Both the position numbers and the translations under genes were made by a program. Shown here in pieces: positions 1-64,000 of a stretch of DNA of 64,000 bases. The notes under the pieces are model-generated. The model was not told the DNA's origin, made no database searches, and saw only the letters and a list, made by a program, of their open reading frames with translations. Positions within the stretch are counted from its first letter, which is position 1, and each line of letters starts with the position of its first letter. The stretch is from Cercospora beticola. Lineage: Eukaryota; Ascomycota; Dothideomycetes; Mycosphaerellales; Mycosphaerellaceae. The stretch is from positions 2,666,001 through 2,730,000 of the forward strand of contig NC_088940.1 in NCBI RefSeq assembly GCF_033473495.1, read 5' to 3'.

Positions 1-2100
1 AATCGCCTCGGACGATATGCTCGAGCTCGTGGTGAAGGGCGTGATTGATCCCCACCCACAGCTGCGCACTCTGTATGGCACAAGTCTGAACGCAATTTTC
101 AGCTTGGCACAAACAAGAGCACTTGTTGGTCACAAGTACGAGAACTACCTGTTGGATGAGCAGAAGGATCCGGATGAGGTTTCAATACCTACTGAGCGAG
201 ACGACCCCAGCTGGACGCAGCGCTACCTAGACACGTTCGCGAAGCCTGACGCCGATGCGTACATTGATGCTGACTACCCAGGTTGGCTCGTGTGGCAGAA
301 GACCATGCGCGGTTTCCGCACAGGACCAAGTCAGCTCGAGTACGATGCCACTGAGCAGAAGGTGCGCGCGAAGATGGGTTCTTTCATCGATCGACACTGG
401 CTCTCCACGTACTTCGGCTACATGAAGCAAGAACCACGAGACAACGCTGATAGGTTTCGCATGTCGTTTTCCATGATTGTTGCCTACGCAATGGATTTGA
501 TGGCCGATGGTCTGACACAGGCTACCTGGGACGACTTCAAGGATCTGGCCCAAGCTGTGTACGGTGACGGCAGCGACAAGCATCAGCATCGAGCCATGGC
601 CGAAATCATTGGCGCCATGCTCAGCAGCTCTGAGGACTTCGAGCATGATCTCCGTACTCAGATCTGGGGCTTTGCTTTTCCAATCGTGCGCCGTATCTTC
701 ACGGATGGTCTCACTCCCGAGAATATCTCATACTGGTCGACTTTTGTCACACTCATCGTTGGGGGCAAGGATCCGCGACGTGCGTGGCCATTGATTGACT
801 GGTTGGCGGGCTTCCGTCTCGACATGAACACAAGCGCTGCGTTCAAGGAGAGCTCCAAGATCACTCTGCTGCAGCTTGTTGCTGGCGCTGCTGGATGGCA
901 CTTCCAACTTCATCGACCCATCATCCAGGACTTCCTGGATCATCTCGATCATCCCTACAAGAGCGTCCGAGAAGTTATGGGTAGCACATTGTCTACTATC
1001 TTCCGCGGTCGCTATCACGAATCGTACAAGGACGTGCCGACCTTGCTTGAGAGTCAAAAGGCTGCATCGTCCATCGGTAGCAGGCCTTACCAGCCTACGG
1101 AAGAGTACAGCAGTATCGTCAAAGACGTTTTTGATCGCCTCGAAAACTGGCGCAAAGAACGTCCTGTGGGAACGCAGACGCCGACATCCTACACACAAGC
1201 AAGCAAGACAGTATTGCTGTGGCTGGATGGCTCACTCGGCTCGTATGATTCTACTACCTTGGTTCCTTTCTTCCCTGGCGAATTTATGGAACAGCTATTG
1301 CACATGATGGACATCAAAGAAGATCCCGAGCTGCAAGCCTTGGCTTATCATGTTTTCCGCCACCTGCCCAACATTCCACATCGCCCTGGTGAGGATGTAC
1401 CGTTCGTCGCTTCGCTTGTTCAAATCGCCAAGAGCTCAGTCTCGTGGCACCAACGCTTGCGAGTACTCATCATCATCCAAGTCATCTACTTCCGCAACCT
1501 TTTCCTCATGGACGCAAAGGAAGGCGAGGATCTCTTCAAGTGCGTGCGGGAGATGTTGCACGATGTCCAGCTCGAGGTGCGTCTAGGTGCTGCCGCGACC
1601 CTCGGTGGCATGGTTCGCTGTTCACCAGCAGACTATCGCACCAAGAAGATTGCCGAGCTGAAGAAGCATTTCACGAATCTTCTGATCAAGAATCCACTGC
1701 CAAAGAAGCCGAAGGGTGGCCTCGCACGTGCTGAGGGCACCAGTACTCCTACACAAGAACAGAACAAGCTCGTCCTCACTCGACACGCCGCTGTTCTTGG
1801 GCTCGGCGCGCTTGTACAAGCTTTCCCGTACACTTCTCCGCCACCTGAATGGCTGCCTGAAGTGCTGGCTACGCTTGCTGGCCGCGCCTCCAATGATCCC
1901 GGCATGGTGGGGAAGAGCGTCAAGACCGTGCTCAGTGACTTCAAGAAGACGAGGCAAGATACTTGGCATGTGGATGTCAAGGTAAGATCAAGCCTGTCGA
2001 GTATCCTGAAGATAACTGTTTGCTAACATTCTTATAGGCTTTCAATCCCGAACAACTCGACGATCTTGAGGGCGTGCTCTGGAAGAGCTACTTTGCCTAG
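1..2100 (+). CDS. BLM10: Proteasome activator BLM10/PA200, C-terminal part
   Basis: BLM10/PA200 caps the 20S proteasome core and opens its gate, mainly in the nucleus. The open frame enters from before base 1 (bases 2-16 are in frame ahead of the first visible ATG at 17), so only about the last 680 residues are present. They are helical, HEAT-repeat-like sequence typical of the family C-terminus. An intron of 56 nt at 1982-2037 (GTAAGA donor, TGCTAAC branch site, TATAG acceptor) removes the stop at 2024-2026. The final exon (2038-2100) then encodes a tail ending in tryptophan-Lys-Ser-Tyr-Phe-Ala. The Tyr-Phe-Ala end matches the C-terminal hydrophobic-Tyr-X tail by which BLM10 docks into 20S alpha-ring pockets. 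The family assignment rests on the whole alignable C-terminal region; the residue-level role of the tail comes from knowledge of the yeast protein. Confidence 0.9.
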
Positions 2101-3657
2101 TCTAACACGACACGTGTGGCTCATTCCGTCTTCGGGCAAGAGTGGAGTGGACAACGAGAAGAGAATGGATGGAGAGGACAGAACGAATAATGAGCTTCAT
2201 ACCCTTGGGACTGCTTTTTGCATGCATTGTTTGGAGCGGCATTGCCTGGTGCAAGGAAGGTACTTCGCTTCATGTTCCTCTTCCCTCCTATAGGGGCTGG
2301 TGAAGGGCCTTTTGCGGTGTATGTGTAGACTGACTTCGTCGAATACTTCTCGGCATGAATGTTTCACGTCTACTGCTGCTTGGATTCATACATCCTGTGT
2401 CTTTTGGGGGCGATCTCTCGTGTTCCTCTCCGTTTCACGGTGTGGGCAAGTACAAGGACGATGGAAGTCAGAGCGGGTGCGCATGTTCATAGGCAGGTGA
2501 GTTAGTGTGGTGTGGAAGCTGTGGTATTACCGGCCTTATATTGATCTGGCAACAGCAAAGAGTTCACGGCATCGGACAAGAACGATTACACTCTACAGAC
2601 AGGCAGCTGCCACTGTCGCGCTCTCTCAAAGATGTGGCTGCAGGGCAGGACGCATTGGAAACGGAGATTGAACGCGTCTTTTAGAGGATCGTGACTCCAA
2701 CGCTGGCCCTGCGAATGGGATCGGACGGCACTTCCCTAACAGGCTATCGTTCACTTGAGATTTACAAGTCTTTCCAATCCTTCCAGTGGAATGATACATG
2801 ACCCCAGTGGCTATTTGGAACAATTGAATGCTGGGACGCGCTGCATTTCCTCAGAAATCGGCTTAGCGAGACGCCTATCATCTCCAGGCCCTGGAAGCTT
2901 TCCAAAGGTTTAGCAAGCGGATATCTGTGCTACTTGTAACTAAGGTGGCATGCTGGTGAATGATTATTGGGAGAATCGACGCAATGCAAGCCTATCTCCA
3001 AGAAAACAAGGTCAGTGCCCATCGAACTTTGTAGCGTACTGAAAGCACGCAGAGGCGGCATAGATTTTGAGAAGTACATCGAGTCTAGAATGCCTCTGAA
3101 GCATCGCAGTTCCATTATCCCAGTCCTCGTGGAAGTTCAGAGGCCCGCCTTCCGACATGAACCTTGAGACGCATCGTGATCCAGAGGTCTCTGCAGATAG
3201 ACAAGATCCCCTTACACACCTATTTGAGCTTTCAATGACGTGGAGCTATCATTTGGTCTTGGAGACACAATACGTAAAAGAGTCGTCTCTGGACAAACAA
3301 GATCACACCATTCTGGTGTTTCGGACACTACACAGCATCGAATTATTGTCTTCTTTCCGAGAAGCGGTCCATTGATGACTGACTCCGGAATGATCGCCAA
3401 CGTGCTCGGGGAACTTTGTAGACCTCTGGAAGCATGCAGTTGTTGCACCTAGCAGAGAAACGCTTCGACTGAGGCGTATCTCCAGAATCTAGGGGTTGAC
3501 CCTCGTTGGTGTCCGGAACAACGAGTGGCATGCTGTCATCAAATGAATATCGAGACAGAGCTACTAAGACCAAGTTTTCCTAGCATAGACTGGAAAGAAT
3601 GTACAGGATGGCTCGGCATTTCACATGGCCAGTACGCACCTTGTACACAGCTCCCTA
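2101..3657. other. Intergenic, no gene recognised
   Basis: About 1.56 kb between BLM10 and the next gene, both of which have their 3' ends here (convergent). Open frames here are short, lack recognisable domains and do not join through plausible introns. The first few hundred bases are presumably the BLM10 3' UTR. I see no repeat or RNA gene. Confidence 0.5.
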
Positions 3658-4572
3658 CTAGCGGTGCGCAAAAGTAGCTGTCCAGCCGGCTTTGAGCCCG
3701 TTCGCTTCCTCTTCCTGCATCTCTGCATCCTCTTCCCCGTCTAACGTCTCCTCTTCATCATCCACAAGATCCTCCTTCCTCTCTGTGTCTGAGCCATATC
3801 CACTGACTCCCTGGAACTCCACACGCCCAAAAATGTCGTAGTACTCCTTCCAGACCACACACGATGTCAGTCCTAGCAAGGAGATGGACTTGGACTCCCG
3901 TTTCTCCGACCACTCTTCAAATACACTGGTATTGCGACCTGTCAGCGAAACCGGAGATTATCCATAGCCAATTGGCTTGAACTTACGCCATTGCGCGGTC
4001 GAAATCAATTCTCGATGCGAAGTAGGCCATGGCAGTGTGCATGGACCCAGGCCACTTGACGAACTCCAGCGGGATCAGCTCGGTTGAGATTCGATCAATT
4101 GGGCCCTTCTTTGGCTTCAGATGTGCTGGCATCTTCTCTTCCCAATCATCGCCCCAGTAGTGGTTGATCGCTTCGCGGCAGAATGCGCGGCTTTCAGCGA
4201 AGCGCATTGTCTCGAGTCGCGAGAGATCCCATTTCTGGTTCTCTGGAAGCTGCGCCTTGTTCTTGTCTCCGTCTTCATGTTCCTCTTCCTCGTCGTCGTC
4301 CATCTCGTCCTATAACTTGGTCAGCAATCGTGGGCTTCAGAGCGATCGACTGTGAAGGTATATACTTCGTCACCGTTCTGGCGCCGCAAGAAAAGCCTCA
4401 AATTCTTCGCGGTCAGACTGGGGCGTGGGCCTTCTTCGAGCTCTCCGCCACGAGAATCCATCATCTCGACGTCGTTGTCGGCCGTGGACCCGGACAGAGG
4501 CGACATATTGTCGGCTTGTCTGGTTCGCGCCTGCTCGAGAAAAGTGGTCGCGCAGAAGAGCTCGGTATGCAT
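3658..4572 (-). CDS. Fungus-specific acidic protein, family unnamed (paralog of the gene at 51370)
   Basis: I do not recognise the family. Three exons on the minus strand give a continuous frame: 4572-4366, 4309-3987 and 3925-3658. The introns are 56 nt (GTATAT donor, CTGAC branch) in phase 0 and 61 nt (GTAAGT donor) in phase 2. The protein (about 265 residues) has a Glu/Asp-rich stretch after intron 1, a central conserved block with Trp-Asp-Leu, Met-Pro, Lys-Pro-Lys-Lys and Phe-Val-Lys-Trp-Pro, then an acidic Glu-rich tail. The same block, and the same two intron phases, occur in the gene at 51370-52120, so the two are diverged paralogs. No catalytic motif is seen. The start is uncertain: ATG at 4572 is the first in frame, and another at 4506 precedes the part that resembles the paralog. 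Confidence 0.7.
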
Positions 4573-4578
4573 TGGCAC

Positions 4579-5617
4579 TGTTTGTTGGTCTTGGCATTTT
4601 CACATGTGAAATCTGCGGCTAGTAAATCTTAAGTCTTTCTGGGGTCCAACGGGGCTGCAGCTGAAGTACTAAGAGCAACAAACAAACTGCTGCTGTCGCC
4701 AATCACCCGAGTGGCTTCGTGGTCGACGCGGAACATTCGTTTGTTCGGAGCCAGGTCACTGGTTCGAATCAGCCTTGGGAGCATTTGCTCCAGAACCTCA
4801 TGCGTAGTTGACCCCGTCAAGTCAACTAGCATGCGACCCCAACTTCGGCGCTGATTACGCCCAAAAAACCCTGGCCAGGTTTCATAAGACGGATCACCAC
4901 ATCCTTGTTCTTATGTTTTGCTCTTCGAAATCTTTGTTCTTTTTTTTTTTGTCTTCCTTTGAATTTTGCTTCTTTTGCACGATTCTTTTTCTGCTCTGTT
5001 CTTAGGTCTCGTGGGCTGCTTAATGCCAGCTGGCCCAGCGCGTGGGAGATCTTGGTGGTGGCATTTTTGCTGAGTTCTCTCTGTGGAAGCGCATAGGACG
5101 TGTCTTTAAATATGTAAGCTTGCGCGCTTCAAGCTGGAAGATTAGATTGACATACACGTGTCAGGTAACCGTACTGTCATTCTATGATTCTGACATGTAC
5201 GTCTGAGGATTGATACGGTCGTGGGCAGACTTCAGACCACGGCTGCTCTTTCTGCTCTTTCTGGGATGGGCCACCGGATGGCTGAGAGCTCGGAAGGAAT
5301 CAATGTCATGGCAGCTGAAGCTGGTGAGCATCAGATGATACAGACTCAAAGCTGAGATCGGCCGAGTCATGTCTTTGTATTGAACTTTTCGGCGTTCCTG
5401 ACGACTTTCCCCACCAATTCCTCAGAGACGGATAGAAGCCCTTGCGCTGAAGGTCTTACTTCCTCGTGGCAGGCCAAATTTCTTGACATTCAACGTTGCC
5501 GGGAGAATCGTGACTGCTTCTCGAGCGTCTTTCATCGTCCTGGCTCCTCGATCTGACAAAAACTCCCGGATATATCCCATTCGAACGCGCCTCGTAAGTT
5601 GCCAATTTGCGTAGGGT
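4579..5617. other. Intergenic, tRNA-like boxes and a T tract
   Basis: A 1-kb spacer between two minus-strand genes; it should hold the promoter of the gene ending at 3658 and the 3' UTR of the PHS1-like gene. It contains a polypyrimidine run around 4935-5000 and, near 4700-4800, A-box- and B-box-like strings whose arms do not fold into a canonical tRNA (see rejected list). No coding region is supported. Confidence 0.45.
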
Positions 5618-6373
5618 TCAGCTCTTGGACTTTTTGCTCAAGACCTTCCGCCTCTGCTTGATCATGTATGTGAACATCATGTATGATCCTATGCCGTGTC
5701 AGCGCTCCGCGACCCTTGAAAGTTGGAGTTTACGCCACTTCAACTCACCAGGCACATACAACGCCAGCAAAAAGTAGAAAACTGGCCTCAAAATCCAGCT
5801 GACTTCGGCCGCCGGCGTCACAGCCTGGTACATCAACCACCACTCACACACAATACCCACAGGATAAAGCGCATAGAACATGGAATAGCGTAGCCACACC
5901 AGCCACCCAGGAGCTTTCCCGTGCAGATTCAACGCAAGATACGCATATCTAATCGTATCTGCTATGCTCCATGCGATTAGTAATGTCGGAAATGCACTCG
6001 AAGTCGCTGTAGTCATCGAGAAACCAGCCCAGATCAGCCAGACCTGTATCACGCGTGTCGCAATCTGCGTGAACGTGCTGCCGAGTGGTGCTGGTATGAG
6101 GCCTGTGGCTGAGTGGACAACATCCAGCAGCGAGAGTGTTTGGATCATGCGGGCATCGCGTTCGACCACGGAGTAGACATGGAGTCTACCGCCGGGAAGT
6201 GCTTTGAACGTGGAAACCAGGACGTAGAGCCACAAAAGCGAGAAGATTGTGTTGTATACTGTGAGATACAGTGTTCGGCCTGAGGATGATGGTCTCGATG
6301 CAGGTGGCGGAGTCATGTTTGCGAAGAGTTTGGGAGACGTCTGCCTGAGATTTTGGAAATTCGAGCTCGACAT
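5618..6373 (-). CDS. PHS1: Very-long-chain (3R)-3-hydroxyacyl-CoA dehydratase
   Basis: Catalyses the third step of the ER very-long-chain fatty acid elongation cycle, dehydration of 3-hydroxyacyl-CoA to trans-2-enoyl-CoA. Two exons, 6373-5749 and 5688-5618, are joined by a 60-nt intron (GTGAGT donor, CATAG acceptor) in phase 1; reading through the donor gives a false tail. The product has 231 residues, close to yeast Phs1. It is polytopic, begins with a Ser/Pro-rich cytosolic arm, and contains the family's Tyr-Asn first-helix motif near residue 40. The catalytic pair is visible as Tyr170 and Glu177 in the motif Leu-Tyr-Pro-Val-Gly-Ile-Val-Cys-Glu, the same spacing as the yeast catalytic Tyr and Glu. 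The short final exon ends in a Lys-rich cytosolic tail suited to ER retention. The ATG at 6373 was chosen because upstream in-frame codons offer no other ATG. Confidence 0.93.
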
Positions 6374-7444
6374 TAGTAGTTCTATCTGAGGTCCTCGGCA
6401 AGCCACACGGTCTGAGGTCCAAAGCGGTGCTTCATCCGTCCACCGAGCATTAGCCAGTCTTTCGTGGATTGCATTGTGGAATCTGTGGATATTTCGAAGC
6501 GTTGGTTGTCACAAGGCGCATCAATGATTTTGTTTCCCCGTTTCCGCCGCCTCTACACGAATGATATGCTCTCTAGAGTGATGTCTTCAGCGGCATGGTC
6601 CCCTGGGTTTCAGCTGTTGGCTGAAATCGACCTTTCCGGGCTGAAGTGCGTTCCAATTCGGCTTCGTCTTCGTACTTCGCCAGGGAATGGGCTCGTGGGC
6701 TATTGCCACGCTCAGATAGTGATATTTGCCTCTGGTGTGAGCTTTTCTTCCCTTGGGTACCAACGTGGCTGCTGCTTGTGTCTCCTTAGATGTGCTTCCT
6801 GTCAAAACCCTTCCATGAAGCCGGCGTGGGAGCAGATTTCAGCCTTGAGGTGGCTGTCGGATGATCAGAATATGGTGTGAGATCTGCTCAGACTCATCTT
6901 CACATGACCAGCATAGTGTTGAGGTGAAGTGGTCTTCTCCCATTGAGTGCCGACAGACGGAAGCTAACGGCTGTGTCACCTTCTTCACCTGACGTTGCCA
7001 GTCTTGGCATCTGATGTCACTTTGCATGCACTTGGCACCTCTCTTCTTGTCGCAACTTCTCTATTGTGCCTCTTACTGGCAACTGTTGACTATACGAGCA
7101 CTATCTCCAGCACGCATGACCAATTTCTCGGTCTTTCCTGGGGCAAAACTTCGCAACATGTCTCTAGACCACCAGCTTTTCCCCATCTTCGCTCTCCTGG
7201 AGCCTGAACGCGTACCTGCCATGTCCTTGGCAGCCATGCAGCCACGCCTTTGTCGCAAGCATGGAGACCTTGCCATCGACGGATGCCGCGTGGTGACTCC
7301 GCGGAGACTCTGCCAACATCAAGCTTCACAAGAGTCTGGATGAGATCTGTGGGGTCATAAGGCTGTGATAACTAAGTATGGGTCTTGCCTCTTCTCCTTC
7401 TTGCTCTCTCATACTCCTGTCGCTTGCATGGTCTAACCAGCAAG
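6374..7444. other. Intergenic, divergent promoter region
   Basis: About 1.07 kb between the divergently transcribed PHS1-like gene and het-C. Several short open frames on both strands have no recognisable domain, signal peptide or splice-compatible partner. Promoters of both genes should lie here; I cannot place a specific element with confidence. Confidence 0.45.
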
Positions 7445-9754
7445 ATGTATTCTCATTATACTCCGCTACTAATACTTCTGATTCTACTGATATGCCTCGC
7501 AAGACCTGCCCACGCCTTCGGTGCCGGCAACATCGCCTCGATATCCTCAATCGAAGGCGTAAACTATCGGCATGGCGATATTATGGACGTGGTGCTAACC
7601 CTCACGAATGCACGAGCCTTTAGTTCTGGACTCTTAGGCCGGCCAAAGAAGTTCTCCAAACTCGATGTCAGCAGGCTGTATTTTGGGAACTGGCTCCGCG
7701 ATTACTCCCAAGCAGTCGACGTGGCATCTGTTCGCTTCGTGAGCGCAGAAGCTGTCGTACTCGTTGTCTGGATCCTAGGGTTCATGAGCTTCGGATACGG
7801 AACGGGAGAATTTGAAGTCACGAAAGAAAGGCTTGGAGTATACATACCTGCTGAGCACGTCGACAATCCTCGAGGATATGCAGATGGGCAGGATGCGAGA
7901 CAGTATGATCCAAGATTGCGAGGACCTGTGGACGAGAGAAGGGAACTCAGTGTCGATCCAAGAACGGGGATGAAGAACTACATTGCAAACGAGGATATCG
8001 GGATCGCTACGAGCTCACGATTATGCAAGAGTATCTTGCAGGACGCGATCGAGCTCGGCAGGCGGTACAAGAGGAGCAACAAGGATGAAGACTATTTCGA
8101 GGCTTTGAGGCTACTTGGGACTGCTTGCCATTGCCTGGAAGACTTCCTCGCCCACAGCAATTACGCCGAGCTAGCTCTGCTTGAGCTGGGAGAGAGAAAT
8201 GTCTTTGCGCATGTAGGTGACAGGACACAAATGAGAATCTCAGGTGTACGTCATCCAGTGTATCCTGTCACGACAGGTACATTCGGAGGAGTGGACTTTC
8301 TCCATTCCGTCATGGGAGGGTTCACCGATAAGATGGAGGCTAGCGAGATTGGAGACTTAGGCGACATTGTGGCTGAAGCCCAGAAGAAGGATACCAGTAC
8401 GCTGAAAAGTCTGCTCATGAAGCTACCGAGTAGCATTTTCAGTGGGAGGGATAGCAATCCAGCACAACAAGCGGACCAACTGCAAGCGAACGCTCAGGCC
8501 CAGCAAATGGCGAACTTGTCGGTGTCTCCGAGAGATCCGAAGCAAATCACGATACAGATGGAGAACCTCCGTCAACAGATCTACCCAATCCTCGAGTTCC
8601 ACGATCGAATTATGAAGGCTATCTCATCTGCAATTAGCAAGATCCCCATCCTACCGGATCTCCTCGACAAAATTTCTGAACAGCTGAACATCTGGGTGTT
8701 CACCTTGATCGCGCCTTTTATACTGCCCATCATTCGACAAGTCAAAAAGGAGGTGGAGGGAGGCTCTTCAGCAGTGATCAAGTCAAGTAAGGACGCTCAG
8801 CACATTGTGTTCAACGATCCGTATGCTACGGATCCTACACATAGTATGTTGTCAAAAGACCACTTCAGCAATGTGCTCAATGAGCCTTGTGGACGCGCAG
8901 CGATGGATACGGTTGCTTGGATTGTCCCACAGATCGTTGATGCATGGGATGATGATACAATTGACTCGAGGCGAGTAGCTGCACGAATTGTGGCGGGCGT
9001 ATTTCATCATCCTGCACAGCGCGGTATGGCTTCAGATGCGGCGGAGGGAAGAATGGTCATGTTTTCGAGTATTGAAAATTGGTGGAGAGGACTTAAAGAT
9101 AGGGAAAGGCAGGAATTGAGAGCTAAGCTTTCGCGAGAGGGCGTACGTGCTTCGCGACATCACAAGGATGGCGTACATGACTGCGGGCATGGCGGCGGCA
9201 GACCACTTGGTATGCCTGGTGTGGGCGCGGGGGCGAGGCCTCAGATGCAGCAACATCGTCCACGACCGCAGAGCATACCGCCGAACATGTCAAATGGTAG
9301 CGGGCAAGGAGGCAGGACTTCTTCACCGGCTCGAATTCAAGAAGCTCTAGGCGGTGGAGCACTCGGCGCGGCGGTCGGTGGTATCGCGAGCGCGGTCATG
9401 GGCAAGACTGGGTCAGGCGATCAACCGCACGGAAGAGAAAGCTCTCCTCTCAGATATTCTTCTTCGCCCGGCCGCCGTCCTCAACAGCCGCACGCTGGTA
9501 GGGGCAGAACTCACGCGCGAGGCCATCACATGGGCGGGAGACATCATGCTCCTCCGCAGCCTCCGCGACCTGGGCATGCTCATCACTACCATCCTCAACC
9601 ACATCCTGGTCCAGGTCCGAATCGAGGTCGCGGAGGTGGATTTCTGAACACTGTTCAGCAGCATTGGCAACAGCACGGCAGTTACCATCTGCCTGGCCAT
9701 GACCGGAGAAGGAAGCATCGCGGGCAGTCCGGTCACGCGTTTCCAGGGTGGTGA
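7445..9754 (+). CDS. het-C: Het-C heterokaryon-incompatibility family protein
   Basis: Het-C proteins are fungal plasma-membrane/secretory-pathway proteins first known from Neurospora, where het-c alleles govern heterokaryon incompatibility. This is a single exon of 769 residues. I chose ATG 7445 because it starts a classical signal peptide (Leu/Ile-rich core, cleavage expected after Ala-His-Ala near residue 24) directly followed by the conserved Phe-Gly-Ala-Gly-Asn start of the mature protein. The Het-C domain occupies roughly residues 25-550, with landmark motifs Tyr-Arg-His-Gly-Asp-Ile, Asn-Trp-Leu-Arg-Asp-Tyr-Ser-Gln and His-Cys-Leu-Glu-Asp-Phe-Leu-Ala-His-Ser-Asn. From about 570 the protein turns low-complexity: Gly-rich hydrophobic stretch, then His/Pro/Arg/Gly-rich tail, as in other family members. 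A second incompatibility-type gene (HET domain) lies at 57.7-59.0 kb. Confidence 0.92.
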   Translation: MYSHYTPLLILLILLICLARPAHAFGAGNIASISSIEGVNYRHGDIMDVVLTLTNARAFSSGLLGRPKKFSKLDVSRLYFGNWLRDYSQAVDVASVRFVSAEAVVLVVWILGFMSFGYGTGEFEVTKERLGVYIPAEHVDNPRGYADGQDARQYDPRLRGPVDERRELSVDPRTGMKNYIANEDIGIATSSRLCKSILQDAIELGRRYKRSNKDEDYFEALRLLGTACHCLEDFLAHSNYAELALLELGERNVFAHVGDRTQMRISGVRHPVYPVTTGTFGGVDFLHSVMGGFTDKMEASEIGDLGDIVAEAQKKDTSTLKSLLMKLPSSIFSGRDSNPAQQADQLQANAQAQQMANLSVSPRDPKQITIQMENLRQQIYPILEFHDRIMKAISSAISKIPILPDLLDKISEQLNIWVFTLIAPFILPIIRQVKKEVEGGSSAVIKSSKDAQHIVFNDPYATDPTHSMLSKDHFSNVLNEPCGRAAMDTVAWIVPQIVDAWDDDTIDSRRVAARIVAGVFHHPAQRGMASDAAEGRMVMFSSIENWWRGLKDRERQELRAKLSREGVRASRHHKDGVHDCGHGGGRPLGMPGVGAGARPQMQQHRPRPQSIPPNMSNGSGQGGRTSSPARIQEALGGGALGAAVGGIASAVMGKTGSGDQPHGRESSPLRYSSSPGRRPQQPHAGRGRTHARGHHMGGRHHAPPQPPRPGHAHHYHPQPHPGPGPNRGRGGGFLNTVQQHWQQHGSYHLPGHDRRRKHRGQSGHAFPGW

Positions 9755-10948
9755 GGATGAATTTCGAGGGACAAAATGTGAACGCATCATCGCCGGGATG
9801 CATGCGCATGATCTCCATTGCAAGCTTGGACGTAGCTCTGGCCAGCTTGGAAACCAAATGACAGCGAAAGATGATTGATCGCTGAGGGGACTTTTGCCGA
9901 TCCGCATACTCACTGCTCGATCCAGTCAGTCTCCTATCTGACCGCTTCTCTGCGCGCCGCCATGCCTTCCGACGGCCGGCAACGAGTCGTCTGCTGGATA
10001 TGGAGTGCAAAGGTCTTCTGTTCAAATGGTGGGATGGGAGAAGAAATCTTTCAGGAAGGATTATGCGATACGCATACCACAATGCACATGAGCTCCGTTT
10101 CGTGAGTGATATCAAAGCCGGACAGGTTGGATAAATCGAGCCAGAAGGATCTATGGAGAGGGCTGTTGTCACGGTCTAAGAACGTATCGCTACATCATCA
10201 CCGGCGTGACTCAAAGCCAGGAACATTCTGGCGGCCTATCTCGTGCCCAGACACTGCCTTAGGCGCTTGCCAGAACTCGCTCTTGAATCGCGATGGAAGT
10301 GCACCACCACCTTGCCACCTTCAGGAGTGAGTCACGGGTCTGAGCAGGAGGTAGTTGGCGGCGCCGAAGGTCAACCAGCAGACTCAATCGGTGTAAAATT
10401 TGGGCTCGTGCGTCTGGACTGCGCAGACGACCACATCGCTGCAAAAGAGCAGCTCCAACAACTCGCGGACGACTACCCAATGCCTGAGCCGCGACACGGC
10501 GAGACACACAACCAGATCCGCAATCCCAAGTTCTAGAGAGGCCGCACCTCGCCAGGAGCTGACATGTCAGCATCCTAATCAGGATTTGTCGCTACTCAGC
10601 CCGAGCACTTCTCTGTGCGCCTTGCTGGCTCCGGATGTGAGGCGGATTGAAGTTGCTTGCTGAGGAGATAACGATGCTGTACACGGATTCTATGTACTGG
10701 GGTCGGAATTGGGAGGGTTACTAGTTGTTACTCTGATTCAGTACCTCTCCGCGTGCCGTTCTTGGCGAGAGACGAGAGGCGATGAGCTGCTGCGTGCTAA
10801 TGGAGAGAAAATAGTCTAGGTTGGTATGACTTGATCCTTCGGGTCGATTGCTACAATAGCGGTTTAGCAAGTATGTTGCTGTCTTCAGAATCTTGTACAC
10901 GACTTTCTCCCATTCCAATTGCCTTCTCACAGTACAACTCCTGTATGC
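9755..10948. other. Intergenic between convergent genes
   Basis: About 1.2 kb between the 3' ends of het-C and the CBP3-like gene. The open frames here are short shadows without domains. No repeat, RNA gene or splice-linked coding segment was found. Confidence 0.5.
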
Positions 10949-11938
10949 CTACGAAGGTTGATGCTCCGGCGGCATACCTGCATTCTCCACTCTCTCAGCC
11001 TTCTGCGCAGCTTGCTTCAGCATAGCCTCCTTCCTCAGACTCGTCTGCTCCACAATCGTCTTCGGATTCCCGAACTTCACTTTTCCTTCTGTCACAGTCA
11101 CATCGTCCAGCTTCCCCAACCGCTGCAGCTCCCTGTAAATGTACGCCGTCACCATTCCCAGATCTTTCATATCCACGTTTGGATCCGTCTTGAACACGTT
11201 CCTCCACACAGCAGTCGCCATGACCGCGTCACCTTTGATCAACCCCTCATCATACGCAAGCTGCACACCTCTCCACTGCGTCCACAGGTCCTTCAAATTC
11301 TTATTCCGTACTCCTCTCGCTGCCATGCCATGCCACGTCGCCATGCGATCTTCCGCAGCGTAGAAGAAGTGATCGAGGAGATTCTGATGCCAGTCTTTGA
11401 CGTATTTCTCTGGGAAACAACGGAGGCGGACTGTTAGTAGCCACATGTGGATGAAGAGGACTTGTGCCCAGCTGTTGAATGTCACCTCTAGCCCCAAGCC
11501 GCCTTCTGACTTGGGTTCGAGCCACCATCCTGTTCCTGAGCCTAAGTGGTCGCCCGCGGCGTTCTGAGGCGGGTTCTCGGGTGGGGTTTCAAGTGCAGAT
11601 GGGATCGTGTAGTTGCATTGTCGGGCGCACTCGGTGAAGAGGTCTTCGGTTGAGCCATAGGCAATGTAGGGTTCTGTTGTGCTGCGGAGGGCGGAGTTGG
11701 AGCGGAGTGTTGCCGCGAAGTTGGTGATCGGATTTTGATCGGTGGAGGGAGTATGGGCGTCCCAATCTTGCGGGGGAGGTGGTTGGATGGGTTGTGATGC
11801 ATAAGGCTGTTTCTTCTCTTCGCTGCGTGTCGCTGCGCTTGTGAAGGCGCGTTGAACTGCTATTCTTCGCGTTGGCTGAACTCTGGGCTGGTGGCGAAGT
11901 GCCCGTAAGCAGCTTGTACAAATGCTTTTGCTCGCCAT
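10949..11938 (-). CDS. CBP3: Mitochondrial ubiquinol-cytochrome c chaperone (CBP3/UQCC1 family)
   Basis: CBP3 with CBP6 binds newly made cytochrome b at the mitoribosome exit and feeds it into bc1 (complex III) assembly. This is a single exon of 329 residues. ATG 11938 was chosen because it opens an Arg/Ser/Ala-rich, acid-free presequence expected for mitochondrial import (about residues 1-45), followed by a Pro/Gln-rich linker. The chaperone domain covers about residues 140-300, with the motif Trp-Ala-Gln-Val-Leu-Phe-Ile-His-Met-Trp-Leu-Leu-Thr-Val-Arg-Leu-Arg and downstream His-Phe-Phe and Asp-Leu-Trp-Thr-Gln-Trp-Arg-Gly, all typical of the family. The tail is Lys/Glu-rich. It is divergent from the Nudix gene; the two starts are 195 bp apart, so a shared promoter region is likely. 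Confidence 0.9.
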   Translation of the reverse strand: MASKSICTSCLRALRHQPRVQPTRRIAVQRAFTSAATRSEEKKQPYASQPIQPPPPQDWDAHTPSTDQNPITNFAATLRSNSALRSTTEPYIAYGSTEDLFTECARQCNYTIPSALETPPENPPQNAAGDHLGSGTGWWLEPKSEGGLGLEVTFNSWAQVLFIHMWLLTVRLRCFPEKYVKDWHQNLLDHFFYAAEDRMATWHGMAARGVRNKNLKDLWTQWRGVQLAYDEGLIKGDAVMATAVWRNVFKTDPNVDMKDLGMVTAYIYRELQRLGKLDDVTVTEGKVKFGNPKTIVEQTSLRKEAMLKQAAQKAERVENAGMPPEHQPS

Positions 11939-12133
11939 GGTGATTGTATGGGCCGTGAATGAGAGAAGTGAAGTGGGAGTGCTCTGATCTCTATGTCGAG
12001 CTGTCTTCGATGATGCTATCACTGACAGAAGTTGTCGCCCATTGATCGACGCCAAGAGACGCTCGGGCCTTTCCTCTTTCGTTCCATCGCCGCGGGAGTC
12101 TCTCTCGACTTCCACTTCCCTCTGCCATCTGCC
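11939..12133. promoter_or_regulatory. Bidirectional promoter, CBP3-like / Nudix gene
   Basis: Only 195 bp separate the start codons of two divergent genes, so both core promoters and 5' UTRs must fit here. No strong TATA box is visible. This is inferred from the layout, not from a recognised motif. Confidence 0.5.
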
Positions 12134-12643
12134 ATGAACAAGTCATTGCATCTCGCGTCCGAGTTCGTCATCAGCTGTGGAACGGTCACTTTGGACGTCC
12201 AGCGAGCAAAGGTCCTGCTGATTTGCTGTCGAAAGACGAACGAAGTACTTTTGCCAAAAGGCAGGAAGAACATTGACGAATCTCTCCAGGCCGCAGCTCT
12301 CCGGGAAACATGGGAAGAGACTGGTCATCGGGCTGTCCTTCTACTGACACCTCTTCCCACTCTGGCTACTAACCAGGTCGACGGGATGCTTGGCCATCAG
12401 GAGCCCATTGCAGTCAGCCAGCGCGTGAACCATGGTGTACTCAAGATCATTTTCTGGTTCAGTGCCGCCTCAGATTCAACCATATGTGACCACGATAGGC
12501 CGACGCCAGAGGATGAAGATTTCGAGACCCTCTGGGCTGATCTTTGCGACTATGAGCGGTTGCTCACATTCGAGGATGACAAACAGATGGCTCGGCTGGT
12601 AGTTGAGGCCGCAAAACCTCAAATCTCCCAGTCTTCCAGTTGA
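12134..12643 (+). CDS. Nudix hydrolase
   Basis: Nudix enzymes hydrolyse nucleoside diphosphates linked to another moiety. The single-exon protein has 169 residues and one Nudix fold. The Nudix box Gx5Ex7REUxEExGU is complete at residues 43-65 except that the last hydrophobic position is His65: Gly43, Glu49, Arg57-Glu58, Glu61-Glu62 and Gly64 are all present, so the metal-binding glutamates are intact. ATG 12134 starts immediately before the first beta strand; no in-frame ATG lies upstream of it back to 12032. The substrate cannot be read from the sequence. The fungal homologs I would compare are the small diadenosine/diphosphoinositol polyphosphate phosphohydrolase-like proteins. The C-terminus is acidic, then a Ser-rich end. 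Confidence 0.88.
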   Translation: MNKSLHLASEFVISCGTVTLDVQRAKVLLICCRKTNEVLLPKGRKNIDESLQAAALRETWEETGHRAVLLLTPLPTLATNQVDGMLGHQEPIAVSQRVNHGVLKIIFWFSAASDSTICDHDRPTPEDEDFETLWADLCDYERLLTFEDDKQMARLVVEAAKPQISQSSS

Positions 12644-13506
12644 AATCTGTACGCCGACCCACTCTTTGCAAAAGTCCTCACAAAGTTCTTTTCCACTGAG
12701 TCTGAGACGCATGATCTTTCTGAAACGCAAATTTCCCCCTACATGGTGCGGGAGGCATATCTCAGTAAAGCAGCAAGCATTTCAAGCAAGCAACCACATC
12801 GTCGGGAAAACTCCTACAGAGAGGGTCTTCTGCATCTATTCGCTGTTCACCATCTCCATTCGGCCCATTCACCTCTACTCGTGTCGTGCCAATCCGTGAA
12901 TTTCTCATTGAAAGTGAACGCTGTGGTCGTGGCCTCACAACATTTACTGGAAGCACTTAACCTAATGCTTAAAATTCTCAAGAACTATCTTCCACTATGC
13001 TTGATTGAATCTATATATTCTACTTGCCCCCGTGCTGCAAGACGACTCTCATCTTCCACAGCCCTGTCCGAGATTCAAACGATTAATTCACTCACAAACA
13101 GAAGACATTATTTCACACACTCAAACGTCCCTCTCCGACAAGACACTAGACATGGAGGCACCAAGAGACAGGACGGTCTTCGGATATCCCCTGCCGGAGA
13201 GACCGAGAGCTGCTGCACATAGATAGAACGTTCGTATTCATGGTCAAAGAGCTTCATTTCGGAACAATGAGTCTTTACACGTCCACGATGTTCGTATTGT
13301 TTTTTTGAACAAAGCGTTGTCACAAGGATATGGCCTTGATGTGAAGTGCAGTAAAGGCAGTAAGCATGGATCTTTACCAGCTGGGGTGACGGCTAACTTT
13401 CAATGCAGCTTCTTAGGGCTGGAGCTAGGACAGAGCGGCATCTCGTACAAACAGCATTGCAGCTCCACGACTCGTTAGGGCCTCGTATTCTGGTGCGCTT
13501 CTCGGG
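12644..13506. other. Intergenic, possible short transcript near 13013-13220
   Basis: No conserved coding region. Around 13013 there is a TATA-like TATATATT, followed by a CA/CT-rich stretch typical of fungal 5' UTRs and an ATG at 13152 opening a 24-codon frame that ends at 13226. This could be the remains of a gene or an untranslated RNA; I would not call it a protein gene. Confidence 0.35.
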
Positions 13507-13613
13507 TAATATAGAAGTACACGTTCGACTTCCAACGGTGGCATTGATAAAGATCGCCGCTACTTTCTCTGTTTCTCTCACATTTCAAGTATACTTCCAA
13601 AGATCGAAAAGTT
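13507..13613 (+). promoter_or_regulatory. Displaced ancestral promoter of the secreted cysteine-rich protein gene (46044)
   Basis: The base before the left LTR is 13613 and the base after the right target duplication is 46027. If the island is removed, this stretch sits directly ahead of the ATG at 46044. It contains a TATA-like TAATATA at 13507-13513 and a pyrimidine-rich stretch with TTTCTCTGTTTCTCTC at 13564-13579, as in fungal core promoters. In the pre-insertion arrangement the TATA-like box would be about 124 bp from the ATG. The role is inferred from position. Confidence 0.5.
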
Positions 13614-13793
13614 TGTCGGTTTGGCCATGGCAGCCACCTCGCATGAACCGGAATCAGCCCTAACTGCCGGTTCTTCCGTTCCGGCAGTGGTATATAGAGC
13701 CAGCTCGTTCGCTACCTTCTATAGAATTAGACATCTTTATTATACCGACTTTGACACTTAATCGAATACCCTCTATAGAGGAGCCTACCTATA
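13614..13793 (+). repeat. Left LTR of Copia-II
   Basis: 180 bp, aligned without gaps to 45842-46021 at a constant offset of 32,228. I count 11 differences, all transitions, 10 of them in CpA/TpG context. It starts TG; its original CA end reads TA here. It carries TATATAG (13691-13697) and an 8-bp inverted repeat ACTGCCGG/CCGGCAGT (13663-13670, 13681-13688). Confidence 0.95.
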
Positions 13794-14982
13794 CTAATTA
13801 GTATAAGGTCTTTATTAATTCTTACGCAAATTAGCTAGCTAGAAGAGCGTAATTAGAACGAGGTTAAACCTACGTATAGTATCGTTAGGACCTTAATTAA
13901 CCTCTAATTATAGCTAATTCTTAGCAAAACTACGACTAGTATAGTATCTTAGTCGTATAGCTACTAAAGGGAATACTAAAACCTATATCCTTTAGATTAA
14001 TTTAATATCTATAGTACGAAGTATTAACTATACGAAAGGGGATTACCTACGTATAGTATCGTTAGGACCTCCGAGTAGCTACTACTATACCGTACGTACG
14101 TACGCGGTAATAATACTAATAATACGATAATATCGGAACTACTAGAGAAACTATAGAAGTTTAGTAATTTAATCGATACTAGTAACTAGAAGTATACCGA
14201 ACTAGATAATTAAGCGACGCCGGAAGTTATCTATAATTAGATCGTACGCTTCCTTAATAACCTTACCTTTTATTACGATAGAGCGCTATTTAAAGAAGCC
14301 GTAGATACTTTTAGCTACCTTACTAGCAAGTAATAGGAGGTAACTAATAGGCGATTACTCCGTAAACTAATTAATATACTACGCTACTAAGAAGTTCTCG
14401 TTTTAATTACTAAATAAACTCTAGTAATACGTATTAGATAGGCGCTAGAACTAGAAGAATACTAACTCTAGCTAGAAGACGAGGTAAAGCGATAACGTAA
14501 TACTCTTAGCTTTTATAAACGATTAATTTATAGCTCTTAGCGAGCTACTAAACTATAATAGTCTCGCTAATATAAGGAGCGATTAGCCTCGAGATAAGCG
14601 ACTAGTTTACTAGTACTAAGGCTAGTAGTAATAGCGATACTAGTACCTCTAGTAAGTAGCGATACGATTAACTCTAAGAACTTACTAGAATAACTAGTTC
14701 TTAGAAGCTAAGAACTAATTCTACTACTAACTAGTAACTCTAGTACTAACTCTAGTCGTACGCCTATCTATACCTCTTAGAACGAATACTCTAGCTAGAA
14801 CTAAAACTCTACTAGTAATTAAATAAGACAAACTACTATATTTCTAGAGTTTAATAAAGGCAAGGCTACTACGAATCTTAATAAGCTCTATACTAATTAG
14901 AAGAAGTACTCCGAGGCTAAATATAAGATACTAGTAACCTACCTAATTCGGTTTAATAAACGCTACGACTAATTAAGGATAC

Positions 14983-15198
14983 TATTAAATATAGGGGTCT
15001 AACCTATCTAGTTATAGTAGAATAAAGCAAAGTGAAACTCCCTATAGTAAGTAGTTAGAGAGGCTTAGGTTTCTATCTACTATAAGCCTATAAAGAAATA
15101 CTCTCTACTAAGAATTCCTAAAGCTTAAGGTACTACTTACTTAAGGCCTAACTATTAGATAGAGAGATATAGTATCTATAGAATCTTAAATCGTAATA
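14983..15198 (-). repeat. 3' LTR of the 2.3-kb element
   Basis: 216 bp, near-identical to 17103-17318; differences are transitions. Preceded by target duplication GATAC. Confidence 0.9.
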
Positions 15199-17102
15199 CT
15201 CCCTCTAATAGCCTATCTCTTAATAGCTAGTAACCTTCCTTAGTCTTATCCTCTATTATAGCAAAGGCTCTTACTTTACTTATATCTCTAAAAGCTAAGA
15301 CTATACTTCTTATAGGTTCTAGATACTAATAGCTTAATAGTAAGTATCTCTTCCCTTAATATAGAGTATACTACTTAGCTTTAAATAACTCTAAGTTATC
15401 TATCCTCTTTCTCTCTTATTATTATCTCTATATAGCTCTTATAGTATAAGCTAAATACTCTAATCCTCTCTCTAGTTTAAGTTGCCTAGGTATCCCTACT
15501 TCTTTCTCTTTTAGAATAGAAAGGATATTATTAGGTAATAAGTATAGTTAGGTATCTATAGTATCTCTAATAGATAACTAAGATTTAGGTAGGCTATTAA
15601 GTAGAACTTAGATTCTATTCTTAGGTTTAACTACCTCTACTATTACTAGCTAGGCCTCCCTTATCTTCTTCCTAAGTAATAGTAAGCTAGACTATACTTA
15701 TAATATACTCTATAAACTTGTTATTTAAAAGGTAAAGTACTACTATACTAGTTTCCTTCCTAATACTTTATTATTCTTATACTTCTTCTTTAGCTCTTAC
15801 TAGATAGCCTTTACTATCTCTTTCTCTAATACTATCTCTTTATCCTCTTTACTAATATAAAGCTAAATCTAGTAGATTACTTTATAGTTTGCCTTATTAG
15901 TTATTAGAGCAGATATTAAGGTCTTAATAGTTAAGTATAGGTCTTCTCTCTTAAGGAATATAGCTATCTTTCTAAACTATTATTCTAAGTTCTTCTTAGA
16001 GAGTACTAGATATAGTCTCTTTACTAAAGTACTATTTATCTTATCTTATTCCTATTAAGCTTATCTTCTAAAGAGTTAACTTTAGGTATATATATTACTA
16101 AGTTCTTCTAACTATAGCTAAGAAATAAATTTGTTTTATATAGTAAACTAGGACCTATATATCTTAGTATTTAGTTCTTAGTATATATATAGGTAGAAAT
16201 TCCCTTATACTAGACTATCTAGTAGAGGATTAACTATACTAAGACTCCTCTCTCTTAGCTAGAGCTTCTAGGACTCTATCTTCTAGGTAGCTCTAGAGTA
16301 GATATTATACTCTAGGCCTTATATATAGTATATATATTAATAGCTAAAGGAGTATATCTCTCTAGTACTCTCTAGTATAGGAACCTCCTAGTACTACTAT
16401 ATTTATAATAAAGGTAGGTTTATAACTCCTCTTAATCTTAGGTATATTAGTTTATCTAACTAGGTCTCTAGAGCCTAATTATCTAATCCTTCTTTAGATT
16501 CTAGAGATAGTAAGAGGTTTAGTTAGTCTCTAAAGTATTATTAGCTAATAGTAGGTCTCTCTAGAACCTACCTTATAACTATCCTAACTAAATATAACCT
16601 ACCTAGTATAAACTAATCCTCTAGCCTTATAAGATCTTTCTTTAAATAGGTAGTAAGTTCTATCTATATAGCTATCTTTAGGAGACTCCTTCTCTCTCTA
16701 ATAGTCTAACTACTCTTCTAACTTTATCCTCTTCTACTTTCTAGTAGTAGGAAATACTAGACTAACTCCTAGTATTATTAGACTATAACTTTTATTTACT
16801 AAGTACCTAGCCTAGGTATCTTATAGAGTTTATTCTCTATCTTTATATAGCTATATAGTATATCCTTCTACTTAGGACTAATATATATTAGATATCCTAT
16901 CTATCTATATATACTATTCTTTCTACTATCTAGTTTATACCTATAAGACTACTCCTCTTACTTCTAACTCTTTTATAGCTTTAGATCCTACTATTACCTT
17001 TAAGTCTCTTACTAGAGTACCTTAACTCCTACCGGGAGTACTTACTATTATATCCTCTAGCTTCTAGCTTTCTAGCTATAATATAAACCCGGGCTTATAA
17101 CC

Positions 17103-17318
17103 TATTAAATATAGAGGTCTAACCTATCTAGTTATAGCGGAATAAGGTAAAGTAAAACCCTCTATAGTAAGTAGTTAGAGAGGCTTAGGTTTCTATCTAC
17201 TATAAGCCTATAAAGAAATACTCTCTACTAAGAATTCCTAAAGCCTAAGGCACTACTTACCTAAGGCCTAACTATTAGATAGAGAGATATAGTATCTATA
17301 GAATCTTAAATCGTAATA
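17103..17318 (-). repeat. 5' LTR of the 2.3-kb element
   Basis: 216 bp, followed by target duplication GATAC at 17319-17323. The primer-binding site lies at 17088-17102 just inside. Confidence 0.9.
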
Positions 17319-18731
17319 GATACTACTATTAAGCCGTAAGGATATTATATATACTATACTTATTAGAAAAGTAGAGGAACTATAGAAGCGACGGATTATA
17401 CCTACCTCTATAACTTTTAATTAAGTATACTAACTAATCTAAGATATCTTCGAAACGCGTAACTTAAAGCTAGAATACTAATCGGAATAGCGTAATACTA
17501 CTCTAACTAAAGTTTGCTACGATAACTCTAATAAGCCGCTAATTTAGTATTTCTAAACTATATACGATAATCTAATAACTATTAAGCCTAGACTACTAAT
17601 CTTACTCTAGTACGATACTAACGTAATAAACTAGCTTATCCTTACTTACTAAGATAGGCCGGAGTATTAAGTAGTATTACTAGGTAACTACGAGTTATTA
17701 GAGGCTCTAATTACTACTATACGAACATCTATTACTACCTAGTTAAATATTAATAAAGTATAATCGTCTAACTAGTTTATTACTAATAGGCGATATAGAA
17801 GGAATACTAGTAACTCTTATAGTAACCGAAGATAATAGAATAACTACTAGATAGATAGATAGTTCTTATACGCCGGTCTACCTCTTTAAACTAGAGTAAG
17901 TAGTACGCTCTATAGATATCGGTCGAGGGAAAAGCCTTCGAAAAACCCTCGTATATCCCTTTATTTATAGCCTACGTAGCCGCTTCCTTCGCTTCTATTT
18001 TCCTTCGGATAATACTAGGTATCTAGTAAGTCCTCCTCTTACTAGACTCTATCCTTCCTTTTCTCTCTTCTCTTATTCTCCTATATCTCTTCTCTTATAA
18101 GTAAGAATTAGTCTAGGACTCCTTCTTAGATAAGCTACTTTACTATTATATATAGCTCTCTCTTTATATTAGCTAGATCCTTCTAGTTTATAGATCCCTC
18201 TACTTAGAATAGTAGGTATCTTCTCTTATTCTATTTTAGGTAGAATATATATATATATTTTAGTATCTTATATCTCTACCTATATTCGTAGTCTAGTATA
18301 AATCCTAGAACTCTTCTTTTAGTAAGGTATTACTTTATCTCTATATACTCTATCCTTAAGAGTATAACTATTATACTCTCTAGTCTAGTAAGTCCTTTAT
18401 ATAGAGTTAGTCTAATAGTAGAGAGAGTAGTAGTTTTCTATACTAGTAGTTATTCCCCTTCTACTCTTACTCTTCTCTCTTCCTTATTCCTTTCCTATCT
18501 TCTATCCTACTAATATTTAGCCTACTATACCTTATAGCCTAGGTATACCTATATCGTTATTTTATAGCCTTATACTATCTAGAGGATTTCCTCCTATCTA
18601 GTTTAGGTTAGTAGTATAGGTTGCCTAGCTCCCTTTCCTATTTATACTTACTTTTTAATCTCTCTATACCTATCTTTAATATACTAATATATAGGTTAGG
18701 TATCTTACTTTTTAGATACTTGCCTAGCTAG

Positions 18732-19137
18732 TATTATAGTTCTAACTATTATAATACTTCCTATCTAATTATTCCTAGAGACGTATAGCTACGCCTAGTT
18801 ATAGGATAAAAGAGATCTCTCTAATCTCGAAAGACTCCTCTATATATAAAGGAATAGATCTCTCGCTCTCTCGATAGAGTAATAGACCGGGTCTCTAGTA
18901 TATATAATAGACCTAAGGAAATAGAGGATTCTCCTTTATATTTAGTAGCGATAAGTATCGCTTCTCTAGATAGTTATAGCGTATAACTTACTATTCTATC
19001 TTACTAATTAGAATTAAGTAACTCTTCCTACTTCGTTACTTTCCTCTAGACTACTCGATAAGCTTAAACTCCGATCGAGCTTAAGCTTCTACTTAGTAAG
19101 ATCTTAGGTTATTAGCCTAGCGCCGATAAACCTAATA
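18732..19137 (+). repeat. 5' LTR of Gypsy element
   Basis: 406 bp, same length as 25331-25736 and nearly identical apart from transitions. Starts TATTA and ends AATA, consistent with TG...CA mutated by RIP. Confidence 0.93.
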
Positions 19138-22100
19138 GCTTTATATACTCTTAAGGATATCTACTATAGGAAGCTCTAGAAGGAATCCTACTTCTAGTAA
19201 AGTAGGATCTAGCCGTAGTAAGCTAGTTTAAGCTCTAAGACTAACTCTACCGGACGACTCTAACGATAAAGATAGTAGCCTAAGACTAAGAAGCTTTAAA
19301 CTAGCGAAGCCTAACTACTACTATAGAGACCGAAATAAGTTCGATAATTAGGTTAACTAGATAGATATATACCTTATATTTAACCTAGTCTAAGTAATAC
19401 TTAAGACTATTTTTATAAGTACGTACCTTAGAAGTAGTACTTAGAACTAGATTAAACTCTACCTTAAGGTCTACTTAGATAGCTAGAGAACTTAGGATCC
19501 TACTAGTATATTTAGAGACTATACGACCTTTAAGGCTAAGCTTAAGAAGATCTTCGGATCTTCTAACGAGGTAACCTAAGCGATTAGAGTTATCTAGTAC
19601 CTCCGATAGCGAACCTTAGTATCTAAGTATATAGCTAAGTTCGAGGAATACTTATAGGTAACTAGATAGAACTAATAGGCGTTAATAACGATATTTAGAT
19701 ATAGACTTAAAGACTCGGTTAAGGACTAGTTAATAAACTATAGAGAAATACTCGATACTCTAAAGGATTTAACCGAAGCAGCTATTAAGATCGATAACTA
19801 GCTCTACGAAAGAGCTCTAGAACGTAAGTATAACTCTAAAGTTAGAGGAATAGCCGAGTTTACTCTAGACTATAGAAGGAACTACGAATACTATTCGAAG
19901 CTAAATAACTAGTCTAATAAACTATACTATAGACTCTAACTAATAGAACTTAATATAATCTAGAAAGGTTATAGGATTAAAGGAAAAGATAAGCTAAAGA
20001 GTAGGCTAAATAAGAAATAAAGTAGTAATAAGACTTATTATAGCTATAGTAAACTAGGCTACTTTATAAGAGATTATCGTTCTAAGAATATAGTATAGCG
20101 ATAATCTATTAATATAATATAACGAAAAGAAGAAGAACGAGGAGGCTATAACGATAATTAGTCTTCTAAGAAGGTCCGACTCCTAGATATAATAACCTAG
20201 AAACGTAAAAACAAGGAAACTATAGAGGAAACTAACCGACTCGTTAAGCTTACTAGGCTACGAATCCTCCTAGATAAAATCTTATAAGAAAAGGAAGAGA
20301 TTTACCTTTAACTATAGTTCTAGGAACTTAAATAATAATAGGAAACCTTAGATAGAAGATACGATACTATCTAGGACGAACTCTAGATCCTAGAAGACGA
20401 AATACGAGAAGAAAAGCGGACGTTCGGAATAATATAGCGACGAAGTATCTCGATATAGATCTACTAGGAAGAACGTTATAGATATAGAAGCCTTTATTAG
20501 CGATTCTATTACGATAATATATACTAAATATATATCTCTTCTAAAAGAGAGAATAACTTCTTCCTAACTAAACTAACTCGAGAAGTAGATCCTCTAATCT
20601 AGTAATACGATAATAGAAGTAGGCTCTTACCTATTCTAAAGAAGCTATAAGAACTAGTACTATACTTTAGACTCGCTAAGGAAGAAACTAACGAATCTTA
20701 TTATAAAAACTAAGAAGATATCTCTTCTAAAAACGACTCCGAGAAGGAAGAATAAAACTTATCTATAGACGAAGAAGACGTATTAGAAGAATTATCTAAG
20801 GAAGAATCGGACCTAGATAACGAAATTATAATATTTATATATACCTAAGTAGGAATAATACGTAAGGTTATACTATTCCTAGCTATATAATAAGAAGATA
20901 TATTTCTAAAAATTAGTAGGAAACGATACCTATACTCTACTAAGTTTAATCGAGTACTTAAAGAGCTTCGCGTTAAGCTCTAGAACTAACTAAGAGTCTC
21001 TATATAATACGACTTTAGGTCGCTCGTATAAGAACTCGTTCCTATCGGAAGTACGATTATACTATTTAAATATATTATACCGAGTAAAGAAATCGTACCG
21101 AACTTAGTACGAGAAAGTATATACTAAATCTCCGAATAATATACTAAGATATAATAATATTAGTCGATATATACTTATATCGAAACTTTAGAAGAAAAAG
21201 CTATATACGAAATAATCTAATATACGTTATACTAGATCCGAGAATAGTATAGGATACCTACTATCGAAACCTAGTCGAGAAAAGGATCGACTTTTAAGGA
21301 ATAAGCGTCTAAAGAGAGTTCTATAATATAGAAAGCGCTTAAGTATTAATATTAGTCTTTCGTACTAATATTACTATTAATAGATATAGAGTCTAAGCTA
21401 TAATTAATTCTAGAGCGAGCAGGAACTTTGCTTCTAAATTATTCGTAAAGCGATATAGAATAGCTATCTAATCGAAGGACGAAGAGTACGAATTAATCGT
21501 AGTCGACGGATTATCGTTACTAAGTATAGAACGAGAAACTATTCTATTACTACTTACTATCTAATAGTACTATAAGGAAATTATCTTAGATATTACTAAT
21601 ATAGCTAGTTATAACGTTATACTAGGTATACTTTAGTTAAGAAAGTATAATCTAATTATCGATTAGAGACAAGGAGTACTTAGGTTTAAATAATACGATT
21701 ACGTTATCGATATTAACTCTATATAGCGATAGCGTTTACTAATAGATAAAGCTAGGAGATAGATTAACGAAATAATACTCTAGTCGCTCGGAGCTACGAA
21801 ATAATCGAGTCTAACTCGGATAGTTACTTATAATAGTAAGGAGGATAAATAAGTTACGAGAACGGATAGAAGTAATATACTATCGAAGGATATAGCCTCG
21901 GAACTCGATATCTCTAAGGAGTATTAAAAATAGGCGAGACTCTTTAAAGAGATAAAGGATATTACTACTTTACTTAAATACTAGATATAGAATTACCGGA
22001 TTAACTTAAAACTCGGAACGGAGCCTCTATTCGTACTACTATTTAAGAAATCCGAATACGCGCTCTAAGAAGAAGATAAGTAGCTACGTAAGATACTAGC

Positions 22101-25100
22101 TAAGAACTAGATATATAAATCTAGGTCTAGTATAGGCGTACCTATCTTCGGTATTCTAAAGCCTAATAGGAAGATACGAATCGTCGTTAACTATAGAAAG
22201 CTTAACGATATTATAATTAAGAACCGATATCTACTACCTAATATTAAGGAATTATAAGATAGACTTACTAAATTAGACTAGTATACGAAAATCGATCTAC
22301 GAGACGCATTCGATACTATCTATATAGTAGAAGGCGAAGAATAGAAGATAGCGTTTCGAATATACTACGGATTATACGAATTTATAGTTATACTAATAGG
22401 ATTAACTAACGCGCTAGCCTCCTACTAGAAGATAGTAAACGATATTCTTAGAGACCTACTCGATATATACGTTATCGTATATATAGATAATATTCTCGTC
22501 TATACTAAAGGATCTCTTAAGAAATATAAATAATAAGTATAAGGCGTATTCGAAAGACTCTCCTAAGTAGGATTCTAGACCGTACTCGAAAAATACGAAT
22601 TCTATAAGAAGGAAGTTAAGTTCCTTAGCTTTATTATTAATATAAAAGGAATCGTAATCGACTCGGAAAAAATCGAATCTATTAAGATATAGCTAACTCC
22701 GAAAATAGTTAAGAATATATAATTATTCCTTAGACTAGCTAACTATAATTAGAAGTTTATTAGAGATTATTCTAAGATTACTATACTACTATCGGACCTT
22801 ACGAAGAAGGACCTTAAATAGAAATAGGAATAGTAATATTAAAAAGTATTCGATAAGCTAGTATAGATATACTACGAAGTACTAGTACTAATAATATTTA
22901 ATATAAAGAAGCTAGTCTTTATCGAGACTAACGTATCGGATCTAGCTATAGGAGTATACCTTACGTAGATATATAATAGGAAAAGATACCTAGTAGCTTA
23001 CTACTTAAGAAAGATATTACCTATAGAATAAAACTATAATATCTATAATAAAGAATTACTAGCTATCGTTATAGTATTATAATACTAGAACTACTATATA
23101 AAAGGAGTACTAGGACTAACGATTCTTTCTAATTATAAGAATCTAACCTACTTTACTACGACTAAAGTACTAACTTATAGATAGGCCTACTAGTCGGAAC
23201 TACTCGGATAGTATAAGTTCGAAATCTACTATACTCTAGGAAAAGAGAATAGTAGAGTAGACGCCTTAAGTCGAAGAGTCGACTATATAGAAGGAAAAGA
23301 ACCTATATAATAACGCGTTCTTAAGGCTAATCCGGACGGAAGCCTTAGTACTAATACTTAAGAGTTTAATAATATAGTACGAATCCTTAACGATACTAAG
23401 AAGTAGTTTCTAATACTATAAGGCAAATACTAGGTACTAAAGAACCGAGAAGAAGAATATATATAATAATATTATAACGATCTCTCGAGAGGATACTTAG
23501 GAGTAACTAAGACTATAGAACTTATCTAGAGAAGTTTTAGCTTTCTATAAATATAATAAAAGGTACTTAAGTATATTAAGCGCTACGAGTATTACTAAAG
23601 AAATAAAGCCGAATAATATACTAAGTACGGATATATATAGTTTAGGACTCTACTATAATAACCTTAGAACGAAGTTACTATAGACTTTATTACGAAACTC
23701 CTACTCTTAAAAGATAGAATTAACGATACTATATTCGATATAATTATAGTTATAGTCGATAGACTTACTAAATATATATACTTTATACTTATAAGCGAAA
23801 GATATATAGCAGAGCAACTCGGATACCTCGTAATAGATAGGCTAGTATAATACTACGGATTCCTAAAAATCTTTATTACTAATAGAGATAAGTTATTTAC
23901 GTTAAACTACTAGAAAATACTAGTCGGAATAATTAGAATTAAGTATAAGCTATCTATAGCCTATTACCTAGAAATAGACGGCTAGATAGAGAGAACGAAT
24001 TAAATACTAGAGTAATATCTCCGATACTACGTTAATTACGTATAAGATAACTAGGTTATACTACTCCCTATAGTATAAATAGTACTTAATAACTATAAGT
24101 TAGAGACTACGTAGGCTATACTATTCTTCGCGAATTATAGACGAAATCCGAACCTATTTAGAGACCTATATAGTTATCTCTAAGCTAAGAGAGTAATAGT
24201 TGCGATATAAGATATAAAAAATATCTATAAGTAACTCGAAAATCGTATTTAAGACTTATAAAAAACAATTACTAAATCTAGATAAGATAAAAGAAAAATA
24301 GTACCTTAGCTTAAGAAGAGAAATAAGGTCTATCTTCTTACTAAAAATTTAAAGACGAGAAAAAAGACTAAGAAATTAGATTATATTAAGATCGGACTAT
24401 TTTTAATCGACGAAGTTAGAGGACTAGTTAATTACCGACTAAGACTACTAAAAGACGTAAAGATCTACTTAGTATTCTACGTATTACTATTAGAACCTAC
24501 TAACGCCGAAACTCTATACTAAGAAATATTCTACTTCTAATCTAAAAAGGAAGACGAGTTCGAAATCGAAAAAATTCTAGACTATAAGAATTAGAAATAC
24601 CTTATTAAATAGAAAGGATATCCGGAATCGGATAATACCTAGGAACTAAGAACGAACCTTACGAATTGCTAGCCGCTCCTTATACGGTTCTATTAATAGG
24701 CTCTACTACGACGCTATCGAGAAAACTCTAAAAGATAGAGTCTATAGAACTATCTATAGCGCTCTAAGTTAGAGAACTAAGCGCGAGGCTAGACGAGTCT
24801 CCGAGAGTAAGAAGAACGCCCGCCTACTCTATAGTATACTTCTCTTCCTCTATCTTCTCGAGCTCTTACTCTTTAAGAGTACGACTAGCCTCTATCTTCT
24901 AATCTAAGATATCTAGCTACTACTATAGACGTATTTCTTTCGTATACGCTTTTATAAGCGTATCTTTCGCCTAGTCTAACTCCGATAGTAACTTCTTATA
25001 TTACTTCCCTAAACGCTCCTACTTAGAATCTATTATCTACGTATCGTATCTCTTCGTATTACTAGTATAATAGTAGGAATACTTCCTCGACGAAATATAA

Positions 25101-25330
25101 ATCCGATATACTAGGTTATTCTCCTAATAATAAGAATAAGGCTTTATAGCGTATTCCTCGAACTAGTAGATTCGAATAGTATAGTATTTGCGTTTTTTCG
25201 TAGACGGCGCGTTAGAAGAGTTAATACTATAAGAGAAAGAAAGAGATATCTTTACTACTAAGTATAACGAAAGAGTCCTAAGGCTAATAAGTACGAAAGC
25301 TTAGGACGAGCTAAGCTAAGAAGAGGATAG
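19138..25330 (+). pseudogene. Gypsy gag-pol remnants with chromodomain
   Basis: Internal region of the Gypsy element. The conceptual frame is recognisable across protease, RT, RNase H, integrase and chromodomain but is cut by many TAG/TAA codons. The chromodomain still shows Tyr-Leu-Ile-Lys-(Trp)-Lys-Gly-Tyr-Pro-Glu-Ser-Asp-Asn-Thr-(Trp)-Glu, the two tryptophans now TAG. CpG dinucleotides remain common here whereas CpA and TpG are scarce. Confidence 0.88.
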
Positions 25331-25736
25331 TATTACGGTTCTAACTATTATAATACTTCCTATCTAATTATTCCTAGAGACGTATAGCTATACCTAGTTA
25401 CGAGATAAAAGAGATCTCTCTAACCTCGAGAGACTTCTCTATATATAAAGGAACGGATCTCTCGCTCTCTCGATAGAGTAATAGACTAGGTCTCTAGTAT
25501 ATACGATAGACCTAAGGAAATAGAGGATTCTCCTTTATATTTAGTAGCGATAAGTATTACCTCTCTAGATAGTTATTATATATAACTTACTATTCTATCT
25601 TACTAATTAGAATTAAGTAACTCTTCCTACTTCGTTACCTTCCTCTAGACTACTTAATAAGCTTAAACTCCGATCGAGCTTAAGCTTCTATTTAGTAAGA
25701 TCTTAGGTTATTAGCCTAGCGCTAATAAACCTAATA
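25331..25736 (+). repeat. 3' LTR of Gypsy element
   Basis: 406 bp partner of 18732-19137, followed by the target duplication GCTAG at 25737-25741, after which LINE copy B resumes. Confidence 0.93.
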
Positions 25737-25767
25737 GCTAGGTCCTAGGTATATAAATAGAGAGGAG

Positions 25768-25997
25768 TATCGAATTATATTCTCGTAGGCACTCGTCGGA
25801 TAGGTATAATATAGTAGAAGTAGAGATAATAAGTAGGAACTAACCGAGTTAATTATATTAGTTAGTTATAGGTTATATCTTACTCCTAAGATAGGTATTA
25901 GCTAGGTTATATAACCTAGTATTATATAACCTATATTACCTAATCCTAATTCCTAAAGTATCTCTTAGAATATCTAACTAGACTATACTTTCTAATA
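25768..25997 (-). repeat. 3' LTR of Copia-I
   Basis: 230 bp; near-identical partner at 36730-36959. Ends TA...TA (RIP form of TG...CA). Target duplication AGGAG precedes it. Confidence 0.92.
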
Positions 25998-26461
25998 CTC
26001 CTACTTAGGCTAGATAGTCTTCTATCTATATTCCTATATTTAAATCTATCCCTAAATTATAATAAGTTATTAGGTGCTATAGTTATATAGTTAGAGCTAT
26101 ATACCTAATCTATCTTAGTTTAACTCCTTAGCCTAGTATCGTAGATACTATAGTAACGTTAATACTAGAGTATATACCTTTTATTTCTCCTCTAGGCTTT
26201 TCCCTTTTAGACTATATATAGATTCCTAGATCCTAATTACTTATTATATATAGTAAGCTACTTCTCTTATAGTATAACTCCTAGGCTTAATATTATCTAA
26301 TTAAGGATATTATATATCTCTTAATTAAGTATTCTCTTTTATTAATTCTAGGTCTAGAGTTTAATCTATAGTTAGAGCTAGAATCTTTTACTCTTTTCTA
26401 TATAAGCTAGAGGAATAGCTATAAAACATAAACGCGCTCTAGTAGGCGACGACGACGACGA

Positions 26462-26483
26462 TAGGAGGCCTCGAGGCCTCCTA
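26462..26483. repeat. 22-bp perfect palindrome in LINE leader (copy A)
   Basis: TAGGAGGCCTC followed directly by its reverse complement GAGGCCTCCTA, no spacer. The same palindrome is at 41033-41054 in LINE copy B. Confidence 0.95.
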
Positions 26484-28199
26484 ATACGTAATAATACCTT
26501 CCGACCGATACCGCGACGCCGCGAGTAGAGGAGGGAGCCTAGAAGGAGGAGGTTACGACTCTAACTCCTAGGCGGCCTAAATTAGCCCGCAACTACCTCT
26601 TTCTAGCTAATAAGGCTAGAAAACAACTACTAATACTAGTACTCTAAAATAAACAATCTAAAAGAACCTAAAAATACTTATAGAATAGATCTAGAGTTAC
26701 CTCGATATCTAGATAACTCTTTCTCTCTCCCTAACTCTCCTTCTCCTCTAATAGGCCTAATAGGCCCTCCTCTACCTCGCCCTCTACTAGGAAGAGTCCT
26801 AGACTCTCTAGGCTATCTAGAAAACTCTCTAGAGCCGCCTAATACCTACTACTACTACCTCTAAAATATAGGCCTAGATAGCCTAATTTAGATATATAAT
26901 ACTAAGGCTCTAGCCTTAGGTATCTATAACTATCTTAGTAAGGATAGGAAACTAAGAAGAAAGGGAGATAGTAAAGAAGATAAGCTATAAAGAGCTTAGA
27001 AGGAAACTAGGAGTATAGTAGTTTAAAGCTATATAAAAGCTCCTAAGTAGAGACCTTAAAGTTATCCTCTATAGAGAAGAAGAGAAAAGTAGGCTAGAGA
27101 AGGACTAATCCTAGCTTAAGGCTATATACCTAGAGGCCTAGGTAGAGATACTAAGTACCTAGGTAATTATATATAGTATTAAGATATCCTAGAAGCTAGA
27201 AGATATAAATAGCTAGGTCTAGCTCGACTAAGATAACCTTACCTAGTTCCTAGAAGAGCTTAAAATTAGGAAGGCCTTTTAGCTTAAGAACTAGAGAGTA
27301 AGGGAAGAGACTAACTTCTTATTAGTAGTAATAGTAGTATAGGATAGATAGACTATAAGGGAAATATATAGAAGAGGTATTATAATTAGGTTAATATAGT
27401 ATATAGTCGAACTATACTACCTATAGTAGAGGATTATATAATGCCTTAAGTATAATAGCTTTAGGTATATTACTACCTACTATAAGGCTATAGAACAAAT
27501 ATATAGAAACTATATAGAGAAGTATAGGATAGATAGCTATAAGGAGAAGAAAATTAAATACTATAACTATAAGAGAGACTATAAAGTATACTCTCTCTAA
27601 TATAGCTATAAAGCTACTATAAAGGCTAAAGCAAGAGTATTCTTAGAGTAGTTTAAAAAGTAATAGGAGGTAGCCTTAGGCCTAATATAAGGAGATAGTA
27701 CTATAGAACCTCTAATCCTTAAGAGGAAAGCTCTACTAGCTAAGCCTCTATAGAGGGATATTAGATATAAAGGTAGGCCCCTAGGCACTATAGTAGTAGT
27801 AATAGCTAGTAGGAGGCAAGTAAGCAAGCTCTACTTCCCGCCTATATAGGAGAATAAGGATACCTAAGGAGTTATAAGCACCCCTTAGGAAGATATAGAT
27901 ATTAACCTAATTAAGCTCCTCTCCTAAGAATCCTAAGAATCCTATAAGTAGCTAAACCCTAATAATCTACTAATATAATATTAATAGGTTAAATATTACT
28001 TAAACCCTACTACTAGATAGCTAAGCTATAGAGGAGGCTATAGTAATAGTACTATAAGAACTATAGCTTAATACTATAAATAGTAGGACTAAGGCTAAGA
28101 AAGGATACTCTATAATCCTCCTACTCTAGTAGAACCTAAGAGTAGCAATACTTATATTAGACAAAGTTAGAACTAATAGCTAGAAACTACTTTTCTATA

Positions 28200-31100
28200 A
28201 TATAAGTAACTTAGTAACTATCTAAGTCTAGATACCTATAGGAACTATTTCTATCTATAACTACTATAACTTCTTAGAGCTAATAAGCTATAGATAAGAA
28301 GGGACTATCTCTATATTCTAAGAAGTACTATTATAAACTCTAGAGGATATAAAAGTAAGCTATATAGTAGTAGGAGACTTTAACCTCTACTACCTAAAAT
28401 AGAGAGGAAATATAACCTAAACCTAATATACTATAGTAGATAAGCTTATTAAAACAATTATAGAGGCCTAACTATAGCTAGCTCTAGAGCTAGAGATAAT
28501 TATATAAGAAAGATATATAGCTAGCTACTAAATACTAGACCTAGTCTTTATTAGCCTCTCCCTCTAAAACCTAATCTAAGAATATAAAGCCCTCCTAGAA
28601 GAGATATATAGCTCTAACTATATCCCTTTTAGAATAACCTTCTATATTAACTTCTAAGAGCTAAGAGAAAGAAGCTAGAGAAAGTAGTAGAAAGCTATTA
28701 ACTAGGACAGAATCTATAACCTCCTAGCCTAAGATACTAACTAACTTAACTAACTCCTACTTAATACGAAGGAATATCTAGATATACTAGCCTATAGAAT
28801 ATAATTCTCTATCTAGAGGATTATAGAGGAGATAGTTCTAATAGCTAGACTATTAAGCTATATAAAAATAGTATAGACCTAGGAATATAAGGAGGCTATA
28901 AAGCTAGTAAAAAGGAGGAGAAGAGAATAGAGGAACTCTAAGATAGAATAGAGCTATAAGCTATACCTAGAGGCATTATATATAAGAAGTAAGGTTATAA
29001 GGAGAGAGTAGAACCTAGCTTAGAGAAGACTAATAAAAGAAGTTATAGAGGACTCTAAGAAAATCTAGAAAATAGCTAAATAGGCTAGAGAGGAAGCTAA
29101 CTAAGAGTACTAACTACTATACTTCCTAAGCCTAGAAGATATAGAGTATAATAGAGATACTAATAAGAGGAAAGCTATAATCCTAGTACGATACTTCTTC
29201 CTAGACCTAAGGGAGGTAGACTTAAGCGATATCTAATATACCTAACTACTACTCTAATTCTAGATAGAGGTTAAGGTTTAACTAAAGGAGGTAGAAGGAG
29301 TCCTTAGGAAACTACCTAGTAATAAGGCCCTAGGACCTAACTAAATACTAAACCTCTTACTTAAAGAGTATAGGGAATAACTTTCCCTAATCCTAGCTAA
29401 ACTCTTTACTATATACCTAAGGATAGTATACTACTCTAAAGCCTTTAAGCACTCTATAATAGTAGTACTTAGGAAACTATAGAAGCTAGACTACTTAAAG
29501 CTAGGAGTATATAGACCTATTACTCTACTTAATATAATAGTAAAAGCCCTAGAAGCTATAGTTACTAAAAGGATATCTAAGAAGACTAAAGAAAGGAAGC
29601 TCCTTCTAGAAGAATAAATAGATACTAGGCCTAGTAGGTCTACTACCTTAGTATTAGACCTTATTACTAAGTAAGTAAAAACTATCTAGAAAACTAAGCT
29701 AGGAGCTATAGTATCTATACTCTACCTTAATATCTTAGAGGTATTTAATAAAGTCTCCTACTAGAGGCTACTTTATAATATTAGAATAAAAGGCTTCCTA
29801 GACTATACTATTAGCTTTATCTAATTATTCCTCTAAGATAGGACTACCTGCCTAAAGCTTAGAGAATTTATAGACTAACTAAGGCTCTAAAATATAGGAA
29901 TTCCCTAAGGCTCTATCCTATCTCTAATTCTCTTCCTCTTCTTTACCTCTACTCTACTCCTAATACTATATAAAGAGACTACTTTAGTAATAGGGTTTAT
30001 AGATAACTCTAATATCCTTATATATAGTATATTAATAGAGAATAACTATAGGTAACTTAAGAAAGCCTACTAGAAATATAAAGAATAGGTAAGGAGATAT
30101 AGAGTAGAATTTATACTATAGAAATACTAGCTAATCTACTTTACTAGAAGTAGGAAGTATAACCTTAAAGCTATAGTCTAAATCTAGGGATTTAATAGAG
30201 AACTACTACTATTACTTAGACTCCTTAGAGTTTAGGTAGATACTAAACTTAAATAGGGCCTATATATTAAATAAGTAGTAGAAAAGAGAGCCTACTAAAT
30301 ATAATTACTTTAGAGACTATATAAGTCTATATAGAGAGTATTCTTCTAAAAAGTAAGGTACCTCTATATAGTAGTAGTAAGACTAGCTATTACCTTTAGC
30401 TACTAAGTCTAGTCTAACCTAGAGGGTATATAAAGCTACTATAGGACCCTTACTAAACCTATTAAGAAGATCTAGAGGGAGGCTCTAAGGAACATTATAG
30501 GAGTATATAAATTAGTTATAACCGCTATCCTAGAGAGAGAAGCAAATATCGCTCCTCTCTATTTATATACCTAGGACCTAGCTAGGTAAGTATCTAAAAA
30601 GTAAGATACCTAACCTATATACTAGTATATTAAAGATAGGTATAGGGAGATTAAAAGGTAAGTATAAGTAGGAAAGAGAACTAGGTAACCTATACTACTA
30701 ACCTAAACTAGATAGGAGGAAATCCTCTAGATAGTATAAGGCTAAGAAATAACGATATAGGTATATCTAGGCTATAAGGTATAGTAGGCTAAATACTAGT
30801 AGGATAGAAGGTAGAAAAGGAATAAGGAAGAGAGAAAGGCAAGAGTAGGAGGGGAATAACTACTAGTATAGAAAACTACTACCTCCTCTACTATCGGACT
30901 AACTCTATATAAAGGACTTACTAGACTAGAGAGCATAATAGTTATACTCTTAAGGACAAAGTATATTAGGATAAGGTAATACCTTACTAAAAGGAGAGTC
31001 CTAGGATTTATACTAGACTACGACTATAGGTAGGGATATAAGATACTAAAATATATATATATATTCTGCCTAAAACAGAACGAGAGAAGATACCTACTAT

Positions 31101-31200
31101 TTTAGGTAGAGGGATCTATAAACTAGAAGGATCTAGCTAATATAAAGAGAAAGTTATATATAATAGTAAAGTAGCTTATCTAAGAAGGGGTCCTAAACTA
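28200..31200 (+). pseudogene. LINE copy A ORF2 (endonuclease-reverse transcriptase) remnant
   Basis: Conceptual translation recovers endonuclease and RT blocks of the Tad1/I group, including a degenerate form of the block normally read as Leu-Asp-Ile-Ser-Gly-Ala-Phe-Asp near 29730. Stops occur throughout. The boundaries are approximate. Confidence 0.75.
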
Positions 31201-31473
31201 ATTCTTACTTATAAGAGAAGAGGTATAGGAGGATAAGAGGAGAGAGAAGGAGAAGGATAGAGCCTAGTAAGAGGAGGACTTACTAGATACCTAGTATTAT
31301 CCGAAGGAGAATAGAAGCGAAGGAAGCGGCTATATAGGCTATAAATAAAGGGATATACGAGAGTTTTTCGAAGGTTTTTCCCTCGACCGATATCTATAGA
31401 GCGTACTACTTACTCTAGTTAAAAGAGGTAGACCGGCGTATAAGAACTATCTATCTATCTATATAAGCTAGAG

Positions 31474-34400
31474 TTGTCTTATAAACTCCTAAAACTATAG
31501 CCTATTCTTTAGTTTAGTTAGGCTATTAGCAACTATCTCTTTTATTAGAATATATTCTACTATAACCTTCCTCTACTACTAGAGATATCTAATATAGTTA
31601 TATATAATATTAATATATTTAGATCTCTTATAAGTATATATATCCTTAATAAGAGTTAAAGCTGCCTAATTATCTCCTATAATTTGTACTAGCCTTAGTT
31701 CTCTTACTATATTAGGATATACTTTTATAGTTAGTTAGAATAGGTATTCTCCTACTAACTCTATATAGTCTATCTCTCTTAAGAGTACTACTAGGAACTA
31801 AGATTGCTTTATATATATATTTATAGCTATATACTTAGCTTCTATTATTAATATTATAATAGACTTTTGCTTCCTACTTATCTAAGAAACTAGAGCTCTA
31901 TAAAGAAAGAAGATACTCCTAAGGATTAAGACTCTATCTACTTTATCTATTATATAGTTAGAGTCTAAATATCCTATTAGGCTTCCTCTATTTCTTCTAA
32001 ATATTAGTTCTAAGTCTTAGGATAACCTTAGGTATCTTACTAGTTTCTTTAGAGCTTATATATACCTCTTAGTTAGATCTAAGATATATAAGCTTAACCT
32101 TCTAAGAGAGAAAGTAATATCTAGTCTTATTATAACTATAGGCTATATCTAGGTACTAGTTTAGCTTTAGTACTCTATCTTATTCCCTCTCTTATTATAT
32201 AAGCCTATTAGTTTTAGGCTATTATAACTATCTATTAGTAAGAGAGTTAGGTTAGCTATCTCCTTAGTTATTCCTAGCTTTATAAGGTTCTTCTAAATAA
32301 AGTATTCTTAATTAAGCTTTAAAGTTCTAGCTTATCTATCTCTTATTAACCTTATTCTAAGGATTTTCTCTAGTCCTCTAAGATCTTTAATCTTAAATAC
32401 CTTACCTAGCTATTCTTTAAACTAAAGTATATCTTCTAGCTTTAGTACTATAATTAGAATATTATCTATATAGGTTAGGATTAGAATATTCCTTTCCTAG
32501 TAGATAAGAAGATATAGGTCTACTTCTAATTATATAAACCTAATCTATTTTAACTTTAAGATATAGAGTTTGTTCTAGTCTCTTACTACTTACTTTAGTC
32601 TATATAAGCTTCTTAGGATTTATAGGACTATATTAGGTAGAATCTTAACTCCTAGTAGTAGAATTATAAAGATTTCTTCTTAAAGTTTGCTTTTAGTAAA
32701 TATATTATTTATATCTACTTAGTAGAGTTCTAGATCCTTCTTATAAACTATAGCTATAAATACTCTTAAGGTATTATATCTAACTATTAGTATAAAGGTC
32801 TCCTAGAAATTAACTCTAAACTTCTAAAAGAAACCTCTTATAACTAGTCTTGCTTTAAACTTCTTAATAGCTCTACTAATTAATCTCTTTATATTAAATA
32901 CTTACTTAGATATAATAAGGTTTGCTCCTTTAGGTAGAATAACCTTTATCTAGGTATTATTACTTCTTAATATAGTTAGTTCCTTTTAGACTATATCCTT
33001 CTATATATATCTCTATTTAGGATCCTAAATTGCCTCTTTATAGAACTTTAGAATAGGTACCTCTTATCTCTATATAGAGACTTAAGAAGTAATTACTATA
33101 AATATAGACTTCTAAATCTCTAATAGAGCTTCCTAAATCTACTTCTATTCTTAGCTTTAGACTTAGCTTAGGAATACTTTATAATACTTAGTACTAGGCT
33201 CCTCCTTCTATTTATATTCTCTCTATCTCTTCTAAAGTACTTATCTTATTACTATACTATAAGCTTTTAGCTCTAGGCCTAGTCCTTTATCTAAGATAGA
33301 TCTCTTTCTCTTTTAGCTATAGGTTTAGTCTTAGTTCCTCTTCTAATCTCTATTTCCTTATAGGTCCTATTATATAATATTTAATTCTCTTACTTTAGAA
33401 TATAGTCTCCTACTAGTACTAGGACTAGCTTATCTATTAACTTCCTAGCTTAGCTTAGGTAGTTTAGTAGTTCTACTTTTCTCCTACTAGAGTTATAGTT
33501 CTCTAGAGTTTTCTTCTTCTAGATCCTCTATTCTCTAGTACTCCTTCTTATCCTTTAGTAGAAGTAGTAACTATATAAAGAGTATTTAGCTAGGACTTAT
33601 AAGTTTAGTTACTATAGCTATAGGTATAGTAGCTATAGAAGATATAACTACTATTAGCTTCTTTAGAGGTCTACTAACTAGGTTTCTAATAGATATACTA
33701 CTTACTTAATTAAGCTTAGGAATATTTAGCTCTATATCTCCTTCTTTCTTATACTTAAACTAAGTAGTAGTATTATAGGCTTTAATAGCTCTTATATTAG
33801 GCTTCTAGAAGAGCTATATTTTAGTAGTATTAGGAATATATCTAATAAATATAGTATCTTTACTTCTATTTATTAGTTTATCTAATTTTATCTCTACTAG
33901 CTAGGACTTAGGATCTATATAGACTACTACTTTATAACTCTAAACTCTAAAGTATAATACTAAGAGTTAAATATCTAAAAAGGCTTCCTTAGGTAATACT
34001 TTAAATCTATTAATTTCTAGGCTATTAGGAAGGGAATTTCTAATAACTATATAGGCTACTAAGGCTTCTAGCTAGAATTTAATAGGTATATAGGTATCTT
34101 CTAGTATTACTCTTATATAGTCTTTAGAGGTTTAGATTAACCTCTTAACTACTCTATTCTAGATAGAGTTATATATTTTAGTTATATAGAAGGAAATTCT
34201 ATATTCCTTCTTCTACTACTTTAGTATAGTAAGAAGCTCTCTTACTCTATTACTCCTTATAATCTAGAGAGGATTTCTCGATTATAGCTTAGCTTTTATT
34301 TTCTAGTCTTTAAGGATACTTAGTATATCTTCTCTAGACTTTATTAGGAAAGTCTATTTCTTTCTTAAGAAGTTATTAATAATCTTAAGCTACTATTTAT

Positions 34401-36729
34401 ATCCTAATTTTAAGATAGGTAAAGAACTATAGATATTAATAGAAACTAGAGATAACTTTTAGAGTTTCCTTTTAGTTTCTTTCTCTCTATATTTCTTTAT
34501 TTTTACTAAGAAATATACTCTATAAGGTTAGTATTCCTTTAGAATAGGAATCTAAGCCTTTAAGTTAGATACCTTATATAGGTTTCTAAGAAGACTCTCT
34601 CTAAAATATATAAGTCTCCTATACTAAAGCTTCTACTATTCTTAGGTCTTTTCTTAGACTTTAAAGATATAGACTTTATTCTCTTATTTTTAATTAAAGT
34701 ATAATATTATAAGCTTCTATAATATATTATTAATCTCCTTAATAAATAGTACTCCTTCTAATAGTTTTATCTAAATAACTAGTTTTCTAGATAACGAAAT
34801 AAGTATAAATTTTAGTAGTTAAATACTATACTACTAGCTAAATTAGCTCTAAGAAATAAGATTTACTCCTAGACTAGGTATAAAGAGAATATTCTTAAGA
34901 ATAATCTATTTTCCTTTTTTCCTACCTATTACTATATTTCCTATATATATAGCTATTAGATAGCTATTTCTAACCTTAATCTACTTTTTCCTCTAAAGAG
35001 GTTTTAGTTCCCTAAAAAGTAATTCTTAGTTAGTTATATATAATAAAGTATAGGAGTTAAGTAGCTATCTTAATAGTATATACTTGCCTTTTACTTCTAT
35101 AGTTAAGTATATAACTTTATTAATATTATTATCCTCTAATAGAGATTAAGATACTTTAGATACTATAGAAGGTTCTATATCTTCTTAGATAGTATATACT
35201 TTCTTAGAAAACTTCTTTAAGGTTTATCTCTTCTTAAGAGATTAGACTTTTAAGTTAAGTTTCTTTACTATTTCTTTTAATACTTCTCTATCTAGTAAAG
35301 ATCTTCTTCTAAATATACTCTCTCTAGGTAGTATTCTTCTCTTCTCTACTCTACTAGCCTATCTTAAGTTAATAGTTCTCTTAGCTTTATTAAGATATAG
35401 ATACTTAGTAATACTTCTAAAATACTCCTCTTTATAGAGATAGTATTTTAGCTTTTTGCTTTAGATCTCTCTTCTTTTAGCAAATATTACTATTTCTTAT
35501 AACTAGTATCTATACTATATTAACTCCTCTACTTTAAGGAGTTAGAGGATTTCTTTAGAGTCTAAGTCCTTCTAAGCTTAGATAGTCTACCTTATACTCT
35601 TATACTTAGCTAGGAGTATAAAGAGTAGATACTTAATCCTTATATTAGGAGTCTTATAGTATAACTCCCTCTAGTTAATCTCTATAATCCTCCTTCTAAG
35701 ATTACTAAGATAGACCTATAATTTCCTAATTATATCTTCTAGTTCTATCTTAAAGGTTATAAATTCTTAGATAATAGCTATTATATATACCTATTAGACT
35801 TTGCTATATTTCCTATATAGCTTTATCTAGATATTATATACTCTTATCTTATCTATTACTTTATTTTAGTTATCTATATAAAGACTTTCTATTAGAATAT
35901 AGATTGCCTTTATATTATCCTTCTACTATTTTAGGCTAAACTCTAAAAAATATAGTGCCTTTCCCTTTACTTAATAAAGCTTTAGATACTTTAGATTTAG
36001 CTAGAGTAAGTACTAATAATCCCTTTAAGTCTAAGATTATCTAGAAGATTTCTTTTTCTCTAAGTATATTCTCCTATAGCTTAAACTATAGTCTCTAGTT
36101 CTCTCTTATTAGGATTAGTATTCTCCTCCTATCTAATTTACTTATTAAATCTATTTCTATAAAATTAAATAAATAAATCTAAACTCTAGAAATATAAGCT
36201 CTTTTAATCTAATTAGTAGCTTCTAGATTTCTACCTTCTCTAGTTACTAAAACTCTTCTCTTTTAGCTAAGGTATCTAAGGACTTTTCTTTCTTATAAAA
36301 GTTAGTTAGGTTCTTAGGTAGAGAACCTCTAAAAGATCTACTTTCTTAGAAAAGTACTACTAGCTAGTTCTAAGGTATTAGTAGTACTTAGTACTTAGGC
36401 CTAGTCTTATCTACTTAGGTACTATAGTCTAAAGCTAATCCTTTCCTCTTTATACTCCTTTAGTATACCTCTCTTTTAAAGTAGAGTATACTTTACTAGA
36501 CTTTTCTCTATCTTACTTACTCTTTAGAGACTTCTAGCTTATAACTAGGATCTTCTAAAGCTTTAAAGTAGTATAGATAGAATATGTCTCTAGTCTCTCT
36601 AGTACTCTTTTCCTACTTCTCTACCTAGTTAATACTATAGGTCCTATAAGAGGTAATACGTATTACTTTAAGGATAAGAAGGCTAACTCTTTCTACTTAG
36701 AGCCTCTCTATAAACTCGGGCTTATAACC
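31474..36729 (-). pseudogene. Copia-I gag-pol remnants
   Basis: Minus-strand coding region of Copia-I with RT and RNase H motifs recognisable near 32.47 and 31.83 kb. It is dense in stop codons and almost devoid of CpG as well as CpA/TpG, unlike the Gypsy element. The last few hundred bases of the element continue on the far side of LINE copy A (26397-25998). Confidence 0.8.
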
Positions 36730-36959
36730 TATCGAATTATATTCTCGTAGGTACTCGTCGGATAGGTATAATATAGTAGAAGTAGAGATAATAAGTAGGA
36801 ACTAACCGAGTTAATTATATTAGTTAGTTATAAGTTATATTTTACTCCTAAGATAGGTATTAGCTAGGTTATATAACCTAGTATTATATAACCTATATTA
36901 CCTAATCCTAATTTCTAAAGTATCTCTTAGAATATCTAACTAGACTATACTTTCTAATA
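36730..36959 (-). repeat. 5' LTR of Copia-I
   Basis: 230 bp; followed by the target duplication AGGAG at 36960-36964 where LINE copy B resumes. Confidence 0.92.
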
Positions 36960-39900
36960 AGGAGTAATATTTGCTTCTCTCTCTAGAATAGCTATTATAA
37001 CTAACTTATATACTTCTATAATACTCCTTAGGGCCTCTCTCTAGATCTTCTTAATAGGTTTAGTAAGGTTCCTATAGTAGCCTTATATACTCTCTAGGTT
37101 AGACTAGACTTAGTAGCTAAAAGTAATAGCTAGTCTTACTACTACTATATAGAGGTACCTTACTTTTTAGAAGAATACTCCCTATATAGACTTATATAGT
37201 CTCTAAAGTAATTATATTTAGTAGGCTCTCTTTTCTACTACTTATTTAATATATAGGCCCTATTTAAGTTTAGTATCTACCTAAACTCTAAGGAGTCTAA
37301 GTAATAGTAGTAGTTCTCTATTAAATCTCTAGATTTAGACTATAGCTTTAAGGTTATACTTCCTACTTCTAGTAAAGTAGATTAGCTAGTATTTCTATAG
37401 TATAAATTCTACTCTATATCTCCTTACCTATTCTTTATATTTCTAGTAGGCTTTCTTAAGTTACCTATAGTTATTCTCTATTAATATACTATATATAAGG
37501 ATATTAGAGTTATCTATAAACCCTATTACTAAAGTAGTCTCTTTATATAGTATTAGGAGTAGAGTAGAGGTAAAGAAGAGGAAGAGAATTAGAGATAGGA
37601 TAGAGCCTTAGGGAATTCCTATATTTTAGAGCCTTAGTTAGTCTATAAATTCTCTAAGCTTTAGGCAGGTAGTCCTATCTTAGAGGAATAATTAGATAAA
37701 GCTAATAGTATAGTCTAGGAAGCCTTTTATTCTAATATTATAAAGTAGCCTCTAGTAGGAGACTTTATTAAATACCTCTAAGATATTAAGGTAGAGTATA
37801 GATACTATAGCTCCTAGCTTAGTTTTCTAGATAGTTTTTACTTACTTAGTAATAAGGTCTAATACTAAGGTAGTAGACCTACTAGGCCTAGTATCTATTT
37901 ATTCTTCTAGAAGGAGCTTCCTTTCTTTAGTCTTCTTAGATATCCTTTTAGTAACTATAGCTTCTAGGGCTTTTACTATTATATTAAGTAGAGTAATAGG
38001 TCTATATACTCCTAGCTTTAAGTAGTCTAGCTTCTATAGTTTCCTAAGTACTACTATTATAGAGTGCTTAAAGGCTTTAGAGTAGTATACTATCCTTAGG
38101 TATATAGTAAAGAGTTTAGCTAGGATTAGGGAAAGTTATTCCCTATACTCTTTAAGTAAGAGGTTTAGTATTTAGTTAGGTCCTAGGGCCTTATTACTAG
38201 GTAGTTTCCTAAGGACTCCTTCTACCTCCTTTAGTTAAACCTTAACCTCTATCTAGAATTAGAGTAGTAGTTAGGTATATTAGATATCGCTTAAGTCTAC
38301 CTCCCTTAGGTCTAGGAAGAAGTATCGTACTAGGATTATAGCTTTCCTCTTATTAGTATCTCTATTATACTCTATATCTTCTAGGCTTAGGAAGTATAGT
38401 AGTTAGTACTCTTAGTTAGCTTCCTCTCTAGCCTATTTAGCTATTTTCTAGATTTTCTTAGAGTCCTCTATAACTTCTTTTATTAGTCTTCTCTAAGCTA
38501 GGTTCTACTCTCTCCTTATAACCTTACTTCTTATATATAATGCCTCTAGGTATAGCTTATAGCTCTATTCTATCTTAGAGTTCCTCTATTCTCTTCTCCT
38601 CCTTTTTACTAGCTTTATAGCCTCCTTATATTCCTAGGTCTATACTATTTTTATATAGCTTAATAGTCTAGCTATTAGAACTATCTCCTCTATAATTCTC
38701 TAGATAGAGGATTATATTCTATAGGCTAGTATATCTAGGTATTCCCTTATATTAAGTAGAAGTTAGTTAAGTTAGTTAGTATTTTAGGCTATAAGGTTCT
38801 AGATTCTATCCTAGTTAGTAGCTTTCTACTACTTTCTCTAGCTTCTTCCTCTTAGTCTCTAGAAGTTAATATAGAGAGTTATCCTAAAAGAGATATAGTT
38901 AGAGCTATATATCTCTTCTAGGAGAGCTTTATATTCTTAGATTAGGTTTTAGAGAGAGAGGCTAATAAAGACTAGGTCTAGTATTTAGTAGCTAGCTATA
39001 TATCTTTCCTATATAATTATTTCTAGCTCTAGAGCTAGCTATAGTTAGGCCTCTATAATTGTTTTAATAAGCTTATCTACTATAGTATATTAGGTTTAGG
39101 TTATATTTCCTCTCTATTCTAAGTAGTAGAGATTAAAGTCTCCTACTACTATATAGCTTACTTTTATGTCCTCTAGAGTTTATAATAGTACTTCTTAGAG
39201 TATAGGGATAGTCCCTTCTTATCTATAGCTTATAGGCTCTAAGGAGTTATAGTAGTTATAAATAGAGATAGTTCCTATAGGTATCTAGACTTAGATAGTT
39301 ACTAGGTCGCTTATATTATAGAAGATTAGTTTCTAGCTATTAGTTCTAACTTTATCTAATACTAGTATTACTACTCTTAGGTTCTACTAGAGTAGGAGAA
39401 CTATAGAGTATTCTTTCTTAGCCTTAGTCCTACTATTTATAGTATTAAGCTATAGTTCTTATAGTACTATTACTATAGCCTCTTCTATAGCTTAGCTATC
39501 TAGTAGTAGAGTTTAGGTAGTATTTAACCTATTAATATTATATTAGTAGATTATTAGAGTTTAGCTACTTATAGGATTCTTAGGATTCTTAGAAAAGAAG
39601 CTTAATTAGGTTAATATCTATATCTTCCTAGAGAGTGCTTATTACCTTTTAGATATCCTTATTCTCCTATATAGAAGGAAAGTAGAGCTTACTTACTTGC
39701 CTCCTACTAGCTATTACTATTACTATAGTACCTAGAGGCCTACCTTTATACTTAATATCCCTCTATAGAGACTTAGCTAGTAGAGCTTTCCTTTTAAGGA
39801 TTAGAGGTTCTATAGTACTATCTTCTTATATTAGGCCTAAAGCTACCTCCTATTACTTTTTAAACTACTCTAAGAATGCTCTTACTTTAGCTTTTATAGT

Positions 39901-41032
39901 AGCTTTATAGCTATATTAGAAGGAGTATACTTTATAGTCTCTCTTATAGTTATAGTATTTAATTTTCTTCTCCTTATAGCTATCTATCCTATACTTCTCT
40001 ATATAGTTTCTATATATTTCTTCTATAGCTTTATAGTAGGTAGTAATATACCTAAAGCTATTATACTTAAGGTATTATATAATCCTCTACTATAGGTAGT
40101 ATAGTTCTACTATATACTATATTAACCTAATAGTAATACCTCTCCTATATATTTCTCTTATAGTCTATCTATCCTATACTACTATTACTACTAATAAGAA
40201 GTTAGTCTCTTCTCTTGCTCTCTAGTTCTTAAGCTAAAAGGCCTTCCTAATTTTAAGCCTATCTAGGAACTAGGTAAAGTTATCTTAGTCGAGCTAGATC
40301 TAGCTATTTATATCCTCTAGCTTCTAGGATATTCTAATACTATATATAATTACCTAGGTACTTAGTATTTCTACCTAGGCTTCTAGGTATATAGCCTTAA
40401 GCTAAGATTAGTCCTTCTCTAGCTTACTTTTCTCTCTTTCTCTATAGAGGATAACTTTAAGGTCTCTACTTAGGAGCTTTTATATAGCCTTAAACTATTA
40501 TACTCCTAGTTTCCTTCTAAGCTCTTTATAGCTTATCTTCTTTACTATCTCTCTTTCTTTTTAGTTTCCTATCCTTACTAAGATAGTTATAGATACCTAA
40601 GGCTAGAGCCTTAGTATTATATATCTAAATTAGGCTATCTAGGCCTATATTTTAGAAGTAGTAGTAGTAGGTATTAGGCAGCTCTAGAGGGTTTTCTAGA
40701 TAGCTTAGAGAGTCTAGGACTCTTCCTAGCGGAGGGCGAAGTAGAGGAGAGCCTATTAGGCCTATTAGAAAAGAAGAAGAGTTAGAGAGAGAGAAAAAGT
40801 TATCTAGATATCGAGGTAACTCTAGATCTATTCTATAAGTATTTTTAGGTTCTTTTAGATTATTAGTTTTAGAGTATTAGTATTAGTAGTTATTTTCTAG
40901 CCTTATTAGCTAGAGAGAGGTAGTTATAAGCGGATTTAGGCCGCCTAGGAGTTAGAGTTATAACCTCCTTCTCCTAGGCTCTCTCCTCTACTCGTAGCGT
41001 TATAGTATCGGTCGGAGAGTATTATTACGTAT

Positions 41033-41054
41033 TAGGAGGCCTCGAGGCCTCCTA
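41033..41054. repeat. 22-bp perfect palindrome in LINE leader (copy B)
   Basis: Same 22-bp palindrome as at 26462-26483, unmutated although surrounding bases differ by transitions. Confidence 0.95.
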
Positions 41055-41132
41055 CCGTCGTCGTCGTCGCCTACTAGAGCGCGTTTATATTTTTATTATC
41101 TTTAATATTACTATTATTAGAATAACTACTAG

Positions 41133-44100
41133 TAACGATAACTATAGAAGAAGTACTTTATCTATAATAAACTAGATTATTAGTTAAGTAATTATATACG
41201 CTAAGAACGTAATAAGATACGAGAATAGTTTACTAAGAATAATTAAGTATACCGCTAGTATCTTCTTAATTATAAAGACGAAGGATTACCTAATAGCGAC
41301 GACGATTCTAACTAATTAGATAGCTAATAATTCCTTATAGAGTTTAGTACTATTATACTAGAGATAGCAAAAATAATACTTTTAGCGCTATTAGATAATT
41401 CTACCTATTATACCTTTACTCTATACGATCTATTTACTAAGCTATCTACTATAGTTCTAATTAAGTAGATCTTTATAGCTAATCGCTATTCGAGCGCTAT
41501 ATTCTAAAGTATCTTACCTAATACCGGAGCCTCTAGCGTATTAACTACTAGAATTAATTAGGTTAAAGCTCTATAGCGATTAAGGCCTAAAATTAAGCTT
41601 AACTAGTCGATATAAGATACTTACTATATTAAATTCGGAGCTAGTAACGCCTTCTTCTTAGAATCTATCGTCGTACTAATACTATTCGGAGATATCTAGT
41701 TCGAGGCTATTCTAACTAATATACCGTTCCTCTAGTATATATAAGATATAGATAAGCTTAATATTATACTTAATAACTAGAAGAACCTACTAATCTAAAG
41801 CGAATATAAAGTTACTATACCTATCGTTTATAAATAGAGTTACTTTTAGCTATTACTCGACGAATATACCTACTTAGCTATATATAACTTCTCTAAGGGC
41901 GAGTTAAGAACGCTATACTACCGATTCGGCTACTTCTCTATTAATAAGCTAGCTGCCGTACTAGACTAAATTAGTACTAAATACGATAAGTATACTCTCT
42001 AGCGTATTACTAAGTACTATAAGTTATACTAATTCTATAGATAAGTACCTAGGTAATTTAAATTTATTCTCTATAACAATAATATTAACTTTAATATAGA
42101 GGTTATCGTTAATATTATATACCTCGGATAGCCTAAACGACTAGTTCTATACGTCGTTAATATAGCTACTACTTTCTAAGCTATACGATTCCTATCTAAT
42201 ATAACTACTAAGATAGTTTAGAATGCCTTATATACCTACTAGATTAATATCTATTAAGGGCTACCGGAACGTATTATCTATAACGCTAGTACTAACTTCT
42301 ATACGGACGAATTCTAGTAGTATATAGCGACTATAGATATTACTACTAAAGAGATACCTATAGAGGTATATAATAGTATTAGTAAGGTCGAACGATACTA
42401 TATACTACTACGACGAGCGTTCGATATTATTAAAGTAGAAACTAACCTTCCGAACGATATAGTATTATAAATAGCTATTAAGGCTATTAATAATACTACT
42501 AGCTCTCGAGGTTTAGTACTAACCTTACTAGTATTCGGTACCTATCTACGACTACTATTAATAAGTACCTCTACGCCGGATATTAAATAACGAGCTTTCG
42601 CTATCTATAAGGCTATAGCTAAACTTAAATGCCTTTAATTAGAACGTTTAATCCGTAATACTCTAAATACTCGTAATAGCTCTAATTTACTCGTAGTAAA
42701 GAAACTACTACTAGGGGATAAGATACTCGTTTAGCGTAAATTAGGTTAATAGACTAGCCCTTACCTACTAAACCGTATTAAGAACGAAGACTATACTATA
42801 GAGTTACCTAGTAGACTAACCCGATTTAGAATTATCTTAGTTAAGCTATACCTAAGTAACGATAACGAGATAGAGGTAGAGGCTTATAACTCCGAATATA
42901 ATTAACTAGAACCTAATAATAACGATAGCGATTACGAGCTAGAACCTCCGATAGTACTATAGAAACGTAGAAGGCTAAAAGAATTAAAGAATAAGCTAAA
43001 ACTAATACTAGTAGAAGCGACTACTATAGTTAATACTAAGGAATATCGTACTATAGACGAATTAATTAAACTAAGAGCTACTAAGGTTATTATAGAACTA
43101 GGCCGTCTATTTAAAGTATTAACTAAGGTAGAGATTAAAGGGCTAATTAACCGAGTTATTATATTTAAACCTTATAACTAATAGAGGTATAGTAACTACC
43201 GACTATTTAAATTACGTATAGTTTATAAGGTTAAGAAACGTAGTAACGGATAACTCTACGAGAAATTAAGGCTTATTATTTAAGGATATAACGACTATAA
43301 TAAGGAAACGATTCTAATATAGTTACCGATAATCTAGCGAGTATTATAGCGAGTAATTATTAGCCTAGCTACGAGTCTAATTAAGCAAGGTTTTACGCTA
43401 GAATTACGCTATATTAGCTAAGCGTATACCTAGTTAACTACTAAACTAAACCGAGTCGTTTTAGTATTATTACCTAAAGAACTAGAACGCGACTACTATA
43501 GAATAATTATAAGAGTCGTCCTACTACTCTATAGACTAGCAGAATTAGGTACCTATTAGTTTAATACGTATAGTAACTACTATAAGGACAAACTCTATAT
43601 AGTAACTAGCTCGTTTAATCTATACTTACTAATTACTACCTCGGAATTACCTAGAACTAGAATTGTCGGAATATAAACCGATAATATACTAATCCTTACT
43701 AACTAAGAGTTCTAGTATATAGAGGCTAAATACCTTATATTTATAAGTAAACCTAAGGAACGACTAATAGCTAATACGCTCTTAACTTTTAATAGATATA
43801 CTATATTACTAGATAACGATAATATCTATATTATACTAAAAGGATAAGATAAATAACTTAGCTTTATTTATAACGTCGATAGCTATATAGTATAACGAGT
43901 ACGAGGTGCTTACCTAGCGTCTATATATTAACTAGAAGCTACTTTTAACCTCTTAGTAGTAGCTTAATTAAAGATACTAACCTCTAATAATATTAAGGCT
44001 CTTAATAAGCGAATCTAATAGCAAATAAATAACCTTAACTATAGATTAATATATAAACTACTAAATCTTAATTTAATAGCGTTATATATTTTCGTTAATA

Positions 44101-44563
44101 GCTTATTCGCTAATAATAAGGACTTCTCGTTATAAATCGGTTACCTAATCGTTATTAGTATAGAGTTAATAGCTACTACTTCCTTTACTCTTATTAGTAA
44201 TATCGTCTATTAGAGCTTAACTAAGAGTAAACGCGTAATATACTTAGTTCTTATATCGGAGATATATACTTTAAGCTATAGTATTAATATAGCGTTTAGT
44301 ATTAATACTACTCTATCTATTATCCTCTAGCGACTAAATAAGCTAGTATTACTATTAATCGTCTATACCGACTTACTCTCGCTTTACGAATATATAGTTA
44401 AGCTAGGTACTACTAAGGAGAAACGCTTAATAATCGATATTATAGTACTAAAGCAGATATATAAAGCTAGAGAAATTTATAAGATACGCTAGATTAATAG
44501 AACTACGAACTCTACTAATACTATAACTAAGATAATACCGAATAAGGCCTTAATAACTCTTAT
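41133..44563 (+). pseudogene. Copia-II pol remnants (integrase, RT, RNase H)
   Basis: The host element resumes after LINE copy B. Reading the plus strand gives a fungal Copia polyprotein: protease/integrase region with a readable core around 42300-42440 (Lys-Glu-Ile-Pro-Ile-Glu-Val-(His)-Asn-Ser-Ile-x-Lys-Val-Glu-Arg-Tyr), RT with Gln/stop-Thr-Asp-(Asp)-x-Leu-Ile-Leu near 43665-43700, and RNase H near 44095-44560 with Ser-Leu-Tyr-Glu and Thr-x-Glu-Lys-Arg-Leu-Ile-Ile-Asp. The frame is cut by stops. The RNase H C-terminus continues past the LINE-tailed insertion at 45646-45720. Confidence 0.85.
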
Positions 44564-44577
44564 TAATTAAGGAACTA

Positions 44578-45631
44578 CCTGCGAAGTCCTATTATATACC
44601 TCTACGCGGTCGTAGATAGAAATAGATAGCTTCGGCTATACTAGCAAAGTGTAGGGCGGCTAGGCACCTATAGAGGTAGGAAGAAGGCGACAAAAAGTCT
44701 AGAATTTCGACCTAGGGAGACTAGAGAGCTCCTAAGAATACGAAGACGACGCTAGCGCGGCATAACTACTATAAGATTCTAATACTCGACTATAGGACAG
44801 CCCTTCTAGGTAGTAAATACTACTATAGGTCTAGAGGCTAGAGTAGTAACCTAGGCTCTAAATAGGCTAAAGAGGAGGAACTAAGTATACCTAAGGGAAG
44901 GCTTTAATAAGAAAGAGCAAGGATAGTAGAAATAGAAGAAAGGAATAGTAGTACCTCTATAGACACTAGGACAATTAGCTACTAGGAGCCTTTTATCTAA
45001 ATAGGAGACTCTAGGGCAGACTAGTCCTCTACTCTAGAGCTCTCTAGAAACCTTAAGTCTAAAGGTAGAGTATCTAATATAAGCTATCTAACTCTATACT
45101 ATACTTAGAGCTGCCTATAAAGATACCTACTACTACTATTCTAGATATTCTATAAAAACTAGAATTTCTCTAGATATAGATTATATAACTAGATACTAAG
45201 GAAGGTTAAAATCTAAGTAGGATTTATATAGGGAGATACCTACTCTAGGAACTAGCAAGAAAGAGTTAGATATAGGATTAATATAGATACTAGTATAGGG
45301 ACAAAGACTATATATATAGGCTAGAGTCCCTAAGCTAGTAGGCAAGAGGATCGGGCTCCTAAGTACTTAGTAATATAAGAAATAACTAAGGAAAACTATA
45401 TTATAAAGGATCTAATAAACTATTAAGATAATATAAATTGTCCTAAGGAGAACTAGAAACTACGGAAGCGGTAGGCTATATAGAGCTTACTATAAAATAT
45501 AAAGATATAAGGGGGTTTTTCTGCCGGAGTACTAGTACGAGGGCTTTTCTACCTACGAAAAATATAGGGCGTGCTGCTTACTCTAGTTAAAAGAGGTAGA
45601 CTAGCGTATAAGAGTTATCTATCTATCTATC
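44578..45631 (+). mobile_element. LINE-tailed non-autonomous element, about 1.05 kb
   Basis: Flanked by a 14-bp target duplication TAATTAAGGAACTA (44564-44577 and 45632-45645) within the Copia-II RNase H region. Its last 60-70 bases (GTGCTGCTTACTCTAG..., Lys/Arg-poor non-coding) and (TATC)n tail match the 3' end of LINE copies A and B, while the rest (44578-45500) does not obviously resemble the LINE and shows no RT motif. This looks like a SINE-like or internally deleted element that uses the LINE machinery through a shared 3' end. A diverged LINE with a different interior is the alternative. Confidence 0.75.
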
Positions 45632-45720
45632 TAATTAAGGAACTATAACATATAGTATCTAAGGATAGGTTAAGAGATAAATTAACTCGGTAAGGCGATT
45701 CGAATTCGGTAAATTAAAGA

Positions 45721-45841
45721 CGATTTAGAATAGAGAAGTAGCCACCGGCTAATTACAAGCCAGAGAAAGGCTATCAACTGTTAGAGGCATTGTTTTATTG
45801 CGTTTTTAGGCGAGTTCATGCGAGAAAAGAGAGATTGCTAG
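45721..45841 (+). other. Copia-II 3' untranslated region with polypurine tract, not RIP-mutated
   Basis: About 120 bp between the RNase H remnant and the right LTR. CpA and TpG dinucleotides are normal here, in sharp contrast to the RIP-mutated bases before it. Purine run at 45820-45834 serves as polypurine tract. Confidence 0.6.
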
Positions 45842-46021
45842 TATCGGTTTGGCCATAGCAGCCACCTCGCATGAACCGGAATCAGCCCTAACTGCCGGTT
45901 CTTCCGTTCCGGCAGTAGTATATAGAGCCAGCTCGTTCGCTACCTTCCATAGAATCAGACATCTTTATTATACCGACTTTGACACTTGATCGAATACTCT
46001 CTGCAGAGGAGCCTACCCACA
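45842..46021 (+). repeat. Right LTR of Copia-II
   Basis: 180-bp partner of 13614-13793; ends in CA and is followed by the duplication AAGTT (46022-46026). Only 22 bp separate its end from the ATG of the secreted-protein gene. Confidence 0.95.
45919..45925 (+). promoter_or_regulatory. TATA box of the Copia-II LTR, candidate promoter for the gene at 46044
   Basis: TATATAG preceded by the GC-rich hairpin CCGGCAGT. It lies 125 bp upstream of the secreted-protein ATG, so transcription started by the LTR would run straight into that gene in sense orientation. Whether it is used is inference. Confidence 0.5.
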
Positions 46022-46043
46022 AAGTTTGAAACCTTTCAAAAAA

Positions 46044-46475
46044 ATGTATCGAAGCGTCTATGGAATCGTTCTCCTGCTGGGTGGCATTTTTCACGGTGTA
46101 CAAGCGGCACCTAATCTCCAGCACAATATCGATAGCCGTGCGCAGCCAGACAGAGTTACTCCAACCCACGGGTGAGCCTAATCCTTGGAGCGCCTTTTTC
46201 GTCGTTATAATATCTGTGCTCATCAATGATCTGGCAGCTACTGGTGCGAGAAAGGGAACCTGGTAAGTCTTTCCTTCTCCTTCAACTACAATGATATCGT
46301 GGCCTTCGATTTTTAATGACTGTTCGTGCGACAGGTTATCATCTCGGGATCCATACGAGATGAGAAGCCATGTGGTGGAGATAATGGTCAGTGTTGCTCG
46401 ACGAGCCCCGATCATACTAAGGGGGATTGTTTGACTTGTCATGCGGTTCATGGCTGTCCCGGGAATTGTCCATGA
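46044..46475 (+). CDS. Small cysteine-rich secreted protein (candidate effector), 97 residues
   Basis: No named family recognised. Three exons: 46044-46171, a 25-nt exon 46238-46262, and 46335-46475. Introns of 66 nt (GTGAGC donor, CTCAT branch) and 72 nt (GTAAGT donor, AATGAC branch). Only this splicing keeps the frame open through to the TGA at 46473. Residues 1-21 form a signal peptide (Leu/Ile/Val core, cleavage expected after Gly-Val-Gln-Ala). The mature part of about 76 residues has 8 cysteines, at 46, 64, 71, 72, 83, 86, 92 and 96, i.e. C-X17-C-X6-CC-X10-C-X2-C-X5-C-X3-C, enough for four disulfides; the segment 64-96 is Gly/Asp/Pro-rich. ATG has AAAAAA ahead of it. It sits directly beside the RIP island, a typical place for fungal effector genes. 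Effector function is inference; a secreted antimicrobial or surface protein is possible. Confidence 0.75.
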
Positions 46476-46870
46476 AGATATTGATGGATTTGAAAGAGGG
46501 AAGGGATGAGGTTGTCATGGATTTGAGTTCCATGTATGTGAAGAGGTGGTCTCCTTTGCTTCATCAAAACAGAGAATCAATCCGGCTTCTTCGAAAGGCT
46601 TCGCTGCGAAGTTGGTCGCGTAGCTTGCGTCTGTCGAGACGGAGTGAATGGTCAGAATGGTCAGCGTGACGCGACATGCAGATAGAACGCGTATACGTCA
46701 TAGTTCATCAACGACTTTCGGTTCCTTTCGCAGCTCAAGCGGAGTCCGGTCCGCAGCCAGTACAACGTCCCTCTACACGCATCATTCGCGTCATCTCTTT
46801 GCGTGATAGTAGAAGTACCTGGTGAGCTCGTGAGCTGCATTGTTGAACTCTCACCACTCCCTTCCATATC
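46476..46870. other. Intergenic
   Basis: 395 bp between two plus-strand genes: 3' UTR of the secreted-protein gene and promoter of the next. No coding signal supported. Confidence 0.5.
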
Positions 46871-47851
46871 ATGCGTCCTTTCTCCCAATCTCTCCTCCGT
46901 GCATCAACAAGAGCTACCAACTTTACACCAGTCTCACGTCTCACACTTGCCACGAGACAGCTACGAACCCCAGCTTCACAAACCACCACAAGAGCTTTCA
47001 CACAGACTACCAGAACCATGTCTTCCGAAAACAAGGATGTCGGACCTCTTAAGATCGAAAGCACAAACATTTCCACAGCTTCCGGCGTAGAACTCTCTTC
47101 CCAACAGCAAACACTCGTCGGCTCTGTCCTCGATCTCTTCGCTGGAAGGCCCTCGTTGGCAAAGCTCCAGCTCTGGAAGGATGAGGGAGAATTCATCGAT
47201 CCGTTGACCATCGCCAAGGGAAGGAAACAATTCGAACCGCAGTGTAAGCTTTTCATTCTCCCATCCTCTTTCCCAAATGCATCATGCCTCTGATCAACAC
47301 GGATTTGTGATGTATAGGGTACGGCCTTCAATCCCTCTTCTCCGAAATCGAACGTCTTCACCACCAAGTGACATCCTCCGGCAACCCGATCGAATTAGAC
47401 CTGAAATCCCGCTACGTCGTCAAGGGAATTGGAAAGGAACAAATCATCAACAGCAAGGTCAAGATCTGGACTGAGGGGGATAAGATTGCGAAGGTGCACG
47501 ATGAGTGGGACGGAAAATTGCCAGAAGGTGATATTGCGCAGGTGAGTGCAAAGTATCTCCCATTGATTAGTCCTTGGTGGTGGTATGCGTTGGCAGAGGG
47601 ATGGGCATTTTGGGGTTGGAGTTTTGTATGGGGAACGCGGCCTTGGAGGGTGCGTTGGCCTTTCTTTACTCAGCTCGCCCGTTCCCTTTGCTTTGGACTT
47701 GATGGTATTCAGGGGTGGTGCAAGTCTTGATTTGAGATTCATGCTGACCTTTCCTCTATTGCAGGCCTTCCAGAGACTGAATGCGAACTCGGTGCCTTTG
47801 ATGGTCAGTGTGCCGAAGAATGCGGAGGAGGATGCGAAGAGGGGAAATTAG
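46871..47851 (+). CDS. Mitochondrial NTF2-like-fold (DUF2358-type) protein
   Basis: Exons 46871-47243, 47318-47541 and 47765-47851; introns of 74 nt (phase 1) and 223 nt (phase 0). The second intron is unusually long for this window but has a GTGAGT donor and a TTGCAG acceptor, and both flanking frames continue. The product is 227 residues. The N-terminus (about 1-50) is Arg/Ser/Thr-rich without acids, a mitochondrial presequence. A second Met, after Arg-Thr near residue 50, could give a cytosolic form. Residues about 80-215 form a single domain with Leu-Phe-Ala-Gly-Arg-Pro, Phe-Ile-Asp-Pro-Leu and a Trp-Tyr-Gly-Leu block, as in fungal uncharacterised SnoaL/NTF2-like proteins. No catalytic residues can be named. 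Confidence 0.75.
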
Positions 47852-48145
47852 AGTGACGTAGATTACTGTACCGTCAGATGAATGGAATGATGATTGATGA
47901 CATTCACCTCAATGCTTTTTCGAATCATGCCAATGCGCCAAACTGGCAAATGGTTCTGAACCTGCCTCTTCTCGCGAGCTTGGCCTTTCTTATTCCTTGC
48001 TGTGGCTGCGAGCCAGCCGCTCTCCCAAAGACTTCGGAGGCGACTTCGTTCCTTCAAGCGATGCGATTGGCCGGACACAACGGCCTCCAACCGCGATGCA
48101 TCATCGCTCAACTGTCCTTGCAACACAGTAGCCAACATAACAACC

Positions 48146-48682
48146 TCACGTCCCTGCATCATCCTCCTTCTTCTCATGCCCCGCCGTAGCAACCTCTAAA
48201 ATCTCCTCTTCCAACCCCTTCACATACAAAACCTCTATCCCCACCAGCTCCAACTTGTTCCTCCCCTCGTTTACCCCCACAAACGTCTCCGGCTCCCCTA
48301 CCCCACAAACCACCTTCTGAATCGCCTGACTCCCATCCTTCTTCCTCAAATCCAAGATCCTATCCACACAACTCTTATTCCCTACACTCCTCTTATTACA
48401 AGGCTCCATTGTCGTGTATAATATTACGCCGTCCGGTAGATGTTCGCCGAGATCTTCTTCAGTGCAAGAATACTTTTCGGCGAGCTTGATGAAGCAGGAT
48501 TGTTCGGCGTGAGTGTTTCCTGGCATTTCGAGGGTGTAGCCGGTGATTAAAGGTGTGAGGTCTGGTGGGGCGAGGAGGAGGGCTCCGACGCGGAAGTTTG
48601 TGGGTTTGGGAGGGGATTTTTGGGCCGAGAGGAGGGCCAGGCGGAGGTAGTGGCTGTGGTTGTTGGGGCTGAAGGCGGACAT
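48146..48682 (-). CDS. Cytidine/deoxycytidylate-deaminase-family protein
   Basis: Single exon, 178 residues. The zinc site is visible: His58-Ala59-Glu60 and Pro94-Cys95 followed by Lys-Arg and a second Cys at 105 in the string Gly-Asn-Lys-Ser-Cys. This wide Cys-Cys spacing resembles the deaminase part of Rib2-type (riboflavin pathway pyrimidine deaminase) proteins rather than classical cytidine deaminases, where the two Cys are three apart. Glu60 is the expected proton shuttle, so the enzyme looks active. ATG 48682 was chosen because the protein aligns from the Arg-Leu-Ala-Leu helix onward; the open frame extends upstream to 48970 with a non-conserved, Pro/His-rich sequence. The substrate is not determinable here. 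It converges with the preceding gene (about 290 bp apart). Confidence 0.82.
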   Translation of the reverse strand: MSAFSPNNHSHYLRLALLSAQKSPPKPTNFRVGALLLAPPDLTPLITGYTLEMPGNTHAEQSCFIKLAEKYSCTEEDLGEHLPDGVILYTTMEPCNKRSVGNKSCVDRILDLRKKDGSQAIQKVVCGVGEPETFVGVNEGRNKLELVGIEVLYVKGLEEEILEVATAGHEKKEDDAGT

Positions 48683-49121
48683 TTTTGCCGGTAGTTGACG
48701 CTTTGCAGAGAAGGGCGGAGGGGGTTGAGGATGTGGTGGGAGATGAGGAGGAGGATAGATATGGGAGGAGAGAAATGTAAGATGGATGATGTACGTGATG
48801 TACGTATAGCTACCTGTGTTAGGGGACTTGCGTTGCTTATGGTGTACTTGAGAGCTGCCCTTGACGCCTAGGCTAGGAATAGTATAGGACTTCACTCTTG
48901 GAAAATTGGCATCTGTCATCAACCTAGTAGAAGGTAAGATGGTATTGATTCTCGAAGGTTGGTGTTTCAAAGCAGTGGTGAAATTCCATGCTCCGGCATC
49001 GGCTGACCTCGGCTCAGGCTTTGGGTCTTTCCCGACTTCACTCGATGTTTACAACCGCCAAGATGTGGACATCTTTTCCATCACATTCTTTAATCTGCGT
49101 GTGCGCAGGGAATCCGGAGCG
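48683..49121. other. Intergenic, divergent promoter region
   Basis: Between the deaminase gene (minus) and the carrier gene (plus). It may hold an upstream non-coding exon of the carrier: a TGCGCAG acceptor-like string ends at 49108. No coding sequence supported. Confidence 0.4.
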
Positions 49122-50120
49122 ATGAAGGATGTGAGTATGCTGTTGGCACGTTCTGTGCATTTGGCAACTGACATTGCGGCAGGATGGCGGAAATACGCCG
49201 ATGATAGTCTCGTTGCTTGCGGGAGGTATTGCGGGAGCTATTGAGGGAGCTGCTACGGTGCATCTCGACCATCCCGACATACTTCCAGCTATGTTCTCTG
49301 ACCAGTACTGCAGTATCCGTTCGAATTTGCCAAGACAAGAGTTCAACTTCGTGAAAAGAAAGGCCAACCCACGCCCAAGAATCCATTCAAAGTCGTTTAC
49401 CAAGTCTACTCCAAGGAAGGCATTCGGGCACTTTACAAAGGCTGTCTTCCTCTCGTCATTGGTAGCGTCGGCAAAGATGGCATTCGCTTCCTCTCCTTTG
49501 ACACAATCAAAAATACTTTCAAGGATCCCGAAACAGGCACCCTCTCCCCTGCTCGCAGCATGCTATCCGGCATGGCTTCCGGGGTCGTAGCCTCTGCCAC
49601 AGCTGTCACTCCCACCGAACGCATCAAAACCGCACTTATAGACGATGCTCGCACAGAGCGCCGATTCAATAACGCGAGACATTGTGTCAAAACCATCCTC
49701 AAAGAAGACGGTTTCCTCGGCCTCTATCGCGGTTTCGCAGGTACGACATTGAAACAAGCCGGCGCAACAGCTTTCCGTATGGGAACATACAACATTTTGA
49801 AAGACTACGAACGTGTACGAGGCATCGAACAATCTACTACGACGAATTTCGCGAATGGATCTGTGGCGGGCGTGGTTACGACGTTGGCCACGCAACCTTT
49901 TGACATGATTAAGACAAGATGTCAGAGTTCGAGGGGTGCGAGTACGGTTGATACTTTCAAAAGCATCATGTCGGATTATGGTATCAAAGGTTTCTGGAGG
50001 GGCACGACGATGAGGTTGGGGAGGACGGTGTTCAGTGGAGGAATTTTGTTCACCAGTTATGAGTGGGCGGCTGCGTTGTTGAATCCGGTTTTCAGGACGG
50101 TTGCGACGAAGGATGAATAG
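49122..50120 (+). CDS. Mitochondrial carrier, tricarboxylate (citrate) transporter type
   Basis: SLC25-family inner-membrane exchanger. Exons 49122-49130 (only 9 nt, encoding Met-Lys-Asp), 49183-49257 and 49314-50120; introns of 52 and 56 nt, both phase 0. It yields 296 residues, the usual carrier length. The three repeat signatures Px[DE]xx[KR] are all present: Pro-Phe-Glu-Phe-Ala-Lys (spans intron 2), Pro-Thr-Glu-Arg-Ile-Lys, and Pro-Phe-Asp-Met-Ile-Lys. The Gly-Lys-Asp-Gly-Ile-Arg-Phe and Leu-Lys-Gln-Ala-Gly-Ala-Thr-Ala-Phe-Arg-Met-Gly blocks resemble fungal Ctp1-like proteins, so citrate/malate exchange is the best guess. The tiny first exon is plausible but the true start could lie in an unseen upstream exon. 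Confidence 0.85.
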
Positions 50121-50510
50121 ATGGATGGTGAGGTTGGATATAGAGAAGAGTTGCATTTGTATGTGCGATGGAAGTGTAGAGACTTTAGTGGGATGCTGAC
50201 CGCCGCCCGCAGATGCAAGTCAGAGCGACATCCAGTGGCATCTACGTAACGCCGGCACTCTTGCTCACCCAGACGAGTCAGCTTGCAAAGCGTCGGGTCT
50301 CGGCAGACCACATGTATAGAGCGTGTTGCCTTGTCTTTTGCTCGTGCAGCACCAAATTTGCAGGAAGCGCGCGTGGATCAATGGTCCCAACACTGGGCGG
50401 TACGTTTTCCTCCAATGCACTCGATCGCCCGTTTTTTTTTGGTCTCCGGCTTGGAGCATCCCAAGATCAGTTATCCCGAAAGCCTGTGCTCGGTGAGCAT
50501 CCTCTCACGT
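50121..50510. other. Intergenic between convergent genes
   Basis: 390 bp with no supported coding region; a T9 run occurs near 50432-50440. Confidence 0.5.
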
Positions 50511-51128
50511 TCATTGCTCAGATTCGCGCAAGGCCTTGTTCGCCAGCTCATTCCAAGTCTTCCCCTTCACTTCTTCCATGGCTTCTAGAACCAGTTTCAC
50601 ATCGTTGGCCGATAGCTGTGCTGCTTTATTTCGCTTGGCGGGATCGCCCAGTCGACTGGCAATAGCTTTTCGCAGTGAAACAATCGCTGACTGTTGGTCA
50701 GGTATCCAGAACGCCATTATTGCTAGGTGCTTGATGACGGTGACCGAGAGACCTGCGTGACCGACTTTCTTGGAGATGATCTTTTGTGCGCGCAAGCTGC
50801 GATGCCATTTCTTTCCCCAATGAGCCACGACGATTTTGGCGTACTTTTCTCTACGCGACTCTAGAGCCACGAATGGGCCATCATCCTATTGTCTATGGGT
50901 CAGCGGATGTAAAGATAGAGGGTGGCAGGAGGAACCCACGGTCGCTCTATCGGGCAGCGCTTCGTGCTCCTCCGGATCGCCGACAGATCGAGCACTCTGG
51001 TCTGCGTGACTGAGCAGCGCGGATACGCTCTCGCGCTGTTCTTCTGGCATCGGCGCGATATCTTCGGGCATCGGAGACGGAGGCGGCTCCTCGTAGAGGT
51101 CCGAGTCGTGATTAGATGCTGAAAACAT
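50511..51128 (-). CDS. Hypothetical protein, 187 residues
   Basis: Not recognised. Two exons, 51128-50940 and 50885-50511, with a 54-nt intron (GTGGGT donor, CTGAC branch, AATAG acceptor) in phase 0. The N-terminal third is acidic and Pro/Glu/Ser-rich, probably disordered. The C-terminal part (about residues 66-187) is helical and basic with a Trp-Gly-Lys-Lys-Trp-His motif and a Lys/Arg-rich helix, which could bind nucleic acid, but no known DNA-binding signature is present. It is divergent from the gene at 51370 with 241 bp between starts. Confidence 0.68.
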
Positions 51129-51369
51129 GTCGTTGGTGATTAGAGACGGTCAAGTGAAGAAATTGAAGAAGAAGGGATGCGAAGTTAAGAGCCGGCGCGA
51201 GGAAGGCGACGGCCCACAAAAAGAGCTTCACTTTGAGCCAAGAAGTGATTGACGACGCGAAACCGGTGAGCAAACAACAGTGGTGGCACACGGGTCACTT
51301 CTGCGCACATGCAAACCACCGCACTTACATTCTCGCCTCCTCTTCCGATCGCACACCACGACATCCATC

Positions 51370-52120
51370 ATGGAAGGCTCCAACTCAATCGTCCTGCCTC
51401 TTCGAGGCACTCGCAATGTCGTTATGGGCAATACTGAAGACGTCCTCAATAGCGAGCCGCGGCGCGCACCACTCACCGCGGCGAATCTGGCGCTGTTATC
51501 TTGTGGTCAAGGAAGCCGGCAGAAGCCCATGAATGTCGAGGAAAGTGAGGACAAAGGCGTAGAGATTACCGGCGAGGTATCCATTGCCCTCTAACTTTTG
51601 TGCTCTACGACCATTTGCTGACTCGAGACCTAGAAGGCAGGCGGCGATGAGGGTCACATCGAAGGTGAAAGCACGCAAGTCAAGCCATTCGCGTGGTCGG
51701 CCGTCAGATTCACCGCCATGCGTCAGAAGGAAAAGCAAGCGTTCATGGACAGCGCAATGAAAAATTTCTGGCTAAGTGACTTCCTCGACCGCATGCCTCT
51801 GAAACCACGCCGCAAGCAAGGCGATATGACAACGCCACAAGCCTTCACCAAGTGGCCCAAGGGCATCAAAATGTCGCTCATAGACCTAGCGCACCACACC
51901 GAACTAGAAGAAGCCATAGCGTAAGTGAGCACGAGGCTGAGATCTAGACAACGCATAGCTAATATGCTCCAGACTTCTAGACGAAGTATTCGAGAAGAGG
52001 AAGGTGCCAAGTACAGCCTGGGAAGGACTGGATGAGGATATGATTGACGAGGCCAAGGAGATTGCGTGGAAGAGATATCTGAAAGGCAACATGAGCTGGT
52101 GTGGAGCAAACCTGCACTAG
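51370..52120 (+). CDS. Fungus-specific protein, paralog of the gene at 3658-4572
   Basis: Family not named. Exons 51370-51576, 51634-51920 and 51973-52120; introns of 57 nt (phase 0) and 52 nt (phase 2, GTAAGT donor, GCTAAT branch). The product is 213 residues. Shared with the left-hand gene: a Leu-Thr-Ala-x-Asn-Leu motif near the end of exon 1, then in exon 2 an Ala/Thr-Met-Arg ... Ala-Phe ... Trp ... Met-Pro ... Lys-Pro-Arg/Lys ... Lys-Trp-Pro block, then Glu-Lys-Arg in exon 3, with identical intron phases. The acidic tail of the left-hand gene is missing; this copy ends in a basic/aromatic stretch. No catalytic motif or membrane segment is visible. Confidence 0.75.
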
Positions 52121-52327
52121 GCGACATTATCTTATTGTCGCTGTGAATGAGAAGAGGCAGCTTTCAGAGTCCCGCCTTTCAGGTACACCATTCGAAGAAC
52201 TGGCTGAACTCGTGGTCAGAGTGGAGATAGAAGGACTGTTGCATTGAAACTCCGATTCCCTCAAGGCTTGAGGCTTGTGTCAACTCGACATGTAGCAAGG
52301 GACGAGCGATCGAAAGCCGTGGAAGAA

Positions 52328-53103
52328 ATGAAGCCCTCAGAACATGGCAGTCGAAATTATGTCAAAGAAGAATTTTTCTCATGCAGAACACGACAATGCT
52401 TTGGGTGGCTACGCCCTGGCCCAACTACTGGTGATCCGACTGGATTCTTAGGCTTGCCAGCTGAGTTAAGGAATTATATCTATGAGCTAAGTGGATGTTT
52501 GAGGGAGTTCAAGTGTCACAAATGCATACGGAGTTACGATCGAACAAAGTCATGTCGCGATTGCAACCGTTATGGAATATCGACCATGAAAGTACTCCAC
52601 TACTGCTCAGAAAGCGCAGAGCTAATGTGCCCTTCAGTAAATTTCGCCGCAAACTAAGGCGGGGAACGGAAGACGACGATCAACCTCTCCCATGGAGCGA
52701 CTCACCTCTCCTGAGAGTTTCAAGACAGGTTCGGAATGACACCTTGCCGATGTTCTTTGGTAAATTCCAAGTCAATGTACAGGCTGAAGATGCGTACTGG
52801 GGGGCGATGTTGCGCTGGTTCGAGCAAATTGGCAAAGAAAAGGTTGCGATGTTGAGAGAATACATTATCGACATTCCCGGAGATTTGTATCTCAAGCTAG
52901 AGGATCGGTCGATTACTGATGAGGTAAGTAAGCACTGGAAGCAAGAATTGAAGAAGCTCGCTGGATATGGGGTGAGGATGGAGTCGAACGGAATCCAACG
53001 CTTTCGAAAGAAGCTACTGTGGGAGTCAGCCCAGGTGGATGAACGAATCGCGATAGATCGAAAGCACGGCAGAATGCGGGCTTCTAAGAAGCCCAGAGTG
53101 TAG
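52328..53103 (+). pseudogene. LPxELRNxIY-family protein, copy 1, with broken splice donor
   Basis: First of three tandem paralogs. Exon 1 (52328-52587) carries the F-box/2EXR-like motif Leu-Pro-Ala-Glu-Leu-Arg-Asn-Tyr-Ile-Tyr and a Cys-rich segment; exon 2 (52638-53103) carries the Leu-Leu-Arg-Val-Ser-Arg-Gln-Val-Arg block and a helical C-terminus. They are in different frames. The expected intron, 52588-52637 (50 nt, GCTAAT branch, TTCAG acceptor), is at the same phase-2 site as in copies 2 and 3 and restores the frame, but its donor reads GAAAGT instead of GTAAGT. So either the gene is broken or it uses a GA-AG intron. The N-terminal coiled-coil region of the other copies is absent. With the intron removed the product would be 241 residues. 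Confidence 0.6.
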
Positions 53104-53932
53104 CGTTGCGGACGGCACAGATCCTTGCTCTGGTCACGGGTCCAATAGCAATGGCATCGCTCATTTTCGAGTACGAAAGGCAGCAGCACCCGATGCATGT
53201 GTTTTGACTGTGCTCTCTTGAGAAGCGAACACCAGCAGGGGCGTGAAGACTCACAAGAATGCATCGCAGCGAGACAGAAGTAGATCAATCGAAAAGCAAG
53301 CTTCCAGGACACGTTGTACTGGGGTCGCCGTTGGTGAAAGTTGGCTCGATGCAATGTCGCTTTTGATTTCCTTGCTGGCTATCATTTGGTGGCATGTACT
53401 GGAATGAAGAAACAGAGATTAGCCTTGAAACTCGCATCGAGACACAAGTTTGCGAGCCTTGGTACATGCATACTGAATTTTAGACGGTACACACAACGTC
53501 TGGTTTCCCCTCTGTTCTCTTCAAGTGTCGAAGCTTTAGAAGCGTCGCGCCGCGTCACCACATTGTTCCTTCCAACAACGGCTTCGGAAGGTGCAGTCTG
53601 AAATGGAGACAGGATAGCGGTACTCCTGCTCGGATATTCAACAAAGCGCTATTTAAGGCGCTGTACATCCATCAAACATTATAATTGGCCTCTGAAGAAC
53701 CCTATGCAGGCTATGACAACTGACTAGGCCTGTCATTCACCATTGATGCCGCACGTGTATTCACTCTGCTTACGTTATCAGCGACCTCGGGCTCTTTAGT
53801 TTTCCAATTCACAATCAATTTAAACCACACCATTGCTACAATTTGGATGGCGACAGTTGAGCCACCTCCGTCACCTGCCTCTCACCCCTAATAACGCCTT
53901 GCCCAACTCGACGAACTAAGCTCAGATGTTCC
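53104..53932. other. Intergenic
   Basis: About 830 bp between paralog copies 1 and 2. No coding region, repeat or RNA gene recognised. Confidence 0.45.
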
Positions 53933-54991
53933 ATGATGGCTAGACCATCTCCGCATCCTGTGGTCGGGTTGCTCGCGAACTTACAACATGAATACAACAA
54001 ACTCGAGTCGAAGATGGACCAGCTTTGCCTCAATCTCCGCCATATGCCACCAGAGTACAACGGCAATGGGGCTGAGCTCCTTCTCACACAAGGCCCGCCA
54101 ATTATCGGCCAAGATTTTGAAGACCGCCAATTGCGCACTCTTCGAATAGTGGTCTACAGTCGGGTTGACAGAATCGTTAGCGAACATTACCAGCGAAGTG
54201 GAAGGGTATGGCAGCACGTTTCAAAACGATTGGATCGTACTTTCATTGAGCTGCAACGTATTGAACACAAGATGTTGGACCTCGAAGCTGAGATTGATCG
54301 TGACGAGATCGAGTACAGGCAGAGACCGAGTCTCGTATACTCACCATCACTGCATTCGTTAATCAGGTCTGGCCGTCCGATTTGATTTCTTGACCTGCCA
54401 GCGGAACTGAGAAATTACATCTACAACCTGAGTGGATGCTTGGGTTCGCGAAAACGTCGCGGCAACTGCAAGTGCAATTACGACGAAGGGCCATTCGAAG
54501 GCCGCGTCTGCTTGCGTCATGAGCGACGACCACCGATGTAAGATCTTGCCTCCATTTGACCGTCTTCCTTTGTGGCAGTGCTGACCCGCCACTCTAGTCG
54601 ATTCTCTGCCACCGACAAACTTCGCCAAGTCAAGGAGCCAGCCCTTCTTCGCGTCTCTAGACAAGTCCGAAGTGACACGTTGCCAATGTTCTATGGGAGG
54701 CTCGCCGTCTATGTAGATGGCAATGCCGGATCCTGGACAAAGATGTTCAGGTGGATCAAGACTCTCGGCAAAGAAAAGGCAGCGATGCTGCGGGACATCA
54801 AAGTCGAACTTTTGGACTATTTCGATTTTGATTCAGAAGTGGAGCTGAAGCGGGCTGAGGATGTCGGACGCAAGCAGCTGGAGAAATCACTGAAGAAGCT
54901 CGCTCAATTTGGGGTGAAGGTGGACCAAAAGGGGCTTCTGTTAATTATCAGCCGATACCATCGGAACATTTATCGTCCACCATGGGAATAG
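53933..54991 (+). pseudogene. LPxELRNxIY-family protein, copy 2, with in-frame stop
   Basis: Second paralog. Exon 1 runs from ATG 53933 to 54537, exon 2 from 54598 to 54991; the 60-nt intron (GTAAGA donor, CTGAC branch, TCTAG acceptor) is in phase 2. The N-terminal 150 residues are coiled-coil-like (Leu-Glu-Ser-Lys-Met-Asp-Gln-Leu and similar). A TGA at 54383-54385 stands immediately before the Phe-Leu-Asp-Leu-Pro-Ala-Glu-Leu-Arg-Asn motif, where copies 1 and 3 have a glycine codon. The frame is otherwise open through exon 2 (332 codons plus terminal stop), so this is a single nonsense change: recent pseudogene, read-through, or two shorter products. Confidence 0.68.
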
Positions 54992-55903
54992 ATATGGGAA
55001 AAGGCGTTGGGAGAGACGGAAGACATCGTAATGTGCTGCCTTGACGGGCGAACGATTGTAGACGAAACTGGGCTCTATTTGCCCCTCAGTCTGGTACTAG
55101 AAGTATAGCTGATTTCAGTGTGTGAAAATCAGCTGTATGCTTCTCGAGTTTGCGACTGGGCTGACTGGGCAAGGGTGCCGCAGCGGAAAATTGTGGAGGC
55201 TCAAAAGTATGCGTTTCCAAAGAGAGACAGACGCGAATTGACAGAAAAGCAAAAGTTCAGGATGCGTTGATGCTCCCTCCCCATGAAATTCCTGCATACA
55301 GTATTGAGATTGCTCTCAACTTCTATCGCTTCTCTCATAATTCTCAGGACCCAGGGATGCTGTGCAAAGGTTGCTTTTGAGCCGCTTGCCGTGGACTGGT
55401 GGGATAGCAGGTATTCGAACAAAGGAACAGCGACCACCCCCAGACTTACATTGAAGATCAATTTTGGACATTTCAATTCATACCTACTGACCTCCGGAAG
55501 ATACATACGGGGTCTGACATTCTCTTTGGTCCCATGTTTCTGGAGCCTTTCGCGCAAGCTCTTGTACTGTCATGAGCAATTCTACTGCTACATGTAATGC
55601 TCTGCCTGCACATACATCAGTGGCTCGGCCAATACCTGGGCGGACAGCATAGATCATACATCGTCCGTCAATTGGTTGTGCAGGGGCTTGTGTGCAACAT
55701 GACTCACGAGTGAATGTGCTTACAATGCGGAGCCTGCTCATCATTCACCAAGACTAGGCTTGTGAATCTTGGCACGATCTGTGTGGAGAACGGACAATCG
55801 ACTATAATCTTCTTCCCTGACAAGGCTCGCAAGACAGTACACGATTTCGGACTTGACTTGAATCTTCCGGGAGGTAGTTTATCAGCGCCAAAGCACTACA
55901 GTC
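54992..55903. other. Intergenic
   Basis: About 910 bp between paralog copies 2 and 3. Short open frames lack domains. No repeat recognised. Confidence 0.45.
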
Positions 55904-57171
55904 ATGGCATCTACGAGTACTTACCCCGTCATCCTCCTTCGCAACAGTCTGAAGCGAGAGGTTGCGGCCCTCGAGTCGAAATTTCCTCCGCTGCGAAAGC
56001 AACTGCGAGCCTTGCGCATCGATGCATATGACAACTTAGGCAGTGCATTAATCGGACACCTTGCACGTCAGTGCGAGGAATGCAAGCCTCGCAAATACTC
56101 TTCTTGCAAGTATCCGACGCTCCACTCGATCGCTCATCGCCTTCACCGATCGAAGCAAAAAGTGGTCGCCTTTTTGTCTGGCTCCCCTCTAGTACGGAGA
56201 ATCATGACAGCATTGGGCATCACTATCGACAGTGGCAGCGAAGGTACGTCCATTCGCCATTGCAGCCTCAAGAGCTGCAAGTACCAGCGCTGCAAATGCT
56301 TGCATGGAGAACAAGAGAGCGTCCACCGGAAGGTCAACTCGGCTTTTGGTCAGCTCCAGGTTGAGCTGGAGGGCAAGATGACCAGTATTCATGGTGAGAT
56401 CGACGCATTGCGTACGACTCTCAAGCCCTGGAGAGCCAAGCTTGCTGATCTCGAGCACGAAATCAAGAGAGATGGCATCGTGCTGAACACTGCCCTCAAA
56501 TTCTGCCCTGCCTTGCATAAGGTGTCCACAGGCAGTACGGCCCCCACCGGTTTCCTCGACCTGCCACCCGAATTGAGGAATGAGATCTACAAGTTGAGTG
56601 GTTGTCTATCGCTTACTCGTACGCACTCCTCACCTCGGACATATCCCACCACACGATGCTCGATTGGAGATGATGAACAGTGCCAGCAGGGAATGGAGCA
56701 AGAGGGAATCATGTGAGTTACTGCTTGATTTCAGAACAATCACCAGGTCCGAGCTCACTTCTTCAAAGTCACCTGCCCATTGAATGTGGACACCATCGGT
56801 ATAGGGTAGACGCAGTTTCTAGGTCTCTGGATTCGGCCTCTGGCACTGTGTCTGCGTATTACCAGCCATCCCTGACCCGAGTGAGCAAGAAGATCCGTGC
56901 CGAGACGTTGCCGATATTTTATGGCAACATTCATGTCACTTCTTACCATCAGCGGGCAAATAGTGACTGGGAAGACGTTGAACTGAAGTGGATCAAGCAT
57001 ATTGGCGAGATTAATGCTGGTATGCTGAATCGTGTCACTGTTGAGTATGATTTCTGGGCGAAGTGCAGCATCCAGGAGAAGAAGAAGGAGATATATGAGG
57101 TCATGAAGCGCTTGGGCGTGGAAGTCGATCGGGAAGGAGTGCTCGAAATCGTCCCACCTCTAGTTTGGTGA
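55904..57171 (+). CDS. LPxELRNxIY-family protein, copy 3, intact
   Basis: Third, and only clearly intact, paralog. Exons 55904-56712 and 56805-57171, 92-nt intron (GTGAGT donor, GTATAG acceptor) in the same phase 2 as the other copies; 391 residues. Order of parts: N-terminal coiled coil (about 10-35), a Cys-rich stretch with Cys-Glu-Glu-Cys and Cys-Lys-Tyr near 65-80 and again near 125-135, a second coiled coil (145-200), the Leu-Pro-Pro-Glu-Leu-Arg-Asn-Glu-Ile-Tyr motif near 216-226, then Thr-Arg-Val-Ser-Lys-Lys-Ile-Arg-Ala-Glu-Thr-Leu-Pro-Ile-Phe-Tyr-Gly and a helical end. The motif pair is common in expanded fungal F-box-like/2EXR families, often under birth-and-death evolution. A ubiquitin-ligase adaptor role is possible but not shown. 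Confidence 0.75.
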
Positions 57172-57683
57172 AAGAACGCAGCATCATGCCTCCAGGCTTT
57201 ATTCTTCTCCTTCTCCAAGATATTGCTTGTATATCCTGGCTCGACTTATATCGAAGACTCGGATTGCTATTGGAGGCGTCCGTCGGAGTAAGAGAAGCGC
57301 ATCCAGGTTCGATGGAATAACATGGTCGCGTGCGACACTGATCCCGCTCGACTACCGGAAAGCAACAAAGAAGCCAGGATTGAGGCTCTGCGCTCCTCTG
57401 CCCTTGGAAGTTCAGTGCCTCTTCGAGCCTCGTACCTCCGCTTTGTATAGCGGTAGCTAAGGCGCTCTGTCTCGACAAGCGAGGCAGCTGCGGGATCCAA
57501 TTCGCGAGGAGATATCGCAAAGTAAGCGTATTTCCCAGTCTCCATTTTGCTGTCCGCAACTAGCCCGCTTTCCCGCACGCATTGAAAGTCCAGATAGATC
57601 CGCCAGATTCAACTCGCCTAGCTCATGAGCCTACACTGCTCTGGCATCGCCTCATCGCAGGTGTGAATCAGGAGAGGCAAGTC
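57172..57683. other. Intergenic between convergent genes
   Basis: About 510 bp between paralog copy 3 and the HET gene; presumably both 3' UTRs. Nothing else seen. Confidence 0.5.
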
Positions 57684-59027
57684 TCAGAGCCCCGCCTGCT
57701 TGATCAAGAACTTCCTCACACCACAGGGCTCTCTACGATCCTTGGGATACTTCGCTTCAAGATCTTCGTTGATGGTGCGATGAACATGCCTGCGGCGGAA
57801 TATGCGGCCGTCCGGCGTTGCGGGCTCCAGGATCAGATAGCATCGATGCCGCCGGAGATGGCCATCTTCGTTAGTGGCCAGCTTCATACAGTCCAGATCT
57901 ATCAAATACTTCTCCGAGCCCAACAGCTCGGCCTTGGATTTCAGCGAGAGACCTTGATTCGTCATCTCGTAAGGGTACTTGTTCTCGAAATTGCCTTCGT
58001 CAACGACAATCTCGCCGCACTTTTCGAATGGAGCTGGGGAAGGTGCCAGAAGGCCGTACCATGCTAGTCCGAACTCGCCCGGAAGATCCCATCCCCATGC
58101 GAAGATTGATTTGTCGTCTGACTTCTTGATGATTTCTTGTTGAAGTCTCATGAAAGCTTTGAGCCTGTCATTCTTCGTCAGCGGCTTCGTTAGAGGAACT
58201 GTCGGTATCTGTGCCCCATTGCAGTGAAGACAGGCAAAATACGGCAGTCCCGGACATTGGGAAAGAGATTTCTGGGTTTCGTCGAACGTGTTACTCACAT
58301 GCCCTCGCCGTATAGCATCGGCATATTGACATCGAAAAGTCCGAGCAGGCAATACGCGAGATCTTCAGGCCTGGTAGTGATCCTTCGTGCTGCCCAGCTC
58401 ATCTTGCGAGCCACGCTTGGCCTTTGGTGATTGAAATTATTGAGATCGTACAAGCCGATTCCGGTGATCTCTGACACCGCAGTAGCGATATAGTCATCTT
58501 GTCGACTACCAATAGCCTGCCATTGAGCATTTAGAAAGGTGACTTCAGCGGGTGCTAGCAATTCTTGGAGTGTCCATCCGCGCCCGAACCAGCGGCTAGC
58601 TCTTAGCTCGTCTAAAATCGTCAATTCGTCTGCAGTTCCCTCATAGGAGACGTCTTGAAGATATGCATAGCATGCTGCCGAACGCTGGTACCTGTACAAC
58701 GTGAGTACAGTCGTAGAAGCCCCGAGGCAAGACGGCATCACACCAGCGGTACATGCTATTGATAGCTTCAGACAGCTCAGCGCTTGATCTCTTGTCTATA
58801 CAGCAAGTGTCGATCCAGATATAAGCATGTCTTTGAGCTTTTGCATATTCGCAAGCTGCAACAATCTTGCGATGGCCAATGCTGTCCTTGTTCAATCCTT
58901 TGCGGAACTCTTTGAACGTGACTTCGTCATCGCTCCAGCGATGAGAGAGGACAGCGTATCGGCCATAGGGTGTCTTGTCCTCTGTGAACTCAACAAGCTT
59001 TAGGCTGTGAGTGTCGACGAGGCGCAT
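57684..59027 (-). CDS. HET-domain (heterokaryon incompatibility) protein
   Basis: HET domains trigger incompatibility-type cell death in filamentous ascomycetes. Exons 59027-58744, 58691-58299 and 58164-57684; introns of 52 nt (GTGTGA donor) and 134 nt (GTGAGT donor), both phase 2; 385 residues. It starts with the standard Met-Arg-Leu-Val/Ile-Asp-Thr leader, then Tyr-Ala-Val-Leu-Ser-His-Arg-Trp (HET motif 1, near residues 23-31), Tyr-Ile-Trp-Ile-Asp-Thr-Cys-Cys-Ile-Asp-Lys (motif 2, near 70-80), Ile-Asn-Ser-Met-Tyr-Arg-Trp-Tyr across intron 1, Arg-Gly-Trp-Thr-Leu-Gln-Glu-Leu-Leu-Ala-Pro (motif 3) and Tyr-Cys-Leu-Leu-Gly-Leu-Phe-Asp-Val-Asn-Met-Pro-Met-Leu-Tyr-Gly-Glu-Gly at the end of exon 2. 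The C-terminal part has no repeat (WD/ankyrin) domain, so this is a short HET protein like the family 6/HET-E N-terminus. All key residues are present; the gene looks functional. Confidence 0.92.
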
Positions 59028-59325
59028 AGTTGCGCAATGCTCGATCGCTGATGGACAGGAGGAAAGAGATGCAGGCTGCCAAATTCGTATGGAGACACGA
59101 CGGCCCAGCGTTGGCTAAACCGGCCTTCAAACTTTGATTAGAAATGGCGGAATTAGCACAATCTGTAATCGGCTGCTGGTCAAAGCAGTTCTAATAAAGC
59201 GAGAGCTAAGAGAGGTGCAATATCGAGTGCGTTGTGAGTTCTGCGAGCTCATGACGAGCAGGATTAATGTATTATTTACACCGAATATTGCATTCTATAT
59301 GGCCCTGTTTGCCGTCCTGTTGATT

Positions 59326-59919
59326 TTAATCCTTCCGTGAATCGTCAATCACGATTGCGAATATGTCTTTGGCCATCTTCTTAATGTCCGCATCATCCAC
59401 TTGTGCCAACGCAGTCTTGATCTCTTCAAGAGTCTCTGGCAGAACGCCTCCACGGCCTTGCGAGTAAACATCAATGCCCGCAGGCGTGAAAAGCGTCTTC
59501 GCGAAGCACGTTACTGCCCACTTGTTGCCATTGTTGTTCTGCTCTTCTCCCCAACCTAGAACCTCCCAATGGCTGCTGGCGATCATGAGCCAGCCTTTGC
59601 CGCGCCAGTTCCATTCGCCTCTACTGTCGCCAGTTCCTGCTACTGTATCGACGCCCCGTATCGTAGAGACCTTGACGCCGTGGAGCGGCTGCGAGGTGAC
59701 CACGTCGTCGATTCTGTCCGTGTTCTCTTTCGCGATAGATGGCGACGATGGGTCTAAGGGCGTGTATTGAATGCGCACATTCTTCTTGCTCTTCCACATG
59801 GGGAGACTAGAGTGCGTGACGTGCCAGGTCTCGGTGAGCCATGCTATTGAAGGATTCTTGAAGTCGGCTGGAGGATTGGCGGGTGAGAAGGTTGGCGGGC
59901 GCAGCGTGATGGCGGACAT
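59326..59919 (-). CDS. Conserved hypothetical protein, 197 residues
   Basis: Single exon. I recognise the general look of small fungal calycin/lipocalin-like proteins but cannot confirm it: the sequence has a Trp-Leu-Thr-Glu-Thr-Trp-His-Val motif near residue 27, repeated short beta-like strands, a Gly-Glu-Trp-Asn-Trp-Arg-Gly-Lys-Gly-Trp-Leu string, a Trp-Ala-Val-Thr-Cys-Phe-Ala-Lys strand and a C-terminal helix after Pro-Glu-Thr-Leu-Glu-Glu-Ile. No signal peptide, so cytosolic. ATG 59919 is the start of the open frame. It is divergent from the gene at 60219; 299 bp separate the two starts. Confidence 0.75.
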   Translation of the reverse strand: MSAITLRPPTFSPANPPADFKNPSIAWLTETWHVTHSSLPMWKSKKNVRIQYTPLDPSSPSIAKENTDRIDDVVTSQPLHGVKVSTIRGVDTVAGTGDSRGEWNWRGKGWLMIASSHWEVLGWGEEQNNNGNKWAVTCFAKTLFTPAGIDVYSQGRGGVLPETLEEIKTALAQVDDADIKKMAKDIFAIVIDDSRKD

Positions 59920-60218
59920 GTCTCCGGGTACTTGTCGAGTCGCGGTCAGATTACTGATCCGCGCTGTGCATGTTACATCGCGACGACTGCGTGGGAGTCA
60001 GAGAGAACAAAGGCTAACGGACATTGGCGTTGCTGTCGATCTGTCTTGGTCAGCAACAGCGGATGAGGGCATGACATCTTCTGTTCTCGAATCCACATCT
60101 CTCAGCCACACCAACAATAGCACATTGACTCACACTGTGCACAATCTCCGGTGTCTGGCCATATAAACTGGACTACGGACCTACTGGACTGGACTGGTTC
60201 TGGATTGTATCCGCGCGT
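59920..60218. promoter_or_regulatory. Bidirectional promoter region
   Basis: 299 bp between two divergent start codons; contains the core promoters by necessity. No specific motif is claimed. Confidence 0.4.
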
Positions 60219-61796
60219 ATGCCCAAGAAACAACGCAACAACTATTTGAAACAACTGCAAGGCACATCGAGTGGCAACAAAGCTGCCGGCACCAATGTCG
60301 CCAACACCAAATCCTCGGTCAACGAGAAACTCAGTGAGCTGAGGAAACTCGGAGGGAAAGATGCTGCGAAGAAGAAGGCTGAGCTCGCTGAGAGCGCGAC
60401 CAACCACAAGTCAGTACATCCGTCCTTGAAAGGCATCCTAGGAATCGCAGAGAGTGCTCCTCCAAAACCCAAGCGCGCTGCGCGAGTACGACTTCCCAAC
60501 AGGACTCCAGGCCCCGCCCCGCCAGCGAGTTGGACCAAAACACCAGGATGGACCCGCTCTCTGGCACTGAGAACTGGACAGAGGCGGTTTAGGCGGAATG
60601 GCACAACTGACATTGATCGCAATAGGCCCGAGAAGCTCGGGAGATTTGCTTTGTTGAGTAGCATCGACGACGATGACGATTACAATCGACGACCAGGAAG
60701 CCTGGTGCATTTTGCACTCAAGACTGCCGCCGAGAATTGGGATATGTTCGACGAGGAGGACTTGCCGATGCTGGCCGAATTGCCCTTGAGACTGCGCCTC
60801 AAACTACTGAGCTATCTCGGTTTTTACGGACCCGCGATAGACATCAATACACTTGATGCCTTGACAAGCGGCACGGAACCATTGTCACACCTCGATCTTG
60901 CCGGTCTGATCGGCAGCGATGGGCTATCCATACCACGCCTTACCAAGCTTGCAAAGGAACAGAAGCCTATGCCTCAGTCGGCAGAATCGACAACAGATGC
61001 TGTGGTAGAATCCTGGGATCAAGATTCGAGCTTCGAGGCAGCTCTAAGCATGAGCATACCAGAAGCTCGGTTCTCCAGTCTGACACATCTTTCACTTTCT
61101 CACCCACCACCAGGCGTCTCCTGGCGAGATCTTCTGGCACTTTCGAGGCATACACCAAGTCTTGCTCATCTGTCGCTCGCATACTGGCAACGACCTACCT
61201 TGACGCCAAATCTGGCGACAGCCACAGTCTCGAGTCAGCATAGCCCCGATGTGCACGCAGGTGGCTCACACTACTACTCTGCGCTGGATCAAGACATGTA
61301 TGAGCCAGCAGCAATTATCCGGCAACTCAGCAATAACCTGTTGAGCCTGAGATGGCTGGATCTCGAGGGTTGCACAGATTGGTGTGCGGCACTGTCGTTC
61401 GTGTGGAATTCCGATGCCGCAACCAACGATGTCGATGACACCTGGGCACAACAGTCCACCACGACCAGTATCTGGGCAGGCAACTGGAAGAACTTCTCGT
61501 ATCTCAACTTATCCCAAGGCTGGGTCCCAAACATTGCAACATTACACCTCTTACCACGACAGCAGATGTCTAGCTTCCGCAAAGCATTGCTCGACAAGTT
61601 CACAGAGCAGGTCGGCCTGGCCCAGCTTGGGCTGGAACAAGAAAGCGATAACATGAGTCTTGTGGCCCAGCGGAAGGCTCAGATATGGTCAGAGGTGGAG
61701 GAGCAAGCGATGAGGGTTGGAAGAGACATCAACAATCTGAGACGCAGCGAGCATGTCAAGTACATGGATGTTGATCACGGGTGGTATGTGCAATGA
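60219..61796 (+). CDS. F-box/leucine-rich-repeat-like conserved protein, 525 residues
   Basis: Single exon. The first 110 residues are basic and low in complexity (Lys/Ala/Pro-rich, nuclear-localisation-like Pro-Lys-Pro-Lys-Arg near 82-86). An F-box-like helix Leu-Pro-Leu-Arg-Leu-Arg-Leu-Lys-Leu-Leu-Ser-Tyr-Leu-Gly lies at 188-201. After it come spaced leucine-rich motifs: Leu-Ser-His-Leu-Asp-Leu, Leu-Thr-His-Leu-Ser-Leu, Leu-Ala-His-Leu-Ser-Leu, Leu-Arg-Trp-Leu-Asp-Leu-Glu-Gly-Cys and Phe-Ser-Tyr-Leu-Asn-Leu-Ser, about 25-90 residues apart. This arrangement resembles fungal LRR proteins of unknown role. The polar ends and lack of signal peptide suggest a nuclear or cytosolic protein. No catalytic site is apparent. 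Confidence 0.8.
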   Translation: MPKKQRNNYLKQLQGTSSGNKAAGTNVANTKSSVNEKLSELRKLGGKDAAKKKAELAESATNHKSVHPSLKGILGIAESAPPKPKRAARVRLPNRTPGPAPPASWTKTPGWTRSLALRTGQRRFRRNGTTDIDRNRPEKLGRFALLSSIDDDDDYNRRPGSLVHFALKTAAENWDMFDEEDLPMLAELPLRLRLKLLSYLGFYGPAIDINTLDALTSGTEPLSHLDLAGLIGSDGLSIPRLTKLAKEQKPMPQSAESTTDAVVESWDQDSSFEAALSMSIPEARFSSLTHLSLSHPPPGVSWRDLLALSRHTPSLAHLSLAYWQRPTLTPNLATATVSSQHSPDVHAGGSHYYSALDQDMYEPAAIIRQLSNNLLSLRWLDLEGCTDWCAALSFVWNSDAATNDVDDTWAQQSTTTSIWAGNWKNFSYLNLSQGWVPNIATLHLLPRQQMSSFRKALLDKFTEQVGLAQLGLEQESDNMSLVAQRKAQIWSEVEEQAMRVGRDINNLRRSEHVKYMDVDHGWYVQ

Positions 61797-62021
61797 CAAT
61801 TTTATGAGATTGAATTTTCTTCGACCGGATATCAAAGGACGCAGTATCTGTCTGCGACTGAGCTCAAGTCCAAAAACTTTGCAATACCCAACTCCGAACT
61901 CCCAGAATTGTCTCTGTATCAAGCCATTCTGGCGACACTATCCCAACTTTCCCGAGACCACCAAGAGCGATGCTGAACGCTAATGTATCATCACAATGTC
62001 TGTACTAGAGTAAACCATTTC

Positions 62022-62393
62022 TCAGCACCCGAATCTCATCTGGTTCCTATGCTGGAAAGGAAAGTTATCCTCGCCGCCATTCTTCGACACGACGTAGTTG
62101 TATTGCTTGTCTGAGATCCATCAGTATGGTGGCCTTGTACTTTCCAGAGCAACGAGTGACTTACCGGATGGCCCTGCTGATGATCCCGGCTTCTCCTTGA
62201 ACATTGACTTCAATGCAGACAGCTTCGATTGCTTCTTGACGCTTTCGATCTCCATCTCCTTTTCTGTAACATCGACTGGTGATTGTCCTTTCGTTGCGTC
62301 TCGGTATGATGGGAGAGATTTGTCGCCGGAAACTTGTTCGAGAGTTTGGCGTTGGTATTGGGTGGATTGTTGTTGTTGTTGTTGAGAAGACAT
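62022..62393 (-). CDS. Small Gln-rich hypothetical protein, 105 residues
   Basis: Two exons, 62393-62165 and 62110-62022, 54-nt intron (GTAAGT donor, CTGAT branch-like, CTCAG acceptor) in phase 1. The N-terminus is a polyglutamine run, followed by Ser/Lys/Glu-rich sequence that looks disordered, and the second exon adds Tyr-Asn-Tyr-Val-Val-Ser-Lys-Asn-Gly-Gly-Glu-Asp, more ordered in composition. An in-frame ATG at 62450 would extend it by 19 residues. An alternative acceptor 5 nt downstream gives a shorter, basic tail. Not recognised. Confidence 0.6.
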
Positions 62394-63709
62394 AGTGGTG
62401 TTGATGATGTTTGTTGTAGTAGTAAACGTCAGGTTTTGTTTCAATGTCATTTATTGCTTCGAATGCTGAATTGAGTTCCTGTGATGATGAGGAGAAGCTA
62501 TGTGAAAGGTCTTACACTCTTGCTTATATGTACTTCTAAAACCATCACTTGATCTATGGTCAGGCAACACAATAACACGCACAAGTCGCAGCCTTCCGCT
62601 GCGCATGGGAATGCATTGAGTTTCTAAGCGAACGCCGAGCATACCACAGCTCTCGCGTGGCTTCATTAGTCTAGGGCTGAATCCCTCACACGCATGATGA
62701 CTCGGACTACTTGCATGCTGCTTGTGGTAGGATTGACCAAACAGAGAGCAGAATACTTCGGAGTCACGATGAGCCACTTCTCGTCATCACAACATCGCCT
62801 CATTATGGCTGCTACTAGATTGAATTCACATGCTCGGATTTCGAGCTTGTATGTTCGGTGAGGCAGACCGCAGGACTTTCTTCTAATGCAAGTGATTCTG
62901 CTTGCCAGCACGCGATGCTGGGGTCTGTTTGGATCGCTTGCTTTGGATCGGCGCGGTGCATTCGATGCCTGCTCTTGTTCACCGCGTAGAAGCTTGATTT
63001 AATCCCTATCTTCGGAGGATCGATGCCGGAATAGCCAATTGAGAATCGGTGTGCTAGTGGATTGGGTTACTCAGGCAGCATCATTCTGAGCTATCGCTGA
63101 GGACCAATGGTGTGGGGAAGTGAAGCTGTGAAGGGGAAGGAAGAACTCAGCACTCGGAGTTCGGCTGGTCTGTGCACATTGCAAATGCCGACAGCTTCCG
63201 ATGTTGTTTCCTTCCCACTTGCAATGTCATCTTATGGGCCGTCCAAAACAGCCATGATTTCCTCGAGATGCGTCTAATACCAGCCATCAACTTATCATCG
63301 TTGATTAGTGATGCGACGGACCAAGCCTGCTGCGAGGCGGTTACCAAAGTGGAGAGATGTCGGCAGATGCGAATCATCGCGAACGCCGCGTCTTGGCCAC
63401 GTTACTCCGCTCCTCGGATGACTAGCCACTGACACCGCACTCTGTCTGGTCCTCCTCCACGTTTTCTTGTTGCCTGAAGCAGACTCCATCCATGCCACCG
63501 GCCTGGTCTGAAAGGTGAATGCGGCTAAACGCTGGAAAAGCGGTCCAGGATCACGTCTCTACACGGCAGCCTAAGCTAATGCTTCATTCCGCGCCTGCAT
63601 GCTCATCTTCGCCGTTAATACGGTCTTCACTGGGTTACGATAACACCGGGGAAGACGAGAACGTGCTGGAAATCTTGTATTCGATGCGCAGCTGAACCAA
63701 CCAAGGACC
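62394..63709. other. Intergenic
   Basis: About 1.3 kb between two divergent genes. Open frames on both strands are short and without domains. The promoter of the Zn2Cys6 gene should lie in the right half. No repeat or RNA gene recognised. Confidence 0.45.
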
Positions 63710-64000
63710 ATGTTGTTCCAAACAGATTTGTCTGGCGCCAATGGCCCCGCGACAAATGTCCCGCCCACAACTGTTGAGACTGGTCTGGTCCCCTCATATC
63801 GACGTAACGGGTATGTTGCTTGTCACAGAGCCCGTATTATCGATGACTAACTGCAGTATAGGAAGTTGTTCAGCTGTGAACCAGTATGATCCCAAGACCT
63901 GCTCTGCTACACATCTACTGACAGTGTGACAGTGTCGGCGAGGGAAGCTGCGCTGCGATCACAGCACGCCGATATGTGGAAGATGCGCTCGTCGAGGCAA
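63710..64000 (+). CDS. Zn2Cys6 (Gal4-type) transcription factor, N-terminal end, cut by the window
   Basis: Fungal binuclear-cluster regulators bind DNA through six cysteines holding two zinc ions. Three exons assemble the domain: 63710-63810, a 22-nt exon 63862-63883, and 63933 to the window end. Introns of 51 nt (GTATGT donor, TGACTAAC-like branch, TATAG acceptor; phase 2) and 49 nt (GTATGA donor, GTGACAG acceptor; phase 0). The spliced frame reads Arg-Arg-Asn-Gly-Lys-Leu-Phe-Ser-Cys-Glu-Pro-Cys-Arg-Arg-Gly-Lys-Leu-Arg-Cys-Asp-His, then Cys-Gly-Arg-Cys: C-X2-C-X6-C-X6-C-X2-C, with the sixth Cys beyond base 64000. The leader of about 33 residues is neutral. The introns split the finger itself, so single-frame reading misses it. 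Target genes are unknown. Confidence 0.85.

What the first reader, a model, noticed from the sequence alone, without database searches (positions are those of the whole stretch)
13507..46044. A 32.4-kb retroelement island separates the secreted-protein gene from its promoter
The island is flanked by AAGTT duplications at 13609-13613 and 46022-46026, so before insertion base 13613 was followed by 46027, 17 bp before the ATG. The stretch before 13614 has promoter-like features (TAATATA at 13507, pyrimidine tract). The gene stayed open even so. It may be silent, or be driven by the LTR whose TATA box (45919) is 125 bp upstream in sense orientation.
Basis: partly seen in the sequence, partly recalled or inferred. 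Interest (0 to 1): 0.9.

Follow-up and report, generated by a model that had tools for sequence, protein, structure and literature searches.

The report
Nested transposons displace a secreted-protein gene
In what is most likely the sugar-beet leaf-spot fungus, a small secreted-protein gene appears to have been cut off from the DNA that probably switched it on by a jumping element that landed 17 bases before its start and then grew to 32 kb through further insertions; the case is well preserved, but its kind is already known from other fungi.

Summary
One LTR element (5,751 bp in four pieces) inserted with a 5-bp duplication, AAGTT (13609-13613, 46022-46026), 17 bp before the ATG at 46044. The 32,408-bp island can be read as this founder plus six later insertions, each with its own target-site duplication. 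The outer LTRs belong to one element: a 5.7-kb copy elsewhere in the genome lacks the window's insertions and has its own duplication. Inside, RIP-type mutation (C to T at CpA) is near saturation: 166 CpA/TpG in 32.4 kb. It fades towards both outer junctions and does not reach the gene. The gene is open: three exons, 97 aa, signal-peptide-like start, 8 cysteines, identical to Cercospora beticola CB0940_08878, the only relative found. The native upstream DNA, probably promoter plus part of the 5' UTR, now lies 32 kb away. The 3' LTR, in sense, with TATATA at 45919 and no ATG between 45950 and the gene, is the nearest candidate promoter. Silence versus LTR-driven expression cannot be decided without RNA data. 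The kind is known (UhAvr1 in Ustilago hordei, MFS1 in Zymoseptoria tritici). Less usual are the readable nesting record and the RIP-spared LTR rim next to unique DNA.

The parts
13223..13613 (+). probable native promoter and start of the 5' UTR of the secreted-protein gene, between the last stop of the upstream open frame (NUDIX gene region) and the insertion; TAATATA at 13507
   Evidence: 13001-13613 has one match in the genome, itself; TAATATA rare, pyrimidine tract not; function inferred
13609..13613 (.). left copy of target-site duplication AAGTT
13614..13793 (+). 5' LTR of the founding element (180 bp, TG start intact, CA end reads TA)
13614..14982 (+). founding LTR element, piece 1
   Evidence: collinear with L033, L034, L037, L039; boundaries
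14983..17318 (.). nested LTR element E1, 2,336 bp, terminal direct repeats of 217 bp, TSD GATAC
17319..17850 (+). founding LTR element, piece 2
17851..41115 (-). LINE-like element B (5,068 bp in three pieces: 17851-18731, 25737-25767, 36960-41115), tail (TATC)n, 17-bp TSD with 1 mismatch, itself interrupted by E4 and E5
   Evidence: LINE type inferred from tail and TSD, no RT row there
18732..25736 (+). nested LTR element E4, 7,005 bp, repeats about 410 bp, TSD GCTAG, RVT_1 at 22153-22638 (Gypsy-type by inference)
25768..36959 (-). nested LTR element E5 (6,145 bp without LINE-like A), repeats 230 bp, TSD AGGAG, RVT_2 at 32260-32958 on the minus strand (Copia-type)
26413..31459 (+). LINE-like element A inside E5, 5,047 bp, 14-bp TSD TATATAAGCTAGAG
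41116..44576 (+). founding LTR element, piece 3
44577..45632 (+). LINE-like element C, 1,056 bp, shorter than A and B, tail (TATC)n, 12-bp TSD AATTAAGGAACT
45633..46021 (+). founding LTR element, piece 4, with purine run 45822-45834
45842..46021 (+). 3' LTR in sense towards the gene; TATATA at 45919; outer half hardly touched by RIP
46022..46026 (.). right copy of target-site duplication AAGTT
46044..46475 (+). small secreted cysteine-rich protein gene, exons 46044-46171, 46238-46262, 46335-46475, 97 aa, 8 Cys; identical to C. beticola CB0940_08878
   Evidence: no Pfam hit at E up to 1, no PDB hit at E up to 1

Best explanation
An LTR element of about 5.75 kb, with no coding domain detected and therefore probably non-autonomous, integrated in sense 17 bp before the ATG of a small secreted-protein gene, most likely inside its 5' UTR (shown: duplication, collinearity, position; inferred: UTR). 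It then served as a landing site for six further insertions: LTR element E1, LINE-like B and shorter LINE-like C in the founder; Gypsy-type E4 and Copia-type E5 in B; LINE-like A in E5. The whole carries RIP-type mutation close to saturation, which fades towards the outer junctions and spares the gene (shown). The gene kept its reading frame but lost contact with its native upstream DNA by 32.4 kb (shown as geometry; that this DNA was the promoter is inferred). I think it most likely that it is now silent or nearly so in ordinary growth, because it abuts a long AT-rich repeat block of the sort that is usually heterochromatic (recalled, inferred). Any residual transcription would start in the spared half of the 3' LTR (inferred). 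Anatomy about 0.97, displacement of the native promoter about 0.85, near-silence about 0.55.
For: TSD and LTR ends; a TSD for each of seven insertions whose pieces tile the island (the tiling itself follows from how the boundaries were set, the evidence is in the duplications and repeats); the 5.7-kb unit elsewhere with its own TSD, and solo LTR L009 with CAAGT on both sides; RIP profile; open gene model equal to a deposited protein; left flank single copy. Precedent for near-silence: a 5.5-kb LTR-element insertion whose breakpoint lies 115 bp before the start codon of UhAvr1, transcript at most 10% (PMC4081816, passages).
Against: No expression data. An open frame with normal CpA content beside a RIP-saturated, six times invaded island could mean that the gene is still used. 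No empty site from a relative could be examined. The pyrimidine tract is not rare. The boundaries of E4 and E5 were fitted within a few bases to find their duplications, and chance 5-mer agreement inside the AT-rich island is 0.004.
Confidence: 0.7

Rival explanations
1. Promoter capture: the 3' LTR drives the gene. Transcription starts about 30 bp after TATATA (45919) and reads through about 94 nt of leader into the ATG.
For: LTR in sense, TATATA at 45919 (0.02 per 391 bp in the flanks); no ATG in 45950-46043; outer LTR half largely spared from RIP. [quoted passage not shown] tritici was shown by gene replacement to cause overexpression (PMC5656749, passages).
Against: No RNA evidence; the block behind it is RIP-saturated and probably heterochromatic; the founder has no coding domain detected, so activity of its LTR is unknown; by my own rough estimate, no ATG over 94 nt has a chance of about 0.2.
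Confidence: 0.3
2. The gene does not depend on the left flank, or is not a real gene: it is transcribed from a start within 46022-46044 or not at all, or the coding strand is the minus strand (open frame 45888-46514).
For: One database hit only; antisense stop-to-stop frame of 208 codons.
Against: Two short introns with canonical ends, signal-peptide-like start, 8 Cys; the same 97-aa product is deposited as CB0940_08878, though that record may rest on the same isolate and on prediction alone.
Confidence: 0.1
3. The outer LTRs come from different insertions joined by recombination, so the flanks were never neighbours.
For: Two of 10 LTR units in this genome (C3, C5b) have non-matching ends, so such rearrangements may occur.
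Against: Exact AAGTT match; four founder pieces in order, together 5,751 bp against about 5.7 kb for the C5 unit.
Confidence: 0.02

Closest known systems
UhAvr1 of Ustilago hordei (PMC4081816; passages seen)
   Same: LTR retrotransposon sequence between promoter and an intact small secreted effector gene; the paper reports synteny broken 115 bp before the start codon
   Different: Basidiomycete, single 5.5-kb insert, expression and phenotype measured; here 32 kb, seven insertions, RIP-saturated, 17 bp before ATG, nothing measured
MFS1 promoter LTR insert of Zymoseptoria tritici (PMC5656749; passages seen)
   Same: LTR of a retrotransposon upstream of a gene of a related plant-pathogenic fungus (relatedness recalled); the authors think the LTR drives the gene
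   Different: [quoted passage not shown] here a full element with nested load
RIP-affected repeats of ascomycetes (PMC7882544, listing and start of abstract only)
   Same: C-to-T mutation of repeats
   Different: Fading of RIP inside the outermost LTRs was measured here; whether that paper treats it I did not check

Membership tests
LTR retrotransposon (founder) | two direct terminal repeats with TG...CA ends | tested here: met
   180-bp repeats 13614-13793 and 45842-46021, outer TG and CA intact, inner ends TA
LTR retrotransposon (founder) | short fixed-length target-site duplication | tested here: met
   AAGTT here; 7 of 10 units exact (others AGGGG, AAAGA, GCACG, CATGG, CAAGT, GGTGA), 1 with one C/T difference, 2 not matching
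LTR retrotransposon (founder) | primer-binding site and polypurine tract | tested here: inconclusive
   purine run 45822-45834 read by eye, 7 nt short of the LTR; primer site not tested
LTR retrotransposon (founder), autonomous | gag-pol coding domains | tested here: not met
   no Pfam hit in pieces of 41115-44572 (both strands) and 13792-14981 (six frames), with one positive control, RVT_1 in E4; no RVT_1 or RVT_2 row in founder pieces. rve also gave none, but it gave none in E4 or E5 either, so that is uninformative. Heavy RIP could hide domains; 17319-17850 and 45633-45841 were not given to Pfam
Repeat-induced point mutation | CpA/TpG depletion with TpA excess in repeats and not in unique neighbours | tested here: met
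   166 CpA/TpG in 32,408 bp; 63-79 per 500 bp in the 11 flank stretches shown; TA/AT 1.39-2.82 within 14001-45500
Repeat-induced point mutation | dependence on RID/DIM-2 machinery and the sexual cycle | not tested
   no search made
Small secreted cysteine-rich effector candidate | signal peptide, small size, cysteines, lineage-specific | tested here: inconclusive
   97 aa, 8 Cys; hydrophobic start judged by eye only; one hit in a search limited to relatives that share exact words
Small secreted cysteine-rich effector candidate | expressed in the host and acts on it | not testable with these tools
   no RNA or assay data
Transposon displacement of an effector promoter (UhAvr1 type) | insertion between promoter and intact coding sequence | tested here: inconclusive
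   geometry met; that the displaced flank is the promoter is inferred
Transposon displacement of an effector promoter (UhAvr1 type) | changed expression relative to an isolate without the insert | not testable with these tools
   no isolate comparison or RNA data

The most novel reading that the evidence does not exclude
Where an LTR element borders unique DNA, RIP in this fungus fades before the edge and leaves an outward-facing LTR promoter alive at the rim of an otherwise dead island. A RIP-saturated block can then keep, or newly give, expression to the gene next door; here the secreted-protein gene has swapped its native promoter for such a rim promoter.
Probability: 0.15. Interest if true: 0.6.

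Novelty: new member of a known kind. Interest (0 to 1): 0.35.

Why it matters
It is a cleanly readable case of how a repeat island is built beside a candidate effector gene: the nesting of seven insertions (a partial order) can be read from their duplications, and the gene's own state can be tested directly by RNA mapping. The fading of RIP at the LTR edges next to unique DNA, seen at the 20 edges examined, warns that LTR divergence is a poor clock for such insertions and raises the testable question whether rims of RIP islands act as promoters.

Tried and rejected
Different-insertion origin of the two LTRs: rejected on TSD and collinearity. Promoter-targeted integration of this LTR family: of 11 other insertions, 3 have the start of an ORF of at least 110 codons within 200 bp of a junction (which printed at most the four longest ORFs per side; for two of the 11 only one side was examined). 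With a cut-off of 80 codons further ORFs come close, and no random control was made, so this is inconclusive and not claimed. Copying of the family without reverse transcription: suggested at first because 5 of the 10 other left LTRs examined are 97-98% identical to the window's left LTR while its own partner is 95%. Against a simple rule, the other five are 76-94% and one right LTR (L005) is also 98%. Position-dependent RIP explains it better. LTR clock: 7 of 8 core differences are CpA-type, so no date is given. Exon 3 alone found nothing, probably because full-length relatives fall outside that tool's length limit. Exon 3 in the own genome: only itself. The bacterial-type promoter scan does not apply to a fungus. 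Whether the gene is the avirulence gene AvrCR4 mentioned for this species (PMC12034460, section 11 read) was not tested; I had no sequence of it.
Full report
Organism. The window is contig C6:2666001-2730000 of a 36.07-Mb genome in 10 contigs. A large neighbouring ORF is closest, apart from itself, to a Cercospora zeina protein (71%). The spliced 97-aa product of the gene at 46044 is identical over its full length to hypothetical protein CB0940_08878 of Cercospora beticola, the only hit at E up to 0.1 among 2 candidates (that search sees only relatives sharing exact words). I therefore take the genome as C. beticola. The strain is not known, and the deposited protein may come from the same isolate, so it is not independent evidence of conservation.

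The observation. Two LTRs of 180 bp, 13614-13793 and 45842-46021, are bounded outside by AAGTT at 13609-13613 and 46022-46026. The aligned 174-bp core is 95% identical, with 8 transitions and no transversion, 7 of them in CpA/TpG context. The chance that two random 5-mers of the flanks agree is 0.0012. The ATG at 46044 is 17 bp beyond the right duplication.

One element, not two. Comparison with other copies shows the founder in four pieces (13614-14982, 17319-17850, 41116-44576, 45633-46021; 5,751 bp in all). They are collinear with a unit of about 5.7 kb on C5 that lacks the window's insertions and has AAAGA on both sides. That unit carries an LTR fragment of about 170 bp of its own and is shorter near its right LTR. 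I compared 10 LTR units, paired by proximity: 7 exact duplications (window, C7, C5c, C5a, C1, a solo LTR on C8, and a 46-kb unit on C8, the last read), 1 with a C/T difference (C8b), 2 without match (C3, C5b).

The rest of the island. I divide the remaining 26,657 bp into six insertions (the pieces adjoin by the way they were drawn, so the evidence lies in the repeats and duplications, not in the sum): E1 (LTR element, TSD GATAC), LINE-like B (17-bp TSD, 1 mismatch), E4 (LTR element, GCTAG, RVT_1 match at 22153-22638), E5 (LTR element, AGGAG, RVT_2 match at 32260-32958 on the minus strand), LINE-like A inside E5 (14-bp TSD), and shorter LINE-like C (12-bp TSD). The ends of E4 and E5 were fitted within a few bases; chance agreement of 5-mers inside the island is 0.004. 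The deepest nest is founder > B > E5 > A; the order among E1, B and C is unknown. LINE is inferred from the (TATC)n tails and long, variable duplications; no row or 28 falls in A, B or C. The founder gave no Pfam match in the pieces tested, while the same method found RVT_1 in E4, and no RVT_1 or RVT_2 row falls in it. The rve search listed only 12 places in the genome and none in the window, so it says nothing. The founder is probably non-autonomous, with the reserve that RIP may hide domains.

RIP. The island holds 166 CpA/TpG in 32,408 bp, against 63-79 per 500 bp in the 11 flank stretches outside it. The family has 40 LTR matches in the genome, 30 of them fetched. I examined 20 edges next to DNA that is not RIP-mutated, 11 left and 9 right. 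The fetched copies not used are the solo LTR L009, which served as reference, and nine that lie wholly or mostly inside RIP-mutated DNA, several of them mutated throughout (for L018, see the alignment). The sparing therefore belongs to edges with unique DNA, not to LTRs as such, and my choice of edges favours it. Mean CpA/TpG per 50 bp inwards falls 9.6, 3.6, 2.6, 0.5 at left edges and 6.7, 3.4, 3.9, 5.8, 3.4, 2.1, 1.2 at right edges, part of which is the LTR's own composition; one right edge (L005) stays rich to about 400 bp. Site by site, left LTRs keep 132 of 153 in their first 90 bp and 24 of 83 in the rest, right LTRs 80 of 123 and 63 of 70. Hence LTR divergence is no clock here.

The gene. 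Exons 46044-46171, 46238-46262 and 46335-46475, introns of 66 and 72 nt with GT...AG ends, 97 aa, 8 Cys, hydrophobic start judged by eye. No Pfam family, no PDB relative, no second place for exon 3 in the genome. CpA/TpG content in 46001-46500 is normal (71 per 500), so RIP has not visibly leaked into it.

What it does. The left flank is single copy in a search of 13001-13613. It holds TAATATA at 13507, rare in the flanks (0.01 per 391 bp, a motif picked after the fact), and a pyrimidine tract that is not rare (82 of 617 stretches). With 17 bp left between duplication and ATG, and fungal leaders commonly longer (recalled), the insertion probably fell within the 5' UTR. The 3' LTR points at the gene, has TATATA at 45919, and leaves no ATG between 45950 and 46043. 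Either near-silence or LTR-driven expression fits. I favour near-silence (0.55) over LTR capture (0.3), from the RIP-saturated neighbour and the UhAvr1 case, in which a 5.5-kb insertion with its breakpoint 115 bp before the start codon left at most 10% of the transcript (PMC4081816, passages). The MFS1 case in Z. tritici shows the opposite outcome, overexpression from an LTR insert (PMC5656749, passages).

Print. The gene name occurs in no paper of the library. Three papers hold CB0940 names; I saw passages of one (PMC12034460), where the name is that of another gene. A search for C. beticola with LTR retrotransposon and RIP gave one paper, on Pseudocercospora; its passages name C. beticola as a comparison species. 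A search on avirulence genes with an inserted retrotransposon gave none. I found no paper describing this insertion in searches; of most papers in those listings I saw only the listing, and papers outside the library were not searched.

Noticed in passing
LTR edges in L002-L031; window 13614-13793 and 45842-46021: At the 20 edges next to unmutated DNA that were examined, RIP fades out before the junction; left and right LTRs are mutated mainly in opposite halves, which spoils LTR-clock dating. Edges were chosen, so this needs an unbiased repeat.
   Followed up: partly
window 48146-49048, minus strand: Cytidine-deaminase-like ORF matching Pfam Inv-AAD (E 3.1e-48) about 2 kb from the RIP-saturated island.
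   Followed up: no
window 7376-9754, plus strand: Het-C heterokaryon-incompatibility gene (Pfam E 3.6e-231).
   Followed up: no
G000 C3:244460-272767 and C5:4799936-4810600: Two LTR units of the family whose outer duplications do not match, suggesting recombination between copies or wrong pairing.
   Followed up: no
L009 (G000 C8:252107-252286): Solo LTR of the founder family with CAAGT on both sides, little RIP-mutated, between flanks of normal GC.
   Followed up: partly
window 45888-46514, minus strand: Open frame of 208 codons antisense to the gene and running into the LTR; probably chance.
   Followed up: no
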